Of a stretch of 64,000 nt of DNA, positions 1-64,000 are shown one piece after another. The first letter of the stretch is position 1. Each line of letters opens with the position of its first letter. Below the pieces are notes generated by a model. The model saw only the letters and a list, made by a program, of their open reading frames with translations. It was not told the DNA's origin and did not search any database. The translations under genes were made by a program, and so were the position numbers. The stretch is from Fusobacterium mortiferum ATCC 9817 (GTDB taxonomy: Bacteria; Fusobacteriota; Fusobacteriia; Fusobacteriales; Fusobacteriaceae). The DNA is taken from assembly GCF_000158195.2 (NCBI RefSeq), contig NZ_GL987991.1, forward strand, positions 54,455 through 118,454, in the 5' to 3' direction.

Positions 1-1019
1 TAATGTATGTTATTACCTATAGGGAAATCACTTGGAATATAAAATCTCAAGTTGCTATCTCCATAGTAATCTAATACTGGTAAATTATTCGGATATGTTC
101 TATAGAAGTCACTTCTACAATCACAAAATAGTACACTTTTAAAATTTGGATTATCTATTTTTATTATTACATTTCCATTTTCAGTTGTTTTAAAACTAGA
201 AAATAAAAATTTAATATTGCCTATATTAAAAGTTGAATCATTATATGTAAATAAATTATCCAATCTGTCAGCATGATTATTCAATGACATTTCTATGAAA
301 TTGGCATTAGGTGTGCTCAATGATGAACCACTATAAGCTTTTATACATTTATACTTCTTGCCATTTACAGCCTCATATACTTTTCCAACTTCAGCACTTG
401 TTAATGGAAATTTTCCATCTTCAACTTTTCCTACAACATTATCTATAAGTGTTTCTATTCCAGCTCTACTTAATCCACCAACAGCAGCTGCATTCCCACC
501 TTCAGGATTATTTCCTAAAATTGATTCAACTTGTTTTACTACTTCATTTCCAGTAGCTCTTACTCTTTCAATTTGCTTATCTCCTTCCCCAGTTAAAACT
601 TTAGAAAGATTAACAGTTAGCTGATTGATTTCATTTAAAAAGCTATCTCCTATTTCTAAATCTATACCTTCTCCTGCAAGAGTTTTAATTACAGTAACTC
701 TAATAAGTTTGTTTACAGTTAAGATACTATCTCCTTTAATTAAGATTATTTCAATTCCTAGTTCTCCAAATTTAGCTAAAGCATTAGTAGGAATTTGTAC
801 TTTATTAGATGAAGTAACACTAGCCTTTGATGTAGTAACTGCTACTCCATCACTTCTAATAAAATTCACTTTCATTGATACTCCTGAAAAGTTAAGGGAA
901 GTATCCCTAAAATCTATTTGTAAGTAATGTGATTGACTATCTGCTTGAGTAAATTTTGTTTCTAAATCATAAGTTGCTCCTCTAAGTAAGTCAATTACAA
1001 TTTTTAAAATTCTCTCCAT
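1..1019 (-). CDS. BppU-like baseplate/tail protein, partial
   Basis: The reading frame starts with an ATG at 1017-1019 behind an AAGGAGG ribosome site and stays open to the window edge, so the C-terminus is missing (about 339 residues visible). The first roughly 140 residues (MERILKIVIDLLRG, then alternating beta-type segments with 'LQIDFRDTSLNFSGVSMKVNF') look like the N-terminal domain of baseplate upper proteins of siphophages, which links receptor-binding parts to the tail tip. A short helical stretch and a carbohydrate-binding-like beta region follow. It is the last visible gene of the minus-strand tail module. The family assignment is inferred from pattern only. Plus-strand ORFs over this interval are shadows. 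Confidence 0.6.
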   Translation of the reverse strand, partial: MERILKIVIDLLRGATYDLETKFTQADSQSHYLQIDFRDTSLNFSGVSMKVNFIRSDGVAVTTSKASVTSSNKVQIPTNALAKFGELGIEIILIKGDSILTVNKLIRVTVIKTLAGEGIDLEIGDSFLNEINQLTVNLSKVLTGEGDKQIERVRATGNEVVKQVESILGNNPEGGNAAAVGGLSRAGIETLIDNVVGKVEDGKFPLTSAEVGKVYEAVNGKKYKCIKAYSGSSLSTPNANFIEMSLNNHADRLDNLFTYNDSTFNIGNIKFLFSSFKTTENGNVIIKIDNPNFKSVLFCDCRSDFYRTYPNNLPVLDYYGDSNLRFYIPSDFPIGNNIH

Positions 1020-1028
1020 TTTTCCTCC

Positions 1029-1946
1029 TTATAATAATACCCTTGTTTTGACCCAGTTAATGTTTAAATCTTTAGGTTCAGCATCAAAATGTGGACTATG
1101 TTTTCCAGTATATTCTTCTACTTTCATTTCACTATAATGACTAACTAATCCTTCTCCAGCCCATGAACTTAACCAAAAATCAAACTTACCATCATCTTTT
1201 TCAGAACCTAAAGCTAATCTTCTAATATTGAAATAGACATATCCTTTATAAATGACTTGAGGGTTACTGCTTGTAGAATAGTAAGCATAGTAAGTCACAC
1301 GTTTATGCTCTCCTAATTTCATATTTTCAAATCCTGATACTCTTATAGTTCTAGCTTTACCTCCTCCTTCAGTAGTAGTAACTAATCCAGCTGCATCTGT
1401 TAATTTCCATTCTTCAATATCAAAATTAAAATATACAGTTCCATAAACTTTTTTAATGCAACTAAAATAAAGTTTATCTTTGCTCCATTCTTTCAAAATA
1501 TTTTGTAAATAGATAATATATTGAGTAGTATAATAGCTAGTAAACTCATATAATTCTTTTTCAGCACTTACTACTTCTGATAATAAGTAATAATCAGCAA
1601 GAGTTTCTCCAGGAACATATTTACTTGTATAATCTACAACAGAAGTAAAAATATAATTCATCAAATTAGCATTTATATTTTTATTAGTATTTTTATCTGT
1701 TACCCATTTATTTATCTCATCTTGCCATTTTAATATTTTATCTTTTAATGCTATTTGCTTGGTATTAAGAGTCTGCAATAATTCTTTAGATAAGATATCT
1801 CCAGCTTTAGCTGTAGTAAAGTTTGCTCCCTCTTTACTTCCTATTTTTCTTGTAAGCTGGTTGAAGGTAGTATCTAAAAATTTAAAAGAACAAGTACCAT
1901 TTTTAAAATCAGGAGATTTATCTATTATTTCCATTAGTTTACTCAA
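1029..1946 (-). CDS. Tail-tip associated protein of unknown function
   Basis: This protein of about 305 residues has no family I recognise. I start it at the TTG at 1944-1946, which overlaps the previous stop (TTGA) and sits at good spacing from AGGAGGGG. An upstream in-frame start would lie inside the ribosome site. It has a helical first half rich in Lys, Glu and Tyr and a beta-rich second half ending 'NINWVKTRVLL'. Its position between the hub-like protein and the BppU-like protein suggests a structural baseplate component. There is no signal peptide or membrane segment. Confidence 0.55.
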   Translation of the reverse strand: MSKLMEIIDKSPDFKNGTCSFKFLDTTFNQLTRKIGSKEGANFTTAKAGDILSKELLQTLNTKQIALKDKILKWQDEINKWVTDKNTNKNINANLMNYIFTSVVDYTSKYVPGETLADYYLLSEVVSAEKELYEFTSYYTTQYIIYLQNILKEWSKDKLYFSCIKKVYGTVYFNFDIEEWKLTDAAGLVTTTEGGGKARTIRVSGFENMKLGEHKRVTYYAYYSTSSNPQVIYKGYVYFNIRRLALGSEKDDGKFDFWLSSWAGEGLVSHYSEMKVEEYTGKHSPHFDAEPKDLNINWVKTRVLL

Positions 1947-3520
1947 GCTATCCCCTCCTTTTTTAACCAAGCTTCTATTCTTGTATGATTTTTAACACAA
2001 CTTTCAAAGTTTTCATCTTGAGAATTAAATATTTTATGTGAAATTTCTCTTTGAGTAGTAGTAATTACCCAAGTTCCATCTATTGCCTTTCCTAAAGTAT
2101 TTTCTCCTAAGAAAGCTCCCCATTCATGCCCAACATCAAAATATGCTAATCCATCATATGGGTCTACTATCTCCCCTGTTTCTTCTTTTATTCCTGGTAA
2201 TCCTTGTGTATCTCCTTCCCAAGCTATTAAAGTTTTATGCTCAATAAAGAGATAATCTCCTACTTTATAATCAACGGCTACTTCTAAAGGAACAGTAAGC
2301 TCTAACTCTACTCCAGGATATCCATATCTACTGAATATACTATCTGATAAAGTAGCAGCAAATGTAGCTTTATCTGTAGCAGATAACTTATTAACTCCAG
2401 CTATTATATATTCATCTGGACTACTTGGAATAAGCATTCTAAATTTATTAAAAGAACTTATTGAAGTAAAATACCTTTTAATCCTTTCTTTATCTTCCTT
2501 GAAGTCTTTTTCATACTTAACTATCATATTATTTACTATGTTCTCATCAGTTATATTTTTACTATCTATTGAAATAATGTTATTTTCATCAAGAGTAATT
2601 CCTTCTGTTCCAATGGTTGGTTGTCTATGTAGTTTTATTCCAAGCTTTCCATCTAAACTTAGATATGGAAATATAGCACAAGGTTTATATACATTATCTA
2701 TCAACCACTCATAAGGATCATCTATAGGTTCTCTTATTTCTAAGTAGTAGTTTGAATAATATGGTCTATTTAAAACCTCTCTAATTTCATTTAGTGATAC
2801 TAAATCTACAAAGTTTTCATATTGATTAGTCAAATATGGCACTTGAACTTCTAATTGAGGTGTTGAGAATACAGCTTGAAATATTAGCTCAATACAAGTA
2901 ACTGGATGTCCTTCAAATACTATAACTCTAGTTAAAATTGAATTACCATCATCATCAGTTTCTCCCTCATCAATTTCTTTAATACTAAATCCTTGCTTTA
3001 TTCCATTTATAGTTTTAGTAGGCATTCTATATTTATTAATATCATCAATAGTTTCTCCATTGTATTTTGATAACTCTCTATCAAATATAGAAGCTTTTAA
3101 TCTTTCTTGGAAATCAGCTATTTCAAAAGTATACTTACTTTCAAATACATCATTATCAATACTTCTTATAAGTCCTCTATATATTAATTTTAAAGTTTTA
3201 TCTCCACACATAGCATAAATATCAACCATTTCTCCATATGTCATAGAGTTCCCACTATTCAATCTTTCATAAAGCCATTGGGATATAGTGTAATCAACAT
3301 TTACTATATCAAATTTAATTGATGATACAGAGCATTGAGAATCTTTAGGAGTAATTGAACTTCCTCCACCATTTGGAATACTCATATATGGTAAACACTC
3401 TATATCTTCAAATATTACTCCTCTTTTAGTTGCTAAGTATAAAGGTTTTCCCTCTTCTCTACTCCTTAAACTATCATATATTTTTGCTATATAGTGATAA
3501 TATTGTTTTTCTATATTCAT
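1943..3520 (-). CDS. Baseplate hub / tail-tip protein
   Basis: This 525-residue structural protein has four-base start/stop overlaps with both neighbours (ATGA upstream, TTGA downstream), so translation is probably coupled. Its size, position after the tape measure and a short tail gene, and mixed beta architecture with several Pro-rich turns ('EIREPIDDPYEWLIDNVYKP') fit a hub or tail-associated protein that anchors the baseplate. I see no catalytic motif such as a lysozyme or peptidase signature. The hub role is inferred from gene order. A generic minor tail protein is the alternative. Confidence 0.6.
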   Translation of the reverse strand: MNIEKQYYHYIAKIYDSLRSREEGKPLYLATKRGVIFEDIECLPYMSIPNGGGSSITPKDSQCSVSSIKFDIVNVDYTISQWLYERLNSGNSMTYGEMVDIYAMCGDKTLKLIYRGLIRSIDNDVFESKYTFEIADFQERLKASIFDRELSKYNGETIDDINKYRMPTKTINGIKQGFSIKEIDEGETDDDGNSILTRVIVFEGHPVTCIELIFQAVFSTPQLEVQVPYLTNQYENFVDLVSLNEIREVLNRPYYSNYYLEIREPIDDPYEWLIDNVYKPCAIFPYLSLDGKLGIKLHRQPTIGTEGITLDENNIISIDSKNITDENIVNNMIVKYEKDFKEDKERIKRYFTSISSFNKFRMLIPSSPDEYIIAGVNKLSATDKATFAATLSDSIFSRYGYPGVELELTVPLEVAVDYKVGDYLFIEHKTLIAWEGDTQGLPGIKEETGEIVDPYDGLAYFDVGHEWGAFLGENTLGKAIDGTWVITTTQREISHKIFNSQDENFESCVKNHTRIEAWLKKEGIA

Positions 3521-3927
3521 AGCATATCAACCCTTTCATTTAATTTGATAGTTAGGTCATAATAAGGTTTACCTGTACTTTGCTTAGGAGAAATATCCTT
3601 TATTTCATAGGAAAATAAAGGGTCATCAGGTAAATTTTTAAAATCTATATAGCCCTTTTTTAAAAGAATTTCTCTAGGAATATTAAGTAATTTTCTTTCT
3701 TTTTTTATCTCTATAAGTTCTCTTATTATATTTTCACATTCTTGGAAAGAAAGATATTGTAAAGATAGAGTATATTTATATTTAAACCATCTAATTATAT
3801 TAAATTCTTTCCCAGACTCTGCTGTTTGATAAATAGCTCCTTCTTTATCATCAATTCCATCATATTTAATACCTTTTATTTGATAATCTTTTAGAGTAGA
3901 AATATAGATAGAAATTTTATTTTCCAT
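3517..3927 (-). CDS. Small phage tail protein
   Basis: This 136-residue protein starts at the second of two close ATGs behind AAGGAGGTG. The first ATG reads into a stop after a few codons. It is beta-rich at the N-terminus with a central charged helix ('IRELIEIKKERKLLNIP'). It lies directly after the tape measure and overlaps the hub gene, the position often held by a distal tail or adaptor protein. No family is recognised. Confidence 0.55.
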   Translation of the reverse strand: MENKISIYISTLKDYQIKGIKYDGIDDKEGAIYQTAESGKEFNIIRWFKYKYTLSLQYLSFQECENIIRELIEIKKERKLLNIPREILLKKGYIDFKNLPDDPLFSYEIKDISPKQSTGKPYYDLTIKLNERVDML

Positions 3928-3983
3928 TCATACACCTCCTTTTTTATTTTTATTATTAAATTGCCAATGTTCTTATTTCTACT

Positions 3984-6671
3984 TTATTTTTTCTTTCCAA
4001 TGAGTGTTACATTATATCCATCATTTAATTCTTTTTCTATTTCTTTAATAAATAATTTAGTCAAGGTAGAGTTACTTCCATCTATATAGACTATACCTTC
4101 ATTTTTTTCTTGAGAGCTTTCTACTCTATCATTAATTCCTTCATCATATTGAGTAGAAGAAGAGTTATTATCTTCATTATCTGTATCTTCTTCAGAGTCA
4201 ACACTATTGTTGATAGTTGCTGCAGCTACTCCAAAAGAAGCGGCAACAGCAGCATTTTGTGCAGCAGATACAAAAGCGTTTTTAGCTCCACTATAATTAT
4301 TAGCAGCAATATATGATAATCCTAATGCTGTATCTGAAACAGCTCTAGCAGCATGTTCTTGCCCTTTTGCCATTAATAACTCAGCTAATTGCAACATAGC
4401 AAACTTTTTAAAATCTTCCAATGATTTAATTTGTCCTTGTGCTAAAGCTGTGTAGGTATCCATAATAGCTCCTGCTGACCTCTCATATATATCAACTTCA
4501 TAATTAGATGCCCATTTCTCCCAGTTAAATTTTTTATTTTTATTAGCTTGTTCAAGTTTAAAAGCATTTTCTTCCTGTTTAATCTTATTTTTATTAATAT
4601 CTATAATAGTGTCAGCTAGTTCTTGCTCAAATCCTGCATTGGACTCATAGAAAGCTTTTCTTTGCTCTAATTGTAGTGCCTCTTGTTCTAACCTTTGTTG
4701 TTCCAACTCTAGTAATCTAATATTTTTATTTTTTTCTATATCTTCTACACTTAATTTCCCCTGGTTATATAAATCAACCTGTTCTTGTAGAAATAGCCAT
4801 TCATTCTCTAAAAGGCTAGCTTGTTGCTCTTTTCTAGCTTGTAATTGAGTATCTAACATAGAATCTTCTCCTACATCATTCCTTTCAGTAGAAAATCTTT
4901 GTTGGATATTTAATTCTACTTCAATTACTTTTTTCTTAAACTCATTAGCCTTTGTTAAATCATCTATATTTCTATAATAATCTTCCATTTGTTTTAAACT
5001 TGCTAAATTAGCTTTTTGTTGCTCCAAATAAAGCTCATTTTCTTTATTTTTAATATTCCTGTTATATTCCTCTTGGTTGATTATTCCTAATGATAATAAA
5101 TTTTGTTGGCCAGCTATATAATCTTTTTTATCTTGGAGATACTTAAGCTCATTAGATTTTAAGGTGTCATTATGTTCCTCTAATCTACTTTCTTCTTGAG
5201 CTCTTAAATCTTGTAGTTGAGTATTCTTTTTATTTTCGCTCTCTACTATTTTTTGATTAGTTTCTTCAACTTTTTTAGCTGCCTCTTCCCTAGTTTTAAT
5301 TTCTCTTTCTATATTTTGTATTTTCCAAGTAAGTTGATTTTTTTCATCATTAAGCTTGTTTTCAGTAGGAATTAAGGTCATAGATTTATTAGGATTTGTT
5401 TTTAATAACTCTTCTCTTTTCTTTCTAACCTCTTCTAATTCCTTTGTTACTCCCTCTAATTTCTTTTTTAAATCAGGAAGTTCTTTTTCTCTATCTAGTT
5501 GAATTTCTAAAGAGTTATCTTCTCCATCAATGGCCCTTCTAATAGTTTTTACAAAATTGAGTAAACTTTCATTTTCTACAACAGATTTTACAAACTTACT
5601 CCATCTATTATCCATAGCTATTACAAGCTTTTCCCATTCTGATTGAATATTATCTGTTGCTGTTCTATAAGCTGTTTCCAATTCTCCTGAACTACTAGCC
5701 ACTTTTTCTAACTTATTAGCAAAATTTTCAGCATTTATTCCTGTAAGATTTAAAGCTGCACTTCCAGCTTCAACTGATGAAAAGAGGTCTACAACTGATT
5801 TATTAGATTTTTTAGCATATTCTTCCATCTTTATCATAGCTTCTTGAAGAGTTCCACCATTTGCTATAAATTCAGTAAAGCTTTGACCTGATAATTTTTC
5901 AAAGTTATCAGCAGCCATTTGTCCTTCTTTGGATAATTCTGATAGCATAGACTTTAACATTGTTATTGTCTTGGCTGTATTATTACCATTTACAGTCATT
6001 TGAGCTATTGCTCCACCTACATCATTAAGAGATACTCCAAGAGCTGCCGAGATTGATGTTACATCTCCAAGTTGGTCCCCTAACTCTCTTACAGTAGTTA
6101 CACCCTCATTTTGAATTGTAAGTAACCAGTCAGCAACCTTTCCAGCTTCACTCATTTCCATTTTATAAGCATTGATAATAGAAGTAATAGTTCCTACTGA
6201 CTGTTCAACAGTAGCTTGCCCAGCTATAGCTGTCTTAGATGCTGTTTCAAGAAATCCTATTAAATCTCCTTTTCCTACTCCTGATGATAGAGCTTGGTAG
6301 GCAGCATTTGCTATCTCTGTTTTACTTGCTCCAGTTTTAAGAGATAGTCTTTCAAATTCATCTCCATATTTATTTAACTCATCTCTTGATACTTTAAGAA
6401 GAGTATTTACCATTCCAAGTTGTTTTTGATATGCCATTACTTCTTTAGTAGTGACTCTAAGTTTATTAGCTACATATATTGCAGCAGCTGCCATAGCTCC
6501 TTTAGCAATAGTTGCTGCATTAATAGATTTAGTCATCTTTCCAAAGGCACTATCTATTTTATTGGTAGTTCCTTCAGTTTGATTTTGCATTCCCTTTAAG
6601 CCTTGACTATAGTTACTGGTGTCAAGAGTAGCCATATATTGTAATAAATATTCATTTGAATAAGGTATCAT
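3984..6671 (-). CDS. Tail tape measure protein
   Basis: This 895-residue protein is the longest of the tail module. The N-terminal third has the TP901-type tape-measure pattern (TGASKTEIANAAYQALSSG, then repeated 'GVGGAIAQMT'-like helices). The middle (about residues 385-690) is a long Glu/Lys/Gln coiled coil rich in 'EEE' and 'LEQQ'. A small hydrophobic Ala/Gly-rich segment lies near 770-830 ('AAVAASFGVAAATINN'). The start overlaps the preceding stop (ATGA) behind AAAGGAGGAGC. It fixes tail length, and gene order (tube proteins before, tip proteins after) agrees. The protein implies a siphovirus-type tail of roughly 130 nm, using about 1.5 angstrom per residue. Confidence 0.9.
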   Translation of the reverse strand: MIPYSNEYLLQYMATLDTSNYSQGLKGMQNQTEGTTNKIDSAFGKMTKSINAATIAKGAMAAAAIYVANKLRVTTKEVMAYQKQLGMVNTLLKVSRDELNKYGDEFERLSLKTGASKTEIANAAYQALSSGVGKGDLIGFLETASKTAIAGQATVEQSVGTITSIINAYKMEMSEAGKVADWLLTIQNEGVTTVRELGDQLGDVTSISAALGVSLNDVGGAIAQMTVNGNNTAKTITMLKSMLSELSKEGQMAADNFEKLSGQSFTEFIANGGTLQEAMIKMEEYAKKSNKSVVDLFSSVEAGSAALNLTGINAENFANKLEKVASSSGELETAYRTATDNIQSEWEKLVIAMDNRWSKFVKSVVENESLLNFVKTIRRAIDGEDNSLEIQLDREKELPDLKKKLEGVTKELEEVRKKREELLKTNPNKSMTLIPTENKLNDEKNQLTWKIQNIEREIKTREEAAKKVEETNQKIVESENKKNTQLQDLRAQEESRLEEHNDTLKSNELKYLQDKKDYIAGQQNLLSLGIINQEEYNRNIKNKENELYLEQQKANLASLKQMEDYYRNIDDLTKANEFKKKVIEVELNIQQRFSTERNDVGEDSMLDTQLQARKEQQASLLENEWLFLQEQVDLYNQGKLSVEDIEKNKNIRLLELEQQRLEQEALQLEQRKAFYESNAGFEQELADTIIDINKNKIKQEENAFKLEQANKNKKFNWEKWASNYEVDIYERSAGAIMDTYTALAQGQIKSLEDFKKFAMLQLAELLMAKGQEHAARAVSDTALGLSYIAANNYSGAKNAFVSAAQNAAVAASFGVAAATINNSVDSEEDTDNEDNNSSSTQYDEGINDRVESSQEKNEGIVYIDGSNSTLTKLFIKEIEKELNDGYNVTLIGKKK

Positions 6672-7294
6672 AAAGCTCCTCCTTTAGTCATAGCTTGTAA
6701 TTTCTTTATATTAAAGAAATCTATTCCTCTAACAACTTTAACTCCATTATTTTTAAAATCTTCTTTATATCCATTCAATAGTTTTGTGTATTTTCCTTTA
6801 TCTTTAGAATTTAGATTTATATGATTATCAACTATAGCTGATAAATTTAAACTTTCTTCTGCTTCTAAAGCTTTTATTCCTTCTAGTATTGAATTAAATA
6901 TAAAGAAATTAGTATTCATAGCTTCATTTAGTGATGTTGAAGTATTTTTACAAAACTTTGCTATTCTATATGACATATTTATATAGATATCATCTGAGCT
7001 TTCTTTACTTTCCTTTTCTCCAGTATTTTCATTTCTTGACATCATCTTAAAGCATTCTTGAAGTACAGTTACTAATTCTATAGTTGTAAGTTTTTCAACT
7101 TCAACTATGTCATCAGATAATGTCTTTATATAAATATTACATATTTCTCTTATCTCCATTTTTTCAAAATCTATACTGTTTAGATATAACCAATCTTTAA
7201 CAGTAGGTTCTCTAATTGTTATAAATCTTATTCCTAAAGAAATAGTTTTATTTCTTGGAATTAAATCTTTTATATCTCTTATAAATATCCCCAT
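6668..7294 (-). CDS. Probable tail assembly chaperone
   Basis: This 208-residue acidic helical protein lies between the tail tube genes and the tape measure, the standard place for tail assembly chaperones that coat the tape measure protein. It has no recognisable motif. It starts behind GAGGAGGG and its stop overlaps the tape measure start. I saw no obvious slippery heptamer that would make a longer frameshift product, so the usual G/GT arrangement is not evident. Function is inferred from position. Confidence 0.5.
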   Translation of the reverse strand: MGIFIRDIKDLIPRNKTISLGIRFITIREPTVKDWLYLNSIDFEKMEIREICNIYIKTLSDDIVEVEKLTTIELVTVLQECFKMMSRNENTGEKESKESSDDIYINMSYRIAKFCKNTSTSLNEAMNTNFFIFNSILEGIKALEAEESLNLSAIVDNHINLNSKDKGKYTKLLNGYKEDFKNNGVKVVRGIDFFNIKKLQAMTKGGAL

Positions 7295-7325
7295 ATATTC
7301 CCTCCTCTCTTAAGTTCTTTATAAT

Positions 7326-7349
7326 ACCTCTATCAATTAAGATAGAGGC
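7326..7349 (-). terminator. Intercistronic hairpin after tail tube gene
   Basis: CCTCTATC at 7327-7334 pairs with GATAGAGG at 7341-7348 across a six-base loop, downstream of the tube gene and upstream of the chaperone gene. The minus-strand sequence after it has no long U tract. It may therefore be a partial terminator or RNA-stability element that sets the high tube-to-chaperone ratio. Confidence 0.45.
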
Positions 7350-7360
7350 ACTGAAAAAAC

Positions 7361-7876
7361 TTAAGCTTTTGCTGTGTAATTTCCCCAAGTATATACTAAT
7401 CCTTTTGTTGGACTTTCTTCAGCTATATCTGTTGAGAAGTTAAATGTTAAAGCTACTTTAGGTGTATCTTCTGTTTTAAAGTTAATTTGAGTATTAACTA
7501 GACAAGATACTCTAGGTCCTGTAATATCAAAGTCTGTTGAATCTCCTGCTGATAATGGATGTACTTTTAACTTTCCAAATTTAAGTGGTTTTCCTACTGT
7601 TGTAAATCCTACTCCAGTAGTTCCTTCAATATAAGTGTTTGATAATTTAGGTAATACACTTAAATCTAAAGGAATAGTACATGTAAGTGTAACTTCTCCT
7701 GGAATTACATTTGCTATATATGGTCCTTGCATTTGGTCTACTTCTACAGAGTATATTTCAAACCCAGCACTAAATAAAACTTCCTCTTCTTTCAGTGTAA
7801 GTCCTAATACAACTGGGCTCTCTTCTCCTTCAAGAGTATATTCAATCTTACAAGGTCCTAATGGATATTCTTTCAT
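7361..7876 (-). CDS. Major tail tube protein (paralogue 1)
   Basis: This 171-residue beta-rich protein starts 'MKEYPLGPCKIEY'. It lies just before the chaperone and tape measure genes and carries its own strong ribosome site (GGGAGGTAGCA), as expected for an abundant tube subunit. The next gene upstream starts with a similar 'xxLGPCxVxF' block and a comparable beta layout, so the two look like diverged duplicates. A hairpin follows the stop. The tube role comes from position, size and fold impression rather than a firm family match. Confidence 0.6.
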   Translation of the reverse strand: MKEYPLGPCKIEYTLEGEESPVVLGLTLKEEEVLFSAGFEIYSVEVDQMQGPYIANVIPGEVTLTCTIPLDLSVLPKLSNTYIEGTTGVGFTTVGKPLKFGKLKVHPLSAGDSTDFDITGPRVSCLVNTQINFKTEDTPKVALTFNFSTDIAEESPTKGLVYTWGNYTAKA

Positions 7877-7888
7877 TGCTACCTCCCT

Positions 7889-8314
7889 TTAAGTAATTAT
7901 TTCTACATCTTTGTTATCTTCATTTCTTAAAGCTTTAGCTTTAATCTTTACACTATGAGTACCTTCAGTTTTGAAATTAAAATTAATTTCAAGAGTTATA
8001 ACAGCCCTCAATAACTTTATTCTTACAGAATTACTCATAGTTACTATCTCTATAACTCCTTTTTTTACTAGTGTTTTTACATCAGGAGTTATTCCAAAAG
8101 TATTAATAGAGTTTTCATCTAATAATACTGTTGTTTCAAAAGTAATATTTCTACCTAATTCCAATATCTCCTTTATATCTGGGCTTTCATCAGTCTTTAT
8201 CTCTTGTGTAATAGCTTGTAATTTTAAAGATGTACTATCAGTTTTTAATGTGTGTCCTATATATTTATCATTGAAATATACTTGACAAGGACCTAATTCG
8301 AATATCTTAACCAT
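7889..8314 (-). CDS. Tail tube-like protein (paralogue 2)
   Basis: This 141-residue protein begins 'MVKIFELGPCQVYFND', matching the opening of the following tail tube gene. It continues with a beta-rich segment (residues about 50-140) ending 'HSVKIKAKALRNEDN'. The start overlaps the preceding stop. It could be a second tube component or a tail terminator/completion protein. Duplicated tube-like genes are known in some siphophages. Assignment is inferred. Confidence 0.5.
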   Translation of the reverse strand: MVKIFELGPCQVYFNDKYIGHTLKTDSTSLKLQAITQEIKTDESPDIKEILELGRNITFETTVLLDENSINTFGITPDVKTLVKKGVIEIVTMSNSVRIKLLRAVITLEINFNFKTEGTHSVKIKAKALRNEDNKDVEIIT

Positions 8315-8702
8315 CTTTTCCTCTGAATATATATAATTTTCTTATTTTAGGTTTGTCAGAGGTACTTTCCCCCTCTGATAATTGAGCTTCTCTTATTCTT
8401 TTGAGATTATCTCTAAAGTTAACCATAAGGTCTGCTGCTAAGTCTATATAATCTGGATGAGCTATCATTTCATGTAATTTAGCTGTTACATAGCTCTTAC
8501 ATAATCCTGTAACCAAGTCTTGTCCATTTGTTAGCTCAAGTGTCTTGGTTAGGTTAACTGATGAATCAATAACTCCTATAGCTTCTCTTTCAAACTCTTC
8601 AGCAACTTTATTAAACTCATCTTCAGAGTATTGAGAATAAGCTAATAAGATATTTTTTACTGGAACAGGCATAAATTTATCATTTAGATATTTAAAAGCC
8701 AT
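8307..8702 (-). CDS. Head-tail connector candidate
   Basis: This 131-residue, mostly helical protein is encoded between the major capsid gene and the tail tube genes, where head completion or connector proteins normally lie. It starts behind GGAGGG. No recognisable family motif is visible, and no membrane segment. It overlaps the next gene by eight bases. Confidence 0.5.
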   Translation of the reverse strand: MAFKYLNDKFMPVPVKNILLAYSQYSEDEFNKVAEEFEREAIGVIDSSVNLTKTLELTNGQDLVTGLCKSYVTAKLHEMIAHPDYIDLAADLMVNFRDNLKRIREAQLSEGESTSDKPKIRKLYIFRGKDG

Positions 8703-8747
8703 TATCCCTCCTTTCTCAAGGAGAAGAGGGAACTTCCCTCTTCAATA

Positions 8748-9731
8748 TTAAGATATAGTAACCTTATATCTCTCAAATTTAGTTGTTGATAATACAAGAG
8801 GCATTGGAGCTGATTTACCCCATAGTCCTTTACTACCAGTAGTTTCCTCTACTTTAGTATCTCCAGCTATTACTTTGGATCTAACTAAAACTGATTCATT
8901 CTTTGCTACATCTCCATAAGTAAGACAACCATATCCAACTGCTAAGTTATTAACATTAGATAAAATAATTAGATTTTTAGTATCTATCTCTTTATCATCA
9001 GTTCCTTTAGCATTTACTAGAAGTTCTACTTTTTGAGTTCCAATCATTAAGTATGGCTCACTTCCATCAACTCTAAATTCAACTTTATTTATATTTTGTC
9101 TAGTATCATTAGCTTCATTTTTTATAGCATTAAATATGTTTTCTCCTACTTCGATTTCAGGCCACATTCCATGTTTAGTTTGATAAGCTAAAGCAAGTTT
9201 TAAAACTTCATCAACAAAAACAGTTGTTCCATTAGTCCAAGAAAGAGGTTTATCTGCTTTAACTCCTACTTCATGAGCTTTCTTATTTTTGTCAGTATAA
9301 GTACCCTTTAAATAAACTTCAGCACATTGTTTTTCAAATCTATTATCAATAGCAGCAGCAATTAGTCTTGAATATTTAGCTTCCATTTGTTTAATTGTAG
9401 GAATTTCGGCTCCTGTTTTTGTGTACATAGGAACACCAGCTTTTATTTGGATTAAATCACTAGCTGAATAAGGAAATTGTCCTCCAATAATATCAGGTTC
9501 AAACTCAATAACTCTATATCCATCTTTACCAAGAATAGGTAAAACTTCTGTTCTTCCTACAATTCCAGCTGTTACAAAGTGATCTGTTAAATCTTCTATT
9601 CTTATTTTTTCTGTTGGAGATAAGTATTCGTTTCCAGAGTTTATGAATTTTTTTGAGTATCTTTTTGGAATATTTAATTTTTGTGACATCTCAGCTATTA
9701 GAGATATTAAGTAAATCATTCTTTTATTCAT
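8748..9731 (-). CDS. Major capsid protein
   Basis: This 327-residue protein resembles the major capsid protein E family (HK97-type fold). It has an N-terminal helical arm, then 'GRTEVLPILGKDGYRVIEFEPDIIGG', a long spine-helix-like segment around residues 115-150 ('AKYSRLIAAAIDNRFEKQ') and a beta-rich C-terminus ending 'PMPLVLSTTKFERYKVTIS'. The strong ribosome site (GGAGG) and order protease - decoration - capsid match phages of this type. The size fits a mature subunit without a long scaffolding delta domain. Scaffolding is probably supplied by the protease gene. Confidence 0.8.
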   Translation of the reverse strand: MNKRMIYLISLIAEMSQKLNIPKRYSKKFINSGNEYLSPTEKIRIEDLTDHFVTAGIVGRTEVLPILGKDGYRVIEFEPDIIGGQFPYSASDLIQIKAGVPMYTKTGAEIPTIKQMEAKYSRLIAAAIDNRFEKQCAEVYLKGTYTDKNKKAHEVGVKADKPLSWTNGTTVFVDEVLKLALAYQTKHGMWPEIEVGENIFNAIKNEANDTRQNINKVEFRVDGSEPYLMIGTQKVELLVNAKGTDDKEIDTKNLIILSNVNNLAVGYGCLTYGDVAKNESVLVRSKVIAGDTKVEETTGSKGLWGKSAPMPLVLSTTKFERYKVTIS

Positions 9732-9734
9732 TTA

Positions 9735-10103
9735 TTAAGCCTCCTCTGTTCCTTCAATTTTAGTTGTTAAAATAACTCCAGCTACTTTTAATTGATGTAT
9801 AGCTGTAAAATCAGATTCCCATTCTATTCCTTGAATATCTTCTTTACCAACAACTACATAAGTAGAGATATAACCAACATCATCAGCCTCTGCTGTAGTA
9901 TCTGCTCCCATATATAGTCCTGCTATAACTCCTTTGTTAGGGTCATCTTTCACATAAGCATAGAATTTACCATCTGTTTTGTCTTGAGCTATAGGTTGTA
10001 AATGCTTCACTGCCCCTGCTCCCATTGTTACTTGCATATCGGGTTGTAATCTGATAACTGCTTTGTCTTTTAAATTTTCTGTTTTTCTTTCAAAAGTTGC
10101 CAT
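9735..10103 (-). CDS. Head decoration / capsid-associated protein
   Basis: This 122-residue small beta protein (VIRLQPDMQVTMGAGAVKHL ... GVIAGLYMGADTTAEADDVGY) lies between the protease and the capsid gene, behind AAGGAGG. The pattern (small, 'KGVIAGLYxGA', acidic C-terminus) matches lambda-D-like or DUF2190-type decoration proteins that stabilise the expanded head. It ends three bases before the capsid start. Confidence 0.65.
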   Translation of the reverse strand: MATFERKTENLKDKAVIRLQPDMQVTMGAGAVKHLQPIAQDKTDGKFYAYVKDDPNKGVIAGLYMGADTTAEADDVGYISTYVVVGKEDIQGIEWESDFTAIHQLKVAGVILTTKIEGTEEA

Positions 10104-10116
10104 TCTTTATACCTCC

Positions 10117-11094
10117 TTAAAATGATTCAGCTAACTCTTTAGCTTCTTGTACTGGGTCTTTATCTTCTGAAAATTCTATTCCACTAGATATATTTTTGAA
10201 TAAGTGTGCAAAAGGTCCATCTTCCTTAGAGAAATCTTTTAACATATTGGCTATTGTTCCTTTTTTCCCCTCAGAGAACTCAATAATATTTGAGTATTCT
10301 TTCTCATCAAAAGCTTTATCTATTCCAAATTCAATAAACGAATGCATTACTGGAGGGAACATTTTAATAAACTTTTCCTTAACTTCTTTTTTCTCATTAT
10401 CTCTAGTAAACTCTGCTCTAACTTTCTCATACATTTCATCTTGAGTTAGATTTTCTTTTTTCTTTTCTACTAAATCAAAATTAAGAATAGAAGCTATATT
10501 TTTTAAAGTATCAGTATTAAACTCAGTTGTTTTTTCTACTGTATATCCAGCACCTCTTAGTTTATCTACTGCTGTTTTTTCACTATCTTTTTCCCATAAA
10601 ACATCAAATAAATTTCCTAACTTTATTTTTGATGCATCAACACCTTTAATATAGCTTGTAAATTCATCAATCTTAGTTTGGTCATCTTCTGCAAACTCTA
10701 TTATTTGAGTTTCTTCTATTGAAGTTAAGTCTTGAGAGAACTCACTAAAAGACTTATCTAAATCTTTTAAATGAGGTGGTGCATATCCTAATATTGCTAA
10801 ATGGTTAGGATTACCATCACTTCCTATTCCTATTGAAAGATTAGGATATTGTTTCTTAATACTTTCTCCAAAAGAGTTATAATTGAACTCTCCTATTAAA
10901 TATCCGTTCTCATCTACATCAGTTACTTTACAAGTACCAGCGACTGGAATAGCTGTTATAGGATAGCCATTCTTTTGCCAATCTCCTATATGTCCAGCTG
11001 TTATTGAGAACTCTTTACCTATCCAGCTTTTAAGGTTTTCTACTGTATAGTTTCCCTTTGCTCCATAGTTTCCAGCTTTAAATATTTTTGGCAT
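10117..11094 (-). CDS. Head maturation protease / scaffold (Mu I-like)
   Basis: I place the start at the ATG at 11092-11094 (MPKIFKAGNYG), although the frame is open five codons further. The N-terminal half (about residues 1-125) resembles Mu gpI-like prohead proteases ('PKIFKAGNYGAKGNYTVENL', 'GHIGDWQKNGYPITA', 'NPNHLAILGYAPPHL'). The C-terminal half is a Lys/Glu-rich helical region typical of the fused scaffold. It is expected to build and then digest the internal scaffold. The start overlaps the end of the 54-residue membrane gene upstream. Confidence 0.75.
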   Translation of the reverse strand: MPKIFKAGNYGAKGNYTVENLKSWIGKEFSITAGHIGDWQKNGYPITAIPVAGTCKVTDVDENGYLIGEFNYNSFGESIKKQYPNLSIGIGSDGNPNHLAILGYAPPHLKDLDKSFSEFSQDLTSIEETQIIEFAEDDQTKIDEFTSYIKGVDASKIKLGNLFDVLWEKDSEKTAVDKLRGAGYTVEKTTEFNTDTLKNIASILNFDLVEKKKENLTQDEMYEKVRAEFTRDNEKKEVKEKFIKMFPPVMHSFIEFGIDKAFDEKEYSNIIEFSEGKKGTIANMLKDFSKEDGPFAHLFKNISSGIEFSEDKDPVQEAKELAESF

Positions 11095-11242
11095 TTTCTT
11101 CTTCCTCATTTTTAACTAATTTAGGTCCCCAAAAGATATATTTCTTATTTTTCCCTTTTCTTTCTCTAACTACTCCCCAAACTAAACCTCCTGTTACTCC
11201 TACGGCTACTCCTATAAATAAAAATCCTACTGGTGTTACCAT
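11078..11242 (-). CDS. 54-residue single-pass membrane protein
   Basis: This short gene reads MVTPVGFLFIGVAVGVTGGL and continues with a basic stretch and an acidic end (KNEEEENAKNI). It has one N-terminal hydrophobic helix (residues about 4-25) followed by Arg/Lys. The AGGAG site lies eight bases before its ATG, and its end overlaps the protease start. Function is unknown. It might be a small morphogenesis or spanin-like factor, but nothing in the sequence decides that. Confidence 0.6.
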   Translation of the reverse strand: MVTPVGFLFIGVAVGVTGGLVWGVVRERKGKNKKYIFWGPKLVKNEEEENAKNI

Positions 11243-11254
11243 ACTATCATCTCC

Positions 11255-11803
11255 TTATAACTTACCTGTTTTTAGATATTTTCTAATTATAGCTGCATAT
11301 GCTATCTTTTGATTATTACTAAATCCTATAAACTCCCTAGCTGGTTTATCTCCCCAAGGAGAAGATACTTCTCTTTTACGAGTATGTTGTCTTACTCTTT
11401 CAGTTCTACCTCTTCTCCTTCTAGTATGCTCTCTAATAGTTTCAGTTACTTCTGTAGTTCCCAATTCTCCTTTTTTTACAGCAAAGTTTTGATATGCTGC
11501 ATATTCTTTATTAGTTCCTACTACTGCAATAGTAGGAGTTACTCTTGAAGTAATACTAGCTCGTAACTCTCCAGTATCAACTAAAGGTTTATTACTTCCC
11601 TTTCTTCTTCTTGATACAGTTATAAGAGAGAGTGGAGCCCATGCTTCTCCATTTGGATTTTTACTAAGTCTAAATCTAAAATCAACTTTAGTCTGCATAT
11701 CTCCAGCTATATATCTCATCAAAGGAAGAGTTTTTTCAGAGTTTATACTTAGTTTTTCTAATCCTTTTAGAACTACTTTTCCATTATTTGTTACATTGAA
11801 CAT
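11255..11803 (-). CDS. Phage virion morphogenesis protein (Mu gpG-like)
   Basis: This 182-residue protein matches the Mu gpG / PF05069 pattern: 'AWAPLSLITVSRRRKGSNKP', 'LVDTGELRASIT', 'VVGTNKEYAAYQNFAV' and a C-terminal 'PAREFIGFSNNQKIAYAAIIRKYL'. A strongly basic insert (residues about 125-145, 'REHTRRRRGRTERVRQHTRK') precedes the last motif. The family acts in head-tail joining or tail completion. It follows the portal-MuF gene, as in Mu-like head modules. Confidence 0.8.
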   Translation of the reverse strand: MFNVTNNGKVVLKGLEKLSINSEKTLPLMRYIAGDMQTKVDFRFRLSKNPNGEAWAPLSLITVSRRRKGSNKPLVDTGELRASITSRVTPTIAVVGTNKEYAAYQNFAVKKGELGTTEVTETIREHTRRRRGRTERVRQHTRKREVSSPWGDKPAREFIGFSNNQKIAYAAIIRKYLKTGKL

Positions 11804-11809
11804 AACTCA

Positions 11810-13990
11810 TCACTCCATTAGAGAAAGTTGTTTTAAAGCAGAGTTTACTTCCTTTTTCAATTCTTTTACTTTCTCATCTTTTTTCTGTAAAGAAGTAGCT
11901 AATGCATTGACTTGATTTCCTTTGAATTCTCCAAGCTCATTTTTTAAGTCTAAAATGGATTTTCCCATTGTTTTATGAATAGTTAATCCATATTCTTTTA
12001 CATCATCTTTGCTTAAAGCAATTCTCCTACTTCTACAACCGTGATGATTAGGTGGCAAAAAGTTCTTCCAAAAACTATGGTCCAAAGGATATACAAGTCC
12101 ATCTAAAGATTTACATAAATCAGTTGTCCTATTATCTCCAACAGCATCATACATTCCATAAGGTTTATTCTTTTTATTAAGTTCTTGATTATAGAAAGTA
12201 CCAGCATTATAAGTAGTCATTAAATTATTTCTATAAACTAATTCCAAGTACCAAGGATTATCTCCAAATCCTGATTTATTTAAAATATCTTCTGACATCT
12301 TTAACCAATCTTTAAAAGTCTTTCCTTCATTTAAAGTTGAAAGTAAATTATTATACAAAGCTTTGGTTACTTCTAAGCTTGTACTTTTCTTTATGTAAAA
12401 ATAACTTTCTTGTACTTTAGCTGAAATCTCTTCCAATTTGTCAAAGAGTATAGGAGATTTATTTAAAAAATATTGTATAGCTTCTTCATGCTTTAATTTA
12501 AAAGGATTGATATTTTCCTGTGGTAATAAGACACTACCACTAATAACTAAATCATCTAAATAACCTTTTAAAAAACTGATAAGCATTTTATCTTTTAAAG
12601 AAGTCATATCTAAAACAATATTTTCTAAATCTTCCAACGTTTTTACGGCCTTTAATTTTTCTTTTGACTGTATTGAAATATCTTTGAAAAAATCTCCAAA
12701 ACTTTCTTCAATCTCTTCTAATAAATTACTATCTTGTTCTTTTACTCTTTCTAGTAATTCATCCAACTTATTTTTTGAGAATTCGCCTTGTATTCCATTG
12801 ATTATAGTAGGTGTAGAACTTTCTTCGAGTGAAACTTCGTCTATACCTAAATACTCTGCTAAATAGACTTTAGAGAGCTTATAGCCAATATTTGATAATT
12901 TCAACATATTATCAAGTTTTAAACTTAGTTTTTCTTCTTTCTTTTTATCTTTTTCGAATATTTCTTCTTCTGTATAAACTTTTTCAAGCTTCCAAGAAAA
13001 ATTATTAGGATTATATCCAAAAAACATTGAATCTAATTCTATTAATTGATATAAACTATCTGTGCAAAAATTACAAACTTCTTGAATAACAGCTTCTAAT
13101 CCTTGTTGATGAATTTCTCCAAGTGAATATGAACCTGTTCCTCCACCATTATTAATAGTTAAAGTTCCTCCAAGTATTTTTTGAATTAACTTTTCTTTTT
13201 CCCTGTTTTCTAACTCTGTATAGATTTCAGGTTGCAAATCAGATAATTTTATAAAATCAAAGCTATCCTTTAATCCTTGATTTCTACTAACAGGAATTGC
13301 TATTACATCTTGTCCTTTCATATTTGCAACTTGTTCAGCTTGCTCTTTAATATCCTCAAACTCTGTATTTTCGTCATAAGGAAAAACAATTATAACATCT
13401 CCATATTTTTTAGCAAGTCCCCTTAATTGTCTTTGATACATTTCTTTATCTAAAAAAGAAGTTTTACAAGACTCAAAGATATTAGTACCTGTTGGTCTAG
13501 CTGGATTCCATCTATGAATACATAGTAAAAATTTTTCTCTATTAAGAGGTATTTCATTAGCTCCTATTTTTACTTTCCAAGCTCTTTCAGAAGTTTTATA
13601 TGTGATATAATCATAAGGTATAGGAATAAGAGTATTTATTGAAAAATCTTCATTATAAATTATTTCAAAGCAACTATATCCCCAATATCTAGCTGTTATC
13701 ATATGATTAAGTATTCTATTGAATTTAATACCTGAAAATCTTTTCTCAATTTCCTTAGCTTGTTCTTCTAATGAGATATCATCAGTTTGTATTGTTAGTT
13801 TTCTTCCAGCTACTCCTCTTTCAACTTTGTCTAAAGCTGAACTTACATCTATATCTTCTAAAAGTTTTTTTATAAGTTCATCACTTAAATTAGAATTTTC
13901 AGGGTAAGTTTCATTAAATAACTTTATAACTGTTGAAGTAGTTAGCTCTTTTTTACTTAATATGTTCTTTTCAATTTTTTCCACCTCCAT
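11810..13990 (-). CDS. Portal (DUF935) fused to MuF minor head protein
   Basis: This 726-residue protein combines two normally separate Mu-type genes. Residues about 40-400 are portal-like (DUF935 pattern: 'SSALDKVERGVAGRKLTIQT', 'YWGYSCFEIIYNEDF', 'LLCIHRWNPARPTGTNIFES', 'GGTGSYSLGEIHQQGLEAVI'). The C-terminal part (about 480-700) is a MuF domain with 'TTYNAGTFYNQ', 'DNRTTDLCKSLDGLVYP' and the hallmark 'PPNHHGCRSRR'. The portal forms the dodecameric DNA gate, and MuF is a minor head protein made on it. The start overlaps the terminase stop by 20 bases. The ribosome site is close (GGAG, three bases), so coupling is likely. Confidence 0.85.
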   Translation of the reverse strand: MEVEKIEKNILSKKELTTSTVIKLFNETYPENSNLSDELIKKLLEDIDVSSALDKVERGVAGRKLTIQTDDISLEEQAKEIEKRFSGIKFNRILNHMITARYWGYSCFEIIYNEDFSINTLIPIPYDYITYKTSERAWKVKIGANEIPLNREKFLLCIHRWNPARPTGTNIFESCKTSFLDKEMYQRQLRGLAKKYGDVIIVFPYDENTEFEDIKEQAEQVANMKGQDVIAIPVSRNQGLKDSFDFIKLSDLQPEIYTELENREKEKLIQKILGGTLTINNGGGTGSYSLGEIHQQGLEAVIQEVCNFCTDSLYQLIELDSMFFGYNPNNFSWKLEKVYTEEEIFEKDKKKEEKLSLKLDNMLKLSNIGYKLSKVYLAEYLGIDEVSLEESSTPTIINGIQGEFSKNKLDELLERVKEQDSNLLEEIEESFGDFFKDISIQSKEKLKAVKTLEDLENIVLDMTSLKDKMLISFLKGYLDDLVISGSVLLPQENINPFKLKHEEAIQYFLNKSPILFDKLEEISAKVQESYFYIKKSTSLEVTKALYNNLLSTLNEGKTFKDWLKMSEDILNKSGFGDNPWYLELVYRNNLMTTYNAGTFYNQELNKKNKPYGMYDAVGDNRTTDLCKSLDGLVYPLDHSFWKNFLPPNHHGCRSRRIALSKDDVKEYGLTIHKTMGKSILDLKNELGEFKGNQVNALATSLQKKDEKVKELKKEVNSALKQLSLME

Positions 13991-15311
13991 TAACTCCTAT
14001 ATATTTTTTCTTTCTAATTCTTTCTTTCAATGGGATATATTCATATTCTTCAAGCCCATAGCTCATAGCATCAAAACTATGAGGATCTATGTTGTATCTA
14101 CCAGCTTGGATATCTCCATTTTTATCTTTTTTATAAACACATTCTTCAGCTTCTTCTTTAGTGTGAGGACATCTATCAATATCAATTACTATTCTTGAAA
14201 AACTTCTCAAAAGTTGCTCATGATATTCAACTGAGCCATTACCTTTAGTTGCTCCATCAATGTTATATCCAGCATCATAGAAGTCTGCAATAGTTTGTGC
14301 CGAAGCACTATCTGCATATATTACTTTTCCACCTTCTTTTAAAGGTTCCAATTCCTTAAAAAGTTCTTTGGTTAATTTGCCTTTATTGTAGTATTCCCAA
14401 TAAATATACAATTCATTTAATTTAGTATTAACCGCCATTTTTAAACCACAAGTATATGAAGTTGAATATCCCCAGTCAATACCTCTGTACTGGTCTTTTT
14501 TTCCTAATTTCCCTTCAATATATTTCTCATAAACTTGTTTTTCAAAGACAGCATTATATAAAACTAAATCACCATCTGCTCCAAATTTACCTTCTTTAGC
14601 TATTCTTTTTAATCTAGGGTCTTTTTCACTTTCTAACTCATAAATAAAACTTGCTGGAAGATGTGGATTATCCTTATAAGTAGAATGATGTATCATAACT
14701 ACTTGTTTTAATATTTCTCCATTTTCCAAAATAATCTTATCTGTAAATTTAATGAGTCTTTTCTCATATAATTCATTTTCATCAATGTTATAACCTTGTT
14801 CAGTAAAAAACATTTTATAAATAGAACTTCCACGAGATACAGGATTACACATCATTATTAATTTACATCTAATATTTTTTACTCTAAGTCTTTTTCTAAG
14901 TTCTTTTATATCATCAATAGTTAACTCATCAGCTTCTTCTATAAGGATATAATCTATATTTTTTACTGATTTTAGTTTTCTCCAATCATCCATACCCTTG
15001 AATATAATTTGAGTTCCTGTTATTAAATTTTCAAATTCATAAGGAGATTTAATATATTTCCACTCATTTTCCATATTCAAAATAGATATAGCTTCCTTTA
15101 AATCCTCAAAACAACTATCCTTTAAAGTTGCATATACTTTACGGACAACCAGCATTCTTCTTTTTTCAATAGATCCTGTAAGAACAGTTTTAAGAAATCC
15201 TGTGAAAGATTTACCACTACCATATCCACCTATCCAAAGTGCAATGTCAAAATCATCATCTTGTATTAAGTTTGCAAAGTGTTCTCCAAATGTAAGTTCT
15301 ATATTTTCCAT
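13971..15311 (-). CDS. terL: Terminase large subunit
   Basis: This 446-residue DNA-packaging ATPase/nuclease has Walker A 'GGYGSGKS' at about residues 28-35, an adenine-binding-like 'MLVVRKVYATLKDS', and Walker B 'YILIEEADEL' near 125-134. A coupling motif 'KLIMMCNPVS' follows. The C-terminal RNase H-type nuclease has acidic residues in 'YRGIDWGYSTS' and 'KVIYADSAS'. Its start overlaps the small terminase stop (TAATG). It cuts concatemers and pumps DNA through the portal encoded next. Confidence 0.95.
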   Translation of the reverse strand: MENIELTFGEHFANLIQDDDFDIALWIGGYGSGKSFTGFLKTVLTGSIEKRRMLVVRKVYATLKDSCFEDLKEAISILNMENEWKYIKSPYEFENLITGTQIIFKGMDDWRKLKSVKNIDYILIEEADELTIDDIKELRKRLRVKNIRCKLIMMCNPVSRGSSIYKMFFTEQGYNIDENELYEKRLIKFTDKIILENGEILKQVVMIHHSTYKDNPHLPASFIYELESEKDPRLKRIAKEGKFGADGDLVLYNAVFEKQVYEKYIEGKLGKKDQYRGIDWGYSTSYTCGLKMAVNTKLNELYIYWEYYNKGKLTKELFKELEPLKEGGKVIYADSASAQTIADFYDAGYNIDGATKGNGSVEYHEQLLRSFSRIVIDIDRCPHTKEEAEECVYKKDKNGDIQAGRYNIDPHSFDAMSYGLEEYEYIPLKERIRKKKYIGVNGGGKN

Positions 15312-15967
15312 TACTTCACCACCTTAATAGTGATTTTTCTATCATTACTAGTAGGAATATCTTTATTATCAGTATCTTTCTTAATATTCAATCTCATTTC
15401 AGGAATACCTAATAATTGAGCTTGTCCCTCTATTGTCTTTTGAACTATATTAACTACTGTATTAAAGATTTCAGCATCTTTTTTATCTAAATCCCCATTA
15501 GATAACTTGGCCATAGTTTTCTTTTGAATATAGTTAAGATAATCAATAGCTTCTTTTCTCCTTTGTATATGCTTTTCTCCTTCTTCCTCTTGGAGCCTTC
15601 CATATACATTTTTAAGGAATCTTTCCTGTTGCTCTATCCAATTTTCTTTAGATGAATAGTTTTGAAGTGTACTTTCCTTAACTCCTGTTTTCTCTGAAGC
15701 TTCTTTTATAGTTCCACCTTGAATAACTATTGATTTAGCTTTATTTATAAGTTGCTTTTTTGATTTTCCCTCTGCCCCCTTGGGTGCACCCGAACTATCT
15801 ATTAGGTGCACCCAATCATCACCCTTAGCTTTATCTCTTTTCTTCCAACTTTTAACAGTATTTTCAGATATCCCAAAATGATTAGCACACTCTTTTAAAG
15901 AAACATTATTTTGCTCATAGTATTCCCTTACCTCTTCTTTTGTGGGAGCCCTAGTAGGATTACTCAT
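15311..15967 (-). CDS. Terminase small subunit
   Basis: This protein of about 218 residues starts at the ATG at 15965-15967 (MSNPTRAPTKEEV), with AAAAGGA about ten bases upstream. The GTG nine bases earlier is too close to that site. Two helix-turn-helix-like segments are visible, 'SLKECANHFGISENTVKSWKKR' (about 23-44) and 'TIKEASEKTGVKESTLQNY'. They are followed by a coiled-coil oligomerisation region, as in phage terminase small subunits that recognise pac/cos DNA. Position directly before terL supports this. Confidence 0.85.
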   Translation of the reverse strand: MSNPTRAPTKEEVREYYEQNNVSLKECANHFGISENTVKSWKKRDKAKGDDWVHLIDSSGAPKGAEGKSKKQLINKAKSIVIQGGTIKEASEKTGVKESTLQNYSSKENWIEQQERFLKNVYGRLQEEEGEKHIQRRKEAIDYLNYIQKKTMAKLSNGDLDKKDAEIFNTVVNIVQKTIEGQAQLLGIPEMRLNIKKDTDNKDIPTSNDRKITIKVVK

Positions 15968-15982
15968 TAGTATCACATCCTT

Positions 15983-16780
15983 TTAATTGCCTCTTAACTC
16001 AGGATAATTATCATAGATTAAATCAACTATATCTTGTTTGGAGATATTTGCTGCTGAAACACTTATATTAGCTTTTTCTTTTATATATTTCTCTAAAATA
16101 TATTTAAAATTTCTTTTAACTTTAAAATTAATCTTTAACTCTTGTACTCTTGTTTTTTCATTTTTTCCTATTAATCTTATAGTTCCATAAGATATAATCC
16201 TATAGTCACAATCTTTTTTTAAATACTCTTCTTCCTCTTTTTTAGTAGTATTTTTATTTCTTGAAAATTCATAGATATCCACATCTTTTATTTTCTTTTT
16301 TTCTTCATCTCCTTTACAATAGATATTAAAACAACATTTTAATTTAACTCCACTATATTTAACTTCTGGAAGCATATAACTTTTAAAAAGTTTTATTCCA
16401 GGAATAGAGCTTTTTCTATTGTAGTTATCTCCTGGTAATATAAAAGCTACATAATCAGAATGTTCCATACTTTTCTTTATAAATTCTTTGGCTAACATTC
16501 CACTTCTTCCAAAGGGAGGATTTCCTATAACAATACTATTTTCTAAGTAAGGAATATTTTCTTTAAGATAATCTGCACATATTATTCCTTCATATTCAGG
16601 AGCAATATCATAACTTATAGTTGATTTAGGAAGCTCTTTTATAAAAGCTCCAGCTCCAGCACTAGGCTCTATTATTCTATTAAATTTATCTAATGGCATT
16701 ATTTCTTTTTCTATTACTTTTAATACTGCCTTAACTACTGATGCTGGAGTATAATATTTGTCTTGATATCTTTTAGCCAT
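15983..16780 (-). CDS. N6-adenine DNA methyltransferase (NPPF type)
   Basis: This 265-residue SAM-dependent methylase has motif I-like 'IIEPSAGAGAFIKELP' (about residues 39-54), an acidic 'ISYDIAPE', and the catalytic 'IVIGNPPFGRSG' (about 83-94). The C-terminal part has a putative target-recognition region and ends 'IVDLIYDNYPELRGN'. It overlaps the ParB-like gene by eight bases. Pairs of ParB-like and methylase proteins are common beside phage terminases and probably modify phage DNA or the packaging site. No partner nuclease gene is nearby. Confidence 0.8.
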   Translation of the reverse strand: MAKRYQDKYYTPASVVKAVLKVIEKEIMPLDKFNRIIEPSAGAGAFIKELPKSTISYDIAPEYEGIICADYLKENIPYLENSIVIGNPPFGRSGMLAKEFIKKSMEHSDYVAFILPGDNYNRKSSIPGIKLFKSYMLPEVKYSGVKLKCCFNIYCKGDEEKKKIKDVDIYEFSRNKNTTKKEEEEYLKKDCDYRIISYGTIRLIGKNEKTRVQELKINFKVKRNFKYILEKYIKEKANISVSAANISKQDIVDLIYDNYPELRGN

Positions 16781-17321
16781 CTATATCACACTCTAAAAAC
16801 TCTTTTTTCTTTGCCTTATGGCCACAACAAGGACAAACTAATCCCACCAATTTATTAGGATCATTCTCATCTAAAGCATCTTCTACTGGTAATAAATTTA
16901 ATTCAGTTTCATCACTCATAATATCTTCTAGCTCCGTCCTTTCAAATCCAGTAAGTTCTAAATCTATATTAGTGAGCTTTAACATTTCTAATTCTGCCTT
17001 TAATTTTTCTAAGTCAAAACCTGTATTCATAGTTAACTTATTATGAGTTATGATATAAGCCTTTTTCTCTTCCTCTTTTAACTCTTTCAATTGAATACAA
17101 GGAATTTTATTTAGCCCCAATTTTTTAGCTGCTAAATATCTTCCATGTCCTTCAATAATGATATTATTCTCATCTATTGCTATTGGATCATTAAATCCAA
17201 ATTTTTTAATTGAATTAGCTATTTGTGATATTTGCCATTCTGGATGCTCTTTAGAATTATTTTCATATTCTTTTATTTCAGAAATATTTAAATACAATAT
17301 TTTTAATACCTGTTCTTTCAT
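16773..17321 (-). CDS. ParB-like nuclease-domain protein
   Basis: This 182-residue protein has an N-terminal ParB/sulfiredoxin-type domain: 'NISEIKEYENNSKEHPEWQISQIANSIKKFGF', then 'IIEGHGRYLAAKKLGL' with the GHGR signature. The C-terminus carries a zinc-ribbon-like 'VCPCCGHKAKK'. Such proteins usually precede phage DNA methylases and terminases and may guide or license modification. It is probably co-transcribed with the methylase downstream. An imperfect inverted repeat lies in the region upstream of the start. Confidence 0.8.
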   Translation of the reverse strand: MKEQVLKILYLNISEIKEYENNSKEHPEWQISQIANSIKKFGFNDPIAIDENNIIIEGHGRYLAAKKLGLNKIPCIQLKELKEEEKKAYIITHNKLTMNTGFDLEKLKAELEMLKLTNIDLELTGFERTELEDIMSDETELNLLPVEDALDENDPNKLVGLVCPCCGHKAKKKEFLECDIDG

Positions 17322-17365
17322 TAATTACACCTCCAGCTTTTTAAAATTATTCTCACTAATAGAAA

Positions 17366-17391
17366 AACGTAACCGATTTGATGGTTATGTT
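17366..17391. promoter_or_regulatory. Inverted repeat upstream of the late operon
   Basis: AACGTAACC (17366-17374) and GGTTATGTT (17383-17391) form an inverted repeat with one mismatch and an eight-base spacer. It lies between the AbrB-like gene's terminator and the ParB-like gene that heads the packaging operon. It is a plausible operator, possibly for the AbrB-like protein made just upstream. No clear -35/-10 pair could be assigned. Confidence 0.4.
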
Positions 17392-17419
17392 TTTTGTGAA
17401 AATTTTGCTGAAAATAAAA

Positions 17420-17444
17420 AAACCTAGTAAATACTAGGCTTTTA
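17420..17444 (-). terminator. Terminator of AbrB-like gene
   Basis: On the minus strand CCTAGTA pairs with TACTAGG across two bases, followed by seven T residues. It lies just downstream of the AbrB-like gene stop and isolates it from the ParB/terminase operon. Confidence 0.75.
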
Positions 17445-17460
17445 AGTAATAAAAAATTTT

Positions 17461-17640
17461 TTATTTTTTTTCAATTATAATTTTATTATCTTCAAATTTA
17501 ACTATTACTTCTCTTTGGTCTGGAGTTACTCCCATTTGAGCTATCCAAGTTTTAGGAAGGCTTATTTTATTTGTATAATTACCTTTTCCATCATTATTGA
17601 ACATTATTTTTAATTCTCTCGTATCCCCTTTTAAATTCAT
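17461..17640 (-). CDS. AbrB/MazE-like small DNA-binding regulator
   Basis: This 59-residue protein starts at the ATG at 17638-17640 behind GGGAGG. The longer open frame upstream covers the promoter of a plus-strand RNA and is not real. The pattern 'YTNKISLPKTWIAQMGVTPDQREVIVKFEDNKIIIEK' is a swapped-hairpin AbrB fold. A paralogue is encoded at 34105-34290 ('FTPRTALPKVWCDKLNITQEEREIIVIFDE'). It probably acts as a dimeric regulator of the late promoter region or of its own neighbourhood. It has its own terminator. Confidence 0.7.
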   Translation of the reverse strand: MNLKGDTRELKIMFNNDGKGNYTNKISLPKTWIAQMGVTPDQREVIVKFEDNKIIIEKK

Positions 17641-17652
17641 AGTTTTCCTCCC

Positions 17653-17681
17653 TTGACTTTTTGTTAAAAAAATCTTATAAT
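17653..17681 (+). promoter_or_regulatory. Strong promoter for antisense RNA
   Basis: TTGACT (17653-17658), 17-base spacer, TATAAT (17676-17681), then TAAAGTACC. The block TATAATTAAAGTACC is identical to the promoter and start region of the small-peptide elements at 22.7 and 41.1 kb. It fires rightwards, against all neighbouring late genes. Confidence 0.7.
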
Positions 17682-17687
17682 TAAAGT

Positions 17688-17752
17688 ACCAAAAAAACAT
17701 TGTGAAAAAAATAAGAGTTTTCTTAAGTAATTTTGAGAGCTCTTATTTTTTT
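17688..17752 (+). ncRNA. Putative antisense RNA, about 65 nt
   Basis: This RNA is defined by the promoter at 17653-17681 and a terminator hairpin (AATAAGAG 17710-17717 with CTCTTATT 17740-17747, then a T tract). It is complementary to the 3' end of the minus-strand gene for a 32-residue membrane peptide, which stops at 17743. The hairpin also works as a terminator on the minus strand, so the two transcripts would overlap tail to tail, as in txpA/ratA-type type I toxin-antitoxin loci. No coding potential is seen. Confidence 0.5.
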
Positions 17753-17841
17753 TTATTCTTAAACCATTTGTAAATTCTATAAGAGAACTCAATAATTTTT
17801 AATATTACAAGTATTGTAACTGCAATTTTAAACCAATCCAT
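17743..17841 (-). CDS. 32-residue cationic membrane peptide
   Basis: This short gene begins MDWFKIAVTILVILKIIEF and ends in a Lys-rich tail. The ATG is at 17839-17841 behind an excellent AAGGAGGTG. It has one hydrophobic helix, aromatic residues at its edge and a cationic tail, the make-up of small type I toxins or holin-like peptides. The antisense RNA on the opposite strand overlaps its 3' end. It is related in layout to the 37-residue peptide just upstream, and both probably share the promoter at 18025-18053. Function is inferred. Confidence 0.6.
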   Translation of the reverse strand: MDWFKIAVTILVILKIIEFSYRIYKWFKNKKK

Positions 17842-17880
17842 TTTTACACCTCCTTAATCTAAGGGGAGGGAGGGGGAATA

Positions 17881-17994
17881 TTACTTCCCTTTAAACCTCC
17901 TAAACTCTTTGATTACCCATCTGATAATTTTTATTGCATAATCAAATGATGTTATTATCAAGATGATTTTCTCCAAGTTCTCCCAAAAAAACAT
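17881..17994 (-). CDS. 37-residue cationic membrane peptide
   Basis: This short gene begins MFFWENLEKIILIITSFDYA and ends 'EFRRFKGK'. It has a hydrophobic helix with a strongly basic C-terminus and resembles the 32-residue peptide downstream. The nearest GGAGG lies closer to an earlier ATG that encodes only a 14-codon peptide in another frame. Translation may therefore be coupled through that leader, or may start here directly with 13-base spacing. It is the first gene of a short operon under the promoter at 18025-18053. Confidence 0.5.
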   Translation of the reverse strand: MFFWENLEKIILIITSFDYAIKIIRWVIKEFRRFKGK

Positions 17995-18024
17995 TGTTGC
18001 ATTTTTTCCTCCCTCCTTGTATAT

Positions 18025-18053
18025 ATTATATTACGGATACCGTTAAAAGTCAA
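18025..18053 (-). promoter_or_regulatory. Promoter with internal operator for small-peptide operon
   Basis: On the minus strand TTGACT (18048-18053), a 17-base spacer and TATAAT (18025-18030). The spacer contains ACGGTATCCGT (18033-18043), an inverted repeat of ACGG/CCGT. A repressor bound there would block RNA polymerase. It drives the two small cationic peptides. Confidence 0.65.
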
Positions 18054-18070
18054 GAGATTTTTTAATTTTG

Positions 18071-18108
18071 GCATAAAAAAAGAAGCCTTTTCTCTAAAGC
18101 TTCTCAAT
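18071..18108 (-). terminator. Terminator of sigma-like operon
   Basis: On the minus strand AGAAGC and GCTTCT form a hairpin followed by a seven-T run. The stem overlaps the last codons of the 71-residue gene and ends its transcript just before the small-peptide promoter. Confidence 0.6.
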
Positions 18109-18309
18109 GATAATTTTCCATTCTCTTTTACTACAATTCTCAATCATCTTAATCTTTATTTTTCCTTGAGCTTCTAAAAAATTAAGATACAGCATATATG
18201 GATTGAAGTTAATTTTTTCTCTTTTATCTGTGAAAGAGATTTCTTCTATCTTGGAGAGAGAGTTGTAAATAATCTCTATCTTATCTTCATCAGTTAATTT
18301 ATCTATCAT
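18094..18309 (-). CDS. 71-residue protein of unknown function
   Basis: The protein is charged and helical (MIDKLTDEDKIEIIYNSLSK ... WKIIIEKL), with its start overlapping the stop of the sigma-like gene (ATGA). The coupling suggests it works with that regulator. No motif is recognised. The overlapping longer frame to 18143 is a shadow. Confidence 0.6.
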   Translation of the reverse strand: MIDKLTDEDKIEIIYNSLSKIEEISFTDKREKINFNPYMLYLNFLEAQGKIKIKMIENCSKREWKIIIEKL

Positions 18310-18605
18310 AAATCCTCCATTTTCTTACTTATTTTCCTTATCTTTTTATTAGCTCTATAAAGGTAATTTCTACTGGTAGTCCTTTTTATATTAAGTAATG
18401 TAGCAATTTCTCTGTGATTAAGTCCTTTATAATGAAAGAGTTTATATACTTCAACCTCTCTACAAGACAAGCTGTACCTATTAAAGATACAGCTCATCAT
18501 AGCATTTTTAATTTTTTTCTTAGCTTGTAAGAGTTCGCTCTCTTCCCTATGAGAGAATACAGAGTCGCCATTTAGAAAATCTTTGAAGCTCATTTGAGAA
18601 CTCAT
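18306..18605 (-). CDS. Sigma-70 region 4-like phage transcription regulator
   Basis: This 99-residue protein has a C-terminal helix-turn-helix of sigma region 4 type: 'SCREVEVYKLFHYKGLNHREIATLLNIKRTTSRNYLYRANKKI' (about residues 48-90, written here across two helices). Similar small proteins (ArpU, late-gene activators) in Firmicute phages switch on packaging and lysis genes. Its place between the nuclease/methylase genes and the packaging operon fits a late regulator. A GGGAGGG site lies upstream at long spacing. Confidence 0.7.
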   Translation of the reverse strand: MSSQMSFKDFLNGDSVFSHREESELLQAKKKIKNAMMSCIFNRYSLSCREVEVYKLFHYKGLNHREIATLLNIKRTTSRNYLYRANKKIRKISKKMEDL

Positions 18606-18629
18606 ATTAAGTATTCCCTCCCTTTTCTC

Positions 18630-18983
18630 CTATGCACTCTTTAAATACTTATCTAGTATGTTCTTAACTTCCTCATAACTTCTAACTACATAATAGTCAG
18701 CACCATTTTTTATAAATTTTTCTTGAATCTCTTTTTGCTCCTTACTTTGTTTTCCTGTAGGTGTTTTAACTTCCAAACCTATAGTTTTTCCATTGATAAT
18801 TACCCATATATCAGGAATACCTTTCTTTGCTCCAAAAGGTAAACTTCTAAATCCAATTACTTTACCTTTACTATCTTTATTTACTGGAGGAATATTATTA
18901 GTTCTATTAAAAAATAGTTTTCCTTGAGTTTCAAGGATTTCTAAATATCTAATTATAGTTGATTGAATATCTGTTTCTCTCAT
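18630..18983 (-). CDS. VRR-NUC domain nuclease
   Basis: This 117-residue protein has the PD-(D/E)XK-type VRR-NUC core: 'FGAKKGIPDIWVIING' (catalytic Asp), 'TIGLEVKTPTGKQSKEQKE' (E-x-K) and 'NGADYYVVRSYEEVKNIL'. Stand-alone VRR-NUC proteins are common in phages near replication genes and act as structure-specific nucleases. The start overlaps the preceding Cys-rich gene by a few bases. Confidence 0.85.
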   Translation of the reverse strand: MRETDIQSTIIRYLEILETQGKLFFNRTNNIPPVNKDSKGKVIGFRSLPFGAKKGIPDIWVIINGKTIGLEVKTPTGKQSKEQKEIQEKFIKNGADYYVVRSYEEVKNILDKYLKSA

Positions 18984-19114
18984 CTAGTTTCTACCTCCTG
19001 ATATCCTTCACAGCTTGGATATTGTTCATCAATATAATCTCCTCGTTGACCACAATAAGCTTTATCATTCCCCTCTGGATATAGACAATGCTTACAAGTT
19101 ACACATTTATTCAT
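18980..19114 (-). CDS. 44-residue cysteine-rich zinc-finger-like protein
   Basis: This short gene begins MNKCVTCKHCLYPEGNDKAY, followed by C-G and, later, 'PSCEGYQ'. The C-x2-C-x2-C with two more Cys suggests a structural zinc or metal site. It overlaps both the methylase stop upstream and the VRR-NUC start downstream, so it is clearly part of the operon. Function is unknown. Confidence 0.65.
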   Translation of the reverse strand: MNKCVTCKHCLYPEGNDKAYCGQRGDYIDEQYPSCEGYQEVETR

Positions 19115-19868
19115 TTACTACCTCCAATCTATTTATGGCCAGTTTAAAATAATCTTTATCTATTTCTATTCCAATAAAATTTCTATTAAGATTTTTACAA
19201 GCTATTCCAGTACTTCCACTTCCCATAGTAAAGTCTAAAACTAAACTTTTTTCATTAGAATATGTTTTAATCAGATATTCTAATAGCTCCACAGGTTTTT
19301 GTGTAGGATGTACCATTACACTTGGATGAGGTTTCTTAAAATTTAAAATACTTCTAGGAAATTTCATATCTCCATATTTTTTAGAATTATCTTCTTGTAT
19401 GAAATTATTATAATTATTATTAATTTTAGGAGCTATAGTATTTCCAGTTGAATTATTTTGCTTTCCTTTAAATTTTTGTGGGTTATAAATAGGTAGCTTT
19501 TTATAAAAAACTAAAATGTCTTCATGTGATGATAAAGGCATTTTATTAGCATTTAGGAATCCACTTGGATGCTCTTTATTCCATATCAAACTATATCTGT
19601 ATTCTTCTTCATTAGATAAAATAAGTTTAGCACTAAATATTCCTTGTCCAAATAAGATAATTGGAGTATTATCTTTTCTAAGTTTTTTTAGTCTATTCCA
19701 CATATCATCAAAAGGAATTACATAGTCCCATTTATTTTTAGTTTTTTGGTATGGAGGGTCTGTTATAATTAAATCAACTTTTATACCTGCTTCTATAAGC
19801 TTATCCATAATTTCAAGACAATTTCCATTATAAAGTTGGATATTCTTTATTTCCAAAATTGCCACCAC
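19107..19868 (-). CDS. N6-adenine / N4-cytosine DNA methyltransferase (DPPY type)
   Basis: This 253-residue beta-class methylase has catalytic 'LIITDPPYQKTKNKWD' near residue 35, the hallmark 'MVHPTQKPVELLEYLI', and the SAM site 'VLDFTMGSGSTGIACKNLNRNFIGIEID' near the C-terminus (motif order IV to I). The start is uncertain: GTG at 19868, the next GTG, or TTG at 19856 are all possible, and no strong ribosome site is seen. It has no linked restriction enzyme and is likely a phage self-modifying enzyme. Confidence 0.85.
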   Translation of the reverse strand: MVAILEIKNIQLYNGNCLEIMDKLIEAGIKVDLIITDPPYQKTKNKWDYVIPFDDMWNRLKKLRKDNTPIILFGQGIFSAKLILSNEEEYRYSLIWNKEHPSGFLNANKMPLSSHEDILVFYKKLPIYNPQKFKGKQNNSTGNTIAPKINNNYNNFIQEDNSKKYGDMKFPRSILNFKKPHPSVMVHPTQKPVELLEYLIKTYSNEKSLVLDFTMGSGSTGIACKNLNRNFIGIEIDKDYFKLAINRLEVVNE

Positions 19869-20246
19869 TTTTTATTATTTAGTTTATCTATTACAGAATA
19901 AAGGATATTATTCTTTTCTATTAAGTCCTCTCTATCCTCTCTTAAATTTTTAGTTGTATTTTGAAGTATTTTTATATCATTAGAATATACTTGATTAGTT
20001 TTTTCTAATTCTACTTTCTCTTCTTGTAATACTTTAACTTTTTTTCTTTAGAATATCAACTTCAGTATCTAATCCTGGATTAACTAATTTGCCTTGAGAA
20101 ATAGAGGCATAGTGTTTAGTTATTTCAACAAGAGCTTTTCTACACTCCTCTATAGATTTTAAATTTCTAGTAGTAATTACTTTTATTCCTAATCTTTCTT
20201 GAAGTTCAGTAATTTCAGATTTCAATATATCTCTTCTGTTATCCAT
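19847..20246 (-). pseudogene. Coiled-coil phage protein split by an A7-tract frameshift
   Basis: The ATG at 20244-20246 behind GAGGAG opens a 70-codon frame (MDNRRDILKSEITELQERLG ... DILKKKS). It stops just after a run of seven A (T7 on the plus strand at 20039-20045). One base out of frame the coding resumes without any start codon: KVKVLQEEKVELEKTN through to 'NNKKWWQFWK' and a TAA at 19847-19849. Removing one A joins them into a coherent helical protein of about 130 residues. It is either a recent frameshift, a sequencing error or a slippery tract. Function is unknown. Confidence 0.6.
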
Positions 20247-20261
20247 AATTTCTCCTCTCAT

Positions 20262-20374
20262 TTTTTATTTATTTTTGGGGTGTATTATCCCATAGTAAAA
20301 ACTTACAAGTACAAGTATTCCTAACCCAATTTCATATAACCACCTCTTTAACTGGAAGTCTTAAGATTCTTTTC
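20262..20374. other. Intergenic stretch with a possible broken membrane ORF
   Basis: The minus strand encodes a hydrophobic stretch ending 'IIHPKNK' and a stop, but no ATG, GTG or TTG precedes it in frame. It may be a remnant or may use an unusual start. I see no other signal here. Confidence 0.3.
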
Positions 20375-20626
20375 TTACTTTGTTTTTTCATCTTCTACCT
20401 CTACAAATACGACGCTGTTACCGTCTTTTCTGAATAGTATATCACACTCGGGTATAGCCCCGATTTTTTCTAATGCAACACATAACGACCCACTATAATT
20501 TTTAGAATGGTAAAATATACAACCTTTACAACTTGTGTCTGTTTCTGCCAATTTTACTATTATTTTTTTATTTCCCATTTTAAAAATTTTTCCTGCTTTT
20601 AAATTTTCAAACTCTTCATCTGTCAT
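20375..20626 (-). CDS. Small phage protein with four cysteines
   Basis: This 83-residue protein contains 'DTSCKGCIFYHSKNYSGSLCVALEKIGAIPECDILF'-type Cys spacing (two close, two distant), which may bind a metal. The ATG directly follows the previous stop. Similar small Cys proteins occur in phage early/middle operons of low-GC hosts. Role unknown. Confidence 0.6.
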   Translation of the reverse strand: MTDEEFENLKAGKIFKMGNKKIIVKLAETDTSCKGCIFYHSKNYSGSLCVALEKIGAIPECDILFRKDGNSVVFVEVEDEKTK

Positions 20627-20902
20627 CTACTCTACCTCTATCCTCTCTAAGTTCCTCATCATTTTTCTTTTATACATTTTCTCAAGGTCTTCATCAGAGA
20701 AGTTATAAATCTCTTTCAGAAGTTGTAGGCAGATATAAACATCACATATCTCCTCTTTTATCTCCAATCTTCTCTCATAACCTCTCAAATCCTTGCAAAG
20801 TTCTTTCTGTAACTCTGATAATTCTTCAATTACTATCGTTTTGTTGACATCAACACTTTGACTATTTAATATCAAATTTATATTTGGATTATATTTAAGC
20901 AT
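20627..20902 (-). CDS. MazG-like nucleotide pyrophosphohydrolase
   Basis: This 91-residue all-alpha protein has the MazG/dUTPase-like metal site 'VIEELSELQKELCK' and 'IKEEICDVYICLQLL' (E-x2-E then E-E-x2-D). Phage MazG-like enzymes hydrolyse (d)NTPs and adjust nucleotide pools or ppGpp. It starts behind GGGAGA and lies in the replication operon, right after the initiator gene. Confidence 0.75.
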   Translation of the reverse strand: MLKYNPNINLILNSQSVDVNKTIVIEELSELQKELCKDLRGYERRLEIKEEICDVYICLQLLKEIYNFSDEDLEKMYKRKMMRNLERIEVE

Positions 20903-20912
20903 ATATTCTCCC

Positions 20913-21908
20913 TTATGCAGTTTTAACTAAAGTTTTCTCAGCTGCCTTTTTTATTTTGTCATAATATTCAATTTTTAAAGCTTCTGTGAATATAGGATTT
21001 GAGCAAAATTCTATATAATTCTCAATCATAGTATCATACTCAATTCTCCCCTTCTCATAATCATCAAGAAGCATATTAGCTTTACCAGCTAATTTTTTTC
21101 TCAATTCTTTTTCTGTTAGAAGCTTTGTTTCACTAGTTCCAGCTTCCCAATTATCTCTAAGAGCTTTATATATGGCACCTTCTCCCCAAGCTTTTTGTTG
21201 AGCTGTGATAAGGACAGACTTTATTCTATCAAGATTTACTCTACCATTTCTTACTAACTCCATTATGTTTTTACAAGTGTCTATACTTATTCCATGACTT
21301 TGTAGAGCTGATTTAATTTGATAAATTGTATCTTTTTCTTTACTAGAACTATTTTCAACTGGACTACTACTGCTACTAGTAGAACTATCTTTAGAATCTT
21401 GGTCTATCTTATTTAGATTATCTAACTTAGTAGTAGTTATATTTATAGATGAATCTATTATAGATGAATCTTTGTCATGACAATTTGTCATTGGGTCAAA
21501 TGATATTTTGTCATCTACCTCTAGACAATTTGTCATTTGTTCTGATGACTTTTTGTCATTTGAAGTATATTCAATTAATGAGTCATAAATTTCTCCTAAA
21601 GAAATATATAAATATCTTCCTAGTTTACCATTTCTTTGAGATAAAATTTTCTTTTTTAAAATATTCTTTTCAATAAGGGAATCTATTTTTCTAATAAGTG
21701 TTCTTTCAGTTCCTAAAATTGGTATTTGTTCTAATAAATATCCATAGGTACACCACATATATTTATCATCATCAAGCATTTTATATTCAAGTTTTTTACT
21801 ATTACTTGTGTACATATCAGCTATTACTCTAAGTATTAAAGAGGATGACAAATCTATATCATATTCAATTAATTTTTCTTGAGAATATCCATTTATTGTA
21901 TATTTCAT
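20913..21908 (-). CDS. Phage replication initiator (DnaD/replisome organiser-like)
   Basis: This 331-residue protein has a winged-helix-like N-terminus ('WCTYGYLLEQIPILGTERTLIRKIDSLIEKNILKKKI', about 50-90), a low-complexity Ser/Asp linker (about 115-195) and a C-terminal helical domain ('RVNLDRIKSVLITAQQKAWGEGAIYKAL'). This is the layout of phage replication initiators that bind the origin and load helicase. The linker-coding DNA carries five regularly spaced TTTGTCAT repeats, so the origin is probably inside the gene, as in lambda O. It overlaps the GIY-YIG gene stop (TAATG). Confidence 0.7.
   Translation of the reverse strand: MKYTINGYSQEKLIEYDIDLSSSLILRVIADMYTSNSKKLEYKMLDDDKYMWCTYGYLLEQIPILGTERTLIRKIDSLIEKNILKKKILSQRNGKLGRYLYISLGEIYDSLIEYTSNDKKSSEQMTNCLEVDDKISFDPMTNCHDKDSSIIDSSINITTTKLDNLNKIDQDSKDSSTSSSSSPVENSSSKEKDTIYQIKSALQSHGISIDTCKNIMELVRNGRVNLDRIKSVLITAQQKAWGEGAIYKALRDNWEAGTSETKLLTEKELRKKLAGKANMLLDDYEKGRIEYDTMIENYIEFCSNPIFTEALKIEYYDKIKKAAEKTLVKTA
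21471..21559. repeat. Iteron array inside the initiator gene (candidate phage origin)
   Basis: TTTGTCAT occurs five times in one orientation at 21471, 21484, 21507, 21529 and 21552. Four of the five are 22-23 bases apart, two turns of the helix. Two copies extend to GACAATTTGTCATT. At protein level the array shows as repeated 'MTNC' and 'DDK' in a low-complexity linker. The pattern matches initiator-binding iterons at a replication origin. Confidence 0.6.
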
Positions 21909-22570
21909 TATTTATCACCTCTTATTTTTATAAAATCACTTTCTTTTTTAAAAGAATATTCTATAGTTAATGTTGTATCATCATTTTCTTTTGAATCTTT
22001 ATTTAAAATAGGTTTTAATTTTGCTATATAATAAAGTTCTAAAATATGTGTATCTGTTAATGTCTTTGTTAGTTTATATTTTAAATAATATGCTTTTCTT
22101 TCCTTAACACTACTAGGAATTCTTTCATTTAAATTTCTGCTTTTTCCAATATAAATAAGATTTTTGTCTTGATCATATAAGAAATATAAACCATAAACTT
22201 GAACTAAATCTTCCATTTCTTTTATGAATTCTTCTGATACACTATAATCTTCTTCTTTGAAAATAGTTTTTATATCTCCAAAAATATTTAAATTTAGATT
22301 ATATTTCTTTATTATTTTCCTTAAATTTACATCACAATAATAAACTTCACTTAATATTGAGATTATTTTTTCTCTATCTAAAGTATTATTTTGTTCAAAT
22401 TTTAATATTGCCGTAAAACGATTTATTATTGCTTGACAAAGCATATCACCTTTTATAGCTTTATCTACAAAATATTCTAAGACCTTTTTATCCTCCTCTT
22501 CTAAATTAATATATTTATTACAAAAATTTAAAAAGTGAAATGGTGTTTGAAAATGAAAATTTTTTCCCAT
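21908..22570 (-). CDS. GIY-YIG nuclease-domain protein
   Basis: This 220-residue protein has an N-terminal helical region of unknown family (about residues 1-120). The C-terminal GIY-YIG core is 'VYGLYFLYDQDKNLIYIGKSRNLNERI' (spread over two strands and a helix), then 'ELYYIAKLKPILN' with a catalytic Glu. It could be a phage endonuclease or a homing-type relative. It heads the long minus-strand operon. Its ribosome site lies within a hairpin (CTCCT/AGGAG), suggesting translational control. Confidence 0.7.
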   Translation of the reverse strand: MGKNFHFQTPFHFLNFCNKYINLEEEDKKVLEYFVDKAIKGDMLCQAIINRFTAILKFEQNNTLDREKIISILSEVYYCDVNLRKIIKKYNLNLNIFGDIKTIFKEEDYSVSEEFIKEMEDLVQVYGLYFLYDQDKNLIYIGKSRNLNERIPSSVKERKAYYLKYKLTKTLTDTHILELYYIAKLKPILNKDSKENDDTTLTIEYSFKKESDFIKIRGDK

Positions 22571-22573
22571 TTT

Positions 22574-22663
22574 AATTCCTCCTCTGAGGAGCTATGCCAC
22601 TAGTTCCTCTTATTTTTATCTTATGCCTATCCACCATTCCCTAAGTCCTTTAGAACTAGTGGC
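22574..22663 (-). promoter_or_regulatory. Leader of the minus-strand operon with nested inverted repeats
   Basis: GCCACTAGTTC (22596-22606) and GAACTAGTGGC (22653-22663) form an 11-bp perfect inverted repeat. Closer to the gene, CTCCTC-A-GAGGAG folds over the Shine-Dalgarno of the GIY-YIG gene. Together they could form a folded leader controlling expression of the replication/late operon. A 21-codon ORF (MVDRHKIKIRG) lies between but has no convincing ribosome site. Confidence 0.45.
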
Positions 22664-22700
22664 TTGGAAATGATGAACAGATATAAAACAAAAACTGTCT

Positions 22701-22729
22701 TTGATTTTTTTATATTATTTTGTTATAAT
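22701..22729 (+). promoter_or_regulatory. Promoter of small-peptide element 1
   Basis: TTGATT (22701-22706), 17-base spacer, TATAAT (22724-22729), transcript start near 22736. The start region AAAGTACCTA begins a 5' stem-loop closed by GTACCTA/TAGGTAC. Confidence 0.75.
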
Positions 22730-22735
22730 TAAAGT

Positions 22736-23006
22736 ACCTAGAAACCCGTATAGGTACTTGATAAGTTGTTTGTTTAAGTTCAGAATGGAGGCTCTAATAT
22801 TTTTATTAGAGCTTTTATTCTCCCTTGAACATGGCAGACAAATAATTTATCAAGGAGATACAGAAATGACTGTAACAATTCAAAATCTAACTATGAATCT
22901 TGATGGTGGAGTAATTCTTCTAGGTGGATTACTCATTCTCATTATTGTATGGTTAGTGAGAAAGTACAGATAATTCTGACCTCATACCCTACGGGGTCTT
23001 TTTTAT
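22736..23006 (+). ncRNA. Structured mRNA of peptide element 1 (type I toxin-like)
   Basis: The 130-base leader folds strongly. It has a 5' stem-loop (GTACCTA/TAGGTAC) and a 17-bp helix between 22757-22773 and 22838-22854 (three G-U pairs at most) that runs into the AAGGAG site. An inner hairpin GCTCTAAT/ATTAGAGC lies within it. The 3' end is a terminator (ACCTCATACCCTACGGGGTC then T6). The 5' loop ACCCGTATAGG can also pair with CCTACGGGGT in the terminator, a 5'-3' contact like that of hok and aapA mRNAs. Two relatives lie at 31.6-31.9 and 41.1-41.4 kb. Confidence 0.55.
22866..22973 (+). CDS. 35-residue membrane peptide, element 1
   Basis: It begins MTVTIQNLTMNLDGGVILLG, continues with a hydrophobic helix (LLILIIVWLV) and ends RKYR. 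The ATG lies nine bases after AAGGAG, which is sequestered in a long leader helix. The N-x-D-G-G motif before the membrane helix is shared with the peptide at 31642-31746. Its size, single membrane span, basic tail and folded leader resemble type I toxins (TisB, Fst, AapA classes), but it is no family I recognise. The upstream open frame to 22701 is leader, not protein. Confidence 0.65.
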   Translation: MTVTIQNLTMNLDGGVILLGGLLILIIVWLVRKYR

Positions 23007-23106
23007 TTATGGCAGTTTTACAGTTCTGCCAACTGTTATTTGATTTTATCTCTCCAAAAAGCTATAATATGTTTGCGACTATATTTATAGAAAGGAGGTA
23101 AAATCA

Positions 23107-23385
23107 ATGATATTAAGAAAAGACAACTTGGATTCCTCACAAATAAAAGATATTGAGTATAATACCGAAAATCAAACTATGATTGTGAGATTTCAAGACC
23201 GTGTATTAAAAAGTGGTATAGTTAGAAAAGGAAAAAGATATTTATATAAAAATGTTCCACAAGAAATTTATGAAATAATTATTTCAGCTAAAACTAATCC
23301 TGAGTTTGAATTTTCTCATGGAAAGTGTTTTCATAAGTTAGTTAAAATTCATGAAGAATTATTTCCCTGCACTAAACTTGACTAA
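23107..23385 (+). CDS. KTSC-domain small protein
   Basis: This 92-residue protein resembles the KTSC domain (PF13619): 'LDSSQIKDIEYNTENQTMIVRFQDR', 'YLYKNVPQEIYEIIISAKTN' and a 'FSHGKCFHKLVKI' end. The family is small and widespread, thought to act with RNA- or DNA-processing enzymes. The ribosome site is AAAGGAGG. It converges on and overlaps by four bases the 58-residue gene on the other strand. Confidence 0.65.
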   Translation: MILRKDNLDSSQIKDIEYNTENQTMIVRFQDRVLKSGIVRKGKRYLYKNVPQEIYEIIISAKTNPEFEFSHGKCFHKLVKIHEELFPCTKLD

Positions 23386-23558
23386 TCTATAACCACTAAT
23401 ATAGTTGCTGGTCCTTCTAACTCAATAGCATCAGTTTTTAGGATCAGCTTCCATTTTTCATAAGGCTCTAAAAAATAAGTATTTACTCCACCTCGTTTAA
23501 TTAATTCATCATAAAGTTCTTTTGTTGAATAAGAACTTAGATTATTTTTATTTTTCAT
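23382..23558 (-). CDS. 58-residue phage protein, unknown function
   Basis: It begins MKNKNNLSSYSTKELYDELI, continues 'KRGGVNTYFLEPYEKW' and ends 'ELEGPATILVVID'. The ATG is at 23556-23558 behind TAAGGAG. The pattern of a short N-terminal helix followed by 'GPATILVV-D' occurs in small phage proteins of low-GC bacteria with no known role. It overlaps the KTSC gene tail to tail. Confidence 0.6.
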   Translation of the reverse strand: MKNKNNLSSYSTKELYDELIKRGGVNTYFLEPYEKWKLILKTDAIELEGPATILVVID

Positions 23559-23656
23559 TTAATCTCCTTACTAAAAATAAAAAAAAATTTATTAATAACA
23601 TATTTCTTGCCTTTATTCCTCCAATAATATATACTTTAGGTATGGAGGTTGATATA

Positions 23657-23839
23657 ATGACTTTATTTGAAAAATTCAAAGATAAAACACTTTTTATTAC
23701 AGTTCAAAATGGAACTTTGTTTCCTACTTATAAGGGAACTATCCTTTCTCAAGTAGAAGATTTCATAGAATTTAAAACTGAGAACAATACTATTTGGATA
23801 AACCTTAAATATATTGTTAAGTTTATAGTAGTGGAGTAG
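23657..23839 (+). CDS. 60-residue beta-rich small protein
   Basis: I start at the ATG at 23657 behind TATGGAGG. The frame upstream to 23522 has no ribosome site and overlaps the gene on the other strand. The sequence (FITVQNGTLFPTYKGTILSQVED ... TIWINLKYIVKFIVVE) looks like a small SH3/Sm-like barrel. A terminator follows directly. Function is unknown. Confidence 0.6.
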   Translation: MTLFEKFKDKTLFITVQNGTLFPTYKGTILSQVEDFIEFKTENNTIWINLKYIVKFIVVE

Positions 23840-23866
23840 AGAGCTTTTATAGCTCTCTATTTTAAT
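23838..23866 (+). terminator. Terminator after the 60-residue gene
   Basis: AGAGAGCT and AGCTCTCT form a stem with a short loop followed by ATTTTAATTT. It overlaps the stop codon. Confidence 0.7.
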
Positions 23867-24041
23867 TTGCTATTAAGATTAAATAATTTAATGAAACTAT
23901 AACAAAAGTTCCAATTATTCCTAAAATAAAAGAAATTAATAAAATAAATAATATTTTATTCGTTCTTTTTTTCTTTTTAATAGAAATTTCAAGCTTTTCT
24001 ATAGTTTTTTGATACTTAGTATTTTCTTTTTTATCTTCCAC
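23862..24041 (-). CDS. 59-residue single-pass membrane protein
   Basis: A GTG start at 24039-24041 lies behind AAAGGAGGAG. It encodes a charged N-terminal half (EDKKENTKYQKTIEKLEISI) and a C-terminal membrane helix (ILFILLISFILGIIGTFVIV). Small membrane proteins beside phage repressors often act in superinfection exclusion, which is inference. A perfect copy of the repressor operator (24052-24068) sits immediately upstream. Confidence 0.6.
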   Translation of the reverse strand: MEDKKENTKYQKTIEKLEISIKKKKRTNKILFILLISFILGIIGTFVIVSLNYLILIAN

Positions 24042-24051
24042 AGCTCCTCCT

Positions 24052-24068
24052 TTATACTTTTTGTATAA
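24052..24068. promoter_or_regulatory. Repressor operator, copy 1
   Basis: TTATAC-TTTTT-GTATAA is a perfect 6+6 inverted repeat with a five-base spacer. It matches the operators at 24281, 29575, 29609 and 29669 and lies between the Cro/XRE-like gene and the small membrane gene. Confidence 0.65.
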
Positions 24069-24071
24069 AAA

Positions 24072-24263
24072 TTATTCAAAAAAAATTGATTTATCTACTT
24101 TTATAAAATTTGAAATCAAATTTAACTGATTTTTAGAAAATAATATTTTTCCTTCTTCAAATTTCTTACATTTGTAACTAAAATTTTGTTTTGATAAACC
24201 TAATATACTTGCAACTTCTTTACAAGTTTTTCCTTGCTTTTTTATTATATTTTTTAAAATCAT
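24072..24263 (-). CDS. Small XRE-family (Cro-like) regulator
   Basis: This 63-residue protein starts at the ATG at 24261-24263 behind AGGTGA. The frame further upstream covers an operator and is discarded. It holds a helix-turn-helix: 'KTCKEVASILGLSKQNFSYKCKKF' (about residues 12-35). It is flanked on both sides by copies of the operator found at the CI-type gene 5 kb away. It probably competes for or is controlled by the same sites, like Cro, but it lies on the opposite side of the methylase/kinase cargo. Confidence 0.7.
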   Translation of the reverse strand: MILKNIIKKQGKTCKEVASILGLSKQNFSYKCKKFEEGKILFSKNQLNLISNFIKVDKSIFFE

Positions 24264-24280
24264 TTTATCACCTATAAAAA

Positions 24281-24297
24281 TTATACAAAAAGTATAA
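24281..24297. promoter_or_regulatory. Repressor operator, copy 2
   Basis: TTATAC-AAAAA-GTATAA, a perfect 6+6 inverted repeat. It lies in the divergent region between the XRE-like gene (minus) and the cytosine methylase (plus). Confidence 0.65.
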
Positions 24298-24421
24298 GAA
24301 AAGTCAAGATAATTTTTACAATTAAATATCAATAACATATAAAAAATTTTAAATTTTACTTTTTTTTTTAAATTTACTTGGTATAATATAAAGATAAATA
24401 GTTTTTTAAAAAGGAGGAAAT

Positions 24422-25645
24422 ATGAATTGCCTAGATTTATTTTCGGGTGCAGGGGGGCTAACAGAAGGTTTTGTAAGAGCTGGATATAATATTATTGCAC
24501 ATGTTGAAAAAGAATTTTCTGCTTCGTTAACTTTGAAAACAAGAATTGCATATCATTATTTAAAACAAACTAATCAATTAAAAATTTACTATAGTTATTT
24601 AAATGATGAAATTTCTAGAGAAAAATTATATTCTCATATTCCTTCTCAACTACTTGATAGTGTAATAAATGAAGAAATAAATGATGAAAGTATTAATGAC
24701 ATTTATAATAAAATAGATATTCTTAGAGGAAATAAAGAAATAGATATTATAATTGGAGGACCACCATGTCAAGCTTATTCACTTATAGGAAGAGCAGCTA
24801 GTAAATCTAAAATGGTAGGTGATTCTAGAAAATATTTATATAAGCAATATTTAAAGTTTTTGGAACGTTATAGACCAAAACTTTTTGTTTTTGAAAATGT
24901 AAGAGGTATGTTATCATCTAAAGATGAAAATGGAAATAATATATTTGAAAAAATAGTAATTGAAATGAAAGAGATTGGATATAATATTGATTATAAAATA
25001 TTAGATGCAAAAGATTTTGGTGTTCCACAATCAAGAAAAAGAGTAATTATAATAGGATGGAAAAATGAATTAAATTTTAAATATCCAAATTTTGAAACTA
25101 TAAAAAATGATATTACTATAAATCAATTATTTGCTGATTTACCAAAAATAAAAGCTGGAGAAAAAATTAATTTTAAAAAGATAGTTCCACAGATAGAAGT
25201 TTTATCAAAATTAAATTTATTAGATGATGATTTTAATATAATTTCTCAACATATATCTAGACCTAATAATATAAATGACTTAAAAATTTATAAAATAGCT
25301 GTGAATTTATTCAGTGAAGGGAAAACTTTAAAATATACGGATTTACCTTCTTCATTAATAAGTCATAAAAATTTAACTTCATTTTTAGATAGATTTAAGG
25401 TTGTTAATGGAAATGGAATAAGTCATACTATGGTTGCTCATATAGCTAAAGATGGACATTATTATATACACCCTGATATTAGACAAAATAGGTCGCTAAC
25501 CGTAAGAGAAGCTGCTAGAATTCAAACATTTCCTGATAGTTATTATTTTGAAAATTCTAGAACTGCAGCTTTTACTCAAATAGGTAATGCAGTTCCACCA
25601 TTAATGGCTAAAATAATAGCAGAAAAAATAAAAGAGGCTTTTTAA
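24422..25645 (+). CDS. C5-cytosine DNA methyltransferase
   Basis: This 407-residue enzyme has motif I 'DLFSGAGGLTEGF' (residues 5-17), catalytic motif IV 'GGPPCQAYS' with Cys116, motif VI 'FVFENVRGML', motif VIII 'QSRKRVIIIGW' and motif X 'QIGNAVPPLMAKIIAEKI'. The variable region between VIII and IX (about 215-330) sets target specificity, which cannot be read here. The ribosome site is AAGGAGG and a TATAAT lies near 24381. It converges on the kinase/response-regulator operon and shares its terminator. No restriction nuclease is recognisable, so the neighbouring operon may be the effector, or the enzyme may protect phage DNA. Confidence 0.92.
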   Translation: MNCLDLFSGAGGLTEGFVRAGYNIIAHVEKEFSASLTLKTRIAYHYLKQTNQLKIYYSYLNDEISREKLYSHIPSQLLDSVINEEINDESINDIYNKIDILRGNKEIDIIIGGPPCQAYSLIGRAASKSKMVGDSRKYLYKQYLKFLERYRPKLFVFENVRGMLSSKDENGNNIFEKIVIEMKEIGYNIDYKILDAKDFGVPQSRKRVIIIGWKNELNFKYPNFETIKNDITINQLFADLPKIKAGEKINFKKIVPQIEVLSKLNLLDDDFNIISQHISRPNNINDLKIYKIAVNLFSEGKTLKYTDLPSSLISHKNLTSFLDRFKVVNGNGISHTMVAHIAKDGHYYIHPDIRQNRSLTVREAARIQTFPDSYYFENSRTAAFTQIGNAVPPLMAKIIAEKIKEAF

Positions 25646-25655
25646 GCCTCTTATT
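25627..25655. terminator. Bidirectional terminator between methylase and response regulator
   Basis: AAGAGGCTT and AAGCCTCTT form a perfect stem that overlaps both convergent stop codons, with T-rich flanks on each strand. The shared terminator suggests the methylase and the operon have travelled together. Confidence 0.7.
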
Positions 25656-26691
25656 TATGAATTTCTGGGATTCCTTGTCTACCATAATATTGAGAAAAAT
25701 TAAAAATTATTTCTTTTAAAAATGTTTCATTCAAGCTACTTTCTCTGTCATAATATTCATTTATTTCAGTTATAGGTAGACATACTAAATCACTAAAATT
25801 AATTGCTTGTCCTTCTTCATTGTTTATTGGTAAATATTCATAATAATTTTTATAATTTTTAGATTGCAATAATTTTTTTATATTTTCTTTTTCTTTATTA
25901 TTAGGATTATTATTTTGATAGATATCATCTATACTTTCTATACCAACAATTAAGACAGAATCTACTTTTCTTTTTCCATTTGCTCTTACTTCTAAATCAC
26001 ATGCAGGAGTTAGAACAATTCTTTTTTTTCCACTGCTTTTTTCAATTAAAATATCTCCTGTGGTTAATTCCTTTTTTAATGGAGGAGTAAAATATATTTC
26101 ACATGGATGGTATTTAGGTGATAAATGTTTTAATTTTTCACTTATTATTGTTGCACAAAATCTTGACATAATATTTTCTTTTTCTACTGAGTCAAGTTCA
26201 TTGTTTTTTTGGAGATTTGTAACTAAATTTTCCGAATATTTTAAAAATATTTCATCCATTATTTTATCTAATATTCCTTTTCTATTTAAAATCTTTGTTA
26301 ATCCCGTGTCATATAACTTTAACAAATCATCAAGAATAGTAATAATGTCTACTTCTCCTCTAGTTATTTTTCTTAATAAAAGTTTTTTATCAGAAAGTTC
26401 TTCAATTTCTTCATATGCATCTGGTGTTCCTGATACAATATATATTGGAACTCTTTTTTCATTAAAAATTTTTTTTATAATTTCATTTCCACCAGCTTCT
26501 TCACCACTACCTAAATTTAAATCTACTATAACAGCATCAAAATCTTCTTCATTTACAGATTTAAGTCCATCTTCTTTGTTTTTTTTAATTATGGATGTTA
26601 TATTTTTATTATTCGTTTCATTATATCCCTGTATTTCTTCTTCATATATTTTACATGCTTCATCATCATCTTCTATTATTAATATTCTCAT
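25651..26691 (-). CDS. Response regulator with uncharacterised C-terminal domain
   Basis: This 346-residue protein has an N-terminal receiver domain: acidic pocket 'IIEDDDE' (residues 5-11), phosphorylatable Asp57 in 'VIVDLNLGSG', a Ser/Thr switch in 'PIYIVSGTPD', and a Lys near 105. The C-terminal part (about 140-346) is not a standard DNA-binding domain. It contains 'LTTGDILIEK' and 'KRIVLTPACDLEVR', a beta-rich segment with a conserved-looking T-P-x-C-D. The start directly follows the kinase stop (TAAATG), so the two are coupled. It is likely the effector of a phage-encoded two-component cargo; the output is unknown. Confidence 0.7.
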   Translation of the reverse strand: MRILIIEDDDEACKIYEEEIQGYNETNNKNITSIIKKNKEDGLKSVNEEDFDAVIVDLNLGSGEEAGGNEIIKKIFNEKRVPIYIVSGTPDAYEEIEELSDKKLLLRKITRGEVDIITILDDLLKLYDTGLTKILNRKGILDKIMDEIFLKYSENLVTNLQKNNELDSVEKENIMSRFCATIISEKLKHLSPKYHPCEIYFTPPLKKELTTGDILIEKSSGKKRIVLTPACDLEVRANGKRKVDSVLIVGIESIDDIYQNNNPNNKEKENIKKLLQSKNYKNYYEYLPINNEEGQAINFSDLVCLPITEINEYYDRESSLNETFLKEIIFNFSQYYGRQGIPEIHK

Positions 26692-28812
26692 TTATATTTC
26701 CTCCATTATTAAGTATGCTCCTTCAGAATAATTCATGATTTGTAACTGAAATCCATTTCTTTTTAAAGCTTCTCCAGCTATTGATAAACCTAATCCTGTT
26801 CCATTATTCTTTCTAGTAAAGCCAGGTTCAAATATAATTTTTGACTTTATATCGTCTTCTAAAATTCCAGGGCCACTATCTATTATTTCTATTTTTGCTT
26901 TATTATTTTTAGTTTTAAATAAATTTATTATTAATTTTTTAGGTTTTTCCGATTCGTTCATCCAATATAAACTATTTTCTAGTATATTTGTTAAAGCTGT
27001 TTGAATTTCAGAATCAACAACTATAGCAGAAATATCTTCAAGATTAGTTTCTAATTTTACTTCTTTAAATTCTGCTTCATATACAGCTAATGATTTCATT
27101 ATTGTTTCTTTTAAGTTTGTTTCTTTAGAATTTTGTCTTCTTTGACTTGATAACGGTTCTATTGATTTAAATAATTTAGCTATTTTATTAGTCTGTTCTT
27201 CAAATTCATTAGTTTTTTGTATAATTTTATTTCTAGACTCTTCTGATTGTGTTTGTAAAAATTTTTTAGTTTCTCTTTTTAAAAAATTACATCCATTTTT
27301 GAAAAAACTTATTGGTTTTCTTCCTTCATGTATTATTCTATTTACTATTTTTCCTAATGTTACATGCTTTTCATATTTTACAATTAAATCTTGAATTTTA
27401 GTTACATTTTTTAAATCTTCTTTTTCTTTTTCATCTATTATTTTTACTATTTTTTCTTGGGTATCTTCAGACAAATTAGAAGTTACTTTTTTCATATTTT
27501 CTCTAAATTTATCAAATTTTCCTAAATTATCAAATAAACTATTTTCGTGAGAATTTTCTTTATTTTCTTGTTTTTTATTTTGGAATTTTTCTATCTCTAA
27601 TTTAGATAATATTTCTAAAGTAATTATTTTTAAACCTTTAAAATTTTCATCTTCTTGTAATCCATCACGAGCACTTTTTTCAATTAAAAAAGTTTCATCA
27701 GATAAAGTAATTATTCCATTTATTTGACTATTACTAACTCTAAAAGTTGGATTTAAATATCTTCTTTTATTTAATTCAAGCCAATCATATCTTTCCTCTC
27801 CATATGGTCTTATTCTAAATCTATTTTTATAAATACTTATACCTGAAAGTTCATTTAGTAATTTTCTTACTTCTGCTTTTCCAAGATTTTCATTTTCTTT
27901 TTTCAACTCTTCATACATTGAAGATATTACTGATGGCTCTCTATTAAAAACTCTAAATTCTAAACTAAAAGGTCCAGGAAAGTTAGCACCATCTTTAGAT
28001 AAAATTTTTTCTGTTTCTTCTTTTGATATTTTTTCTTGCTTTAAAAGTTTGTTATTTTCTGAATAAATAGAATAATTTATTACCATATTTTCATCTATAT
28101 TTGCAATTATTTTATAATCATAATATTCAAATAAATCATATGACAAAATTTCAGTTTTTTCTGTTATTATCTTTGTTTCTTTATCATTAGAAGTATAAAT
28201 TTCAAAATTTTTAAAAGACAAAAAAACTTTAAATGTATCTTTTAAAGTAGTAACAGGAGATAATAATTTTCGCAATTCTTTTTCTAACTCTAATTTTTTA
28301 TTTTCACTCCAAATAGAATAATTTTTTTTCTTTATAATCAATTTTGTTCCATTTTTCTCACATGTTTTTTGAGTATTAATATCAAATTCAATTTCATCAA
28401 GATATTTATACTTTTTTATATTGTCCCAGTCTAGCTCTAAAGTTGTTTTTTCATTATCTTTAATTGTTTCTAATCTCAAGAAATTTCCTAAAATAGCTAC
28501 TGAATACCTTCCAAGACCTTTTTCACCAAGAACCCTTCTATTTTTTAATGGACTATATTTATTATTTTTTTTATAACTTGTTGCTGGAACCATCCAGTTA
28601 TCTTCTACAGTTTTTAAACTCATTCCATGCCCATCATCTTCTATTGTAATAATTAAATCTTCTCCATTTTTTTCTAGATTAATTATTACATTTTCTGCAT
28701 CTGCGTCATAAGAATTTTTTATTAATTCAACAATTGCTGATATTTCATCTATAATTAAATTTTTTCCAATTGAATCAATTATATTAGATGAAGGTCTAAT
28801 TTTTTTCTTCAT
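26692..28812 (-). CDS. Cytoplasmic double-GHKL kinase/ATPase
   Basis: This 706-residue protein has two ATP-binding GHKL modules. The first, at the N-terminus, is Hsp90/MORC-like: 'ELIKNSYDADAENV', 'IEDDGHGMS', 'GEKGLGRYS'. The second, at the C-terminus, is histidine-kinase-like: 'LTNILENSLYWMNES', 'EIIDSGPGI', 'NGTGLGLSIAGEAL'. Between them lies a coiled coil with an H-box-like 'IIHEGRKPISFF' that could be the phospho-acceptor. There is no membrane segment or signal peptide, so the signal is intracellular. It begins 24 bases after the repressor gene and is coupled to the response regulator. Similar MORC/GHKL proteins occur in restriction loci. Confidence 0.75.
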   Translation of the reverse strand: MKKKIRPSSNIIDSIGKNLIIDEISAIVELIKNSYDADAENVIINLEKNGEDLIITIEDDGHGMSLKTVEDNWMVPATSYKKNNKYSPLKNRRVLGEKGLGRYSVAILGNFLRLETIKDNEKTTLELDWDNIKKYKYLDEIEFDINTQKTCEKNGTKLIIKKKNYSIWSENKKLELEKELRKLLSPVTTLKDTFKVFLSFKNFEIYTSNDKETKIITEKTEILSYDLFEYYDYKIIANIDENMVINYSIYSENNKLLKQEKISKEETEKILSKDGANFPGPFSLEFRVFNREPSVISSMYEELKKENENLGKAEVRKLLNELSGISIYKNRFRIRPYGEERYDWLELNKRRYLNPTFRVSNSQINGIITLSDETFLIEKSARDGLQEDENFKGLKIITLEILSKLEIEKFQNKKQENKENSHENSLFDNLGKFDKFRENMKKVTSNLSEDTQEKIVKIIDEKEKEDLKNVTKIQDLIVKYEKHVTLGKIVNRIIHEGRKPISFFKNGCNFLKRETKKFLQTQSEESRNKIIQKTNEFEEQTNKIAKLFKSIEPLSSQRRQNSKETNLKETIMKSLAVYEAEFKEVKLETNLEDISAIVVDSEIQTALTNILENSLYWMNESEKPKKLIINLFKTKNNKAKIEIIDSGPGILEDDIKSKIIFEPGFTRKNNGTGLGLSIAGEALKRNGFQLQIMNYSEGAYLIMEEI

Positions 28813-28835
28813 AATTTAAATCTCCTTTAGATTAT

Positions 28836-29528
28836 TTATAAATTTCCTTCATAAATAAATTTTACTGCTCTACCCATAATTTTAAAGTTTTCTGCTTTAT
28901 TTTTTGAAACATAAATATCATCATATTTAGGATTTATACTTTTTAAAATAATTATTTTTAAATCAGTATTAAAATATATCCTTTTTATAAAAGTTTCTTC
29001 ATCTAGTTTTACTATATAAATTTTACCTTCTATATAGTCAGTTTGATAGGGATCAACTACTACAAAAGCTCCATCTTGAATTAATGGCTCCATAGAGTTT
29101 CCACAAACTTCTATTAAGTAACAATGCTCATGAAATCCATTTTTTCTAATTGTTTTCATATATAAATCTTCACAACAATTAATATAACCATTTCCTGCAC
29201 TTGCTTTTGCTTTTACTGGAACATTAATAAACTCTTCTTCTATGATAATTGCATTAGACTGAGTATTATTAATTTGAGTTTTTAATTTTTTTAGAGAATC
29301 AGGCATCTTATCTCTTGCTAAAATTTTTAAAACTTCTTCTTTTTCTTCGTTGGAAAAATTAAATTTTTTGAAAAAAGCTTCAATAAATTTATAAGACGGA
29401 CTCCTTTTTCCAGTAGTATAATGACTTATCAAACCAGTGGAATATCCAACTTCTTTTGCAAAATTTTCTATTTTGTATTTATTTTTATCAAGATAATCAC
29501 TTAAGTATTTTCCAAATTCATTAGACAT
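28836..29528 (-). CDS. CI-type repressor (XRE + S24 peptidase)
   Basis: This 230-residue protein starts at the ATG at 29526-29528 behind GGAGG. An N-terminal XRE helix-turn-helix lies in 'ENFAKEVGYSTGLISHYTTGKRSP' (about residues 21-44). The S24 self-cleavage domain has Ser145 in 'CGNSMEPLIQDG', Lys182 in 'ETFIKRIYF' and a likely Ala111-Gly112 cleavage site. This is a lambda CI/LexA-like lysogeny switch cut after DNA damage. Three operator copies lie in its upstream region, one inside the divergent early promoter. The kinase and response regulator follow in the same operon and should be expressed in lysogens. Confidence 0.9.
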   Translation of the reverse strand: MSNEFGKYLSDYLDKNKYKIENFAKEVGYSTGLISHYTTGKRSPSYKFIEAFFKKFNFSNEEKEEVLKILARDKMPDSLKKLKTQINNTQSNAIIIEEEFINVPVKAKASAGNGYINCCEDLYMKTIRKNGFHEHCYLIEVCGNSMEPLIQDGAFVVVDPYQTDYIEGKIYIVKLDEETFIKRIYFNTDLKIIILKSINPKYDDIYVSKNKAENFKIMGRAVKFIYEGNL

Positions 29529-29561
29529 AATTTCCTCCAGAAATTTTATTTCTATAATTAA

Positions 29562-29691
29562 ATTATATCCTACTTTATACAAAAAGTAAAAAATTACTTG
29601 ACTTTTATTTATACAAAATGTATAATTTGATTAGAAATAACCTTATGTTTTATTTTTTTAAATAAAAATTATACAAAAAAGTATAAAAACT
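29562..29691. promoter_or_regulatory. Immunity region: divergent promoters and three operators
   Basis: The early promoter on the plus strand is TTGACT (29598-29603), 17 bases, TATAAT (29621-29626). The operator TTATAC-AAAAT-GTATAA at 29609-29625 covers its spacer and -10, so repressor binding would block it. A second operator with a six-base spacer lies at 29669-29686, and a degenerate one (TTATACAAAAAGTAAAA) at 29575-29591. The latter overlaps the presumed repressor promoter, whose -10 is TATAAT on the minus strand near 29562-29567. Confidence 0.75.
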
Positions 29692-29696
29692 AAAAT

Positions 29697-29812
29697 AAAA
29701 AAAGAGTAGTGCTGCGAACACTACTCTCAAGATGAAAAGTTCTTGGTGGGAACTTGACATCCACATATAAAAATTATATCAAGTTTCCCCTTGAACTGTC
29801 AAGGGAGGAATA
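29697..29812 (+). promoter_or_regulatory. Folded leader of the early transcript
   Basis: AGAGTAGTG (from 29703) pairs with CACTACTCT (to 29727). Then AAGTTC pairs with GAACTT, and CTTGACA near 29753 can pair with TGTCAAG just before the GGAGG site of the first small ORF. No T tract follows the first hairpin, so it looks like a regulatory or antitermination leader rather than a terminator. Confidence 0.45.
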
Positions 29813-29950
29813 ATGGAAAAGATAAAAATTCCAAAGATAATTGTAGAGATTACTGAAATCAAAGTAGAAGTACCAAAGATTGAAGTTGATACAGAAGAAT
29901 TGGAAGAAGTAGAAAAGAAAATCAATGAAAATATTAGGGAGGAAAGATGA
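29813..29950 (+). CDS. 45-residue IPKI/VEVP repeat protein
   Basis: It begins MEKIKIPKIIVEITEIKVEV, continues 'PKIEVDTEELEEVEKK' and ends 'NENIREER'. The first 26 residues are imperfect repeats of (I/V)PKI-x-VE. The same repeat type makes up the 35-residue protein at 35042-35149. The ribosome site is AAGGGAGG. It is the first gene of the early transcript. The alternating hydrophobic and acidic residues suggest short beta strands or fibres. Function is unknown. Confidence 0.6.
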   Translation: MEKIKIPKIIVEITEIKVEVPKIEVDTEELEEVEKKINENIREER

Positions 29951-30072
29951 TAGTTAATTTATTAATAATTGCTGGAATAATTGGAATATTTATAAAAGAG
30001 TTTGATACATTTAAGACTGCTTTAAGTTATGAGGAAGATGAGGAGGAAGAGAAAGAATGGAATCTAAAATAA
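29947..30072 (+). CDS. 41-residue membrane peptide
   Basis: It begins MIVNLLIIAGIIGIFIKEFD and ends with an acidic stretch (YEEDEEEEKEWNLK). It has one N-terminal hydrophobic helix and a strongly acidic cytoplasmic tail, and overlaps the previous stop (ATGA). The ribosome site GGGAGGAAAG lies within the preceding gene. Unknown function. Confidence 0.55.
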   Translation: MIVNLLIIAGIIGIFIKEFDTFKTALSYEEDEEEEKEWNLK

Positions 30073-30320
30073 CAAGCTTAATATTTTTATCAAGAGAGTA
30101 TAACCAAAGTTCAGATGAAGATATTAATTTAACAGTTGAGGAGGGAAAACCAACAGTATATGTAATGGGAGATAGATACCAAGCTAATACTTGGGAAGAG
30201 GTTTTAGACAAAGCAATAAGAACTATTACAAGATGAATTGAAGAAGAGAAAGAAAGTCATAGTAAAGAATATAAAGAAGAGAATGAAATAGCAAAAAAAT
30301 GGGAACAAATAGCTTGTTAA
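30057..30320 (+). pseudogene. Small early protein interrupted by an in-frame TGA
   Basis: ATG at 30057 opens a 59-codon frame (MESKITSLIFLSREYNQSSD ... 'YVMGDRYQANTWEEVLDKAIRTITR') that ends in TGA at 30234-30236. The same frame continues without a stop for 27 further codons (IEEEKESHSKEYKEENEIAK ... 'WEQIAC') to TAA at 30320. The tail is acidic/basic helical and looks coding. A one-base change of TGG to TGA would explain it. Either a truncated but working protein or a nonsense mutant results. Confidence 0.5.
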
Positions 30321-30329
30321 GGGGTAAAG

Positions 30330-30401
30330 ATGATAGGAATAATTGAAATAATTCTAGTAAGTGCTTTTATGTGGTTTATTGGAGTAATGATGGAAAAATA
30401 A
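30330..30401 (+). CDS. 23-residue membrane peptide
   Basis: It begins MIGIIEIILVSAFMWFIGVM and ends MEK. It is almost entirely one hydrophobic helix. GGGG lies upstream (GGGGTAAAG, five-base spacing). It sits between the TGA-split gene and the SAP-YqaJ gene, so it is probably part of the early operon. It is too short to assign, and may be non-functional. Confidence 0.4.
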   Translation: MIGIIEIILVSAFMWFIGVMMEK

Positions 30402-30456
30402 TTTAAGTTTTAAGGGTAGCTTCCAAAAACTTTGGAAGTTGCTTCTAAAACTTAAA
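30402..30456 (+). promoter_or_regulatory. Long hairpin before the YqaJ gene
   Basis: TTTAAGTTTTA (30402-30412) pairs with TAAAACTTAAA (30446-30456), and inside it GTAGCTTCCAAA pairs with TTTGGAAGTTGC with two G-U pairs. No T tract follows. It ends a few bases before the ribosome site of the recombination gene and may act on translation or as an RNase III processing site. Confidence 0.55.
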
Positions 30457-30470
30457 AAGAGGTGGTCTTG

Positions 30471-31598
30471 ATGACTGTAAAAGAGTTAAAAGAAAAAGCT
30501 AAAGAATTAGGGTTAAAAGGATATAGCAAGTTAAAAAAAGCTGAATTAGAGGAATTAGTCAATAAAGTTAAATCTGAAAAGAAAGAGTTATCAAAAGAAG
30601 ATTTAAAAGAGATAGTTCCTCCAATAGTTAAAATCTTTGAATATGAAAATCAAGAAAAATGGCATGAATTAAGAGGAATAGGAATAGGTGGCTCTGATAT
30701 TGGAGCTATCTTAGGAGTAAACAAATATAAGTCAGCTATAGATATTTACATAGACAAAACAGAGGGTAAAAAACAAGATGGAAATAGATTTACTCACTTT
30801 GGCCATAAATTAGAGAAAGTAGTATTTGAAGAATTTCAAGAAAGACACTCAAATATGAAATGCTATAAAGTTCCATACACTATACAAAGAGGAGTATGTG
30901 TGGCCAATGTAGATGGAATGGTTTATGACCCTGTAAAAGATAGATATGGAGTATTAGAGTTAAAAACTACTTCAGCATATAACAAAGATGAATGGACAGG
31001 AGATACAGTTCCTCAATCATATTATGCTCAAGTACAACATTATTTATATGTTACAGGATTAAACTTTGCTTATATAGCTTGTCTAGTAGGTGGAAATGAC
31101 TATAAAGAATTTTACATAGAAAGAAGTCTTGAAGATATAGATTATATCCAGGAAAAAGCAACAGACTTTTGGAAAAATCATGTAATGAAAAAAGTTCCAC
31201 CAATGTTAGATGGAAGTGATAGTTATTCTAAGTATTTATTAGAAAAAGCAGATAAAGAGAATGAAGAAGTTATAGAACTTAATGAATTAAATGCTAAAGC
31301 AGAGGAGATAAAAGCTTTAGATGAACAGATAAAGAACTTGGAGCAACAACTAGAGTTAAAGAAACAAGAGATAATATTAGAGCTTAACAATAATCATTGC
31401 AATAAAGCTATAAGTAGTGATTATAAGTTTACTATAACAACTCAAGCTAGAAATTCAGTAGATAAGAAACTAATGGAGAAAGAAAATCCAGAATTAGTAG
31501 CACAATATAAAGAAGTTGAGAAGAGATATTCTACATCAAAAGAGAGTAAGTACATAAAGATTACTAAAAATACAAAGAAAAATAAAGAGGTGGCTTAA
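30471..31598 (+). CDS. SAP-domain YqaJ-type recombination exonuclease
   Basis: This 375-residue protein starts at the ATG at 30471, after AAGAGGTGG. The GTG at 30462 lies within that site. Residues 1-35 form a SAP/HeH-like DNA-binding motif ('KELKEKAKELGLKGYSKLKKAELEELV'). The YqaJ nuclease core follows: 'WHELRGIGIGGSDIGAILGVNKYKS', 'NRFTHFGHKLEKVVFEEF', 'GVLELKTTSAYN' and 'SYYAQVQHYLYVTGL'. A coiled coil precedes the C-terminus. With RecT two genes on it makes a single-strand annealing recombination pair for phage replication. Confidence 0.88.
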   Translation: MTVKELKEKAKELGLKGYSKLKKAELEELVNKVKSEKKELSKEDLKEIVPPIVKIFEYENQEKWHELRGIGIGGSDIGAILGVNKYKSAIDIYIDKTEGKKQDGNRFTHFGHKLEKVVFEEFQERHSNMKCYKVPYTIQRGVCVANVDGMVYDPVKDRYGVLELKTTSAYNKDEWTGDTVPQSYYAQVQHYLYVTGLNFAYIACLVGGNDYKEFYIERSLEDIDYIQEKATDFWKNHVMKKVPPMLDGSDSYSKYLLEKADKENEEVIELNELNAKAEEIKALDEQIKNLEQQLELKKQEIILELNNNHCNKAISSDYKFTITTQARNSVDKKLMEKENPELVAQYKEVEKRYSTSKESKYIKITKNTKKNKEVA

Positions 31599-31602
31599 AA
31601 TC

Positions 31603-31911
31603 AATAATAAAAAAAGACCCCGTAGGGTATGAGGTAAGGAATTACTTATGATGTTTAATCCAAATTACAACAATGAAAACTATTCCAATTAAAAAAATAG
31701 TCCCGCCATCAAAGTTGATAATAGGATTGGAAATAATTATGTTCATTTCCTCAACCTCCTGAAGTGTTATATTCTCATATCTACAAGGCTGTTGACACCT
31801 TATAGACATGAAATAAGCTCCCACGGCGGAGTGAGAGCCTATTTCATCAACATTTTTAATAACACTTCAGTTATAAGTCCTACGGGCTAGGTACCTTATA
31901 TTAATAGTATA
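31603..31911 (-). ncRNA. Structured mRNA of peptide element 2 (type I toxin-like)
   Basis: A leader of about 155 bases starts near TAAGGTACCTAGCCCGTAGG. CTGAAGTGTTATT (plus 31858-31870) pairs with the complementary segment at plus 31759-31770, which abuts AGGAGG. Inside are TGTTGA/TCAACA and the hairpin GAAATA-GGCTCTCAC/GTGGGAGCTTATTTC. The last keeps the GGCTC...GAGCTT frame of element 1 while changing loop-proximal pairs on both arms. The 5' CCCGTAGG is exactly complementary to CCTACGGG in the terminator. The element is antisense to the early operon between YqaJ and RecT. Confidence 0.55.
31642..31746 (-). CDS. 34-residue membrane peptide, element 2
   Basis: It begins MNIIISNPIINFDGGTIFLI, with a hydrophobic helix (IGIVFIVVIWI) and a basic KHHK end. 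It shares the N-x-D-G-G motif, the position of Trp at the helix end and the basic tail with the peptide at 22866-22973 despite low overall identity, which implies selection on the protein. The ATG is nine bases past AGGAGG. The longer frame to 31824 is leader. Likely a membrane-acting toxin, not proven. Confidence 0.65.
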   Translation of the reverse strand: MNIIISNPIINFDGGTIFLIGIVFIVVIWIKHHK

Positions 31912-31934
31912 CCAAAATAATAAGAAAAAGTCAA
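31906..31934 (-). promoter_or_regulatory. Promoter of peptide element 2
   Basis: On the minus strand TTGACT (31929-31934), 17-base spacer with TTATTATTTTGG, then TATACT (31906-31911). The spacer tail resembles TATTATTTTGT of elements 1 and 3. Confidence 0.7.
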
Positions 31935-32003
31935 TTTAGACTATATAAATTATACTCTAAGTATTAATTTTTAATTAAGAAAAAGTGCAGGAGGAAAATT
32001 AAA

Positions 32004-32987
32004 ATGGCAGAAACAAAGAGAGCAACTAACTCATTAGTAAAAGGATCTAATGGAGCAGTAACAGAGAAAAAACCAAATAAAACAATATATGAAATTATAA
32101 AAGCTGGAGAGAAACAGTTTGCTGCTGCTCTTCCTAAACACCTAAATAGTGAAAGATTCACAAGAATAGCTATTACAACTATAAGACAAAATCCTAAATT
32201 AGCTGAATGTAATGCTGAAAGCTTATTAGGTAGCTTGATGACAATAGCACAACTAGGATTAGAACCTGGAGTTCTTGGACAATGTTATTTAATACCATTT
32301 AAAAATAATAAGCTAGGCACAATAGAATGTCAATTCCAACTTGGATATAAGGGAATGATAGAACTACTTAGAAGAACTGGCCAACTAAGTGATATTTATG
32401 CATACACAGTCTATTCAAATGATGAGTTTGATATAGAGTATGGATTAGATAGAACTCTAAAACATAAACCAGCCTTTACTAATCCAGAGGGAAGAGGAGA
32501 GATAGTTGGATTCTATTCAGTAGCTATTTTAAAAGATGGAACTAGAGCTTTTGAATATATGACTAAAAAAGAAGTAATAGAGCATGAAGAAAAATATAGA
32601 AAAGGGAACTTTAAAAATGAGATTTGGAATAAGAACTTTGAGGAAATGTCTTTAAAGACTGTTACTAAGAAAATGTTAAAATGGTTACCTATATCAGTAG
32701 AAATGATAGAAAATCTTAGAAAAGATGAACAAATTCATAAATTAGATGAAAAAACTAATGAGGTAACTTCTGAATATATTGATGAAAATATAATAAACTA
32801 TGATGAAGATGGAGTAATAGTTGAAGAAAAGCCTACAACAGAGGACATGCAAACACTTATGACTATATCACAAGCAAGTGGAATAGATATAACTAAAAAA
32901 GCTAAAGAGCTTTATGGGGTATCTACTTTAGATGATATTAATATGGAACAATACAATGAACTTAAAGAAATAGCTATTAATGGATAG
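32004..32987 (+). CDS. recT: RecT single-strand annealing protein
   Basis: This 327-residue protein shows the RecT/Bet-family core: 'RFTRIAITTIRQNPKLAECNAESLLGSLMTIAQLGLEPGVLGQCYLIPF', 'ECQFQLGYKGMIELLRRTG', 'YGLDRTLKHKPAF' and 'IWNKNFEEMSLKTVTKKMLKWLP' (each a shorter conserved block in the family). It anneals single strands made by the SAP-YqaJ exonuclease. The ribosome site is AGGAGG. The acidic C-terminal tail is typical and may bind host SSB partners. Confidence 0.93.
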   Translation: MAETKRATNSLVKGSNGAVTEKKPNKTIYEIIKAGEKQFAAALPKHLNSERFTRIAITTIRQNPKLAECNAESLLGSLMTIAQLGLEPGVLGQCYLIPFKNNKLGTIECQFQLGYKGMIELLRRTGQLSDIYAYTVYSNDEFDIEYGLDRTLKHKPAFTNPEGRGEIVGFYSVAILKDGTRAFEYMTKKEVIEHEEKYRKGNFKNEIWNKNFEEMSLKTVTKKMLKWLPISVEMIENLRKDEQIHKLDEKTNEVTSEYIDENIINYDEDGVIVEEKPTTEDMQTLMTISQASGIDITKKAKELYGVSTLDDINMEQYNELKEIAING

Positions 32988-33022
32988 AGGGAGTTCTCCC
33001 TCTTCCTTATAGGAGGATTAAT

Positions 33023-33283
33023 ATGTTGAATGATATTAAAAAGACTAGTTTTAAATATGACCATGAACTTAAACCTCAATATATAGCAGAAGTAAGAGAA
33101 CTTGGAGAGTATGAAGGAGAGCCTTGTGTATATATAGTAATGAGAGAAAACTTTCATACTAGAGGAAGATTTAGAGCTATGATTCCAAGTTTAATAGAAA
33201 AATGGGGAAATAGGCTTGAGATTAAAAAGAGAGTTGGTAGTAAGTATCTACATATTACACAGGTACAAGCTAGATTAGTATAA
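33023..33283 (+). CDS. 86-residue phage protein, unknown function
   Basis: It is a small mixed alpha/beta protein ('YIAEVRELGEYEGEPCVYIVMRENFHTRGRFRAMIP') starting behind AGGAGG and following RecT by 35 bases. The compact basic C-terminal half could bind nucleic acid. No family recognised; probably an early recombination or replication accessory. Confidence 0.6.
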   Translation: MLNDIKKTSFKYDHELKPQYIAEVRELGEYEGEPCVYIVMRENFHTRGRFRAMIPSLIEKWGNRLEIKKRVGSKYLHITQVQARLV

Positions 33284-33333
33284 GAAGAGTATTGGACATT
33301 GGCAAGTAAATAATACTGAGGAAAATAATAACC

Positions 33334-33362
33334 TTGACTTTATTATCTATTATATGTATAAT
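33334..33362 (+). promoter_or_regulatory. Promoter of the toxin-antitoxin pair
   Basis: TTGACT (33334-33339), 17-base spacer, TATAAT (33357-33362). The pair-specific promoter separates this module from the early operon. AT-rich palindromic sequence around TATATGTATAATTAATATAT may be the antitoxin operator. Confidence 0.65.
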
Positions 33363-33394
33363 TAATATATAAAAGATATTAAGGAGGTTTGAAA

Positions 33395-33676
33395 ATGGGA
33401 GTATCAGTTATTAATGTAAGATTAGATGATGAAGATAAAAAAGCCTTTAATGAGTTATGTAATGAGTTAGGTTTAAATATGTCAACAGCTTTTAATATGT
33501 TTGTCAAATCTATGCTTAGAACAGGTGGATTACCATTTGAGGCAAGAATAGAAAACTATAATGTTGAAACTATAAAAGCTATTCAAGAAACAGAAGATAT
33601 TATCAATGGAAAAGTAAAACGTCCTACTTATAAAAATACCAAAGAACTTTTTGATGCTCTTGATAAGGAGGATTAA
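33395..33676 (+). CDS. dinJ: RelB/DinJ-family antitoxin
   Basis: This 93-residue protein starts at the ATG at 33395 behind AAGGAGG. The N-terminal ribbon-helix-helix is 'VSVINVRLDDEDKKAFNELCNELGLNMSTAFNMFVKSML', a classic RelB/DinJ pattern, and the flexible C-terminal half ends 'TKELFDALDKED' and would wrap the toxin. The toxin gene follows but is frameshifted, so the antitoxin may now be orphaned. Confidence 0.85.
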   Translation: MGVSVINVRLDDEDKKAFNELCNELGLNMSTAFNMFVKSMLRTGGLPFEARIENYNVETIKAIQETEDIINGKVKRPTYKNTKELFDALDKED

Positions 33677-33681
33677 AGTTA

Positions 33682-33953
33682 ATGTTAGAAATCATAACTA
33701 CTAGTGCTTTTGATAAAGATTATAAACTTTTAAAAAAAGGGGATATAATCTCAAGCTTCTTCAAGAAGTCGTTGAAAAATTAGCAAATGAAGAAGTGTTA
33801 CCAGCTAAGTATAGAAATCATCAATTAATTGGAAATTATGTAGGATACATGGAGTGCCATATTCGTCCTGATTGGTTATTAATATATAAAATTGAAAAAA
33901 ATAAATTAATCCTAACTTTATCAAGAACAGGAACTCATAGTGATTTATTTTAA
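33682..33953 (+). pseudogene. yafQ: YafQ-family mRNA interferase toxin, frameshifted
   Basis: ATG at 33682 encodes 'MLEIITTSAFDKDYKLLKK'. After seven A (33732-33738) the frame shifts and stops at TAG 33781. One base out of frame the toxin continues: 'RGYNLKLLQEVVEKLANEEV', 'YVGYMECHIRPDWLLIYKIE', 'LILTLSRTGTHSDLF'. The active-site His residues and Asp of YafQ-type RNases (NHQL, ECHIRPDW, TGTHSDLF) are all present. Eight A would restore the gene. It could be truly inactive, a sequencing error or a slippage-controlled toxin. Confidence 0.8.
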
Positions 33954-33966
33954 ATAATGCAATTAA

Positions 33967-34000
33967 ACCTCAGAAAAATAACTCTGAGGTTTTTATTTAC
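33967..34000 (+). terminator. Terminator of the toxin-antitoxin pair
   Basis: AACCTCAGA and TCTGAGGTT form a stem with an eight-base loop, followed by TTTTATTT. Confidence 0.75.
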
Positions 34001-34044
34001 CTAAAAACAAATTTATGGAGTTAGTGGAGTATAATAAAAATTAC

Positions 34045-34097
34045 TTGACAACATTACGTTGGTATGTTAATATTAATTTATGATTAACGTTATGTTG
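34045..34097 (+). promoter_or_regulatory. Promoter and inverted repeat of AbrB-like gene 2
   Basis: TTGACA (34045-34050), 17 bases, TAATAT (34068-34073). CAACATTACGTT (34049-34060) overlaps the -35 and is repeated inverted as AACGTTATGTTG at 34086-34097, with one mismatch. Such bracketing of a promoter is typical of autorepression by a small dimeric regulator. Confidence 0.6.
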
Positions 34098-34104
34098 TGA
34101 GGAG

Positions 34105-34290
34105 GTGTTAAAAATAGAAGAACGTAGGTTGAAGGTTACCTTTACTAAATCTGGAGCTGGTAATTTTACACCAAGAACTGCTTTACCTAAAGTATGGTGT
34201 GATAAATTAAATATAACTCAAGAAGAAAGAGAAATAATAGTTATATTTGATGAAAAAAATGAGCAAATAATAGTAAAGAAAGCCAAATAA
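34105..34290 (+). CDS. AbrB/MazE-like small regulator, paralogue 2
   Basis: This protein of up to 61 residues has the core 'FTPRTALPKVWCDKLNITQEEREIIVIFDEKNEQIIV'. It is close to the regulator at 17461-17640. The start is uncertain: GTG at 34105 directly abuts GAGGAGG, while TTG at 34129 has better spacing to nothing obvious. The promoter upstream is embedded in a near-perfect inverted repeat, so autoregulation is likely. It stands alone between the toxin-antitoxin pair and Rha. Confidence 0.65.
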   Translation: MLKIEERRLKVTFTKSGAGNFTPRTALPKVWCDKLNITQEEREIIVIFDEKNEQIIVKKAK

Positions 34291-34365
34291 TAAAACCCCG
34301 TTCAAGACGTTAATCTCAAAACAGGGTTATGCCATATAATATGACCTCAGCAATCATATTATACT
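34291..34365. terminator. Terminator-like hairpin and second palindrome
   Basis: AACCCCGTT and AACAGGGTT (34295-34327) form an imperfect hairpin after the regulator. Further on, TATAATATGA and TCATATTATA (about 34335-34363) make a perfect 10-bp inverted repeat before the next small gene. The second could be an operator. Confidence 0.45.
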
Positions 34366-34408
34366 GCATTAACTCCATAAAATCAAATGTTTTTAGGAGG
34401 ATACAGTT

Positions 34409-34534
34409 ATGAGAATTGTAAGAGATGAAAATGGACTATTTAAAGTGGTTCTAAAAGGAATTAGTAAACCATTCTATGTAGAAAGCTATGACTTAGCACT
34501 TGAGATAGCTTTTAAAGTTGGAGGTGCTAAGTAA
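34409..34534 (+). CDS. 41-residue small phage protein
   Basis: It begins MRIVRDENGLFKVVLKGISK, continues 'PFYVESYDLALEIAF' and ends KVGGAK. The ATG follows TTAGGAGG and the stop overlaps the Rha start (TAATG), so the two are translationally coupled. A small alpha/beta protein of unknown function. Confidence 0.6.
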   Translation: MRIVRDENGLFKVVLKGISKPFYVESYDLALEIAFKVGGAK

Positions 34535-35049
34535 TGAATATAACTATTCAAGAGAACAATAAGTATGGTTTAGTAGTGAGTAGTAGAGTAATAGCTAAAG
34601 AGTTAGAAAAAAGACATGACCACGTTATCAGAGATTTAGAAAAAATTTTAGAAACCCCAAATGTGGGTTCTCTGATTATTCCTAGCTTTTATAGAACTCA
34701 AGGACAAAAAAGAGAGTATAAAGAATATTTACTTACAAAAGATGGTTTCATACTTTATATGTTTAACATTCAAGGGTATCAAGATTTTAAACTTGCTTAT
34801 ATCAATAGATTTAATGAAATGGAAAAGGAACTTAAGAAAAAAGAACAACTTTCTATTGCTTTATATGCTGACAATTTTGAAAATGATATTACTCAATTAA
34901 AAGCTAAAGCAAATGCTATTAAAAGAGAAATTTTAGAAAAAAGATTTATCTTAGATGAAAAAATACAATTACTTGATAAAACAGGACTAACTAATCACAT
35001 GGAAATTTATAGAGTTAATGGAAAGATTTATATTTGTCAAGATGTATAA
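34534..35049 (+). CDS. rha: Rha-family phage regulatory protein
   Basis: This 171-residue protein has the N-terminal Rha domain: 'VSSRVIAKELEKRHDHVIRDLEKIL' and 'YLLTKDGFILYMFNIQGYQDFKLAYINRFNEME'. A coiled coil and short C-terminal extension follow. Rha proteins are phage-encoded regulators; in phi-80/P22 relatives they interfere with infection of IHF-deficient hosts. It is coupled to the 41-residue gene upstream and overlaps the repeat protein downstream. Confidence 0.85.
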   Translation: MNITIQENNKYGLVVSSRVIAKELEKRHDHVIRDLEKILETPNVGSLIIPSFYRTQGQKREYKEYLLTKDGFILYMFNIQGYQDFKLAYINRFNEMEKELKKKEQLSIALYADNFENDITQLKAKANAIKREILEKRFILDEKIQLLDKTGLTNHMEIYRVNGKIYICQDV

Positions 35050-35149
35050 TAAAATTCCAAAAATTGATGTTGAAGTACCTAAAATAGAAGTTGAAGTTCC
35101 AATAGTTAAAGTTGATATACCTAAAATAGAAAAAATAGAAGAAGAATAA
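35042..35149 (+). CDS. 35-residue PKIEVEVP repeat protein
   Basis: It begins MYNKIPKIDVEVPKIEVEVP, continues 'IVKVDIPKIEKIEEE'. Nearly all of it is a repeat of P-K-I-(D/E)-V-E-V, matching the first half of the 45-residue protein at 29813-29950. The ATG lies within the last codons of Rha. No clear ribosome site precedes it, so coupling to Rha would be needed. Unknown function. Confidence 0.5.
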   Translation: MYNKIPKIDVEVPKIEVEVPIVKVDIPKIEKIEEE

Positions 35150-35202
35150 CTATTAATCCTCAGTATTAATTTACTGGGGATTTTTTTATTGGAGGAAATA
35201 GA

Positions 35203-35397
35203 GTGAAATTTAATATAGATAACTTAGAAAAGTATAGAAATAATATCTTGAAAAAGAAAAGAGGATGTAGATTTGATAATAATATATCAATATATTTTAT
35301 GGCTGGAACTTGGATATTTGCTGTAAGAAATAGAATAAGAATTAGAGAACAAAACTGGGAAGTATTCAAAGGAAAGGTTATTAAGGGGGAATATTAA
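35203..35397 (+). CDS. 64-residue basic protein, unknown function
   Basis: A GTG start behind TTGGAGG encodes a basic alpha/beta protein ('MKFNIDNLEKYRNNILKKKRG', then 'MAGTWIFAVRNRIRIREQNW'). The stop overlaps the next start. A short hairpin (ATCCTCAGTA/TTACTGGGGAT, 35156-35180) lies just upstream. Function unknown. Confidence 0.5.
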   Translation: MKFNIDNLEKYRNNILKKKRGCRFDNNISIYFMAGTWIFAVRNRIRIREQNWEVFKGKVIKGEY

Positions 35398-35888
35398 TGG
35401 CTAAGTTTGATAATGTAAAAGAAAATAACAGAGTTTGGAGTGTTCAACATGGTTGGGGAACAGTTACTGATTTTTCAGAAGGATATGTTCATTGGTTTTT
35501 CCAAGTTAAGTTTGATAATGGCTATGACCAATGGTATTTTCCTGATGGTAGAGCTGAAAAAAAAGATGCTAACCCTACACTATTTTGGAACGAGATTAAA
35601 CTACCTGCTGAAGAAGAGGACAAAAAACCTTTTGACTTGGTGGAGTTTTTGAAAAAGAATTTAGTTTCTAAAGAATTTAAAGAAGATGACGATAATATAT
35701 TTTTGAATTATGATTATATAGAAAAACGTATAGATTGGGATTGCAATGAAATAGTTGAAATAATGGGAACTATTTATTTTGAAGATGTAGAATTTGAGAA
35801 ATTAAATATTCTAGTCAATGAAATGAATGATAGAGGAGTTACACCAGAGCAACTCAAAGAAGCATATAAAAAATTAGGGTGGTTATAA
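35397..35888 (+). CDS. 163-residue phage protein with small N-terminal barrel
   Basis: The N-terminal part (residues 8-60, 'ENNRVWSVQHGWGTVTDF', 'VHWFFQVKFDNGYDQWYFPDGR') resembles small KOW/SH3-like domains found in hypothetical phage proteins. The C-terminal half is acidic helical and ends 'LKEAYKKLGWL'. It overlaps the previous stop (TAATGG). No enzyme motif; function unknown. Confidence 0.6.
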   Translation: MAKFDNVKENNRVWSVQHGWGTVTDFSEGYVHWFFQVKFDNGYDQWYFPDGRAEKKDANPTLFWNEIKLPAEEEDKKPFDLVEFLKKNLVSKEFKEDDDNIFLNYDYIEKRIDWDCNEIVEIMGTIYFEDVEFEKLNILVNEMNDRGVTPEQLKEAYKKLGWL

Positions 35889-36314
35889 ATGACTTTAAAA
35901 GAGAAAAGAAAAAAGTATTTAGAGGAAAAGTTGAAAAATAGAGAAATTGATATAAAGTTTTTTATAGCTAGTATTTGTGAGGAGATAAAAAATAAAAAAG
36001 AACATATAGAAGATGAATACATAAAAACAGTAGAAGAAAATTTTCGTGTATCTATCTATGACAAAGATATAAAAAGTGTTGATGATGATGTTTTGGATAG
36101 ATTGGAAAAAGCAGTTAATTCTATTGATTTTGGAGAATATTACATAATATTTAATAATTTTAATGATAGCGGAAGATTATACGAAGTTTATTTTTCTATA
36201 AATTTTAAATCTGAAGATAAAGAAAATATCATATCTCAAAATAAGAAAAAATCTTTATTCGATAAAATTAGGAGTTGGTTATATGAGCAAACAAGCAAAG
36301 AAAAGAGAAATTAA
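35889..36314 (+). CDS. 141-residue hypothetical phage protein
   Basis: It starts directly after the previous stop. The N-terminus is a basic helix ('KEKRKKYLEEKLKNREIDIKFF'), then mixed segments, and the C-terminus 'KSLFDKIRSWLYEQTSKEKRN' is amphipathic and basic. It overlaps the next gene by about 30 bases. No family is recognised. Confidence 0.55.
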   Translation: MTLKEKRKKYLEEKLKNREIDIKFFIASICEEIKNKKEHIEDEYIKTVEENFRVSIYDKDIKSVDDDVLDRLEKAVNSIDFGEYYIIFNNFNDSGRLYEVYFSINFKSEDKENIISQNKKKSLFDKIRSWLYEQTSKEKRN

Positions 36315-36528
36315 TAAGTATAGAGTTGAAATAGCTAGATTATATTTCATAATAGCAGAACAACAGTTCCTTAATGAAAGTTGGATTGATAAAAATAATG
36401 AATTAAGAATACTTATAAGACAGCATAGAGAAAGAGAGCAAAGACTTCAAAGAGAGAATGAACAACTAAAAGCTGAGAACTATAGCTTAAAACATAGAGG
36501 ATTCTTCAAAAGATTACTTGGAGCTTAA
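36283..36528 (+). CDS. 81-residue coiled-coil protein
   Basis: It starts behind TTAGGAG inside the end of the preceding gene. Residues about 40-70 are a strong coiled coil ('RQHREREQRLQRENEQLKAENYSL'). The basic ends suggest DNA or membrane association. Unknown function. Confidence 0.55.
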   Translation: MSKQAKKREINKYRVEIARLYFIIAEQQFLNESWIDKNNELRILIRQHREREQRLQRENEQLKAENYSLKHRGFFKRLLGA

Positions 36529-36530
36529 TT

Positions 36531-36746
36531 ATGAGAATTAGAAAATCAGGAATAGTATATAAAGCTTGTACTAAAAAGAGGGAGAAAAGGCTCTCTCTTC
36601 TCCAAGAACTATGTAGAATAAATTATAAAATAGATAATAAAACTTTAATAGAAAGATTAGGTATATCAAAGACAGAGTTTTATAGGAATTTTAAATCTTT
36701 AGCTGATAAATATAGAGAAAATAATAAATGTGAAGCATTATTTTAA
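36531..36746 (+). CDS. 71-residue helix-turn-helix protein
   Basis: A basic N-terminus is followed by a helix-turn-helix-like 'KTLIERLGISKTEFYRNFKSLADKYR' (about residues 38-63), in the style of small phage regulators. It is the last gene before the integrase module and ends in a weak stem (TTTCCCA/TGGGAAA). Confidence 0.55.
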   Translation: MRIRKSGIVYKACTKKREKRLSLLQELCRINYKIDNKTLIERLGISKTEFYRNFKSLADKYRENNKCEALF

Positions 36747-36881
36747 AATTTCCCAATTTTATTAAAAATGGGAAAATAAAAGCCATATTCTTAATCATAT
36801 AAAAATATAAAAAGTCTTAAAATAAATAATTAATCATTTGAAAAAATAATTTTTAATATTATAATTATTAAGGAGGAAACT

Positions 36882-36992
36882 ATGAAAATAAAAGTCATTT
36901 TTAATGAAGATAATTATGAAGCTGATTATTATAGAAAAAAATTAATATCTAATATAAAAGAGGTAGAGGATAATGAGAGATTCAAAGAGTAA
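36882..36992 (+). CDS. 36-residue peptide overlapping the integrase
   Basis: It begins MKIKVIFNEDNYEADYYRKK and ends 'EVEDNERFKE'. The ATG follows AAGGAGG. The stop lies inside the integrase gene, so it probably couples integrase translation. It might be an excision or control factor (inference from position). Confidence 0.5.
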   Translation: MKIKVIFNEDNYEADYYRKKLISNIKEVEDNERFKE

Positions 36993-38406
36993 GACTGTTA
37001 TTATATACAATAGAGTATCTACCATAATGCAAGATAAAAATGAATCTTTAACAGAGCAAACTGATGAATGTATTCGTTATTGTAAAACTAATGGATATGA
37101 AATATATAAAATACTCAAAGATGTAAAGAGTGGAACTAAAGATGATAGGGCAGGATATTTAGAGTTAAAGAAACATATCAGGAGAAGAGATTTTGATATA
37201 TTAGTAGTCCTAGAAACTTCACGTATAGCTAGAAAAATGAAAGAGCTAGTTTTATTCTTTAGTCTTTTAAATGAAAATAATATAGAATATATCTCAATCA
37301 GAGAACCTAACTATAACACTACTACTCCAGATGGAAAATTTGCTATGAATATAAGACTAGGTCTTATTCAATTTGAAAGAGATAATACAGCTGAAAGGGT
37401 AACTGATAGATTATATTTTAAAGCTAGTAAAGGACAATGGGTAAATGGTAAACCACCTATTGGATATAAATTAGTAAATAAAAGATTAGAAATTGACGAG
37501 GAAAAAGCTGAAATAGTAAAAAATATTTATGAAGATTTCTTAAATGGATATAGTCTTAATCAAATTAATAATAAATTACAGTTTTCTTGGGGAAGTAAAC
37601 AAGTAAAGAGAATACTAACTAATCCTACTTATAAAGGGTATATAAGATATGGAACTAGAAGTAATAGAAAGAAAAATAATAGAGAAGCTTTTATAGTAAA
37701 AGGTTGGCATGAAGCTATTATTCCTGAAGATAAATGGGAAAAAGTCCAAGAGATGTATAAAAGCTTAAATAGAAAAGCTTCTAATACAAAGCCAACATTA
37801 CTTAGTGGATTATTAAAATGTAAAGAATGTGGAAATAACTATATAAGGAAAAGAGGAGGATCTTATGATAAAAATCTTTATTATGGTTGTAATCTTAATA
37901 ATTTAAGATATTCTGATAAATTTTTCTATAAAGATATTCCAGAATGTAGTTCTGCAACTATAAAGGGAGATTTACTTGAGAAAGCTGTAATAGATACTTT
38001 GAAAAAACAAATTAATGATTTGAATTTTAACGATATTGAGATTGATAAAAAAAGACAAGTAAATATAAAACAGATAGATAGCTCAATAAATAAATTCAAG
38101 AATAGGTTAAATAAGATTTATGAACTTTATATAGAAGATGAGATTCCAAAAGATAAATACTTAAAAGATAAGAAAGATATAGAAGCAAGAATAATAAGCT
38201 TAGAAAAGCAAAAAAAGAGCTTTGGAGAAATAGAAGTAGAAAAATCTAATAATGAAATGATACAAGAGTATTTTTCTAAAATAGATTTATCTAATATTGA
38301 AGAAGCCAATAGAATCCTTAAAATAATAGTAAATAAAATAGTGGTATATAAAAAGAAAAAAACTCCAAAAGATGATTTTGAAGTTGAAATTTATCTAAAT
38401 ATTTAG
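36973..38406 (+). CDS. int: Large serine recombinase (phage integrase)
   Basis: This 477-residue protein has a resolvase catalytic domain with nucleophile Ser16 in 'IIYNRVSTIMQDKNES', Arg residues in 'VLETSRIARKMKEL' and 'MNIRLGLIQFERDNTAERV', a recombinase domain ('KGQWVNGKPPIGYKLVNKRL', 'NPTYKGYIRYGTR'), a zinc ribbon ('LLKCKECGNNYIRKRG') and a C-terminal coiled coil (about 370-430). It catalyses prophage insertion. Its 3' end faces the right prophage boundary, and a palindromic candidate att site follows within 110 bases. Confidence 0.93.
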   Translation: MRDSKSKTVIIYNRVSTIMQDKNESLTEQTDECIRYCKTNGYEIYKILKDVKSGTKDDRAGYLELKKHIRRRDFDILVVLETSRIARKMKELVLFFSLLNENNIEYISIREPNYNTTTPDGKFAMNIRLGLIQFERDNTAERVTDRLYFKASKGQWVNGKPPIGYKLVNKRLEIDEEKAEIVKNIYEDFLNGYSLNQINNKLQFSWGSKQVKRILTNPTYKGYIRYGTRSNRKKNNREAFIVKGWHEAIIPEDKWEKVQEMYKSLNRKASNTKPTLLSGLLKCKECGNNYIRKRGGSYDKNLYYGCNLNNLRYSDKFFYKDIPECSSATIKGDLLEKAVIDTLKKQINDLNFNDIEIDKKRQVNIKQIDSSINKFKNRLNKIYELYIEDEIPKDKYLKDKKDIEARIISLEKQKKSFGEIEVEKSNNEMIQEYFSKIDLSNIEEANRILKIIVNKIVVYKKKKTPKDDFEVEIYLNI

Positions 38407-38427
38407 CTCTACACCAAGAATGTAGAG

Positions 38428-38545
38428 CTATTTTTTATATTATTATAAAGAGTGTTCTAAAATAGAAGAAAATAAAAACATACACATAAAGACGCACGTA
38501 GATACGTGTGTCCCAATAAATTTATTTATCTTTCTATTTTCCATT
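38428..38545 (-). pseudogene. 5' fragment of a gene disrupted at the prophage end
   Basis: On the minus strand a TATAAT near 38590-38600, an AAGGAG and an ATG near 38544 open a 33-codon frame (MENRKINKFIGTHVSTCVFM ...), which ends soon after crossing the palindrome at 38491-38512. Good expression signals with such a short product suggest a host gene cut by integration. The rest would lie at the left prophage end outside the window. Inference. Confidence 0.4.
38491..38512. other. Candidate attR core (serine integrase site)
   Basis: GACGCACG (38491-38498) and CGTGTGTC (38505-38512) form an inverted repeat with one mismatch around TAGATA. It is an isolated GC-rich palindrome in very AT-rich DNA, 85 bases after the integrase stop. 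Serine integrase att sites are imperfect palindromes with a central dinucleotide crossover, so this fits. Confirmation needs the matching sequence at the left end. Confidence 0.45.
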
Positions 38546-38797
38546 AAATAATTCTCCTTAATTTCTCTTCTTAGTATCTTATACTAATTATATCATAAAT
38601 TAATAAATAAATAAATTAGAATTATTCTTTAAAATATTTTTAAATAATTTATAGAATAGTGGAAGAAGGAAAGGTTAAAGTTTAAATATGAGTAGCCAAA
38701 TAAAAAAAAGAAAGAAAATATATTAAAATTTACTTTTTTTATATTTTAAATTATAGTATAATATAATAATAAATATAATATAGGAGGTTTTTATAAA

Positions 38798-40030
38798 ATG
38801 GCTCAATATGAAAGTTTAGAAAAATTACATTTTAAAGGAGAAAATGTAGTTGAGGAATATCAAAAAAGAATTGAGAATTGTTGTACTTATAATACTGAAT
38901 TAAAAATTTATCCTATATTAAGAGGAGAAAGAGTAGTAAAAGAGCAATATTCTTTATTCTGTTTACCTATAAACGAAATTAATCTTCTCCAAGAAAAAAT
39001 ATTTTTAAATAGTAAGGAGATTATGGAATTAGATTCAGAGTTACCAGCTGCTGCAAAGTTTGCTTGTATCAATGATATTATGACAAATGAAATTACTAAA
39101 ACTAATGGAATTGAAGGAGTACATTCAACAAAAAAAGAGATATATGAGAGTATGGATCAAAAGAAAACTACTCGTTACTCTGGTATTGTTAATAAATATA
39201 CTCAGATTATATTAAATAATATTGAAAACATTGATTCTCCAGAACAGATAAGAAAAATGTATGATGATATATTTTCAGAGGATATTTTAAAAAATCCAGA
39301 AAATAAATTAGATGGAACTTTATTTAGAAAAGGGAGAATAAATGTTTCAAATGGAGCTAGTAATATACATAGTGGAGACCCTTCAGAAAATACTATAATA
39401 GAGCATATTAGCGACTTGATTAAATTTATGAATAGAAAGGATATCCCATCTTTATTAAAAGCTTCTATTGTTCACTATTATTTTGAATATATTCACCCAT
39501 TTTATGATGGAAATGGAAGATTTGGAAGATTTCTTTTCTCTATGTATTTAGCAAGAAAAGTAGATATTTATACAGGTTTATCTCTTTCTTATTCTATATT
39601 TGAAGATAGAAAAAAATATGCTGAACTTTTCTTAAATACTTCAAAAGTAAAAAATTATGGAGAAGTAACATTTTTTGTAATAGGAATGTTAAATTTCATT
39701 GTTAATGGACAAGAAAGTATTATACAGATGCTTAAAGATAAGATATTAAAACTTAACTATGCAGAGAAGTATATAGATAGTATAGAAACTTCTTATAGTC
39801 TTTCAGAGATTGAATGTAATATATTATTTATCTATATTCAAAACTATATTTTTGCCAAAGAAAATCCATTACCTGATAAAGAATTATTAAAATATGTAAA
39901 AGGAATAAAAAGTATTCAAACTTTAAGACGTCATCTAGACAATTTAACAACTTTAGATTTGATTACTTTAGTTTCTAAAAAACCTTTAATAAGAACTATT
40001 AGTAATACTATTAAGGAAGTATTGGATTAG
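38798..40030 (+). CDS. Fic-family AMP transferase
   Basis: This 410-residue protein has the Fic core 'HPFYDGNGRFGRF' with catalytic His233, and an N-terminal inhibitory helix 'TNGIEG' (Thr102-Glu106-Gly107, the (S/T)xxxE(G/N) motif), making it a self-inhibited class II Fic. A winged-helix-like C-terminus ('KSIQTLRRHLDNLTTLDLITLV') suggests DNA binding, as in other Fic/DOC-HTH proteins. It normally AMPylates a protein target. It stands alone between the prophage end and BREX remnants, behind AGGAGG, with its own terminator. Confidence 0.9.
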   Translation: MAQYESLEKLHFKGENVVEEYQKRIENCCTYNTELKIYPILRGERVVKEQYSLFCLPINEINLLQEKIFLNSKEIMELDSELPAAAKFACINDIMTNEITKTNGIEGVHSTKKEIYESMDQKKTTRYSGIVNKYTQIILNNIENIDSPEQIRKMYDDIFSEDILKNPENKLDGTLFRKGRINVSNGASNIHSGDPSENTIIEHISDLIKFMNRKDIPSLLKASIVHYYFEYIHPFYDGNGRFGRFLFSMYLARKVDIYTGLSLSYSIFEDRKKYAELFLNTSKVKNYGEVTFFVIGMLNFIVNGQESIIQMLKDKILKLNYAEKYIDSIETSYSLSEIECNILFIYIQNYIFAKENPLPDKELLKYVKGIKSIQTLRRHLDNLTTLDLITLVSKKPLIRTISNTIKEVLD

Positions 40031-40044
40031 AATAATATAAAAAA

Positions 40045-40075
40045 TCCTCAGTAATATTCTACTGGGGATTTTTTA
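40045..40075 (+). terminator. Terminator of the fic gene
   Basis: AATCCTCAGTA and TACTGGGGATT form a stem with one mismatch/wobble, followed by six T. Confidence 0.8.
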
Positions 40076-40111
40076 TATTATAAATTATCTCTCTAATCTA
40101 AAATTTATTTT

Positions 40112-40520
40112 TTAATCTATCCTGAAAGCTCTGTAATAGTGATTATCCTTAAATCCAAAAACTCTTAAATCAGTAAGTAATAGTATATTTTCCTGGAAAA
40201 AATAGAAGAACTTTTGTCTCATTAAAGATAACTTGTAAATTATTTAGAAGAGCGTGTGTTCTAACAAGTGGGAAAATTTTCCCTACTTCTGTTATAATTA
40301 CAAAATTTTTATCCTTTGATTTTTCTTTAAAATAATTGCATATAACTTCCATATTAAAACTTTTCTTAAGTTTTTCATAAAGAATTTTTGCCTTCTTCTC
40401 TCCTCCATTTTGAAAACAGATTCAAATATCTCATCATTTTTTAAACTTTCTACCAATAGTTCAAATAAATCTATCTCAATAGCTTTTAATCTAGCATCAT
40501 CTTTAAGGCAGGAAGAAGTA
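40112..40520 (-). pseudogene. brxB: Remnant of BREX brxB (DUF1788)
   Basis: Minus-strand fragments in shifting frames line up with the BrxB family. 'DDARLKAIEIDLFELLVESL' and 'FKMEERR' come first, then after a frameshift 'AKILYEKLKKSFNMEVICNY', 'FVIITEVGKIFPLVRTHALL', 'NNLQVIF' and 'VLLFFPGKY', then after another frameshift 'DLRVFGFKDNHYYRAFRID' and a stop. The VGxxxPLxRxHxLLNNLQ and FPGxY ... LRxFG ... NYYRAF blocks are BrxB hallmarks. At least two frameshifts and loss of the N-terminus make it dead. Confidence 0.7.
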
Positions 40521-40566
40521 GATTTTTTATTGAAAAAGTGTAGAAATACTAATAAAATAGGTAATT

Positions 40567-41056
40567 ATTATAGATTACATAAGAGAAACTTTTGAAAAAA
40601 ATAAAAAGTTAGAAGAGATTACTCAACGAAGAAAAGGTCTAGTAACAGGGGATAATGATTATTTTACTAAAATTTTGTCTGAAATAAATTATAAAAAAAT
40701 TGACTTTTTAATTTTAAATCGTGAACAATATGTAGTTTCTGAAAAAATGGTTTCTCTGCTCTAATATATTTATAGATATGAAAAAATAGTTGAGAACTGA
40801 ATATCTACTTTCTTATCAAGATAAACTAGAGAACTTAAGAGCTTTTTATGAGAGAATAACTTTTGATGATGGTGCTTCTGCTAAAGAAAAGAAACAAGCT
40901 GAAAAATCTTTAAAAGAGTTAGATGCAATGTTGAAAGAGTTAAGAGATTATGCTAATGAGATTAAGCATATTGCTGAATTAAAAATTGATCTTGATTTAG
41001 ATGATGGAGTTAAGGTTAACTATGAGAAATTTGATAAGATGTTGAAGAAGACATAA
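40567..41056 (+). pseudogene. pglX: Remnant of BREX pglX methylase
   Basis: Plus-strand coding remains in two frames. The first reads 'EEITQRRKGLVTGDND' (the GLxTGDN block of PglX-type adenine methylases) and 'KKIDFLILNREQYVVSEKMV' to a stop at 40764. The second (40790-41056) reads 'YLLSYQDKLENLRAFYERI', a charged coiled coil, and 'IDLDLDDGVKVNYEKFDKML', the typical PglX C-terminus. The catalytic NPPY region is gone. It lies head to head with the brxB remnant, unlike the collinear order of an intact BREX operon, so the island was rearranged as well as deleted. Confidence 0.65.
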
Positions 41057-41067
41057 GTATATGGGAT

Positions 41068-41440
41068 TTGACTTTTTGATATTATTTTGTTATAATTAAA
41101 GTACCTAGAAACCCATATGGGTAACTTGCAAAGTTATTTGTTATCAAGTTCAGAATATTAGCCCTAATTTCGATTGGGGCTTTTATTCTGAACTTGAACA
41201 AGGTAGAAACCAATATTTTAATAGGAGGTACAGAAATGACTGTAACAATTCAAACAATAAGTTTGAGGTAGCACAGAAAATAAACTTCTGTGTCTTAATA
41301 ATTATAGTCGTTCTCTGAACTCCTTAATTATTAGAATGGTGGAGTAATTCTTCTAGGTGTATTACTTATTCTCATTATTGTATGGTTAGTGAGAAAGTAC
41401 AGATAATTCTGACCTCATACCCTACAGGGTCTTTTTTTTA
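41068..41440 (+). pseudogene. Broken copy of the peptide element (element 3)
   Basis: The promoter TTGACT (41068-41073), 17 bases, TATAAT (41091-41096), the AAAGTACCTAG start, a perfect inner hairpin (AAGTTCAGAATA/TATTCTGAACTT with AGCCC/GGGGCT inside) and the terminator are kept. The peptide starts MTVTIQ at 41236 as in element 1, but a foreign stretch of about 75 bases (about 41256-41331) replaces codons 7-13 and introduces a stop after 11 codons. The hydrophobic helix and the end of the element (TGGTTAGTGAGAAAGTACAG) are nearly identical to element 1. Confidence 0.7.
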
Positions 41441-41477
41441 AAGATAATATTATGTTATGGTAGAAAAATTTATAAAA

Positions 41478-41506
41478 TAAAAGTCCCAGATTTTATCTGG
41501 GCTTTT
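41478..41506. terminator. Bidirectional terminator
   Basis: CCCAGAT-TTT-ATCTGGG is a perfect stem with T-rich flanks on both strands. It ends the minus-strand secreted-protein gene and insulates it from the degraded island. Confidence 0.8.
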
Positions 41507-41513
41507 ATTATTA

Positions 41514-42524
41514 TTATTTATATTCTCCTAGCATAAATCTATAAAATGAAGGATTTACATAAACTTCTTTTGTTTTTAATTTTAAATTTTTATTTTTAGC
41601 TAACTCTTTTATTAGAGCATCTGATTTTTCAGGTAAAGTTAAAACATATGCTTCATATTCTCCTTCACTAGCAATATTAACTATTAACTTTTCAAATCCA
41701 TCTATTTTTTCAGTTTGTAAGAATGGTTGCCACCAAGCATCGTAGATAAGATTTTCCTCATCAACCTCATCTTTTTTAGCATATTTATCAATAAGTTGTA
41801 TAAATTTCATTTTATCAGCTTTATCTTTAAATTCAAATTGTAAGTCATATTCTAAAGGTGTAATTACTATTTGTCCATCTTCCATTACAATATTAGGAGT
41901 TGCTGGTTCTCCCCAATCTGGCATATGAAGGTATGCAGAAGTTTTTGGTTCAATCTGAACTTTAGCATCTAATCCTTCACTTTTCATAAGAGCAATAAGC
42001 TGATTAGCATGTTTTATTCCATTATGCCCATAACTTAAAGATAATTCAGGATTAAAATTAGCATATGTAGATTTTATTTTAATATTATATCCTGTTGTAA
42101 GTTTTTTAGCTAATGCAATGTTTAAACTATCTATCAAAGAATTTTTTTCTATCACTTTAAAAGTTGAGTATTTTCTATTAATTCTTTCTATTATATTTTT
42201 ATCAGAAATATTTCCTAAAGAATTTTCACTTATATCTTTAAAATTACTTATGTAATTTTCTAATTTTAAGTTTATATTTTTAGAATAATTTAAATCATCA
42301 ACTGTTATAGCTTGTAAATCTACTAATACAGCTTTTGAAGCTAGTTCTTCTAATTTTTCTTTTTTAAGTTTTTTATATCCTTTTAATGAACGTTCTATTT
42401 TTTCTTTAGAGTAAGTATTAGATAGTTCTGTCATTTCAAGCTTATTTACACTCTCTTGGTAAATATCTTGTCCAAATAATGAAAAACTTAATAAAATACT
42501 TCCAATTAATATTTTTTTTCTCAT
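41514..42524 (-). CDS. Secreted protein of unknown function
   Basis: This 336-residue protein has a signal peptide (MRKKILIGSILLSFSLFGQ, likely cut after 'SLFG' or nearby), so it is periplasmic or exported. The rest has a helical N-terminal half and a C-terminal alpha/beta region ('SYGHNGIKHANQLIALMKSEGLDAKVQIEP', 'DWGEPATPNIVMEDGQIVITP'). No family recognised. It ends in a strong terminator. First clear chromosomal gene right of the island. Confidence 0.6.
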   Translation of the reverse strand: MRKKILIGSILLSFSLFGQDIYQESVNKLEMTELSNTYSKEKIERSLKGYKKLKKEKLEELASKAVLVDLQAITVDDLNYSKNINLKLENYISNFKDISENSLGNISDKNIIERINRKYSTFKVIEKNSLIDSLNIALAKKLTTGYNIKIKSTYANFNPELSLSYGHNGIKHANQLIALMKSEGLDAKVQIEPKTSAYLHMPDWGEPATPNIVMEDGQIVITPLEYDLQFEFKDKADKMKFIQLIDKYAKKDEVDEENLIYDAWWQPFLQTEKIDGFEKLIVNIASEGEYEAYVLTLPEKSDALIKELAKNKNLKLKTKEVYVNPSFYRFMLGEYK

Positions 42525-42579
42525 AAATTTCTCCTTTAAACTATATATTCAAATATATTATATTATATCATATTTTTTT

Positions 42580-42636
42580 CAAAAAATAAAAAAAGAAAGC
42601 CACCTAGTCCATATAGGCAGCCTCCCAAGGGTTGTT
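42580..42636 (-). ncRNA. Orphan small RNA, about 57 nt
   Basis: It has a consensus minus-strand promoter, TTGACA (plus 42665-42670), 17 bases, TATAAT (plus 42642-42647), and a Rho-independent terminator where AGGCTGCCTA pairs with TAGGTGGCTT (several G-U pairs), then TCTTTTTTTATTTTTTT. The unpaired 5' part (AACAACCCTTGGG) would be free for base pairing. No ORF is possible. It lies between two minus-strand envelope genes. Confidence 0.6.
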
Positions 42637-42672
42637 AATTTATTATAACAAATATATATTCCTTTGTCAATA

Positions 42673-43578
42673 TTAGAAGTTGTGAGATAGTGTCAAGCTA
42701 AACATATCATAGTAGTATTCTCTATTCCAAAAACTACTATACCCTAAGCTTACTAAGAAATCAGGATCTAGATAATATCCAAGTTTTATATTAAATATCC
42801 CTGCATCTCTTCCCACTTCTAATCCTTTTATTTTTTCTCCATTGTTAAGTCTGATGCTCTCTCTATTAGGAAAATCGTAGTTCCATTCTCCAGAAGCAGT
42901 TAGTAAAAATTTCTCTCTAAATTCTTGAGCATAAGTTACTCCTAAAGCTCCACTTCCAACTCTATCATCATTATCTTTTATATTATTATGAGCTTTCATA
43001 GTATATTGATTCCAATCTAAAGAGATATAAGGATAGATGATAGCTTTCTCTCCAAGAGAATACATATATCCTCCCTCTGCTCCTAATGAATAATCTTTAG
43101 TACGATATCTATAAGTTTCATAACTATTTTTACTTTCAGTATAACCAGCTTTTCCGATTATTAACCAGTTGTCTATATTTTTCCCTACATAGTAATCTAT
43201 ACCATAAGTTCTCACTCTAGCATCTTCATCACTATAATTCATTTTAGATTTAAGATATCCAACACTTACTCCAACATATATATCTGGATTAGAAATTAGA
43301 TTACTATTTGTCCCCATCATAAATCCCTTTGTTTTTACATCATATTTAGATGAGGAATTATTGTAACTATTTTCTAACTCTCCTATGTATTCAAGATATT
43401 GATTACTGTTACTATAACCAGCTCTACCAAATTTTTTAAATATTATATTTTTTCTAAATTGTTCTTTACCTCTATTACTTAGAATTTTACTATGTATCTC
43501 TCCCATATTATTAAAATTTTCTTGTGCTAAAAGGAGAGAAGAGGATAAAAGAAAAATTATTCCTAGATATTTTTTCAT
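42673..43578 (-). CDS. Outer-membrane beta-barrel protein (autotransporter-domain-like)
   Basis: This 301-residue protein has a signal peptide (MKKYLGIIFLLSSSLLLAQ) followed by a barrel of alternating strands ('SVGYLKSKMNYSDEDARVRTYGIDYYVGK', 'YSLGAEGGYMYSLG', 'GSGALGVTYAQEF') and C-terminal phenylalanine ('SLTLSHNF'), the signal for barrel insertion. The barrel resembles the C-terminal domain of fusobacterial autotransporters, but with no large passenger domain. Confidence 0.75.
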   Translation of the reverse strand: MKKYLGIIFLLSSSLLLAQENFNNMGEIHSKILSNRGKEQFRKNIIFKKFGRAGYSNSNQYLEYIGELENSYNNSSSKYDVKTKGFMMGTNSNLISNPDIYVGVSVGYLKSKMNYSDEDARVRTYGIDYYVGKNIDNWLIIGKAGYTESKNSYETYRYRTKDYSLGAEGGYMYSLGEKAIIYPYISLDWNQYTMKAHNNIKDNDDRVGSGALGVTYAQEFREKFLLTASGEWNYDFPNRESIRLNNGEKIKGLEVGRDAGIFNIKLGYYLDPDFLVSLGYSSFWNREYYYDMFSLTLSHNF

Positions 43579-43587
43579 AATCTACCT

Positions 43588-44295
43588 CTAGTTTCTTTTC
43601 TTTCCAAAAATTCTTAATAGATAAAGGAATAGGTTGATAAAGTCTAAGTATAGATTTAAAGCTCCTATTATTCCCATCTTTTCTACCATCTCTTCATCAC
43701 TACCAGCAATGTTGTAGGCAATATATTTTATTCTATTGATATCAAAAGCTATTAGTCCAGAAAAAATTACTACTCCAAGTATAGTTCCTACCCAATAAAG
43801 CATAGGTGCTTTAATAAAGATATTGATAAGTGAGATTATAATTATAGTAATTAATCCTGTCATTAAAAATTTGCTATACTTTGTTAAGTCCTCTTTTGTA
43901 GTATAACCATATACCCCAATTACTATAAACATTATAGTTGTAACTCCTAAAGTATATAGTATAGATATGGGATGGAATACAAAGGCTAGACTAGAAAATA
44001 GTATTCCATTCATCAAAGCATAAACATAAAATAAAAATCTAGCAGTAACAGATGACATCTTATTAATTCCTAAACTTAAGAAAAATACAAGAGCAACCTC
44101 AGCTAAAGCTATCAATTTAAAATATCTAGCTAGAGTATAAACTAACTCTGAATTAAAGAAAAATACATAGATAGGAACTAAAGTAGTAATAAATAATCCT
44201 CCTATCATATTTAACATAACTTTTCTTACAAAGGCATTGCTCACTTCAGTGCTTATGTTAGACACATCTCTTTCAAAATAATCATTGTAATTCAT
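43588..44295 (-). CDS. Bax inhibitor-1 / YccA family membrane protein
   Basis: This 235-residue protein with seven hydrophobic segments matches the BI-1 family: 'AFVRKVMLNMIGGLFITTLVP', 'MNGILFSSLAFVF' and the late 'IGALNLYLDFINLFLYLLRIFGKKRN' with the DxxNLFxxLLRI signature. Members (YccA, YetJ) are inner-membrane proteins; YetJ leaks calcium and YccA modulates FtsH. Own ribosome site AAAGGAG. Confidence 0.9.
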   Translation of the reverse strand: MNYNDYFERDVSNISTEVSNAFVRKVMLNMIGGLFITTLVPIYVFFFNSELVYTLARYFKLIALAEVALVFFLSLGINKMSSVTARFLFYVYALMNGILFSSLAFVFHPISILYTLGVTTIMFIVIGVYGYTTKEDLTKYSKFLMTGLITIIIISLINIFIKAPMLYWVGTILGVVIFSGLIAFDINRIKYIAYNIAGSDEEMVEKMGIIGALNLYLDFINLFLYLLRIFGKKRN

Positions 44296-44349
44296 TTTAT
44301 CAGCTCCTTTTTTAACTAATAATTATTTGTGATAATTTGTAATTTCATA

Positions 44350-45522
44350 TTATAAAGCCATTTTATATATAGCTAAAACATCTTCTTTATATAGTTTTTT
44401 CATACTTCCCAATGCTCCAAACATTGTAGCTTGTTCTGCCATCTTATCTAATTTACTTTCATCTATTCCCACTTCTTTAAGGGTACTTGGAATACCTAAT
44501 GAAGAGAAAAACTCTCTTGTTTTATTAATAGCTTTATTTGCTATTTCCATATTATTTTCTCCATCTAAGTTCCATACATTTTTACCATACTCTACAAATC
44601 TATGTACATTCTCTTCTGATAATACATATTTCATCCAATATGGTGTAAGTATTCCTAATCCCACTCCATGTGTTATATCATAAAAAGCACTTAGCTCATG
44701 TTCCATTCCATGTGTAGCCCAATCAGTAGATACTTTTCCATATGTTACCATTCCATTTAGAGCAAGAGAACTTGTCCACATAAGATTGGCTCTAGCTTCA
44801 TAATCATCTAATTCATTGTAAGCTATTGGCCCATATTCAATAACAGTTTTCATCATAGCTTCCATTAAACGATTTTGTAGATATCCTTCTTGGTCTGGAG
44901 TGAAATATTGTTCAAATAGATGACTCAATATATCTACTACTCCAGCAGCAGTATGATATTGATTTACAGTAAAAGTATATTCAGGGTCTAATATAGAGAA
45001 TACAGGTCTTAATAAATCATGTCCTATTGCTAATTTTTGATTAGTATGCATATTTGAGATAACTGAGTTTCCATTCATCTCACTACCAGTAGCAGCTAAT
45101 GTAAGAATAGATGCCACAGGTAAAGCAGATGTTAATGTATTTAATTTTTGTTCTACATATAAATCTTGCCACACATCTCCATAATAATTAGCTTGAGCAG
45201 CAATAGCTTTAGAGCAATCTATTACACTTCCTCCTCCCATAGCAATAATAAGATTTATTCCCATCTTTCTACAAAGCTCTGCTCCTGCATATACAGAGTC
45301 TATTCTAGGGTTCGGATCTATATTAGGCAACTTATAGATATGAATTCCAGATTTTTTTAAACTTTCTACTACAACATCAAAAAGTCCACTCTTCTTAACA
45401 CTTCCTTTTCCATAAACTAGAAGTACTTTATCTCCATATCTCTTGGCTTCTTTTCCAACTTCATTTACCTTTCCTCTTCCAAATAGAACCTTAGTTGGAA
45501 TATTGTAATTAAAATTTTTCAT
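44350..45522 (-). CDS. Iron-containing alcohol (butanol) dehydrogenase
   Basis: This 390-residue group III dehydrogenase of the BdhA/YqhD type has NAD(P) binding 'LIIAMGGGSVIDCSKAIA', 'LPVASILTLAATGSEMNGNSVI' and metal-binding residues in 'AAGVVDILSHLFEQYFT' and 'HGMEHELSAFYDITHGVGLGIL'. It interconverts aldehydes and alcohols in fermentative redox balance. It starts behind AAGGGAGG and has no operon partner of related function. Confidence 0.92.
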   Translation of the reverse strand: MKNFNYNIPTKVLFGRGKVNEVGKEAKRYGDKVLLVYGKGSVKKSGLFDVVVESLKKSGIHIYKLPNIDPNPRIDSVYAGAELCRKMGINLIIAMGGGSVIDCSKAIAAQANYYGDVWQDLYVEQKLNTLTSALPVASILTLAATGSEMNGNSVISNMHTNQKLAIGHDLLRPVFSILDPEYTFTVNQYHTAAGVVDILSHLFEQYFTPDQEGYLQNRLMEAMMKTVIEYGPIAYNELDDYEARANLMWTSSLALNGMVTYGKVSTDWATHGMEHELSAFYDITHGVGLGILTPYWMKYVLSEENVHRFVEYGKNVWNLDGENNMEIANKAINKTREFFSSLGIPSTLKEVGIDESKLDKMAEQATMFGALGSMKKLYKEDVLAIYKMAL

Positions 45523-45561
45523 TTTAATCCCTCCCTTTTATAATGTTCATATATTTTTATT

Positions 45562-47145
45562 TTAATCTTTTACTCTTGTAAAAGCTAAGTCTACAATTTT
45601 TACTCCATCTACACCAGCACTAGTAATTCCACCAGCATATCCAGCTCCCTCTCCTATTGGATATAGTCCATATACATTGACAGACATACCTTTTATATCT
45701 CTTATAATTCTTACAGGGGCAGAAGTCCTAGTTTCTGGTGCTATAAGGTTGGCATTTCTTGAAATAAACATAGGATTTTTACTCCAATATTCAAAGGCAG
45801 ATTTCATATTATCTACTATTACTTCTGGGAAAAAATCATTTAGATTATATGAAGTCTTTTTCATCTCATAACTACTCTCTATCTCATAAGTAGTTTTTTT
45901 ATTGTTCATAAAATCTAAAACTCCTTGATATAGAGCCCCATACCCTTGCCCTAACTCATAAGTTTTTCTCTCCAATTTTTCTTGAAACTCCATTCCAGCA
46001 AATAGATGGCTACCAAAATCATTTTCCTTTACTCCTACTACAATAGCTGAATTGGAAAATCTTCCATCTCTTTGAGAATAGCTCATACCATTTACAAGAG
46101 AGGTATTAAGCTCTGATGAAGCATTGACTATAACTCCTCCTGGACACATACAGAAAGAGAATACCCCTCTCTCCTCAGCTCTGTTATTATAAGTTACACT
46201 ATAAGTAGCTGAACCTAATAACTCATTATCAGCAAATTTTCCATATTGCATTTTATCTATATCGCATCTAGGGTGTTCTATTCTAGCTCCAATAGCAAAA
46301 GGCTTACTTTCCATCTGTACTCCATTTTTATGTAACATTCTATATGTATCTCTAGCTGAGTGTCCAATGGCAAGTATTACAGAGTTAAAGCTATGATACT
46401 CCTTTTCTCCTGTGGAATTTATTATATCAATTCCTGATATCTTTCCATTTTTTATATGGATATTTTCTAATCTATGATTAAAGAAAAATTTTCCACCAAG
46501 AGATTTTATCTTCTCTCTTAAATTTTTTACAACTATCTTTAAAATATCAGTACCTACATGTGGCTTATAGTCCCATAAAATATTTGATGGAGCTCCACAC
46601 TCTACCAATGTTTCAAAAATCTTATCCATATATTCACTTTTTATTCTTGTATTTAGCTTTCCATCAGAGTAAGTTCCTGCTCCTCCCTCTCCAAATTGTA
46701 TATTTGAGTTAGGGTTAAGGATAGAGTTTTTAACAAAGTTTTCAGTTGTGATATCTCTTTTATCTACCTCTTCTCCTCTTTCAAAAACAATAGGTATAAA
46801 TCCATATTCAGCAAGCCTAAGAGCAGCAAAAAGTCCAGCTGGACCAGCTCCTATTACAGCTACCTCTTTATCAATAGATAAGATAGGTTCTCTAGTTGCT
46901 TTTTCTATATCTTTTGCTAGAGAGATATTTTTTAAAGTTGTAATATCCACTGGAGTTTCTAATTCTACTTCTAAATTATATATAAGCTTGATATCAGATT
47001 TTTTCCTACTATCAATAGACCTTTTACTCCAAATAATACTTTTGATATTATTTCTCTTTACTCCTCTTTTCTCTATCTCTTTTATTATCTCTTTATCTTG
47101 ATTTCTCTCTAAAGAAACAATAATGTTATTTACATTTATTCTCAA
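45562..47145 (-). CDS. FAD-dependent oxidoreductase (COG2509 type)
   Basis: This 527-residue flavoprotein uses a TTG start behind AGAGGTG. An N-terminal ferredoxin-like region (1-90) precedes the FAD dinucleotide fold 'EVAVIGAGPAGLFAALRLAE' (about 92-111) and 'FGEGGAGTYSDGKLNTR'. The C-terminus has 'GLYPIGEGAGYAGGITSAGVDG', contacting FAD. The family is widespread in anaerobes; the substrate is unknown. Confidence 0.88.
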   Translation of the reverse strand: MRINVNNIIVSLERNQDKEIIKEIEKRGVKRNNIKSIIWSKRSIDSRKKSDIKLIYNLEVELETPVDITTLKNISLAKDIEKATREPILSIDKEVAVIGAGPAGLFAALRLAEYGFIPIVFERGEEVDKRDITTENFVKNSILNPNSNIQFGEGGAGTYSDGKLNTRIKSEYMDKIFETLVECGAPSNILWDYKPHVGTDILKIVVKNLREKIKSLGGKFFFNHRLENIHIKNGKISGIDIINSTGEKEYHSFNSVILAIGHSARDTYRMLHKNGVQMESKPFAIGARIEHPRCDIDKMQYGKFADNELLGSATYSVTYNNRAEERGVFSFCMCPGGVIVNASSELNTSLVNGMSYSQRDGRFSNSAIVVGVKENDFGSHLFAGMEFQEKLERKTYELGQGYGALYQGVLDFMNNKKTTYEIESSYEMKKTSYNLNDFFPEVIVDNMKSAFEYWSKNPMFISRNANLIAPETRTSAPVRIIRDIKGMSVNVYGLYPIGEGAGYAGGITSAGVDGVKIVDLAFTRVKD

Positions 47146-47228
47146 AATTTCACCTCTATAAATTAGTTAAGTATTATCCTCTAGTTTTATATGTAAAATT
47201 ATATCACAAATTTATAGAAAAATAAAAG

Positions 47229-47258
47229 AAAAACCTGTATTACACAGGTTTTTTCAAA
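47229..47258. terminator. Terminator after the HU gene
   Basis: AACCTGT and ACAGGTT form a short stem with T runs on both sides, lying directly downstream of the HU stop. Confidence 0.7.
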
Positions 47259-47263
47259 AATTT

Positions 47264-47536
47264 TTATTTAATTTTATCAGCTAGAAGTTTTCCAACTTTA
47301 AATTTTACAGCTTTCTTAGCAGGTACTTTTATAATTTCTTTGCTTTGAGGACTTCTAACTTCTCTAGCTGCTCTCTCTACTACTTCCCATTTACCCCAAC
47401 CTACAAAAGTAACTTCATCTCCTTTAACTAGAGATTCTTCTACACTTTCTAAGAAAAGGTTAATATTTTTTTCAGCTTCTTTTTTAGTTAAATTTCCTTT
47501 TTCAGCATATAACTCAATAAACTCTTTTTTTGTCAT
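47264..47536 (-). CDS. hup: HU-family DNA-binding protein
   Basis: This 90-residue protein is a textbook HU: 'MTKKEFIELYAEKGNLTKKEAE', 'VTFVGWGKWEVVERAAREVR', 'SKEIIKVPAKKAVKFKVGK'. The beta-arm has Pro in 'VRSPQSKEI', near the canonical DNA-kinking position. It compacts and bends DNA. It lies next to a small tyrosine recombinase, which may use it as an accessory factor. Confidence 0.95.
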   Translation of the reverse strand: MTKKEFIELYAEKGNLTKKEAEKNINLFLESVEESLVKGDEVTFVGWGKWEVVERAAREVRSPQSKEIIKVPAKKAVKFKVGKLLADKIK

Positions 47537-47611
47537 AACAATCCCTCCTGTTGTACTGCTGTTATTGTTACTATTATATATACTACCAAAATTGGAATTT
47601 GTAAATAGTTT

Positions 47612-48168
47612 TTAAAAAATAATTTTAAAATTTGCTGAAGCTTCATTTACCTCTTCGTCAGTTATACCTAAATATCTTTGAGTAACAGAAACAGAAGAGT
47701 GATTAAGAAGTTTCCTTACTAGTTCAATATTACATTGGCTATCTAAATATTGAATGTGGGCATATGTCTTTCTAAAGCTATGTGTAGATATATCACTAGC
47801 TCCTAAGATAAAAGATATTTTCTGTATATACTTTTGTACCCATCTTACTTTAATTGTAAACATTCTATCATTATGTCCCAATTTCTTTTTATCACAATAC
47901 TCTTCCACTTTATTTATAATTTCTGTATTAATTTTTCTATGTTGAATTTTTCCTGTTTTTTGCTCTTTTAGATGTATAAAATTATTATTAAAATTTTTCT
48001 TTTTCAGGATTAATACATCCCCTATTCTCAGGCCAGTATTTAGTTGAATAAGAAAAATAAGATAAATCTGTTTGTTAGGACGTATAACTATATTATTGCT
48101 ACAATATCCATTTTTTACATAAAAAAAATTTCCTGAAGTTCTTCTCTAGTTAGTGCTCTTGTTGTCAT
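47612..48168 (-). pseudogene. Small tyrosine recombinase split by a T8-tract frameshift
   Basis: ATG at 48166-48168 behind GAGGAAAC starts 'MTTRALTREELQEIFF' and stops after 17 codons at a run of eight T (minus strand). One base off, coding continues 'YVKNGYCSNNIVIRPNKQIY', 'LIQLNTGLRIGDVLILKKKN', 'HSFRKTYAHIQYLD' and 'LLNHSSVSVTQRYLGITDEE', so Arg, His-x-x-Arg, His and Tyr of the active site are all present. The whole would be about 185 residues, the size of FimB/FimE-type invertases without an N-terminal core-binding domain. Mutant, error or phase-variable tract. Confidence 0.7.
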
Positions 48169-48322
48169 AATTGTTTCCTCCATATATAATTATATTTTTT
48201 CTTTGTATATAATATTATACCTCAAATTTCAAATTTTTAAAGTTTTTTCTCTATTGAAAAAATATAAAGATTTGTTATAATTAGATTATGACTATATATT
48301 TCAAAATGGGAGGATAAAAACT

Positions 48323-49480
48323 ATGCTTATTATTAAAAATGGAACGATCTTAGATGTAAAAAATTCTCAACTTGTATATGGAGATATATCTATCTTAGAT
48401 GGAAAGATTAAAGGAATAGAAAAAAATATTGAAACAGGAGAAGAGGATACAGTAATAGATGCTCAAGGAAAAATTGTAGCTCCTGGATTTATAGATGCTC
48501 ATTGTCATCTAGGACTTATGGGAGATAGTGTTGGTTTTGAAAATGATGATGTAAATGAAAAATCAGAACCTATCACTCCTCATCTAAGAGCCATAGATGC
48601 TCTTGATCCTATGGATAGAGTTTTTGAAGAGGCTTATCAAGGAGGAATTACCTCTGTGGCAACAGGACCAGGAAGTGCCAATGTAATAGGAGGACAATTT
48701 GCTGCTGTAAAAACTTTTGGTAAGAGAATAGATAAGATGATAATAAAAGAGCCTATTGCTATGAAATGTGCCTTTGGAGAAAACCCAAAAAGATTTTATG
48801 GAACAAAGGGAAAAATGCCTACAACAAGAATGGGAACAGCTGGACTTTTAAGAGAAACTCTTTTTAAAGCTAAAGAGTATCTTAGAAAAATAGAGTTAGC
48901 TGGAGATGATGAGAGCAAAAAACCAAACTTCGATATGAAATTAGAAGCTCTTATCCCAGTATTAAAAAAAGAGATTCCACTAAAAGCTCATGCTCATAAA
49001 GCAAATGATATATTCACAGCTATTAGAATAGCTAAGGAGTTTGATGTAAGAATGACTCTTGACCACTCTACTGATGCTAGAGCAATAGTAGATGAGTTAG
49101 CAGAAGAAAAATTTGATATGATAGTTGGACCAAGTCTTGGACATAGAACAAAGGTAGAGTTATTTAATAAATCATTTAAAACAGCTGGAGTTTTAAATAA
49201 AGCTGGAATAAGAATAGCTATTACAACTGATAGCCCTGTTATCCCTTTACAACACCTACCACTTTGTGCTGGACTTGCTGTAAAAGATGGATTAGATAAA
49301 TGGGAAGCTTTCAAAGCTATCTCTATTTATCCAGCAGAGATACTTGGTCTTGAAGATAGAATCGGTTCTATTGATGTTGGAAAAGATGCAGATATAGTTA
49401 TCTGGTCTAAATCTCCATTAGAATTAGATGCTAATGTAGAGTATACTATTATAGATGGAAAAATAGCTTATAGAAAATAA
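48323..49480 (+). CDS. Amidohydrolase (imidazolonepropionase-like, COG1228)
   Basis: This 385-residue TIM-barrel metal hydrolase has the metal-binding 'GFIDAHCHLGLMGD' (about residues 57-70), further His in 'KAHAHKANDIFTAI' and 'TLDHSTDARAIV', and Asp in 'IAITTDSPVIPLQHLP'. The C-terminal 'GSIDVGKDADIVIWSKSPLE' returns to the small beta domain. It hydrolyses a cyclic amide or related C-N bond; the substrate cannot be told. Ribosome site GGGAGG. Confidence 0.9.
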   Translation: MLIIKNGTILDVKNSQLVYGDISILDGKIKGIEKNIETGEEDTVIDAQGKIVAPGFIDAHCHLGLMGDSVGFENDDVNEKSEPITPHLRAIDALDPMDRVFEEAYQGGITSVATGPGSANVIGGQFAAVKTFGKRIDKMIIKEPIAMKCAFGENPKRFYGTKGKMPTTRMGTAGLLRETLFKAKEYLRKIELAGDDESKKPNFDMKLEALIPVLKKEIPLKAHAHKANDIFTAIRIAKEFDVRMTLDHSTDARAIVDELAEEKFDMIVGPSLGHRTKVELFNKSFKTAGVLNKAGIRIAITTDSPVIPLQHLPLCAGLAVKDGLDKWEAFKAISIYPAEILGLEDRIGSIDVGKDADIVIWSKSPLELDANVEYTIIDGKIAYRK

Positions 49481-49497
49481 TCTCTATAAGCTATCAG

Positions 49498-50397
49498 CTA
49501 AAAATTCAATTTATAATCTACTGAAAAAGTTATACGGGAGTCATCTTGAGTAGAGTTGTTTTTTTCATAAGCATCTTTATTTACTTGATATATTAAATCA
49601 AGTGAGATGTCATCATACTCTACTCCTCCCCCTATACCATAATACATTCCACTTTGATTTCTTCTTTCTATATACTCTTCATTTCCTTCATACTCTCCTA
49701 TTGCATATCCAAGATTTAGTTTTAAATACTTGGTGCTCTCTTCATCACTGGAAACTTTATATTTTCCAGTGGCATATACAGGAGTATGACTCCATATATC
49801 AGAATTTTTATTTTCATATTGAGAATCATAGTACTCTGTATTTTTATAGGCTACCCCGACTCCAAATTCAAGGTTGTCTATAATTTTATCAGAGGTAATC
49901 TCCTTTGATGTAATTTGTCCTCCATATATCTCCTCACTTTTATCAGAAAAACTATATTTATCTAAGGTTTTCTTTATATCTATAAAAAAATCTGGTTGAG
50001 ATGTATCCGTTGGAGAAAGTGTAAAAAACTCCCTTTCCTTTTCAACATTGTTATCTGGAAGAGGAGAATTTTTAGCATTATTAATAATCTGTTTAAGCTG
50101 CTCTTCAGTAATAATAGTTACACTATTTTTTTCTATTACCTCTTTAACATTTTCACTATCTTTTACATGTATTACTTCATCTATTTTTTCATTTTTCTTA
50201 TTTTTTTCTTCTGCTTCAGGTATCATCTTACTGTTTTTTTCTTTTATATTCTCTGATTTTATTTTAGTTATCTCAAATTTTTCAGTTACTATATTCTTTT
50301 TTATATTTTCATTTTCTAAAGGTATAACCTCTCTAAATTCCCCATATAGATTTTTTATAAACAACATACTAAGAAACATAATAATTTTTTTTACCAT
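49498..50397 (-). CDS. Outer-membrane protein with Glu/Lys-rich periplasmic stalk
   Basis: This 299-residue protein has a signal peptide (MVKKIIMFLSMLFIKNLYG), a charged low-complexity stretch (about 25-110, many K/E/N), then a beta-barrel-like C-terminal half ('LEFGVGVAYKNTEYYDSQ', 'YLKLNLGYAIGEYEG', 'SGMYYGIGGGVEYDD') ending 'SVDYKLNF' with terminal Phe. The barrel looks small (about eight strands). The stalk may bind peptidoglycan or span the periplasm. Function unknown. Confidence 0.65.
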   Translation of the reverse strand: MVKKIIMFLSMLFIKNLYGEFREVIPLENENIKKNIVTEKFEITKIKSENIKEKNSKMIPEAEEKNKKNEKIDEVIHVKDSENVKEVIEKNSVTIITEEQLKQIINNAKNSPLPDNNVEKEREFFTLSPTDTSQPDFFIDIKKTLDKYSFSDKSEEIYGGQITSKEITSDKIIDNLEFGVGVAYKNTEYYDSQYENKNSDIWSHTPVYATGKYKVSSDEESTKYLKLNLGYAIGEYEGNEEYIERRNQSGMYYGIGGGVEYDDISLDLIYQVNKDAYEKNNSTQDDSRITFSVDYKLNF

Positions 50398-50501
50398 ATT
50401 CCCACCTACTGTAATTTAGTTTGTTTTCCATAATTTGATTATAGCATTTTTTTGTGAAATATTATATAATAAATAGGAATATCTTTAAGGAGGATAGATT
50501 T

Positions 50502-51599
50502 GTGAGTATCAACAATATAATTATTTATATCATGGTATTCTTTATGTTGATAGGAGCCATTGATAGAATTTTTAATAACCGTTTTGGATATGGTAAAAAG
50601 TTTGAAGATGGAATAATGACAATGGGAACATTGGCTTTAGCAATGTTAGGTATCATATCTTTTTCCCCTGTTATATCTTCATTTTTAAAGCCTATTATCT
50701 CTCCATTTTATAGAATAATAGGTGCTGACCCAGCTATGTTTGCTGGAACAATATTAGCTAGTGATATGGGAGGATATATATTATCACAAGAGTTAGCTCT
50801 TACTCATGATAGTGCTATGTTTTCTGGATTATTTTTAAGTGCTACTATGGGGACTACACTTTCATTCTCTATTCCTGTGGCTTTGGGAATAGTGGATAGA
50901 GCTGATGAGAAGTATATATCTAAAGGAATATTAGCAGGAATCTCAACCATTCCATTAGGTTGCTTTGTAGGTGGAGTTATAGCTGGTTTTCAAATAAAAT
51001 TACTGTTTTTAAATCTTATTCCAATTATAGCTTTTACTTTTTTAATATGCTGGGCATTATTAAAATTTCCAAAAGAGATAGCTAAAGGATTTTTTCTTTT
51101 TGGAAAATTTATGTTTATATTGACTACTATTGGATTAGCTTTACAAATATTAGAAACACTAACAGGAGTAGTTGTGATAAAAGGTATGCTTCCTATAATG
51201 GAGGGAGTAAAGACAGTAGGAAGTATAGCTATTACACTAGCTGGTGCTTTTCCTATGTTGTATTTTGTAACTACTGTATTTACAAAACCATTGACAGCCA
51301 TTGGAAAGATGTTTAGAATAAATGAAAAATCAACAGCTGGACTTATAGCTTGCTTAGCTCATAATATTCCAATGTTTAATATATTAAAAGAGATGGACGA
51401 GAGAGGAAAACTTTTAAATATAGCTTTTTCTGTAAGTGGAGCTTTTGTTTTAGGAAGTCATTTAGGATTTACAGCTGGAATAGATAAAGATTTAGTTTTT
51501 CCTGTAATTATTACAAAACTTGTAGGAGGAGTATCCTCTATGTTTGTAGCTAACTATATTTATAATAAAGAATTTAAACATAAAAAACCTTTAAATTAA
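50502..51599 (+). CDS. eutH: EutH-like ethanolamine transporter
   Basis: I start at the GTG at 50502 behind TTAAGGAGG. The frame upstream has no ribosome site. The 365-residue integral membrane protein has about ten hydrophobic segments and the EutH blocks 'FGYGKKFEDGIMTMGTLALAM', 'AMFAGTILASDMGGYILSQEL', 'LSATMGTTLSFSIP' and 'AHNIPMFNILKEMD'. It imports ethanolamine. No other eut genes are in the window, so it is either an orphan or serves a distant cluster. Confidence 0.92.
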   Translation: MSINNIIIYIMVFFMLIGAIDRIFNNRFGYGKKFEDGIMTMGTLALAMLGIISFSPVISSFLKPIISPFYRIIGADPAMFAGTILASDMGGYILSQELALTHDSAMFSGLFLSATMGTTLSFSIPVALGIVDRADEKYISKGILAGISTIPLGCFVGGVIAGFQIKLLFLNLIPIIAFTFLICWALLKFPKEIAKGFFLFGKFMFILTTIGLALQILETLTGVVVIKGMLPIMEGVKTVGSIAITLAGAFPMLYFVTTVFTKPLTAIGKMFRINEKSTAGLIACLAHNIPMFNILKEMDERGKLLNIAFSVSGAFVLGSHLGFTAGIDKDLVFPVIITKLVGGVSSMFVANYIYNKEFKHKKPLN

Positions 51600-51661
51600 A
51601 TTTATTGATTAAAGAATAAACAATTTGGGAGTATAAAGTTATCAAAATTTTAAATATACCG

Positions 51662-51798
51662 TTGACAATTCTAAAATAGTATGATACGATAATAATGTAG
51701 AACAATGACAGTTTGTTTCTAATACCCATAGTTCACAGACGTGAACGCAACCCATATGACCCTAACTTACCCAAGGTTAGGGTTTCCCTATTTTTTGG
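51662..51798 (+). ncRNA. Orphan small RNA, about 100 nt, with promoter
   Basis: The promoter is TTGACA (51662-51667), 17 bases, TACGAT (51685-51690), with a start near 51697. The RNA has the hairpin GTTCAC-AGAC-GTGAAC (51731-51746) and a second stem ACCCTAAC/GTTAGGGT (51759-51783) followed, after TTCCCTA, by six T. No open reading frame with a ribosome site is present. It is well isolated after eutH, so it is likely an independent sRNA. Confidence 0.55.
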
Positions 51799-51821
51799 AA
51801 AAAATCATCTAAAAAAATAGT

Positions 51822-52198
51822 GGCTATTGCAAATTCTTAAATTGAAATCAAAAAATAAAAATATTTAATAATATAAAAGGAAAAAAGTTTACTTTCAATC
51901 GCTAGTGTTTACGCAATGCTCATTACAGTAAATTTTTTTCCTTTTCCTTTACTCCTCTTATATCACGATTTCAATTTAAGAAATTTATTAGGAGAGAGAA
52001 TAACATTCAAGAATAACGAAGATTGAGGAGAATAAATAGAGTAAGTCAGCGAAAACAAGTGCTAAAAAACACAACTGTTTGAGGCGTAGCCGAGTTTTGT
52101 GTTTTTAACGAGTTGAGCTCTACTTACTCTTTATTCTTTGAACGAAAGTCATTCTTGAATTAGTTATAATAACTTTAAATTTTTAAATTGCAACAGCC
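51822..52198. repeat. Nested inverted-repeat element (MITE-like), about 380 bp
   Basis: The ends GGCTATTGCAA (51822-51832) and TTGCAACAGCC (52188-52198) are inverted with one mismatch. Inside are two large palindromes. The first has TTCTTAAATTGAAATC (51834-51849) and its exact complement at 51967-51982, enclosing AAAGGAAAAAAGTTTACT/AGTAAATTTTTTTCCTTT. The second has ATTCAAGAAT/ATTCTTGAAT (52005-52014, 52151-52160), AGAATAAATAGAGTAAGT/ACTTACTCTTTATTCT and TAAAAAACACAA/TTTTGTGTTTTTA. There is no ORF. The GGCTGTTGCAA ends resemble insertion-sequence termini. The right end forms the last codons of the HAD gene. Confidence 0.55.
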
Positions 52199-52878
52199 CC
52201 TAAAATTATCTTTTCTAATTCTAATAAATCTGTTATTATAAAATCTTTTTTTGTACTATCACTTTCTAATCCTTTAGGATTATACCAACAAGTTTTTATT
52301 CCAGCTAAGTTACCACCTTGGATATCAGCAGAGACAGAATCTCCTATAATTAAGACTCTTTCTGGAGAAGTAATTTTTGTTTTTTCAAAGATATAATTGA
52401 AAAAATTAATATCTGGTTTATTATATCCAATCTCTTCAGAGATAAAAAAATATTTAAAATATTTTTCTAAATCTACCTTTCTAAGTCTATTATATTGTAT
52501 ATCTTTTCCCCCATTAGAAGCCACAGCTAAATCTACTTTTCCATATAATTTTTCACATATTTCAACAGCATTTTTTATAAGATAAGCTCCCTCTCCAAGT
52601 CTGGCTCTATATTTAGTATTAAATTCTATAGGATTTCCTACTAAATTAAACTCTGTAAAAAATCTATTAAATCTGATAAAAGCTAATTCTTGTTTATCTA
52701 TAAGCCCCTCTTCTAACTGTTTCCAACACTCTATATTGATATGGTGGTATCTTTCTAACATCTCTTCTGTACAAGGAAAACCATATTCAGCACAAGTATC
52801 TTCTAAAGCAACTTTTTCTGTCATATCAAAATCTAAAAGTGTCCCATCAATATCAAATAAAATTAAATCATAGTTCAT
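52183..52878 (-). CDS. yjjG: HAD-family nucleotidase (YjjG-like)
   Basis: This 231-residue hydrolase has HAD motif I 'LILFDIDGTLLDFD' (Asp8, Asp10 region), motif II 'DLAVASNGG', motif III Lys in 'EEIGYNKPDINFF' and motif IV 'VLIIGDSVSADIQGG'. A helical cap follows motif I ('MTEKVALEDTCAEYGFP'). This is the pattern of YjjG pyrimidine nucleotidases that remove non-canonical nucleotides. The last residues 'GAVAI' are encoded by the terminal repeat of the neighbouring MITE-like element, so the C-terminus was probably changed by insertion. Confidence 0.9.
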   Translation of the reverse strand: MNYDLILFDIDGTLLDFDMTEKVALEDTCAEYGFPCTEEMLERYHHINIECWKQLEEGLIDKQELAFIRFNRFFTEFNLVGNPIEFNTKYRARLGEGAYLIKNAVEICEKLYGKVDLAVASNGGKDIQYNRLRKVDLEKYFKYFFISEEIGYNKPDINFFNYIFEKTKITSPERVLIIGDSVSADIQGGNLAGIKTCWYNPKGLESDSTKKDFIITDLLELEKIILGAVAI

Positions 52879-52972
52879 TTTTCTCTTCTCCTTATAAAAT
52901 AAATTCCATTTTATTATAGCATAGTTTTTATAAAAATGTTAATATATAGTAGGAGAAATTTAGGAGGAGAGT

Positions 52973-53893
52973 ATGGCAGTATATACTAGATTACAAAAAG
53001 AGGAGATAGAAAAAATCTTATCTAATTACAATCTCACTCTTAAAAACTTTTATATGATAAAGACAGGTATTTTAAATACAAATTATTATATAGAATGTAT
53101 TGAGGGAAAATTTGTACTAAGAGTATTTGAAGGAGGTAGAAAATACTTTGAAGAAAATCAAGAGTTAGAATTTCTTTTAGAGTTGAAAGATATTGTTCCT
53201 TGTTGTACCCCTTTACAAACTACTTCTGGAAATAATTATATAGTATATAAAAATAAGATGATTGCTCTTTTTTATTTTATTGAAGGAGAACCTATCAAAA
53301 GTTTTAATGAAGCTTATCTTAAAGAGATTGGAAAATATTTAGGAGTATTACATAGTTTTTCTATTGGTAAAAAACTTATTAGAAGATCTCGAATTGATAT
53401 GGAAAAATATTATAAAAAAATTGATTTTCAAAATATAGATATTCCTTTTGATATAAAAGAAAAAATAAAAATACTTTATGAAGAGGTTAAAATTTTTAAT
53501 TTTTCCTCTCTTCCTTGTGGAGTTATTCATAATGATATTTTTCCAGATAATATCTTTGTAAAGGATAATAAAATAGTAGGAATTTTAGATTTCAATGAAG
53601 CTCAAACAGCTCCTTTTATAATAGATTTAGCCATTGTTATTAATTTTTGGATAAGAGTCTACCAATTTGATTTAGAAGTAGAAAAGAGATATATTGATAT
53701 TTTCCTTGAAGAGTATGAAAAGTATAGAAAGTTAGAAGAGAGAGAAAAGAGAGCTCTAGATATGGCTCTAAAAAAAATGGCTCTCACATTTATTCTTTTG
53801 AGATTGGATAAGTTTATAAATGAAAATCTATCAGAAGTATTTATTGAAAATAAAAGTTATACTCAATTATTACCATTGTTAGAATATTATTAA
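52973..53893 (+). CDS. Homoserine kinase type II-like phosphotransferase
   Basis: This 306-residue protein has the APH/ThrB-II fold: 'YMIKTGILNTNYYIECIEGKFVLRVFE' (nucleotide-binding lobe), catalytic 'GVIHNDIFPDNIFVKDNKIVGILDFNEAQTAPFIIDLA' containing the HNDxxxxN and metal Asp (DFN). The family phosphorylates homoserine, choline or related small alcohols. Threonine-pathway genes are not nearby, so substrate is uncertain. Behind AGGAGG, monocistronic. Confidence 0.85.
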   Translation: MAVYTRLQKEEIEKILSNYNLTLKNFYMIKTGILNTNYYIECIEGKFVLRVFEGGRKYFEENQELEFLLELKDIVPCCTPLQTTSGNNYIVYKNKMIALFYFIEGEPIKSFNEAYLKEIGKYLGVLHSFSIGKKLIRRSRIDMEKYYKKIDFQNIDIPFDIKEKIKILYEEVKIFNFSSLPCGVIHNDIFPDNIFVKDNKIVGILDFNEAQTAPFIIDLAIVINFWIRVYQFDLEVEKRYIDIFLEEYEKYRKLEEREKRALDMALKKMALTFILLRLDKFINENLSEVFIENKSYTQLLPLLEYY

Positions 53894-53905
53894 TTATTTT
53901 ATAAA

Positions 53906-53934
53906 AAAGAGAGCCACAAGGCTCTCTTTCCAAT
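53906..53934. terminator. Terminator between kinase and pcp
   Basis: AGAGAGCC-acaa-GGCTCTCT is a perfect stem with a T6 tract on the minus strand, ending the pcp operon. It also stops plus-strand reading from the kinase. Confidence 0.8.
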
Positions 53935-54575
53935 TAAAACTCTTTACCACCAGAAACTTTTATATCTGTTTCATAATTTTTTACCGCTTTTATAGAAGCT
54001 TCTAAAGCTCTAGTTATACTATTTAAATCCATATATGGAGTATTTTTTTTGTCTAATACTTGCTCTGTAATATAAGGAACGTGAATAAATCCACCCTTGA
54101 TATTTAGATTATTTTTATTGATATAGTATAATAGAGAATACATTATGTGGTTACATACATAAGTCCCAGCTGTATTAGACACAGCAGCAGGAATTCCAGC
54201 TTTTTTAACTTCCTCTACCATAGCTTTAATAGGTAAATTAGAAAAATAAGCATTTTCTCCATCTTCAAAAACTTTAACATCAACTGGTTGATATCCTTCA
54301 TTATCAGGAATTCTTCCATCATCTAAGTTGATAGCAACTCTCTCTACACAAAATTCATATCTTCCACCAGCTTGTCCTACACATATTACAACATCTGGTT
54401 TAACAGTATCTATATTTTCAAATAATTTTTTAGCAGATTTTTTAAATACAGTAGGTATTTGTAATTTTACAATCTCTACTCCATCTATATTATCTGGTAA
54501 TCTTTTTACAGCTTCCCAAGCTGGATTTATTGGTTCTCCTCCAAATGGGTCAAATCCTGTAATTAATACTTTCAT
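53934..54575 (-). CDS. pcp: Pyroglutamyl peptidase I
   Basis: This 213-residue cysteine peptidase has the Glu/Cys/His triad motifs '[19 protein letters not shown]' (Glu about 81), '[19 protein letters not shown]' (Cys about 144) and '[12 protein letters not shown]' (His about 168). It removes N-terminal 5-oxoproline from peptides in the cytosol. DUF979 and DUF969 membrane genes lie directly upstream on the same strand, the usual partnership, so import of a pyroglutamyl substrate or product by those proteins is plausible. Confidence 0.95.
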
Positions 54576-54613
54576 TTTTTACCTCCTAAAATTTAACTTT
54601 TATCATTCTTTAA

Positions 54614-55528
54614 TTAAAAAGCTAATATATACATTAATACTATATGGATTAATAGTAAAGTAATAGCTACTGGAGCTTGTACTAATATTATACCATTTTT
54701 ATTTTCCATTTCAAGAATAGAAGCTGGAACAATATTAAAGTTTGCTGCCATTGGAGTCATAAGAGTTCCACAATATCCAGCAGTAAGTCCTAGTGCTCCT
54801 ACTATTGCTGGATTAGCTCCAAGATTTATTACAAATGGTACTCCTATACCAGCTGTAATTACAGCAAAAGCAGCAAAGGCGTTTCCCATTATCATTGTAA
54901 ATATAGCCATAGCTATACAGTACCCTACTACTCCAAGCAATCTATTTCCATCAGGAATTATTCCACTCATTATTCCTGCTACTACCTCTCCAACTCCAGC
55001 TTTAGCAAATAGTGCTCCTAGTGCTCCTAATAGTTGAGGTAATATAACGCTTGCTCCCATTTGTTGTAACATTCTTGAAGAATCATAAGGAATATTTTTT
55101 ACACTCTCTTTAGTAACCAACATAGTTAGGATAAGAGAAACTAAAGCTCCTACTCCAAGCCCAACAAGTCCACCTAAATTTGTAAATTGAGCCACTGAGA
55201 AAGCTACCACTCCAATAGATAGAGCTGGTATAAATATTTTATTTCCAATTTTTTCCTCTTGAACCATTCTATACTCATCACTACTATTTTTTAAACTTCC
55301 TAATCTTACATTTTTAGTAGCAGTAAGTCCACCCATTACTAAAAGTAGAGCTCCTACTAAAGCAGGATTCATATGTGGTCCAGCCATAAAAATTATACCA
55401 AATATTATCCAGAAAGCAGCTGTTCCAATTTTTTTAGGATTTGCACTATCATTTAGAGCATAAACTCCACATATAACCAAAACAAGTCCACAAATTATAT
55501 ACATTATCTCAAGAAGTGTATTAACCAT
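54614..55528 (-). CDS. DUF979 membrane protein
   Basis: This 304-residue protein starts at the ATG at 55526-55528. The frame is open three codons further to a GTG that overlaps AAAGGTGA. It has about eight to ten hydrophobic segments, with 'MGAVALLLVMGGLTATKN'-type glycine-rich helices and the DUF979 block 'LTAGYCGTLMTPMAANFNIVPASILEM'. With DUF969 it forms a two-component permease-like pair found with Pcp. The start overlaps the DUF969 stop by eight bases. Confidence 0.88.
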   Translation of the reverse strand: MVNTLLEIMYIICGLVLVICGVYALNDSANPKKIGTAAFWIIFGIIFMAGPHMNPALVGALLLVMGGLTATKNVRLGSLKNSSDEYRMVQEEKIGNKIFIPALSIGVVAFSVAQFTNLGGLVGLGVGALVSLILTMLVTKESVKNIPYDSSRMLQQMGASVILPQLLGALGALFAKAGVGEVVAGIMSGIIPDGNRLLGVVGYCIAMAIFTMIMGNAFAAFAVITAGIGVPFVINLGANPAIVGALGLTAGYCGTLMTPMAANFNIVPASILEMENKNGIILVQAPVAITLLLIHIVLMYILAF

Positions 55529-56195
55529 TAATATCACCTTTCTTTACCTTTATTTTTTTATCAAACATATAGTTTTTAATAGCAGCTAAAATTATAGCTA
55601 TTATTCCCATAGGAATACTTGCTTTAGCTATATCATATGCCTCTACTCCATCTATTCCAGCTTCTTTTAAAGTTCCTAAGATTAGCAATACTCCTGAAGA
55701 AGCTATAAAGATATTTTGTCCATAGAAGTTTCCATAGTTTTCCATACTATTAGCTAGTCCTTTTAACTCTTCATCTAACTCTTTAGTTAGTTTTCCATCT
55801 CTCTCAGCTGCTCCCTTAGCCATTGGATAAACTAATGGTCTGATAAATTGTACATGTCCTCCTAATCTTAAAGACATAGCTCCAGCTATTGTTCTGATTA
55901 TTACATATAGAGTAAGAACTTTTCCACAAGTTGCTCCTTGTAAAGAAGAGATACATTTTGCTGCTCTTTCTCTAAGTCCATTTCTCTCTAATATACCAAC
56001 AGTAGCTAAAGTTAAAAGTAAAAGTGTCATATATCTAGTTGATACAAAAGCACTTCCTAAAACATTTAAAATTTCCATAAAATCCATTGATGATACAAGC
56101 CCAGTAGCTACTCCAGCAAGTAAAACTACTGCGATAGTATCCAACTTTAAAGTAAATCCTATTAATATTAATAGGACTCCAATTAATTTAATCAT
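55521..56195 (-). CDS. DUF969 membrane protein
   Basis: This 224-residue protein has several hydrophobic segments and the DUF969 features 'LLTLATVGILERNGLRERAAKCI' and 'MSLRLGGHVQFIRPLVYPMAKGAAE', ending in a basic tail. It is the first gene of the DUF969-DUF979-pcp operon behind TAGGAGG. It probably forms the transporter with DUF979; the substrate is inferred to be a pyroglutamyl or small peptide compound. Confidence 0.88.
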   Translation of the reverse strand: MIKLIGVLLILIGFTLKLDTIAVVLLAGVATGLVSSMDFMEILNVLGSAFVSTRYMTLLLLTLATVGILERNGLRERAAKCISSLQGATCGKVLTLYVIIRTIAGAMSLRLGGHVQFIRPLVYPMAKGAAERDGKLTKELDEELKGLANSMENYGNFYGQNIFIASSGVLLILGTLKEAGIDGVEAYDIAKASIPMGIIAIILAAIKNYMFDKKIKVKKGDING

Positions 56196-56284
56196 ACTAA
56201 ATCCTCCTACTATTTATTAAATTAATATTACAGATATTATTATATAATAAAAATCAAAATTAGTAAACTAAAACATAAGAAAAA

Positions 56285-57157
56285 TTAACCTTGAATCCTC
56301 TTTCCATACTTAATTAAATTCTCTTTTGCCTCTTTTCTATCTTTTTTTCTATGCTGAGTAGGTGTTACTCCATATTTTTTCTTATAAGCTTTTGTAAAGA
56401 CTAGTGGGTCTTTATAGCCACAACTATTAGCAACATTTTCTATACTTTCATTTGTTATATCTAGTAATTCATTAGCTCTAGATAATCTAAAAACAGTTAG
56501 GTATTCTTGAATTGTTATCCCCATATTTTTCTTAAATAAAGTGGATAGATAACTTCTATTTAAGCCAACATATTCAATAATATTATTGACATTTATATCA
56601 TCCCAATAATTATTTTTAATATATGTTATAATTTTATCAACATATGGATTTAATTCATTTTTTTCATCTTTCTCTTCTATTGAATTTTCTTCTACAATAA
56701 GAGAGAAAAATTCGTAAAATAATCCTTGGAGTTTAAGTTCTTCAGCTAATGTTAAATTTTTTCGTTTCAACATCTCCTTTAACAGAGAAAAAAGCTCATC
56801 TAATTTATCAGTTCTAAAAATTGGTTTATGTTGAATAATTCCAAGTTCTCTTAAATATTTCTCTGCTCCCTCTCCATCAAAACCAATCCAAAAATATTTC
56901 CAAGGATTTTTAGCATCTGCTTGATAAAAAGTTACTATATTAGGCTCTATTATAAACCCCTGTCCCTTCTCTAAAAAATATTTTTTATTATCCACTACAA
57001 ATATTCCCTTGCCCTCTAAAACAATATGTAGTATATAAGTGGGTCTAGAAGCTGGTCCAAAGCTATGTAAAGATTCACATTCACTATAGCCACAAAATTT
57101 TAACTCTAATTTTTTTAGGCTCTCTCTTTTCAATTGTAACATACAAGCTTTTTCCAT
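56285..57157 (-). CDS. AraC-family regulator of the raffinose locus
   Basis: This protein of about 290 residues starts at the ATG at 57155-57157 behind GGAGG. An N-terminal cupin ('HIVLEGKGIFVVDNKKYFLEKGQGFII') binds the sugar signal. Two C-terminal helix-turn-helix motifs 'NVNNIIEYVGLNRSYLSTLFKKNMG' and 'SIENVANSCGYKDPLVFTKAYKK' bind DNA. This is the layout of MsmR/RafR-type activators. It is divergent from the sugar operon, and an inverted repeat ATGTTG/CAACAT lies in the shared intergenic region. Confidence 0.88.
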   Translation of the reverse strand: MEKACMLQLKRESLKKLELKFCGYSECESLHSFGPASRPTYILHIVLEGKGIFVVDNKKYFLEKGQGFIIEPNIVTFYQADAKNPWKYFWIGFDGEGAEKYLRELGIIQHKPIFRTDKLDELFSLLKEMLKRKNLTLAEELKLQGLFYEFFSLIVEENSIEEKDEKNELNPYVDKIITYIKNNYWDDINVNNIIEYVGLNRSYLSTLFKKNMGITIQEYLTVFRLSRANELLDITNESIENVANSCGYKDPLVFTKAYKKKYGVTPTQHRKKDRKEAKENLIKYGKRIQG

Positions 57158-57433
57158 TTTACCTCCAAATAAAGTTTTTATTATTAAAGATATCATATAA
57201 AATATTTAATTGCAAGTACTATGTTTTTTTCTCGTTTATTATTCTATAATAGAACATTTAATGTTTTTTATGTTGATTTTATTTTTTTAAAACAACATTT
57301 TAACTGTTTTATCAAACAAAATAATATTTTATTTTTTAATTCTCTATTTTATAATTGATTTATGAGATATACGTGCACAAATCTATCTTAGTTAACTAAA
57401 ATCGTTATTTTTTTATTTTTGGAGGTTTATTTT
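57158..57433. promoter_or_regulatory. Divergent control region of the raffinose operon
   Basis: The region is about 275 bases, extremely AT-rich. ATGTTGATTTT (57270-57280) and AAAACAACAT (57289-57298) form an inverted repeat, a candidate AraC-type site. Promoters for both directions must lie here, but I could not pick one -35/-10 pair over the many AT-rich alternatives. Confidence 0.4.
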
Positions 57434-58852
57434 ATGGCTTTATCATTTAGAGAAAAATATTCTTTCGGTATAGGAGCTTTTGGAAAAGATATAATTTTAG
57501 CATATGTTGGGGTATTTTTAATGATTTATTTTACAGATGTTCTATATCTTTCTCCAGCTTTTGTTGGTTCATTATTCTTCGTGGCTAGAATTTGGGATGC
57601 TATCAATGACCCAGTAATGGGAATGATAGTTGATAATACACATAACAAGTTTGGAAAATTCCGTACTTGGATTTCTATTGGAACAATTTTAAATGCCGTT
57701 ACATTTGTTGGAATGTTTTATACTTTTGGTTTAGAAGGAAAGATGCTTTATGTTTATATCAGTATAGTTTATATTTTATATGGTATGACTTATACAATGT
57801 TAGATATTCCTTATTGGGCTTGGTTACCAAATTTAACTGATGACCCTCATGAGCGTGAACAAATAGGAGTTATCCCTAGAATTTTTGCAAGTTCTTCATA
57901 TTTAATTATGGGAATTATTAGTTTCCATTTAATCTACTTTTTAAATAATATCTTTGGCTTTACAGATAATGCTAAATTTGGGTATACAGCTGGAGCAATT
58001 TTAATTGCTATAATCTATATTACTTTTATTGCTATAACAATTTTTAATGTTAAAGAAAATAGTTCAGCTTCATCTAATGAGAAAATTAATTTAAAACATA
58101 TGTGGACTATATTAACTCAAAATGAACATCTAAAATCATACATAGGTCTTATGTTAGCTTACCAATTATTTAATGGTGGATATGGAAGTTTCATGATTTA
58201 TTACTTAAAATACGTTGCTGGAAATCAAAATCTATTTTCTATATATAGTGCTTGTCAATTAGCCGAGATGATTGGACTTTTAATATTCCCATTTGTTGCT
58301 AAGAAATTTGGTCGTGATACAACTTATAAGATAGCTTGCTTAGTTCCTGTATTAGGATTATCAATTTTAGGTTTTTCAGCTTTATTTATGCCAGCAAGTG
58401 CTGTTTTATTAGCTGTTGCTATGGTTATGATGAAAATAGGAGCTGGATTAATCATTGGAACTATAACTGTTTTAGTTGCTGATGTAATTGACTACAATCA
58501 ATTAAAATTTGGAATGAGAAATGAAAGTATTATTTGTTCTGCTCAAACTTTCCTAGTAAAAACATCTGGAGCAGTATGTGGACTTATGACAGGATTGGCA
58601 CTTACTTTCTTAAAATACGACCCTACACTACCTCAACAATCAACTTTAACAATAACAGGGTTACGTTTACTAGTATTTATTCCATCTATGATTTTTATTT
58701 TAATAAGTTTATTCATCTATATTAAAGGTTATAAATTAAAGGGAAAAGTATTATATGAAGTAAGAGAGAAAGTAGCTCAACTAAATTGTAAATCTACTCA
58801 TGAAACTAAAACAGAAGATAAAAATATTATACTTGAATCTGTAAATAACTAA
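57434..58852 (+). CDS. GPH-family galactoside/raffinose cation symporter
   Basis: This 472-residue transporter starts at the ATG at 57434 behind GGAGG. It has 12 hydrophobic segments and the glycoside-pentoside-hexuronide signatures 'WDAINDPVMGMIVDNT' (about 45-60), 'YTMLDIPYWAWLPNLT' and 'VADVIDYNQLKFGMRNES'. Family members (MelB, RafB, LacS) import galactosides with Na+ or H+. It is followed at once by alpha-galactosidase, so raffinose or melibiose is the likely substrate. Confidence 0.92.
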   Translation: MALSFREKYSFGIGAFGKDIILAYVGVFLMIYFTDVLYLSPAFVGSLFFVARIWDAINDPVMGMIVDNTHNKFGKFRTWISIGTILNAVTFVGMFYTFGLEGKMLYVYISIVYILYGMTYTMLDIPYWAWLPNLTDDPHEREQIGVIPRIFASSSYLIMGIISFHLIYFLNNIFGFTDNAKFGYTAGAILIAIIYITFIAITIFNVKENSSASSNEKINLKHMWTILTQNEHLKSYIGLMLAYQLFNGGYGSFMIYYLKYVAGNQNLFSIYSACQLAEMIGLLIFPFVAKKFGRDTTYKIACLVPVLGLSILGFSALFMPASAVLLAVAMVMMKIGAGLIIGTITVLVADVIDYNQLKFGMRNESIICSAQTFLVKTSGAVCGLMTGLALTFLKYDPTLPQQSTLTITGLRLLVFIPSMIFILISLFIYIKGYKLKGKVLYEVREKVAQLNCKSTHETKTEDKNIILESVNN

Positions 58853-58878
58853 ATTTTATTTAAATAAAGGAGAATACA

Positions 58879-61122
58879 ATGAATATTATTTTTAATGAGC
58901 AAACTAAAGAGTTCCATATTTTTAATAATAATATTAGTTATGTTATTAAAGTTTTAAGAAATGGACAACTAGGACAACTATATTTTGGAAAAAAAATAAG
59001 ACATAGAGATGATTTTGGACATCTTATTGAAAGTAAAAATCGTCCTATGACTCAATATATGTATGAAAAAGATTACTCTTTTTCATTAGAGCATCTAAAA
59101 CAAGAGTATCCTTGCTATGGAACTACTGATTATAGATACCCAGCTTTTGAAATCAAACAAGAAAATGGAAGTACAATAACAGAGTTTGAATATGTATCTC
59201 ACAATATATTTAAAGGAAAAAAATCTTTAAAAGGATTACCAGCAACTTATGTAGAATCTGATGAAGAAGCTATGACATTAGAGGTACTTTTAAAAGATAA
59301 ATTAACTGAAGTTGAGCTTACTCTATCTTATACAATTTTTAAAGATTATGATGCTATCACTAGAAATGCTAGATTTGAAAACAAAGGAGAAAAAGCAGTA
59401 GACTTGACTAGAGCTCTTAGCTTAAACTTAGATTTACCAGATTATGACTATGAATGTATACACCTTTCAGGTGCTTGGTCAAGAGAGCGTTATATAAAAA
59501 CTCGTAAATTAGAAATGGGAATACAAGCTATAAGCAGTACTAAAGGAATATCAAGTAATAATCAAAATCCTTTTATAGCTTTAAAACGTCCTGAAACAAC
59601 TGAAACTTTAGGAGAAGCTATTGGTTTTTCTCTAGTATATAGTGGAAATTTTTTAGCACAAATTGAAGTAGATACTTATGATGTTTCTCGTGTTTCTATG
59701 GGAATAAATCCTTTTGGCTTTACTTGGCATTTAGACTCTAAAGAGGAGTTTCAAACTCCAGAAGCTGTAATTGTTTACTCGGATTCTGGTTTAAATACAA
59801 TGAGCCAAACTTTCCACAATCTTTTTGGAAAAAGACTTGCAAGAGGAGAGTGGAGAGATAAAGTTAGACCTATACTAGTTAATAACTGGGAAGGAACATA
59901 CTTTGACTTTGATGATGAAAAAATCTTAAATATTGCTAGAGCAGCAAAAGAAGATGGAATAGAGTTATTTGTACTAGACGATGGTTGGTTTGGAACTAGA
60001 AATGATGACCACCAAGGATTAGGAGATTGGTTCTCTAATAGAGAAAAACTTCAAGATGGGGTAGAGGGATTATCTCATAAAATAGAAGAGCTTGGAATGA
60101 AATTTGGATTATGGTTTGAACCTGAAATGGTAAATAAAAATAGTGATCTTTTCCGTAAATATCCAGATTGGATTTTACATGTTCCTGGACGTAATCAATC
60201 GCATGGAAGAAATCAATTTGTTTTAGACTATTCTAGAAAAGAAGTTGTAGATTATATCTATAATATGATGGCAGAAGTTATTAGAAACTCTAAAATATCA
60301 TATATTAAATGGGATATGAATCGTTGTTTAACTGAGTGTTACTCTGTAGCTCTTCCACCTGAAAGACAAGGAGAAGTTTTCCACAGATATGTTTTAGGAG
60401 TATATGATTTATATGATAGACTAACTAAAGAGTTCCCTCATATCTTATTTGAATCATGTTCAAGTGGTGGGGCAAGATTTGATGCTGCTATGCTTTATTA
60501 TGCTCCTCAATGTTGGACAAGTGATGACACTGATGCTATTGAAAGATTAAAAATTCAATATGGTACATCAATGGTTTACCCTGTTTCTTCTATGGGAGCA
60601 CATGTTTCTGTTACTCCTAACCACCAAGTACAACGTATGACTCCTATTGAAACTCGTGCTAATGTAGCTTTCTTTGGAGCTTTTGGATATGAGCTAGATA
60701 TGAGTAAACTAAGTGAAGAGGAACATAGAAAAGTTCGTGAACAAGTAGAGTTTTTCAAAGAATATAGAGAAATCTTCCAATTTGGTACTTTCTATCGTCT
60801 ACTTAGTCCATTTATAAGTAATATTGTTTCTTGGATGGTTGTTTCTAAAGATCAAAAAACTGCTTTAGTAGGATATTATAAAGTACTTAATGATGTAAAC
60901 TGTGCATATAGAAGAGTAAAACTACAAGGATTAAATCCAGAGTTTAACTATACAATAGCTAATTTTAATAATCCAAAAGAAGTAGCTACTCAAAATTGTT
61001 ATGGAGATGAACTAATGAATCTAGGACTTTTAACTACTGACCCATCTTCTGGACAAGTGCTTGATGGAACTAGAAAATCTAATGATTTTGATTCGACAAT
61101 CTTTATATTAAAAAGTAACTAA
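58879..61122 (+). CDS. rafA: Alpha-galactosidase (GH36)
   Basis: This 747-residue enzyme is of typical length for intracellular RafA/AgaA. It has an N-terminal beta-sandwich, then the TIM barrel with 'FVLDDGWFGTRNDD', the nucleophile Asp in 'YIKWDMNRCL' (about residue 478), 'LFESCSSGGARFD' and the acid/base Asp in 'CWTSDDTDAIERL' (about 545-550). There is no signal peptide, so it acts in the cytosol on imported raffinose or melibiose. Between symporter and porin, behind AAAGGAG. Confidence 0.95.
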   Translation: MNIIFNEQTKEFHIFNNNISYVIKVLRNGQLGQLYFGKKIRHRDDFGHLIESKNRPMTQYMYEKDYSFSLEHLKQEYPCYGTTDYRYPAFEIKQENGSTITEFEYVSHNIFKGKKSLKGLPATYVESDEEAMTLEVLLKDKLTEVELTLSYTIFKDYDAITRNARFENKGEKAVDLTRALSLNLDLPDYDYECIHLSGAWSRERYIKTRKLEMGIQAISSTKGISSNNQNPFIALKRPETTETLGEAIGFSLVYSGNFLAQIEVDTYDVSRVSMGINPFGFTWHLDSKEEFQTPEAVIVYSDSGLNTMSQTFHNLFGKRLARGEWRDKVRPILVNNWEGTYFDFDDEKILNIARAAKEDGIELFVLDDGWFGTRNDDHQGLGDWFSNREKLQDGVEGLSHKIEELGMKFGLWFEPEMVNKNSDLFRKYPDWILHVPGRNQSHGRNQFVLDYSRKEVVDYIYNMMAEVIRNSKISYIKWDMNRCLTECYSVALPPERQGEVFHRYVLGVYDLYDRLTKEFPHILFESCSSGGARFDAAMLYYAPQCWTSDDTDAIERLKIQYGTSMVYPVSSMGAHVSVTPNHQVQRMTPIETRANVAFFGAFGYELDMSKLSEEEHRKVREQVEFFKEYREIFQFGTFYRLLSPFISNIVSWMVVSKDQKTALVGYYKVLNDVNCAYRRVKLQGLNPEFNYTIANFNNPKEVATQNCYGDELMNLGLLTTDPSSGQVLDGTRKSNDFDSTIFILKSN

Positions 61123-61142
61123 TAATATTTGGGAGGATATCA

Positions 61143-62027
61143 ATGAAAAAATTATTATTATGTGGAATTTTGGGAATCTTAAGCCAACAGTTAATAGCTG
61201 AACCTATATTAAAAGTTATTAACATTAATCAAGAACTAGAAATGGAGAATGAAAATGGAAAACAAGATTTTGATGATGTATGGTTATGGAATAAGGTTAA
61301 TCTAACTTATGGAGATTGGATATTTGGACTTACTGCTGGAAAAGATTGGGCAATAGATTTAGGAGATGATGGAGCCCATAGTAAGACGGGTAGAGTACAA
61401 TTAAATGCTTCTAAAAAAATAAATAAAGATTTAATTTTAGGAGTGGCTTGGAGAATGGAAGATACCCTTGATAAATACTATGGAAACTGGACTTATGATG
61501 ATGGAGTATTTTGGTCTTATGGAGAATACTGGTATGAAGCTCAAAACTCCACAAATACTTCTAATCCAGATTCTATAAATATAGAAACTATCCCTTTAGG
61601 ATTTAAATATGGTGCTTTTAAAATAGCTTATTATTTAGGGTATTATAACATGTTAGGAACAATTCCTACTAATGGAAAAGAGAGTGAACTTGAACATCAA
61701 ATAAGATTATTTGCTGATCTTTACAAGGATGAAAAATGGTCTATCTCAACTGAAGCTAGATTTACTTTCCATCACTCTTTCAATTATAATGAAGATTCTA
61801 CTCCATATAGAAAATATAAAGATTTTGGTAGAACTAGACTATATCTATATACTTCTTATAAAGCTAGCGAAAATTTAACGCTTTATGGAAGATATGGATA
61901 TGAATGGAGAAATTGGTCATATGAAAATGGAGATAAAAGAGAAAATTATGGAGATTTCTCAACTTCAAAAGGACATGCAGCAGAAAACTATCAAAACTTT
62001 GCTATTGGTTGGATATATACTTTCTAG
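61143..62027 (+). CDS. Outer-membrane porin of the raffinose operon
   Basis: This 294-residue protein has a signal peptide (MKKLLLCGILGILSQQLIA) followed by a small barrel rich in Trp and Tyr ('LTYGDWIFGLTAGKDWAIDLG', 'LTLYGRYGYEWRNWSYENG') ending 'FAIGWIYTF' with terminal Phe. The layout resembles KdgM-type oligosaccharide porins. Its place inside the operon suggests that it lets raffinose-family sugars cross the outer membrane before uptake by the GPH symporter. Family match is by pattern only. Confidence 0.7.
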   Translation: MKKLLLCGILGILSQQLIAEPILKVININQELEMENENGKQDFDDVWLWNKVNLTYGDWIFGLTAGKDWAIDLGDDGAHSKTGRVQLNASKKINKDLILGVAWRMEDTLDKYYGNWTYDDGVFWSYGEYWYEAQNSTNTSNPDSINIETIPLGFKYGAFKIAYYLGYYNMLGTIPTNGKESELEHQIRLFADLYKDEKWSISTEARFTFHHSFNYNEDSTPYRKYKDFGRTRLYLYTSYKASENLTLYGRYGYEWRNWSYENGDKRENYGDFSTSKGHAAENYQNFAIGWIYTF

Positions 62028-62063
62028 ATTATAACTAAACACTCAATTCTCTTAATTTATAAA

Positions 62064-62101
62064 GAGGTTTGTAGATTAATATTAATTTACAAACCTTTTT
62101 T
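62064..62101 (+). terminator. Terminator-like hairpin after the porin gene
   Basis: AGGTTTGTA and TACAAACCT (62065-62096) form a stem with an AT-rich loop, followed by six T. The GH32 gene beyond it may therefore be partly uncoupled or have reduced expression. Confidence 0.75.
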
Positions 62102-62134
62102 ATCATAAAATAATAAAAAAAGGAGTTTTATACT

Positions 62135-63511
62135 ATGAATAAAAGACCACTATTTCATTTTACACCTATAAAAAATTGGATGAATGACCCTAATGGGCTT
62201 TGTTATTACAAGGGAAAATATCATCTATTCTATCAACATAATCCTGAAAATCTATATTGGGGAAATATGACTTGGGGACATGCTACAAGTGATGACCTAT
62301 TTAATTGGGAGCATCTCCCTTATGCTATATCTCCAGATATTCCTGAAGATATAGATGGTTGTTTTTCTGGAAGTGGATTTGTAAAAGATGATGAATTATA
62401 TCTTGCTTATACTGGGGTAATAATGACTACAAAAAAAATAAATGAGTATGGAAATACTGTAACAGTAGGGGAGAATGATTTAATATCTACACAACTTTTT
62501 GCTAAATCAAAAGATGGATTTACTTTTGAAAAATTATCTGAACCTAAGATAGTTGCTCCAGAGAGATATTGTACAGCTCATTTTAGAGACCCTAAAATAT
62601 GGGGAAAAAATGGAAAATACTATATGGTATTAGGGGGAAAAAAGGACAATAAAGGGAGAGTTCTATTCTATCAAAGTGAAGATTTTAAAAACTGGAAATT
62701 TGTTAATGAGATTTATGAAGAAAATATGGGATTTATGTGGGAATGTCCAGATTTTTTTGAATTAGATGGAAAATCTATATTAGTATTTAGTCCACAAGGA
62801 ATAGGAAAAGAGGGACAGGAACATCTTGCAGGTTACTATATGGGAGATTTTGACTATGAAACAGGAAAACTTACCCATAAAGAGTTTCAAGTATTAGATA
62901 ATGGTTTTGAATTATATGCTCCTCAAACTTTTAAAGATAAGAAAGGAAGAAGAATAATGATAGCTTGGCTTGTAAATCATCATCCTTTCCCAGAGGAAAA
63001 TTGGACAGGAATGATGACTCTTCCACGTGAATTAAAAATAATAGATGATAAATTATATATGTATCCTGTGGAAGAATTTAATAAGTATAGAAGAAATTTA
63101 GAAATATATAAAAAGGTGGATACTGAATTTCAAATTGAAATGGCAGATAAAGTTTATGATATAGAGTTTAAATTGAATTGTGATAAAGATTTTGAAATTG
63201 TAATTGGAGATAAAGAGAAAAAAGGATTAAAGCTAACTTATAGTTCTCAAGATAAGAGGATAATCTTTGATAGAAACGGAGCAGTTAATAATTTTGAATC
63301 TCTTGAAATATTTGGAACAAAGAGGGTAGTCAATTATACTTTAAGTGATGATACAGATTTTAGAATAATCAGAGATAAAAATGTTGTAGAGATATACATC
63401 AACAATGGAGAAAAAGTTTTTACAAGCTTAGTTAATTTTACTGAGGAACAAAACTTTCTTACAATAGTTGGAGAATCTAATGTAATTAAAGTTTATTCTT
63501 TAAAAAATTAA
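62135..63511 (+). CDS. scrB: GH32 sucrose-6-phosphate hydrolase / invertase
   Basis: This 458-residue enzyme has the nucleophile motif 'NWMNDPNG' with Asp18, 'HFRDPKIWG' with the transition-state Asp, and the acid/base Glu in 'FMWECPDFFEL'. The C-terminal beta-sandwich ('KVYDIEFKLNCDKDFEIVIG' and on) is complete. There is no signal peptide, so it is cytosolic. After the alpha-galactosidase removes galactose, it would split the sucrose left from raffinose into glucose and fructose. Starts behind AAAGGAG. Confidence 0.93.
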   Translation: MNKRPLFHFTPIKNWMNDPNGLCYYKGKYHLFYQHNPENLYWGNMTWGHATSDDLFNWEHLPYAISPDIPEDIDGCFSGSGFVKDDELYLAYTGVIMTTKKINEYGNTVTVGENDLISTQLFAKSKDGFTFEKLSEPKIVAPERYCTAHFRDPKIWGKNGKYYMVLGGKKDNKGRVLFYQSEDFKNWKFVNEIYEENMGFMWECPDFFELDGKSILVFSPQGIGKEGQEHLAGYYMGDFDYETGKLTHKEFQVLDNGFELYAPQTFKDKKGRRIMIAWLVNHHPFPEENWTGMMTLPRELKIIDDKLYMYPVEEFNKYRRNLEIYKKVDTEFQIEMADKVYDIEFKLNCDKDFEIVIGDKEKKGLKLTYSSQDKRIIFDRNGAVNNFESLEIFGTKRVVNYTLSDDTDFRIIRDKNVVEIYINNGEKVFTSLVNFTEEQNFLTIVGESNVIKVYSLKN

Positions 63512-63577
63512 AGTTTTATTTTAAAAGAAAAAATGTTAAAATATAGGGAGCAAATCATATATATAGAAGGAAGAAAA

Positions 63578-64000
63578 ATGAAAAGAAAAAAAATAGCTCT
63601 TTTAACATTTGAAAATTTTACCCAAGAAATACAAAATATACTTATAGATAGTGAAGTGGAGTATTTAGTTTTTCTCTATTTTACTAGTAATATGAAAAAT
63701 AATATCTCTCTTTTAGATAAGGCTAAAAAATATTTTTTTAATGGGTTACAAGATGAGTATATGAAAAATGTCCTTGTAATTTCTAGTAAGGAATATATAG
63801 CTAATGATATACAAGTTAAGGGAATAATAACACCTAAAGATATAGAAAAGTTTGATTATTTCAAATTTATCAATCTCTATGAACATAGTAATATTAACAG
63901 TATAGATGAGTTTTTAAAAGAGAATACTCAAAAATTTAATTATAAATTAGATTTATATGATAAGAAAGCTTCGTGGATATATTTTCAAAATAAAACTGGT
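63578..64000 (+). CDS. Hypothetical protein, partial
   Basis: A frame opens at 63578 behind GAAGGAA and remains open to the window edge (141 codons). It starts MKRKKIALLTFENFTQEIQN and continues with a predicted alpha/beta pattern ('VEYLVFLYF', 'NVLVISSKEYIAN', 'IQVKGIITPKDIEKF'). The style (short strands ending in acidic or polar turns) could be a sensory or regulatory domain, but no family is recognised. Start is supported only by the ribosome-like site. Confidence 0.55.
   Translation, partial: MKRKKIALLTFENFTQEIQNILIDSEVEYLVFLYFTSNMKNNISLLDKAKKYFFNGLQDEYMKNVLVISSKEYIANDIQVKGIITPKDIEKFDYFKFINLYEHSNINSIDEFLKENTQKFNYKLDLYDKKASWIYFQNKTG

Follow-up and report, generated by a model that had tools for sequence, protein, structure and literature searches.

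The window, a 64,000-nucleotide stretch of the Fusobacterium mortiferum ATCC 9817 genome, includes a prophage in which a compact locus lies between a sigma-like regulator on one side and terminase genes on the other. Two convergent promoters, at 17653-17681 on the plus strand and 18053-18025 on the minus strand, enclose two open reading frames for peptides of 37 and 32 residues (17994-17881 and 17841-17743), each with an upstream Shine-Dalgarno sequence. An initial annotation of the same DNA had described both promoters, an operator-like sequence inside the minus-strand one, both peptide genes, and a terminator closing an RNA of about 65 nt over the 3' end of the 32-residue gene; all of these were recovered, the RNA as a prediction. 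The features of the locus are listed below, with the basis of each call.

17461-17640, minus strand: 59-residue MazE/AbrB-like protein (phrog_2329), candidate repressor; downstream of the locus, association uncertain
17653-17681, plus strand: antisense RNA promoter, TTGACT-17-TATAAT (promoter scan, 11 of 12 consensus positions)
17688-17752, plus strand: antisense RNA of about 65 nt, predicted antitoxin (promoter and terminator positions, RNA fold)
17689-17703, plus strand: antisense seed CCAAAAAAACATTGT (exact repeat, duplex energies, shuffles)
17705-17752, both strands: bidirectional terminator hairpin common to both RNAs (inverted repeat, antisense RNA fold)
17705-18020, minus strand: predicted two-peptide mRNA of about 315 nt (promoter and terminator positions, predicted fold)
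17743-17841, minus strand: peptide 2, 32 residues, cationic helix, putative second toxin (ORF list, profiles, structure prediction)
17849-17855, minus strand: SD2, AAGGAGG (sequence)
17860-17878, minus strand: C-rich anti-Shine-Dalgarno element, of which 17865-17873 is predicted to pair with SD1 (mRNA folds, consensus fold)
17881-17994, minus strand: peptide 1, 37 residues, cationic helix, putative toxin (ORF list, profiles, structure prediction)
17958-18002, minus strand: short out-of-frame ORF MQQCFFGRTWRKSS across the peptide-1 start (ORF list)
17983-17997, minus strand: target site for the 5' end of the antisense RNA, spanning the peptide-1 start codon (exact repeat, duplex energies)
18008-18016, minus strand: SD1, GGAGGGAGG (sequence, mRNA fold)
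18025-18053, minus strand: two-peptide mRNA promoter, TTGACT-17-TATAAT (promoter scan, 11 of 12 consensus positions)
18033-18043, unstranded: imperfect palindrome ACGGTATCCGT, candidate operator, inside the minus-strand promoter spacer

The window has six promoter pairs of TTGACT-17-TATAAT quality, where chance would give 0.32. The terminator arms (17705-17722 and 17735-17752) are 18 nt long and 89% complementary, and the hairpin is A-rich on one flank and T-rich on the other and therefore bidirectional. The predicted antisense RNA covers about 10 nt of the 32-residue reading frame. The palindrome ACGGTATCCGT occurs once in the window (0.01 expected) and once in the whole genome; we had considered it as the site of a genome-wide regulon and dropped that reading because of its single copy.

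Each peptide is predicted to form a single helix, with mean pLDDT of 92.9 for peptide 1 and 91.3 for peptide 2, and net charges of +4 and +6, respectively. Hydropathy is moderate (highest 19-residue mean about 1.7), so that an amphipathic helix lying on the membrane surface is as likely as a transmembrane one; both peptides probably act on the membrane. In alignments of homologs described below, R33 and G36, close to the C-terminus, are conserved in peptide 1, where a Trp is common and not invariant, while peptide 2 keeps K15, E18, Y21, and an invariant W26 that precedes a Lys-rich tail. A peptide-1 profile matches peptide 2 weakly (E 0.002), and the two may be related to each other. Neither peptide matched Pfam or NCBIfam at the cut-offs, neither had a significant PHROG match, PADLOC reported nothing at the locus, no Rfam model matched at gathering thresholds, and a search of plasmids with peptide 2 returned none.

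The ATG of peptide 1 lies about 13 nt from SD1, which is far, and an out-of-frame ATG is better spaced. A reading frame of this kind overlaps the peptide-1 start, with better Shine-Dalgarno spacing, both in the window and in the phiHugo type (L131, 3982-4074); in phage phiHugo it is the annotated ORF in place of peptide 1. A U7 slippery run in the window is placed where a -1 slip would fuse this upstream ORF to peptide 1; the run is not common to the other sequence classes, and we set the frameshift aside.

The window has exactly three copies of the promoter block TATAATTAAAGTACC (17676, 22724, and 41091; 0.00 expected). That the antisense promoter has this block in common with two other elements was noted earlier, and the identity is exact; the antisense role does not carry over, and the block is a promoter/initiation sequence. 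At 22724-22975 it drives a peptide mRNA (MTVTIQNLTMNLDGGVILLGGLLILIIVWLVRKYR) whose leader is very stable (-53 kcal/mol over 170 nt), folds its 5' part onto the Shine-Dalgarno region by base pairing, and contains a terminator-like hairpin. A second copy of this element, at 41091-41405, has its ORF broken by an insert of about 70 nt and is probably decayed. The element recurs elsewhere in the same genome (L040, C5:225.9k) and on contig 15 of genome G011 (L039), which has it in three tandem copies with the leader pairing kept and the sequence changed; it looks like another undescribed small-peptide family. Two further prophage promoters (29598-29626 and 24280-24307) carry TTATAC-N5-GTATAA palindromes unlike ACGGTATCCGT; one adjoins a cI-like repressor gene (28836-29582), and the palindromes are probably operators of that repressor.

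The antisense seed and relatives of the locus

Three features had been overlooked in the otherwise accurate initial list: the out-of-frame ORF, the anti-Shine-Dalgarno element, and a 15-nt direct repeat. The segment 17689-17703, with which the antisense RNA is predicted to open, repeats 17983-17997 letter for letter; even with up to one mismatch tolerated, CCAAAAAAACATTGT has just these two copies in 64 kb, with 0.01 expected. Because the two RNAs run in opposite directions, a direct repeat makes the antisense 5' end an exact complement of the peptide-1 start region, through which the RNA could switch the message off.

Related loci were sought by several routes. A search with peptide 2 found a second locus in the same genome, on another contig; a search with the promoter block across 98 genomes of the phylum found full loci in G035 and G036; and peptide profiles found two-peptide loci in G037, G038, G065, G073, G077, and G080. 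The last four belong to another family, on chromosomes termed Leptotrichia-like by inference from gene content and kinship, and show the same layout with looser pairing. DNA comparison found no similarity to the locus in phages. By tblastn it was found in Fusobacterium phage phiHugo (OR492275.1), whose annotation lists the ORFs as hypothetical, and a pattern scan added four IMG/VR contigs; these contigs, phiHugo, G037, and G038 make up one further class. Only decayed remnants remain in G071, G076, G078, and G079. The sigma-like neighbour used as a query gave no relatives, and a ParB-like neighbour gave 18 loci, none with the layout. Scanning IMG/VR and 84,980 genomes with the promoter pattern returned 18 stretches, none of them with the seed/target geometry and so probably chance; weak peptide matches in G001 and G008 also looked like chance, lacked the layout, and were dropped.

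Full copies occur on chromosomes away from phage genes as well: four genomes have one next to leuS, and the window's own genome has one with unrelated neighbours. A decay series beside leuS within one family (L068 in G080; L069 and L126 in G079; L127-L129) has lost the anti-Shine-Dalgarno element, and then peptide 1 and the antisense RNA.

Across these relatives, the antisense 5' end and its target change together. At the four closest loci, from three genomes, the duplex begins exactly 7 nt past the -10 box, lies 281-297 nt from its target, and extends over 15-18 bp with at most one G-U pair; the paired sequences are all different (CCAAAAAAACATTGT, CCTATTAAATTGAACATA, CCTAGAAAGTTAATCA, and CCAAGTAATTCAAACAT). 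Three of the four (L031, L041, and L032) have exactly one G-U pair each; the antisense RNA always contributes its U and the mRNA its G, and in two cases it falls at position 11. The Leptotrichia-type duplex consists of 6 bp, an internal loop, and then 9 bp. All of the antisense RNAs are built alike, with ACC, a tail of about 15 nt, and the terminator hairpin.

Six sequence classes were distinguished, G037 and G038 counting as one target class. Cognate duplexes between RNA 5' end and start region reach -19.5 kcal/mol in the window and -23.4, -23.9, -24.0, -20.5, -22.2, and -16.8 kcal/mol elsewhere, against -14.8 kcal/mol for the best duplex between different classes. When the RNA 5' end was shuffled 5000 times, the cognate value was never equalled in any of the six classes (z from -6.8 to -10.4). 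The two loci of the window's own genome cross-pair poorly (-2.5 and -6.4). Pairing of the antisense RNA with the mRNA, as judged from sequence, is thus supported by co-variation. Recurrence across the group in both phages and chromosomes, with sequences that are rewritten and still match, suggests that these loci form an undescribed family of toxin systems under RNA control.

A predicted Shine-Dalgarno lock in the mRNA

In the predicted fold of the window mRNA, the C-rich element just after the peptide-1 stop codon pairs with SD1, whose mean pairing probability is 0.82. Values for six other loci are 0.94, 0.90, 0.95, 0.97, 0.74, and 0.78, so that seven of nine folds fall between 0.74 and 0.97. 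The exceptions are the chromosomal copy of the window's own genome (0.48, an uncertain case) and G080 (0.18), in which the element has an 11-nt deletion. A consensus fold of the nine sequences contains the SD1/C-rich helix together with a nested helix from the C-terminal codons of peptide 1. Several pairs of the consensus helix vary and are nevertheless kept, while some sequences break some pairs, and we therefore regard the fold as supporting evidence rather than decisive. Pairings of a purine-rich Shine-Dalgarno sequence with a C-rich stretch also arise easily. The models predict that SD1 is hidden by the C-rich element past peptide 1.

Probable mode of action and rival readings

A toxin-antitoxin-like locus of type I, as first proposed, is strongly supported by the layout, its conservation, and the co-varying complementarity found in the sequence comparisons. 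The peptides have a size, a predicted helix, and a charge that would suit putative type I toxins. We consider it probable that the locus is a prophage-borne, two-peptide, type I toxin-antitoxin-like module that works much as par (Fst/RNAII) does; its transcription, repression, toxicity, and role in maintenance are what we infer from that arrangement. The minus-strand promoter would give an mRNA of about 315 nt for the two cationic helical peptides, and the plus-strand promoter an RNA of about 65 nt that converges on the same bidirectional terminator. Through its 15 leading nucleotides this RNA would pair across the start codon of peptide 1 and keep ribosomes from binding, and the terminator hairpins, which are complementary, would give the two RNAs a second contact. 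Until the antitoxin binds, the predicted long-range helix between SD1 and the C-rich element would limit leaky translation. If antitoxin synthesis ceased, as on loss of the prophage, translation would be released.

The overlap at the 3' end, which had been likened to txpA/ratA and bsrG/SR4, does exist: the terminator is common to both RNAs, and about 10 nt of the peptide-2 ORF are covered. That this overlap alone acts, through mRNA decay as in txpA/ratA, with the 5' match incidental, is nonetheless very improbable, since the 5' match recurs at every intact locus with a different sequence and at the same offset, and beats all shuffles. The likeness to those systems holds for the overlap and is incomplete as an account of the mode, the conserved, co-varying contact being that of the antisense 5' end with the start codon of the 37-residue peptide. 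We give as little credence to holin-like lysis factors, suggested earlier as an alternative, or to antimicrobial peptides directed against other cells. Size, charge, and helix generally fit leaderless bacteriocins or small holins, but the peptides have no significant family match (the best lysis-family match, holin phrog_920, has E 0.28), the neighbours are terminase or tail genes rather than a lysis cassette, no export or immunity genes adjoin, and chromosomal copies exist.

Less remote, and still improbable, is a pair of phage genes under antisense control that does not form a toxin-antitoxin system, with peptides that would serve the phage in superinfection exclusion, modification of the host membrane, or timing of late genes, and an RNA that would silence them in the lysogen. 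The copies in the window and in G035 lie just before terminase genes, that of phiHugo lies within its tail genes, and the toxin promoters carry palindromes in their spacers, all as this would have it; the full chromosomal copies outside phage genes, and an antisense geometry that agrees with par, favour the toxin-antitoxin-like module instead.

The palindromes bear on an elaboration of that module as well. G035 has the same gene order as the window, with the two-peptide locus followed by a MazE/AbrB-like gene and the small and large terminase subunits, while in phiHugo, G037, and G038 the next gene encodes, by inspection, a protein of ribbon-helix-helix type. The spacer palindromes of the toxin promoters are specific to their loci (ACGGtatCCGT, ACATTGTA-N4-TACAATGT, and TGTAGCTACA), with arms of 4 nt in the window, unimpressive by themselves, 8 in G035, and 5 in phiHugo and G038. 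The downstream protein might bind the palindrome. Control would then have three layers, namely the antisense RNA, the self-inhibiting fold of the mRNA, and a DNA-binding repressor from the adjacent downstream gene acting on the locus-specific palindrome. This repressor would be exchangeable, of MazE/AbrB-like type in the window and G035 and of ribbon-helix-helix type in G037, G038, and phiHugo. We hold this speculative and rather unlikely. If true, the locus would combine antitoxin control by RNA with antitoxin control by protein, and its two peptides might act as a pair.

Comparison with known type I systems

The closest parallel is par of pAD1, in which convergent RNAs end at a common terminator, direct repeats block the toxin start, and the Shine-Dalgarno sequence is locked by intramolecular pairing (PMC7472228, PMC4147584). 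The present locus resembles it in its convergent promoters and common bidirectional terminator, in direct repeats that pair a short antisense RNA with the toxin start region, and in intramolecular sequestration of the Shine-Dalgarno sequence, predicted here and lost in G080. It differs in being found in Fusobacteriota, in encoding two peptides rather than one, in having one contiguous seed of 15-18 nt at the RNA 5' end, and in hiding the Shine-Dalgarno sequence with a downstream C-rich element, whereas par uses a local 5' stem-loop. Most Fst members have a P/D/S/TXXXG(C) motif in the transmembrane segment (PMC7472228); on inspection against that description the motif is absent from both window peptides, and peptide 2 has no glycine. 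Another Fst trait is a Trp between the hydrophobic segment and the charged C-terminus; here W26 of peptide 2 stands before the Lys-rich tail, and the Trp of peptide 1 varies between loci. Since the Pfam and NCBIfam searches were also negative, the locus is not a member of the Fst family by sequence.

For two peptides under one antisense RNA in a prophage there is a precedent in yonT/yoyJ/SR6 of the Bacillus subtilis prophage SPbeta, where the RNA meets the 3' end of one peptide toxin gene and the ribosome-binding site of the other (PMC5848175). The arrangement is different: in SPbeta the RNA is placed between the two genes and reaches the second with its 5' end, whereas the RNA of the present locus follows both genes and reaches the first. 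With txpA/ratA and bsrG/SR4 the locus has in common a small membrane-type peptide and a convergent antisense RNA over the 3' end; the conserved contact here, in contrast, involves the 5' end and covers the start codon. In hok/sok and AapA/IsoA, long-range folding of the toxin mRNA conceals the Shine-Dalgarno sequence and keeps the message silent, and the antisense gene faces the 5' portion of the toxin gene. The predicted fold of the present mRNA is of this long-range kind, but its antisense RNA is encoded at the other end.

A 2025 paper that adds a cyanobacterial case states that type I systems had until then been known from three phyla alone, Proteobacteria, Firmicutes, and Tenericutes (PMC12390103), and text searches of open-licence papers found no report of one from Fusobacteria. 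A par-like family with six co-varying seed classes and with phage and chromosomal members across the order would widen the range of type I systems, and its two-peptide loci would supply test cases in bacteria for which RNA tools are scarce. As seed and target change in step, the family also offers natural material for studying how antisense pairs diverge and how they are insulated from each other within one cell.

Follow-up and report, generated by a model that had tools for sequence, protein, structure and literature searches.

Introduction

Type I toxin-antitoxin (TA) systems are described from Proteobacteria, Firmicutes and Tenericutes only, until a first example was reported from cyanobacteria in 2025 (PMC12390103). 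AapA and hok mRNAs are described as born inert, with a masked Shine-Dalgarno sequence (SD) and a 5'-3' contact (PMC6733600), and Ldr genes as tandem chromosomal copies (PMC4147584). A sequestered ribosome-binding site and a 5' UTR pseudoknot are described for timP/TimR and tisB/IstR-1 (PMC11228461), and type I toxins on mobile elements for C. difficile (PMC7699646).

The fusobacterial elements described here share parts of this design. Like Ldr/Rdl and Fst (par) (PF13940; NF033608), they combine small single-helix membrane peptides with a structured mRNA; in contrast to these systems, the peptides score below the model cut-offs, most copies encode an unrelated DGG type, and the promoter scan revealed no Rdl-like antisense promoter as a general feature. 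As with hok/Sok and aapA/IsoA, the mRNA would be born inert, with masked SD and 5'-3' contact, but the predicted SD mask is chiefly a long-range stem, one arm of which lies upstream and is specific to the copy, and no antisense RNA was found. A sequestered ribosome-binding site and a 5' UTR pseudoknot liken the elements, by description, to tisB/IstR-1 and timP/TimR, whereas no nearby sRNA gene was found and many fusobacterial paralogs carry copy-specific locks. Matches to the C. difficile toxins were far below cut-off, and the C. difficile systems have antitoxin RNAs. We read the element as a type I-toxin-like mRNA, apparently new to Fusobacteriota: a self-contained gene, translationally locked at birth, that would encode a toxic, growth-inhibiting membrane peptide (probability about 0.68).

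Anatomy of the elements in the window

The window, a 64,000-nt stretch of the Fusobacterium mortiferum ATCC 9817 genome, contains a prophage, and phage genes surround elements 1 and 2. A sequence-only reading had described three copies with TTGAnT-17-TATAnT promoters, and the promoter scan found these at 22701 (+), 31934 (-) and 41068 (+). The features of element 1 (22701-23005, +) are as follows.

22701-22729 (+), promoter TTGATT-17-TATAAT (promoter scan)
22734-22757 (+), 5' hairpin GTACCTA...TAGGTAC, complementary to the terminator (sequence, fold and duplex energies)
22757-22775 (+), 5' arm (x) of the lock stem P1 (P1 pairing analysis)
22778-22783 (+), pseudoknot strand a, GTTCAG (read from the letters; family-wide listing)
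22782-22821 (+), internal hairpin hp1, form A, with a U-tract, terminator-like (fold; none listed by the terminator scanner)
22825-22830 (+), pseudoknot strand a', TTGAAC (read from the letters; family-wide listing)
22836-22854 (+), 3' arm (y) of P1, extending into the SD (P1 pairing analysis)
22852-22858 (+), SD, AAGGAGA (read from the letters)
22866-22973 (+), peptide MTVTIQNLTMNLDGGVILLGGLLILIIVWLVRKYR (translation)
22978-23005 (+), terminator (letters and string search; absent from the scanner list)

The features of element 2 (31609-31934, -) are listed next.

31906-31934 (-), promoter TTGACT-17-TATACT (promoter scan)
31879-31891 (-), 5' hairpin CCTAGCCCGTAGG, complementary to the terminator (sequence, fold and duplex energies)
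31859-31870 (-), P1 5' arm CTGAAGTGTTAT (P1 pairing analysis and fold)
31847-31852 (-), pseudoknot strand a, TGTTGA (form-B comparison)
31808-31847 (-), internal hairpin hp1, form B (fold; none listed by the terminator scanner)
31790-31795 (-), pseudoknot strand a', TCAACA, within the loop of a second hairpin (fold and form-B comparison)
31759-31770 (-), P1 3' arm ATAACACTTCAG (P1 pairing analysis and fold)
31755-31760 (-), SD, AGGAGG (read from the letters)
31642-31746 (-), peptide MNIIISNPIINFDGGTIFLIGIVFIVVIWIKHHK (translation)
31609-31635 (-), terminator (letters and string search; absent from the scanner list)

Element 3 lies at 41068-41439 (+).

41068-41096 (+), promoter TTGACT-17-TATAAT (promoter scan)
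41098-41235 (+), leader, form A, with hp1 retained and P1 gone (letters, fold and P1 analysis)
41160-41181 (+), hp1, listed as terminator-like (terminator scanner)
41236-41405 (+), broken peptide gene, with a stop-bearing insert between its N- and C-terminal parts (translation)
41411-41439 (+), terminator (letters and string search; absent from the scanner list)

The 34-35 aa NxDGG membrane peptide that had been ascribed to all three is present in elements 1 (35 aa, hydrophobic, NLDGG) and 2 (34 aa, hydrophobic, NFDGG), but not in element 3, which reads MTVTIQTISLR-stop, then a stop-containing insert, then NGGVILLGVLLILIIVWLVRKYR. The helix at the SD, likewise claimed for each, was recovered in elements 1 and 2 and is reduced to 3 bp of P1 in element 3. 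Because its ORF is interrupted and its P1 stem is lost, element 3 is a decayed copy. Thus two intact copies and one decayed copy stand in the window, and the genome has 12 parsed copies. Folding against dinucleotide shuffles gave leader z-scores of -7.6, -7.1 and -8.0 for elements 1, 2 and 3, with 0/200 shuffles folding as well in each case. The shared terminator string was exact in all three window copies and occurred eight times genome-wide at ≤2 mismatches, against none for a reversed-pattern control; the terminators themselves were called by reading an inverted repeat plus T-run, since the scanner (≥5 stem pairs) lists 0/3.

Distribution of the family

Covariance-model searches, which the sequence-only reading had proposed, were positive in many fusobacterial genomes, with covarying stems. 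They yielded 83 parsed copies in 22/61 Fusobacteriaceae genomes and 7/14 genera, with at most 14 copies in any one genome. The form A and form B models were each positive in 20/61 genomes; the form A model was positive in none of 37 Fusobacteriota genomes outside the Fusobacteriaceae. A typical copy has one promoter, a 5' hairpin, P1, a covarying pseudoknot and a hydrophobic peptide of 24-38 aa, and some copies form tandem arrays of near-identical units.

The model tables held 70 and 90 rows, from which 103 places were entered by hand after leaving out rows duplicated between the tables, reverse-strand palindrome matches and partial matches; ten partial matches were read separately. A start-codon candidate was present at 87 places, of which 83 were kept; G043:C12:48871, G004:C8:4138, G059:C9:18611 and G030:C4:58636 were dropped, the last through a wrong start codon picked by the script.

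Phage and plasmid records held no real match to element 1 (one 23-nt phage match, E 0.09). In genome_contigs, a search of which may omit near records, exact core patterns gave one uncultured Cetobacterium genome. One IMG/VR contig carries a copy by the exact core pattern, and a CRISPR spacer matches one copy. These two observations and the position of elements 1 and 2 among phage genes would fit a peptide that acts on the membrane in the phage cycle, in lysis or superinfection, and is not an addiction toxin. A second, narrow scan of viral contigs with a form-B pattern matched none, and near-identical tandem arrays would be unusual for lysis genes; we regard this explanation as very improbable.

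A copy-specific stem over the Shine-Dalgarno sequence

P1 is 12-19 bp long in 79/83 copies, and in 75/83 its 3' arm takes in at least one base of the GGAGG-like core, the first. Over its first 12 columns, 97.2% of positions were paired versus 52.3% with shuffled partners (79/83 copies, ≥12 pairs), a figure for which the arms had been chosen by pairing. Fixed windows, which were not chosen in this way, gave a median of -19.0 kcal/mol for cognate duplexes versus -5.6 kcal/mol for non-cognate ones (n=83). The count of copies with P1 is 79 at ≥12 pairs and 80 at ≥9 pairs. In 75 of the 79, the stem stays paired while its sequence differs. This covariation, together with the reach of P1 into the SD core, indicates that the primary transcript is probably occluded from translation.

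Among 44 same-genome paralog pairs, P1 diverged at 50% of sites versus 13% of synonymous codons. P1 diversifies among paralogs, as a rule with one lock per copy. This divergence is not tied to co-residence in a cell, because similar copies of different genomes also differ widely (150/312 sites).

Internal hairpin, pseudoknot and 5'-3' contact

Covariation in the internal hairpin had been put forward as directly seen. As the main evidence it was rejected: 10 of the 16 form-B hp1 pairs are invariant in nine leaders, and covariation is stronger in the pseudoknot helix and P1. The window hairpins belong to two modules, form A in elements 1 and 3 and form B in element 2. In the nine form-B leaders, five of six pseudoknot pairs show double changes, and slid controls collapse. 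More than 25 different a/a' sequences were listed by script for the 83 copies, a count that is not clean since one row is empty and hp1 arms were picked in at least 6/83. The hp1 sequence GCTTTTATTCTG recurs in 35/83 elements from 11 genomes.

A conserved hp1 beside a free P1 is the pattern of riboswitches with a fixed core, and the hp1/pseudoknot core could then be the sensor of a riboswitch-like, thermosensing or protein-controlled leader of a harmless small membrane protein. Against this, no known Rfam family was recognized: the window gave no match at gathering score, and at E ≤1 no match at an element among six loci passed the cut-off, where a TPP riboswitch off the element did. Thr_leader, overlapping one element (24.5 of 55 bits), and Tombus_5 were below cut-off and were taken as chance. 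The core also comes in two forms (42 A-like and 40 B-like among the 83 copies, by regex), ORFs are broken in 2/12 copies of the F. mortiferum genome, and neither tandem arrays nor Ldr-like members would be usual in a metabolic sensor. A sensory leader is accordingly improbable in our view.

The proposed contact between the 5' loop and the terminator held across the family, where the two co-vary. Duplexes of 5' hairpin and terminator had a median of -17.4 for cognate versus -14.5 for non-cognate pairs, and 38/81 cognates were within the best tenth. Stronger cognate pairing and co-varying loops suggest a long-distance 5'-3' pairing of the hok/aapA kind.

Two peptide types behind one leader

A hydrophobic core (15-aa window ≥1.6, Kyte-Doolittle) was found in 80/81 peptides and a net positive end in 67/81; the set of 81 includes at least three that look frameshifted or truncated by eye (G003:517454, G002:3957626, G057:C3:120562). 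By regex, the DGG type is encoded in 74/83 copies and is replaced by an Ldr/Fst-like peptide in seven. All 18 matches of the peptide search lie behind the leader.

Four of five scanned Ldr-like peptides matched Ldr_toxin below cut-off (E 2.2e-5, 6.7e-4, 6.9e-5 and 0.019). When the Pfam Ldr_toxin model was run over the short frames of 62 genomes, all five matches, again below cut-off, lay directly behind the leader. The best PF13940 scores were 24.9 and 25.1 bits and did not reach the curated cut-off of 27 bits; the best score for NF033608 (Fst) was 15.2 versus a curated 26 bits, and NF047374 (C. difficile toxins) gave E 0.017 and 0.037 (15.5 and 14.4 of 60 bits). None of seven scanned DGG-type peptides reached a Pfam or NCBIfam cut-off; the best match of these seven was phrog_10303, of unknown function (E 0.0058). 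The toxin reading is supported because the same leader precedes Ldr/Fst-like peptides in seven copies. Of the earlier type I TA-like label, the toxin likeness thus stands, whereas the TA half is conjectural, as no antitoxin, the partner that defines a type I system, was found.

Search for an antitoxin

The 83 copies were scanned for antisense promoters of the sigma-70 type with a matrix derived from the sense promoters of the same copies. The best antisense score had a median of 4.1, compared with 5.4 in shuffled sequence and 17.9 for the sense promoters. Scores of ≥8, ≥10 and ≥14 occurred in 10/83, 3/83 and 0 copies; mononucleotide-shuffled sequence gave 20.7% at ≥8 and 7.0% at ≥10. In six of the ten copies scoring ≥8, the site lies 81-87 nt past the start codon; these are three G001 paralogs (best 12.7, TGGACT-16-TATAAT) and three G004 paralogs (best 12.4). 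With scores under those of shuffled sequence, a sigma-70 cis-antisense antitoxin was rejected as a general feature, with candidate sites in these six copies. The absence of an antitoxin promoter first remarked for elements 1 and 2 is therefore the rule for the 83 scanned copies, with the two paralog groups as possible exceptions.

In the flanks of 79 copies (up to 1.5 kb either way), segments resembling P1 arms (≤2 mismatches) numbered 20, with 18 expected, and a flank-encoded antitoxin in the style of IstR or TimR was rejected at this chance level. These matches include other copies of the element: the decayed G059:C9:18611, matched exactly, and an ORF-less unit of G047:C20. No conserved companion sequence or neighbour gene was found beside the 83 copies.

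A classical type I system, in which some or all copies make a missed cis-antisense or divergent antitoxin, for example from a weak or non-sigma-70 promoter, would accommodate the peptides, the structured mRNA, the 5'-3' contact, the tandem paralogs and the Ldr-like members. Copy-specific P1 would then reflect a requirement for copy-specific antisense pairing, and the shared 81-87 nt site in six copies raises the odds slightly. With high antisense scores rarer than in shuffled sequence, P1-like flank segments at chance and no conserved companion, we consider such a system unlikely.

Units with promoter, P1 5' arm, strand a and hp1 and without an ORF were read in five genomes. Thirteen were tested, of which three come from genomes where no toxin copy was parsed; two of the other ten match their genome's P1. 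For two units the adjacent toxin copy is the best pairing partner (-13.3 and -11.0 kcal/mol). With only 2/10 beyond background, ORF-less units were rejected as cognate antitoxins and retained solely within a rival explanation. This rival is a TA system with one promoter, in which hp1 would be an attenuator: the prematurely ended leader would be an antitoxin from the same strand, covering a' or the P1 3' arm in toxin mRNA that has been processed, and read-through would give the cis-locked toxin mRNA. P1 would encode the specificity of this system and be replaced after duplication, which would keep the copies of a genome from neutralising one another. Consistent with this, at least 5 T lie within 8 nt past hp1 in 82/83 copies, yet these counts are maxima picked from AT-rich sequence; the terminator scanner lists hp1 of element 3 but not that of element 1 or 2. 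P1 is generally distinct between paralogs, but it also diverges across genomes (150/312 sites), and pairing in cis would normally outcompete pairing in trans. We hold this arrangement, too, to be doubtful.

Proposed mechanism and significance

We favor the type I-toxin-like mRNA that is locked at birth. During transcription, the P1 5' arm would stay single-stranded while the internal hairpin and the pseudoknot fold next. The emerging P1 3' arm would then be captured, covering the first SD bases, and at termination the 5' hairpin would pair with the terminator and close the mRNA. The peptide would be translated only once the lock is opened or cut. Against the lock stands the strength of P1 with no evident opening mechanism. 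Copies in prophages and tandem arrays may be maintenance or addiction modules.

If toxicity and an antitoxin were shown, the family would add a phylum to the type I systems. The covariance models can be used to find these genes in further fusobacterial genomes. Dozens of natural lock pairs are now in hand. The P1 locks change much faster than nearby synonymous codons while their pairing is kept, and the divergence of RNA-control specificities is therefore directly testable.

The elements of the window and their setting

The element comprises a promoter, a structured leader, an ORF for a small membrane peptide, and a terminator. Its three copies in the window and two neighboring genes are as follows.

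22701-23006 (+), element 1
31603-31934 (-), element 2
36973-38403, serine integrase at the prophage edge
38798-40030, Fic-domain gene following the serine integrase, adjoining element 3
41068-41440 (+), element 3

The promoters proposed by the sequence-only reading were each listed by the promoter scanner. The terminator that it described as shared is an identical string in 3/3 elements, although the scanner listed 0/3 as terminators. The proposed 34-35 aa peptide is complete in elements 1 (35 aa) and 2 (34 aa), but not in element 3, where the frame stops after 11 residues and is taken up again after an insert. Because the frame is interrupted by this insert and the P1 stem (an upstream 5' arm paired with a 3' arm reaching the SD) is lost, element 3 is a decayed copy. 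The insert (window ~41253-41336) contains self-complementary stretches, read by eye as CACAGAA/TTCTGTG and AATAATTA/TAATTATT. The leaders of elements 1, 2, and 3 folded with z-scores of -7.6, -7.1, and -8.0, respectively (vs 200 dinucleotide shuffles each).

The scanned window proteins include a phage tape measure, a minor head/portal protein, and a terminase. The prophage contains elements 1 and 2, the latter flanked by YqaJ and RecT, one per side; element 3 lies outside, past the serine integrase and beside the Fic gene. The IMG/VR contig IMGVR_UViG_2562617095_000001 also carries an element (L127, 1375-1672), whose peptide is of the MIKFEFNFNHNQIEGG type.

Size and distribution of the element family

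Within the window's genome, the terminator string is found 8 times, and a peptide search gave 9 matches at E up to 1. For covariance modeling, 19 leaders were sorted by internal form into A (n=10; the module of elements 1 and 3) and B (n=9; that of element 2) and aligned, with one model per form. The predicted homologs were found: each model matched 20/61 genomes of the bacterial family (Fusobacteriaceae) at E up to 0.01. Outside this family, the range was tested with the form A model only, which matched 17 genomes among 98 Fusobacteriota at E up to 0.001 and 0/37 Fusobacteriota genomes beyond the family, under stricter filters that may lose weak matches. After fetching and parsing, 83 copies in 22 genomes were left, spanning 7/14 genera. 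Thus, the three copies originally reported belong to a larger set, with 12 parsed in the window's genome, but one of the three is the decayed element 3. In another window-genome copy (L008, G000:C8:600857-600934), a one-base deletion shifts the peptide frame, with leader and P1 intact.

A 37-base CRISPR spacer (37/37 identical) matches the form-B internal hairpin (hp1) of an element from its own genome (array L055, G057:C25, 1277-2375; match L035, G057:C22, 1551-1587). The match may reflect immunity to a mobile copy, self-targeting, or regulation in the manner of a crRNA. L055 holds a further array at 96-740. Near one G001 element, a TPP riboswitch was detected (L034, 707-806 (-); 72.6 bits vs a cut-off of 54.3).

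RNA anatomy and covariation

From 5' to 3', the RNA consists of a 5' hairpin, the P1 5' arm, pseudoknot strand a, hp1, a second hairpin with strand a' in its loop, the P1 3' arm, the SD, the start codon, the peptide, and the terminator. RNAalifold, unaided, also paired 5' UACC with GGUA overlapping the SD. The median P1 length is 15 pairs, and in 75/83 copies the 3' arm of P1 takes in at least base 1 of the GGAGG-like core. In fixed windows set blind to the helix (n=83), the median duplex energy was -19.0 kcal/mol for cognate vs -5.6 for non-cognate arms, and the cognate partner was the row's best in 72/83 copies. The form-B pseudoknot helix shows double changes in 5/6 pairs, and sliding partners by one column lowered form-B whole-structure pairing from 96% to 42-45%. 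The terminator is complementary to the 5' hairpin; in many copies, this includes the loops (GTA/TAC, GCA/TGC, GAA/TTC, ATAA/TTAT), which are mismatched in other copies.

Divergence of P1

The first P1 12-mer is distinct in 75/79 copies with at least 12 pairs. Identical 12-mers occur in one same-genome pair (element 1 and G000:C5:225767) and in three different-genome pairs. A P1 3' arm is also common to G059:C9:20063 and G059:C9:18611, a decayed copy excluded from the 83. Paralogs were compared at equal ORF length, up to 25% amino-acid difference, and up to 0.3 synonymous difference. In 44 same-genome pairs, which are mutually non-independent, 527/1052 P1 positions differed vs 143/1107 synonymous codons; for two tandem copies of G004:C15, these values were 10/24 and 0/33. 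Gene conversion of the P1 surroundings could contribute to this same-genome contrast. Fast P1 change extends beyond paralogs, since 13 different-genome pairs under the same cut differed at 150/312 P1 sites vs 37/359 synonymous codons; in two ortholog-like pairs, P1 is identical. Within genomes, cross-pairing of P1 arms alone at -12 kcal/mol or below was observed in 5/532 ordered pairs vs 77/80 cognate ones, and with longer fixed windows in 29/578 vs 76/83.

Peptides

The 81 peptides (24-38 aa, 77 distinct) have a strongly hydrophobic stretch in 80/81 cases and a net positive C-terminal end in 67/81. By regular expression, 74 copies are DGG-like and 7 Ldr-like, and 2 are broken. Pfam Ldr_toxin matched 4/5 scanned Ldr-like peptides (E 2.2e-5 to 0.019), the best score being 24.9 bits, under the cut-off of 27. 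Matches to Fst and to C. difficile type I toxins were weak, and the 7 scanned DGG-type peptides gave no match over any cut-off. Against 62 genomes, the Ldr model gave 9 matches, and 5/5 of those in short frames are directly preceded by a family leader. The other 4, located in 510-519 aa frames, were dismissed as chance.

Search for an antitoxin

In promoter scoring, the antisense strand of the 83 copies fell below mononucleotide-shuffled sequence; a score of 8 was reached in 10/83 copies vs about a fifth expected from shuffles. Six of these 10 sites, split between two paralog groups, lie 81-87 nt past the start codon, a position that would suit an IsoA-like promoter.

Copies with an antisense promoter-like site
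G001: C1:1588897, C1:1589261, C1:1734032
G004: C7:11880, C15:961, C8:3791

The P1 sequence showed no excess in the flanks, and the 12-mers common to flanks are mainly pieces of other element copies. Units that lack the ORF but retain the promoter and 5' half occur singly or in tandem, some of them in tandem ahead of a full copy.

ORF-less units (promoter, P1 5' arm, and hp1 kept)
G047: L110, L111, L114, L116, L117, L124
G059: L102
G004: L028, L059
G038: L070, L083
G044: L084

These units may be decay products or stand-alone small RNAs; of the 10 tested in genomes with parsed toxin copies, just 2 match a local one. Attenuation at hp1 is possible because at least 5 T occur among the 8 bases 3' of hp1 in 82/83 copies.

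Relation to type I systems

Judged by titles and abstracts, the element is not described in the literature searched, mostly papers free of subscription. In the examined part of the fusobacterial transcriptome paper PMC11005410, it is likewise not described; the paper uses 'toxin' once and 'small protein' zero times. Type I systems are reportedly known from just three phyla plus one cyanobacterial case (PMC12390103). According to the available portions of the respective papers, a hidden ribosome site is joined with a leader pseudoknot in TimP and TisB (PMC11228461, PMC7708055), and AapA mRNAs combine an SD masked by metastable hairpins with a 5'-3' contact (PMC6733600). Because no antitoxin turned up and peptide toxicity is putative, membership in type I toxin-antitoxin systems is not established. 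The RNA-plus-peptide family itself is real and firmly supported, and its mRNA looks, from its sequence, as if designed to act like a type I toxin mRNA.
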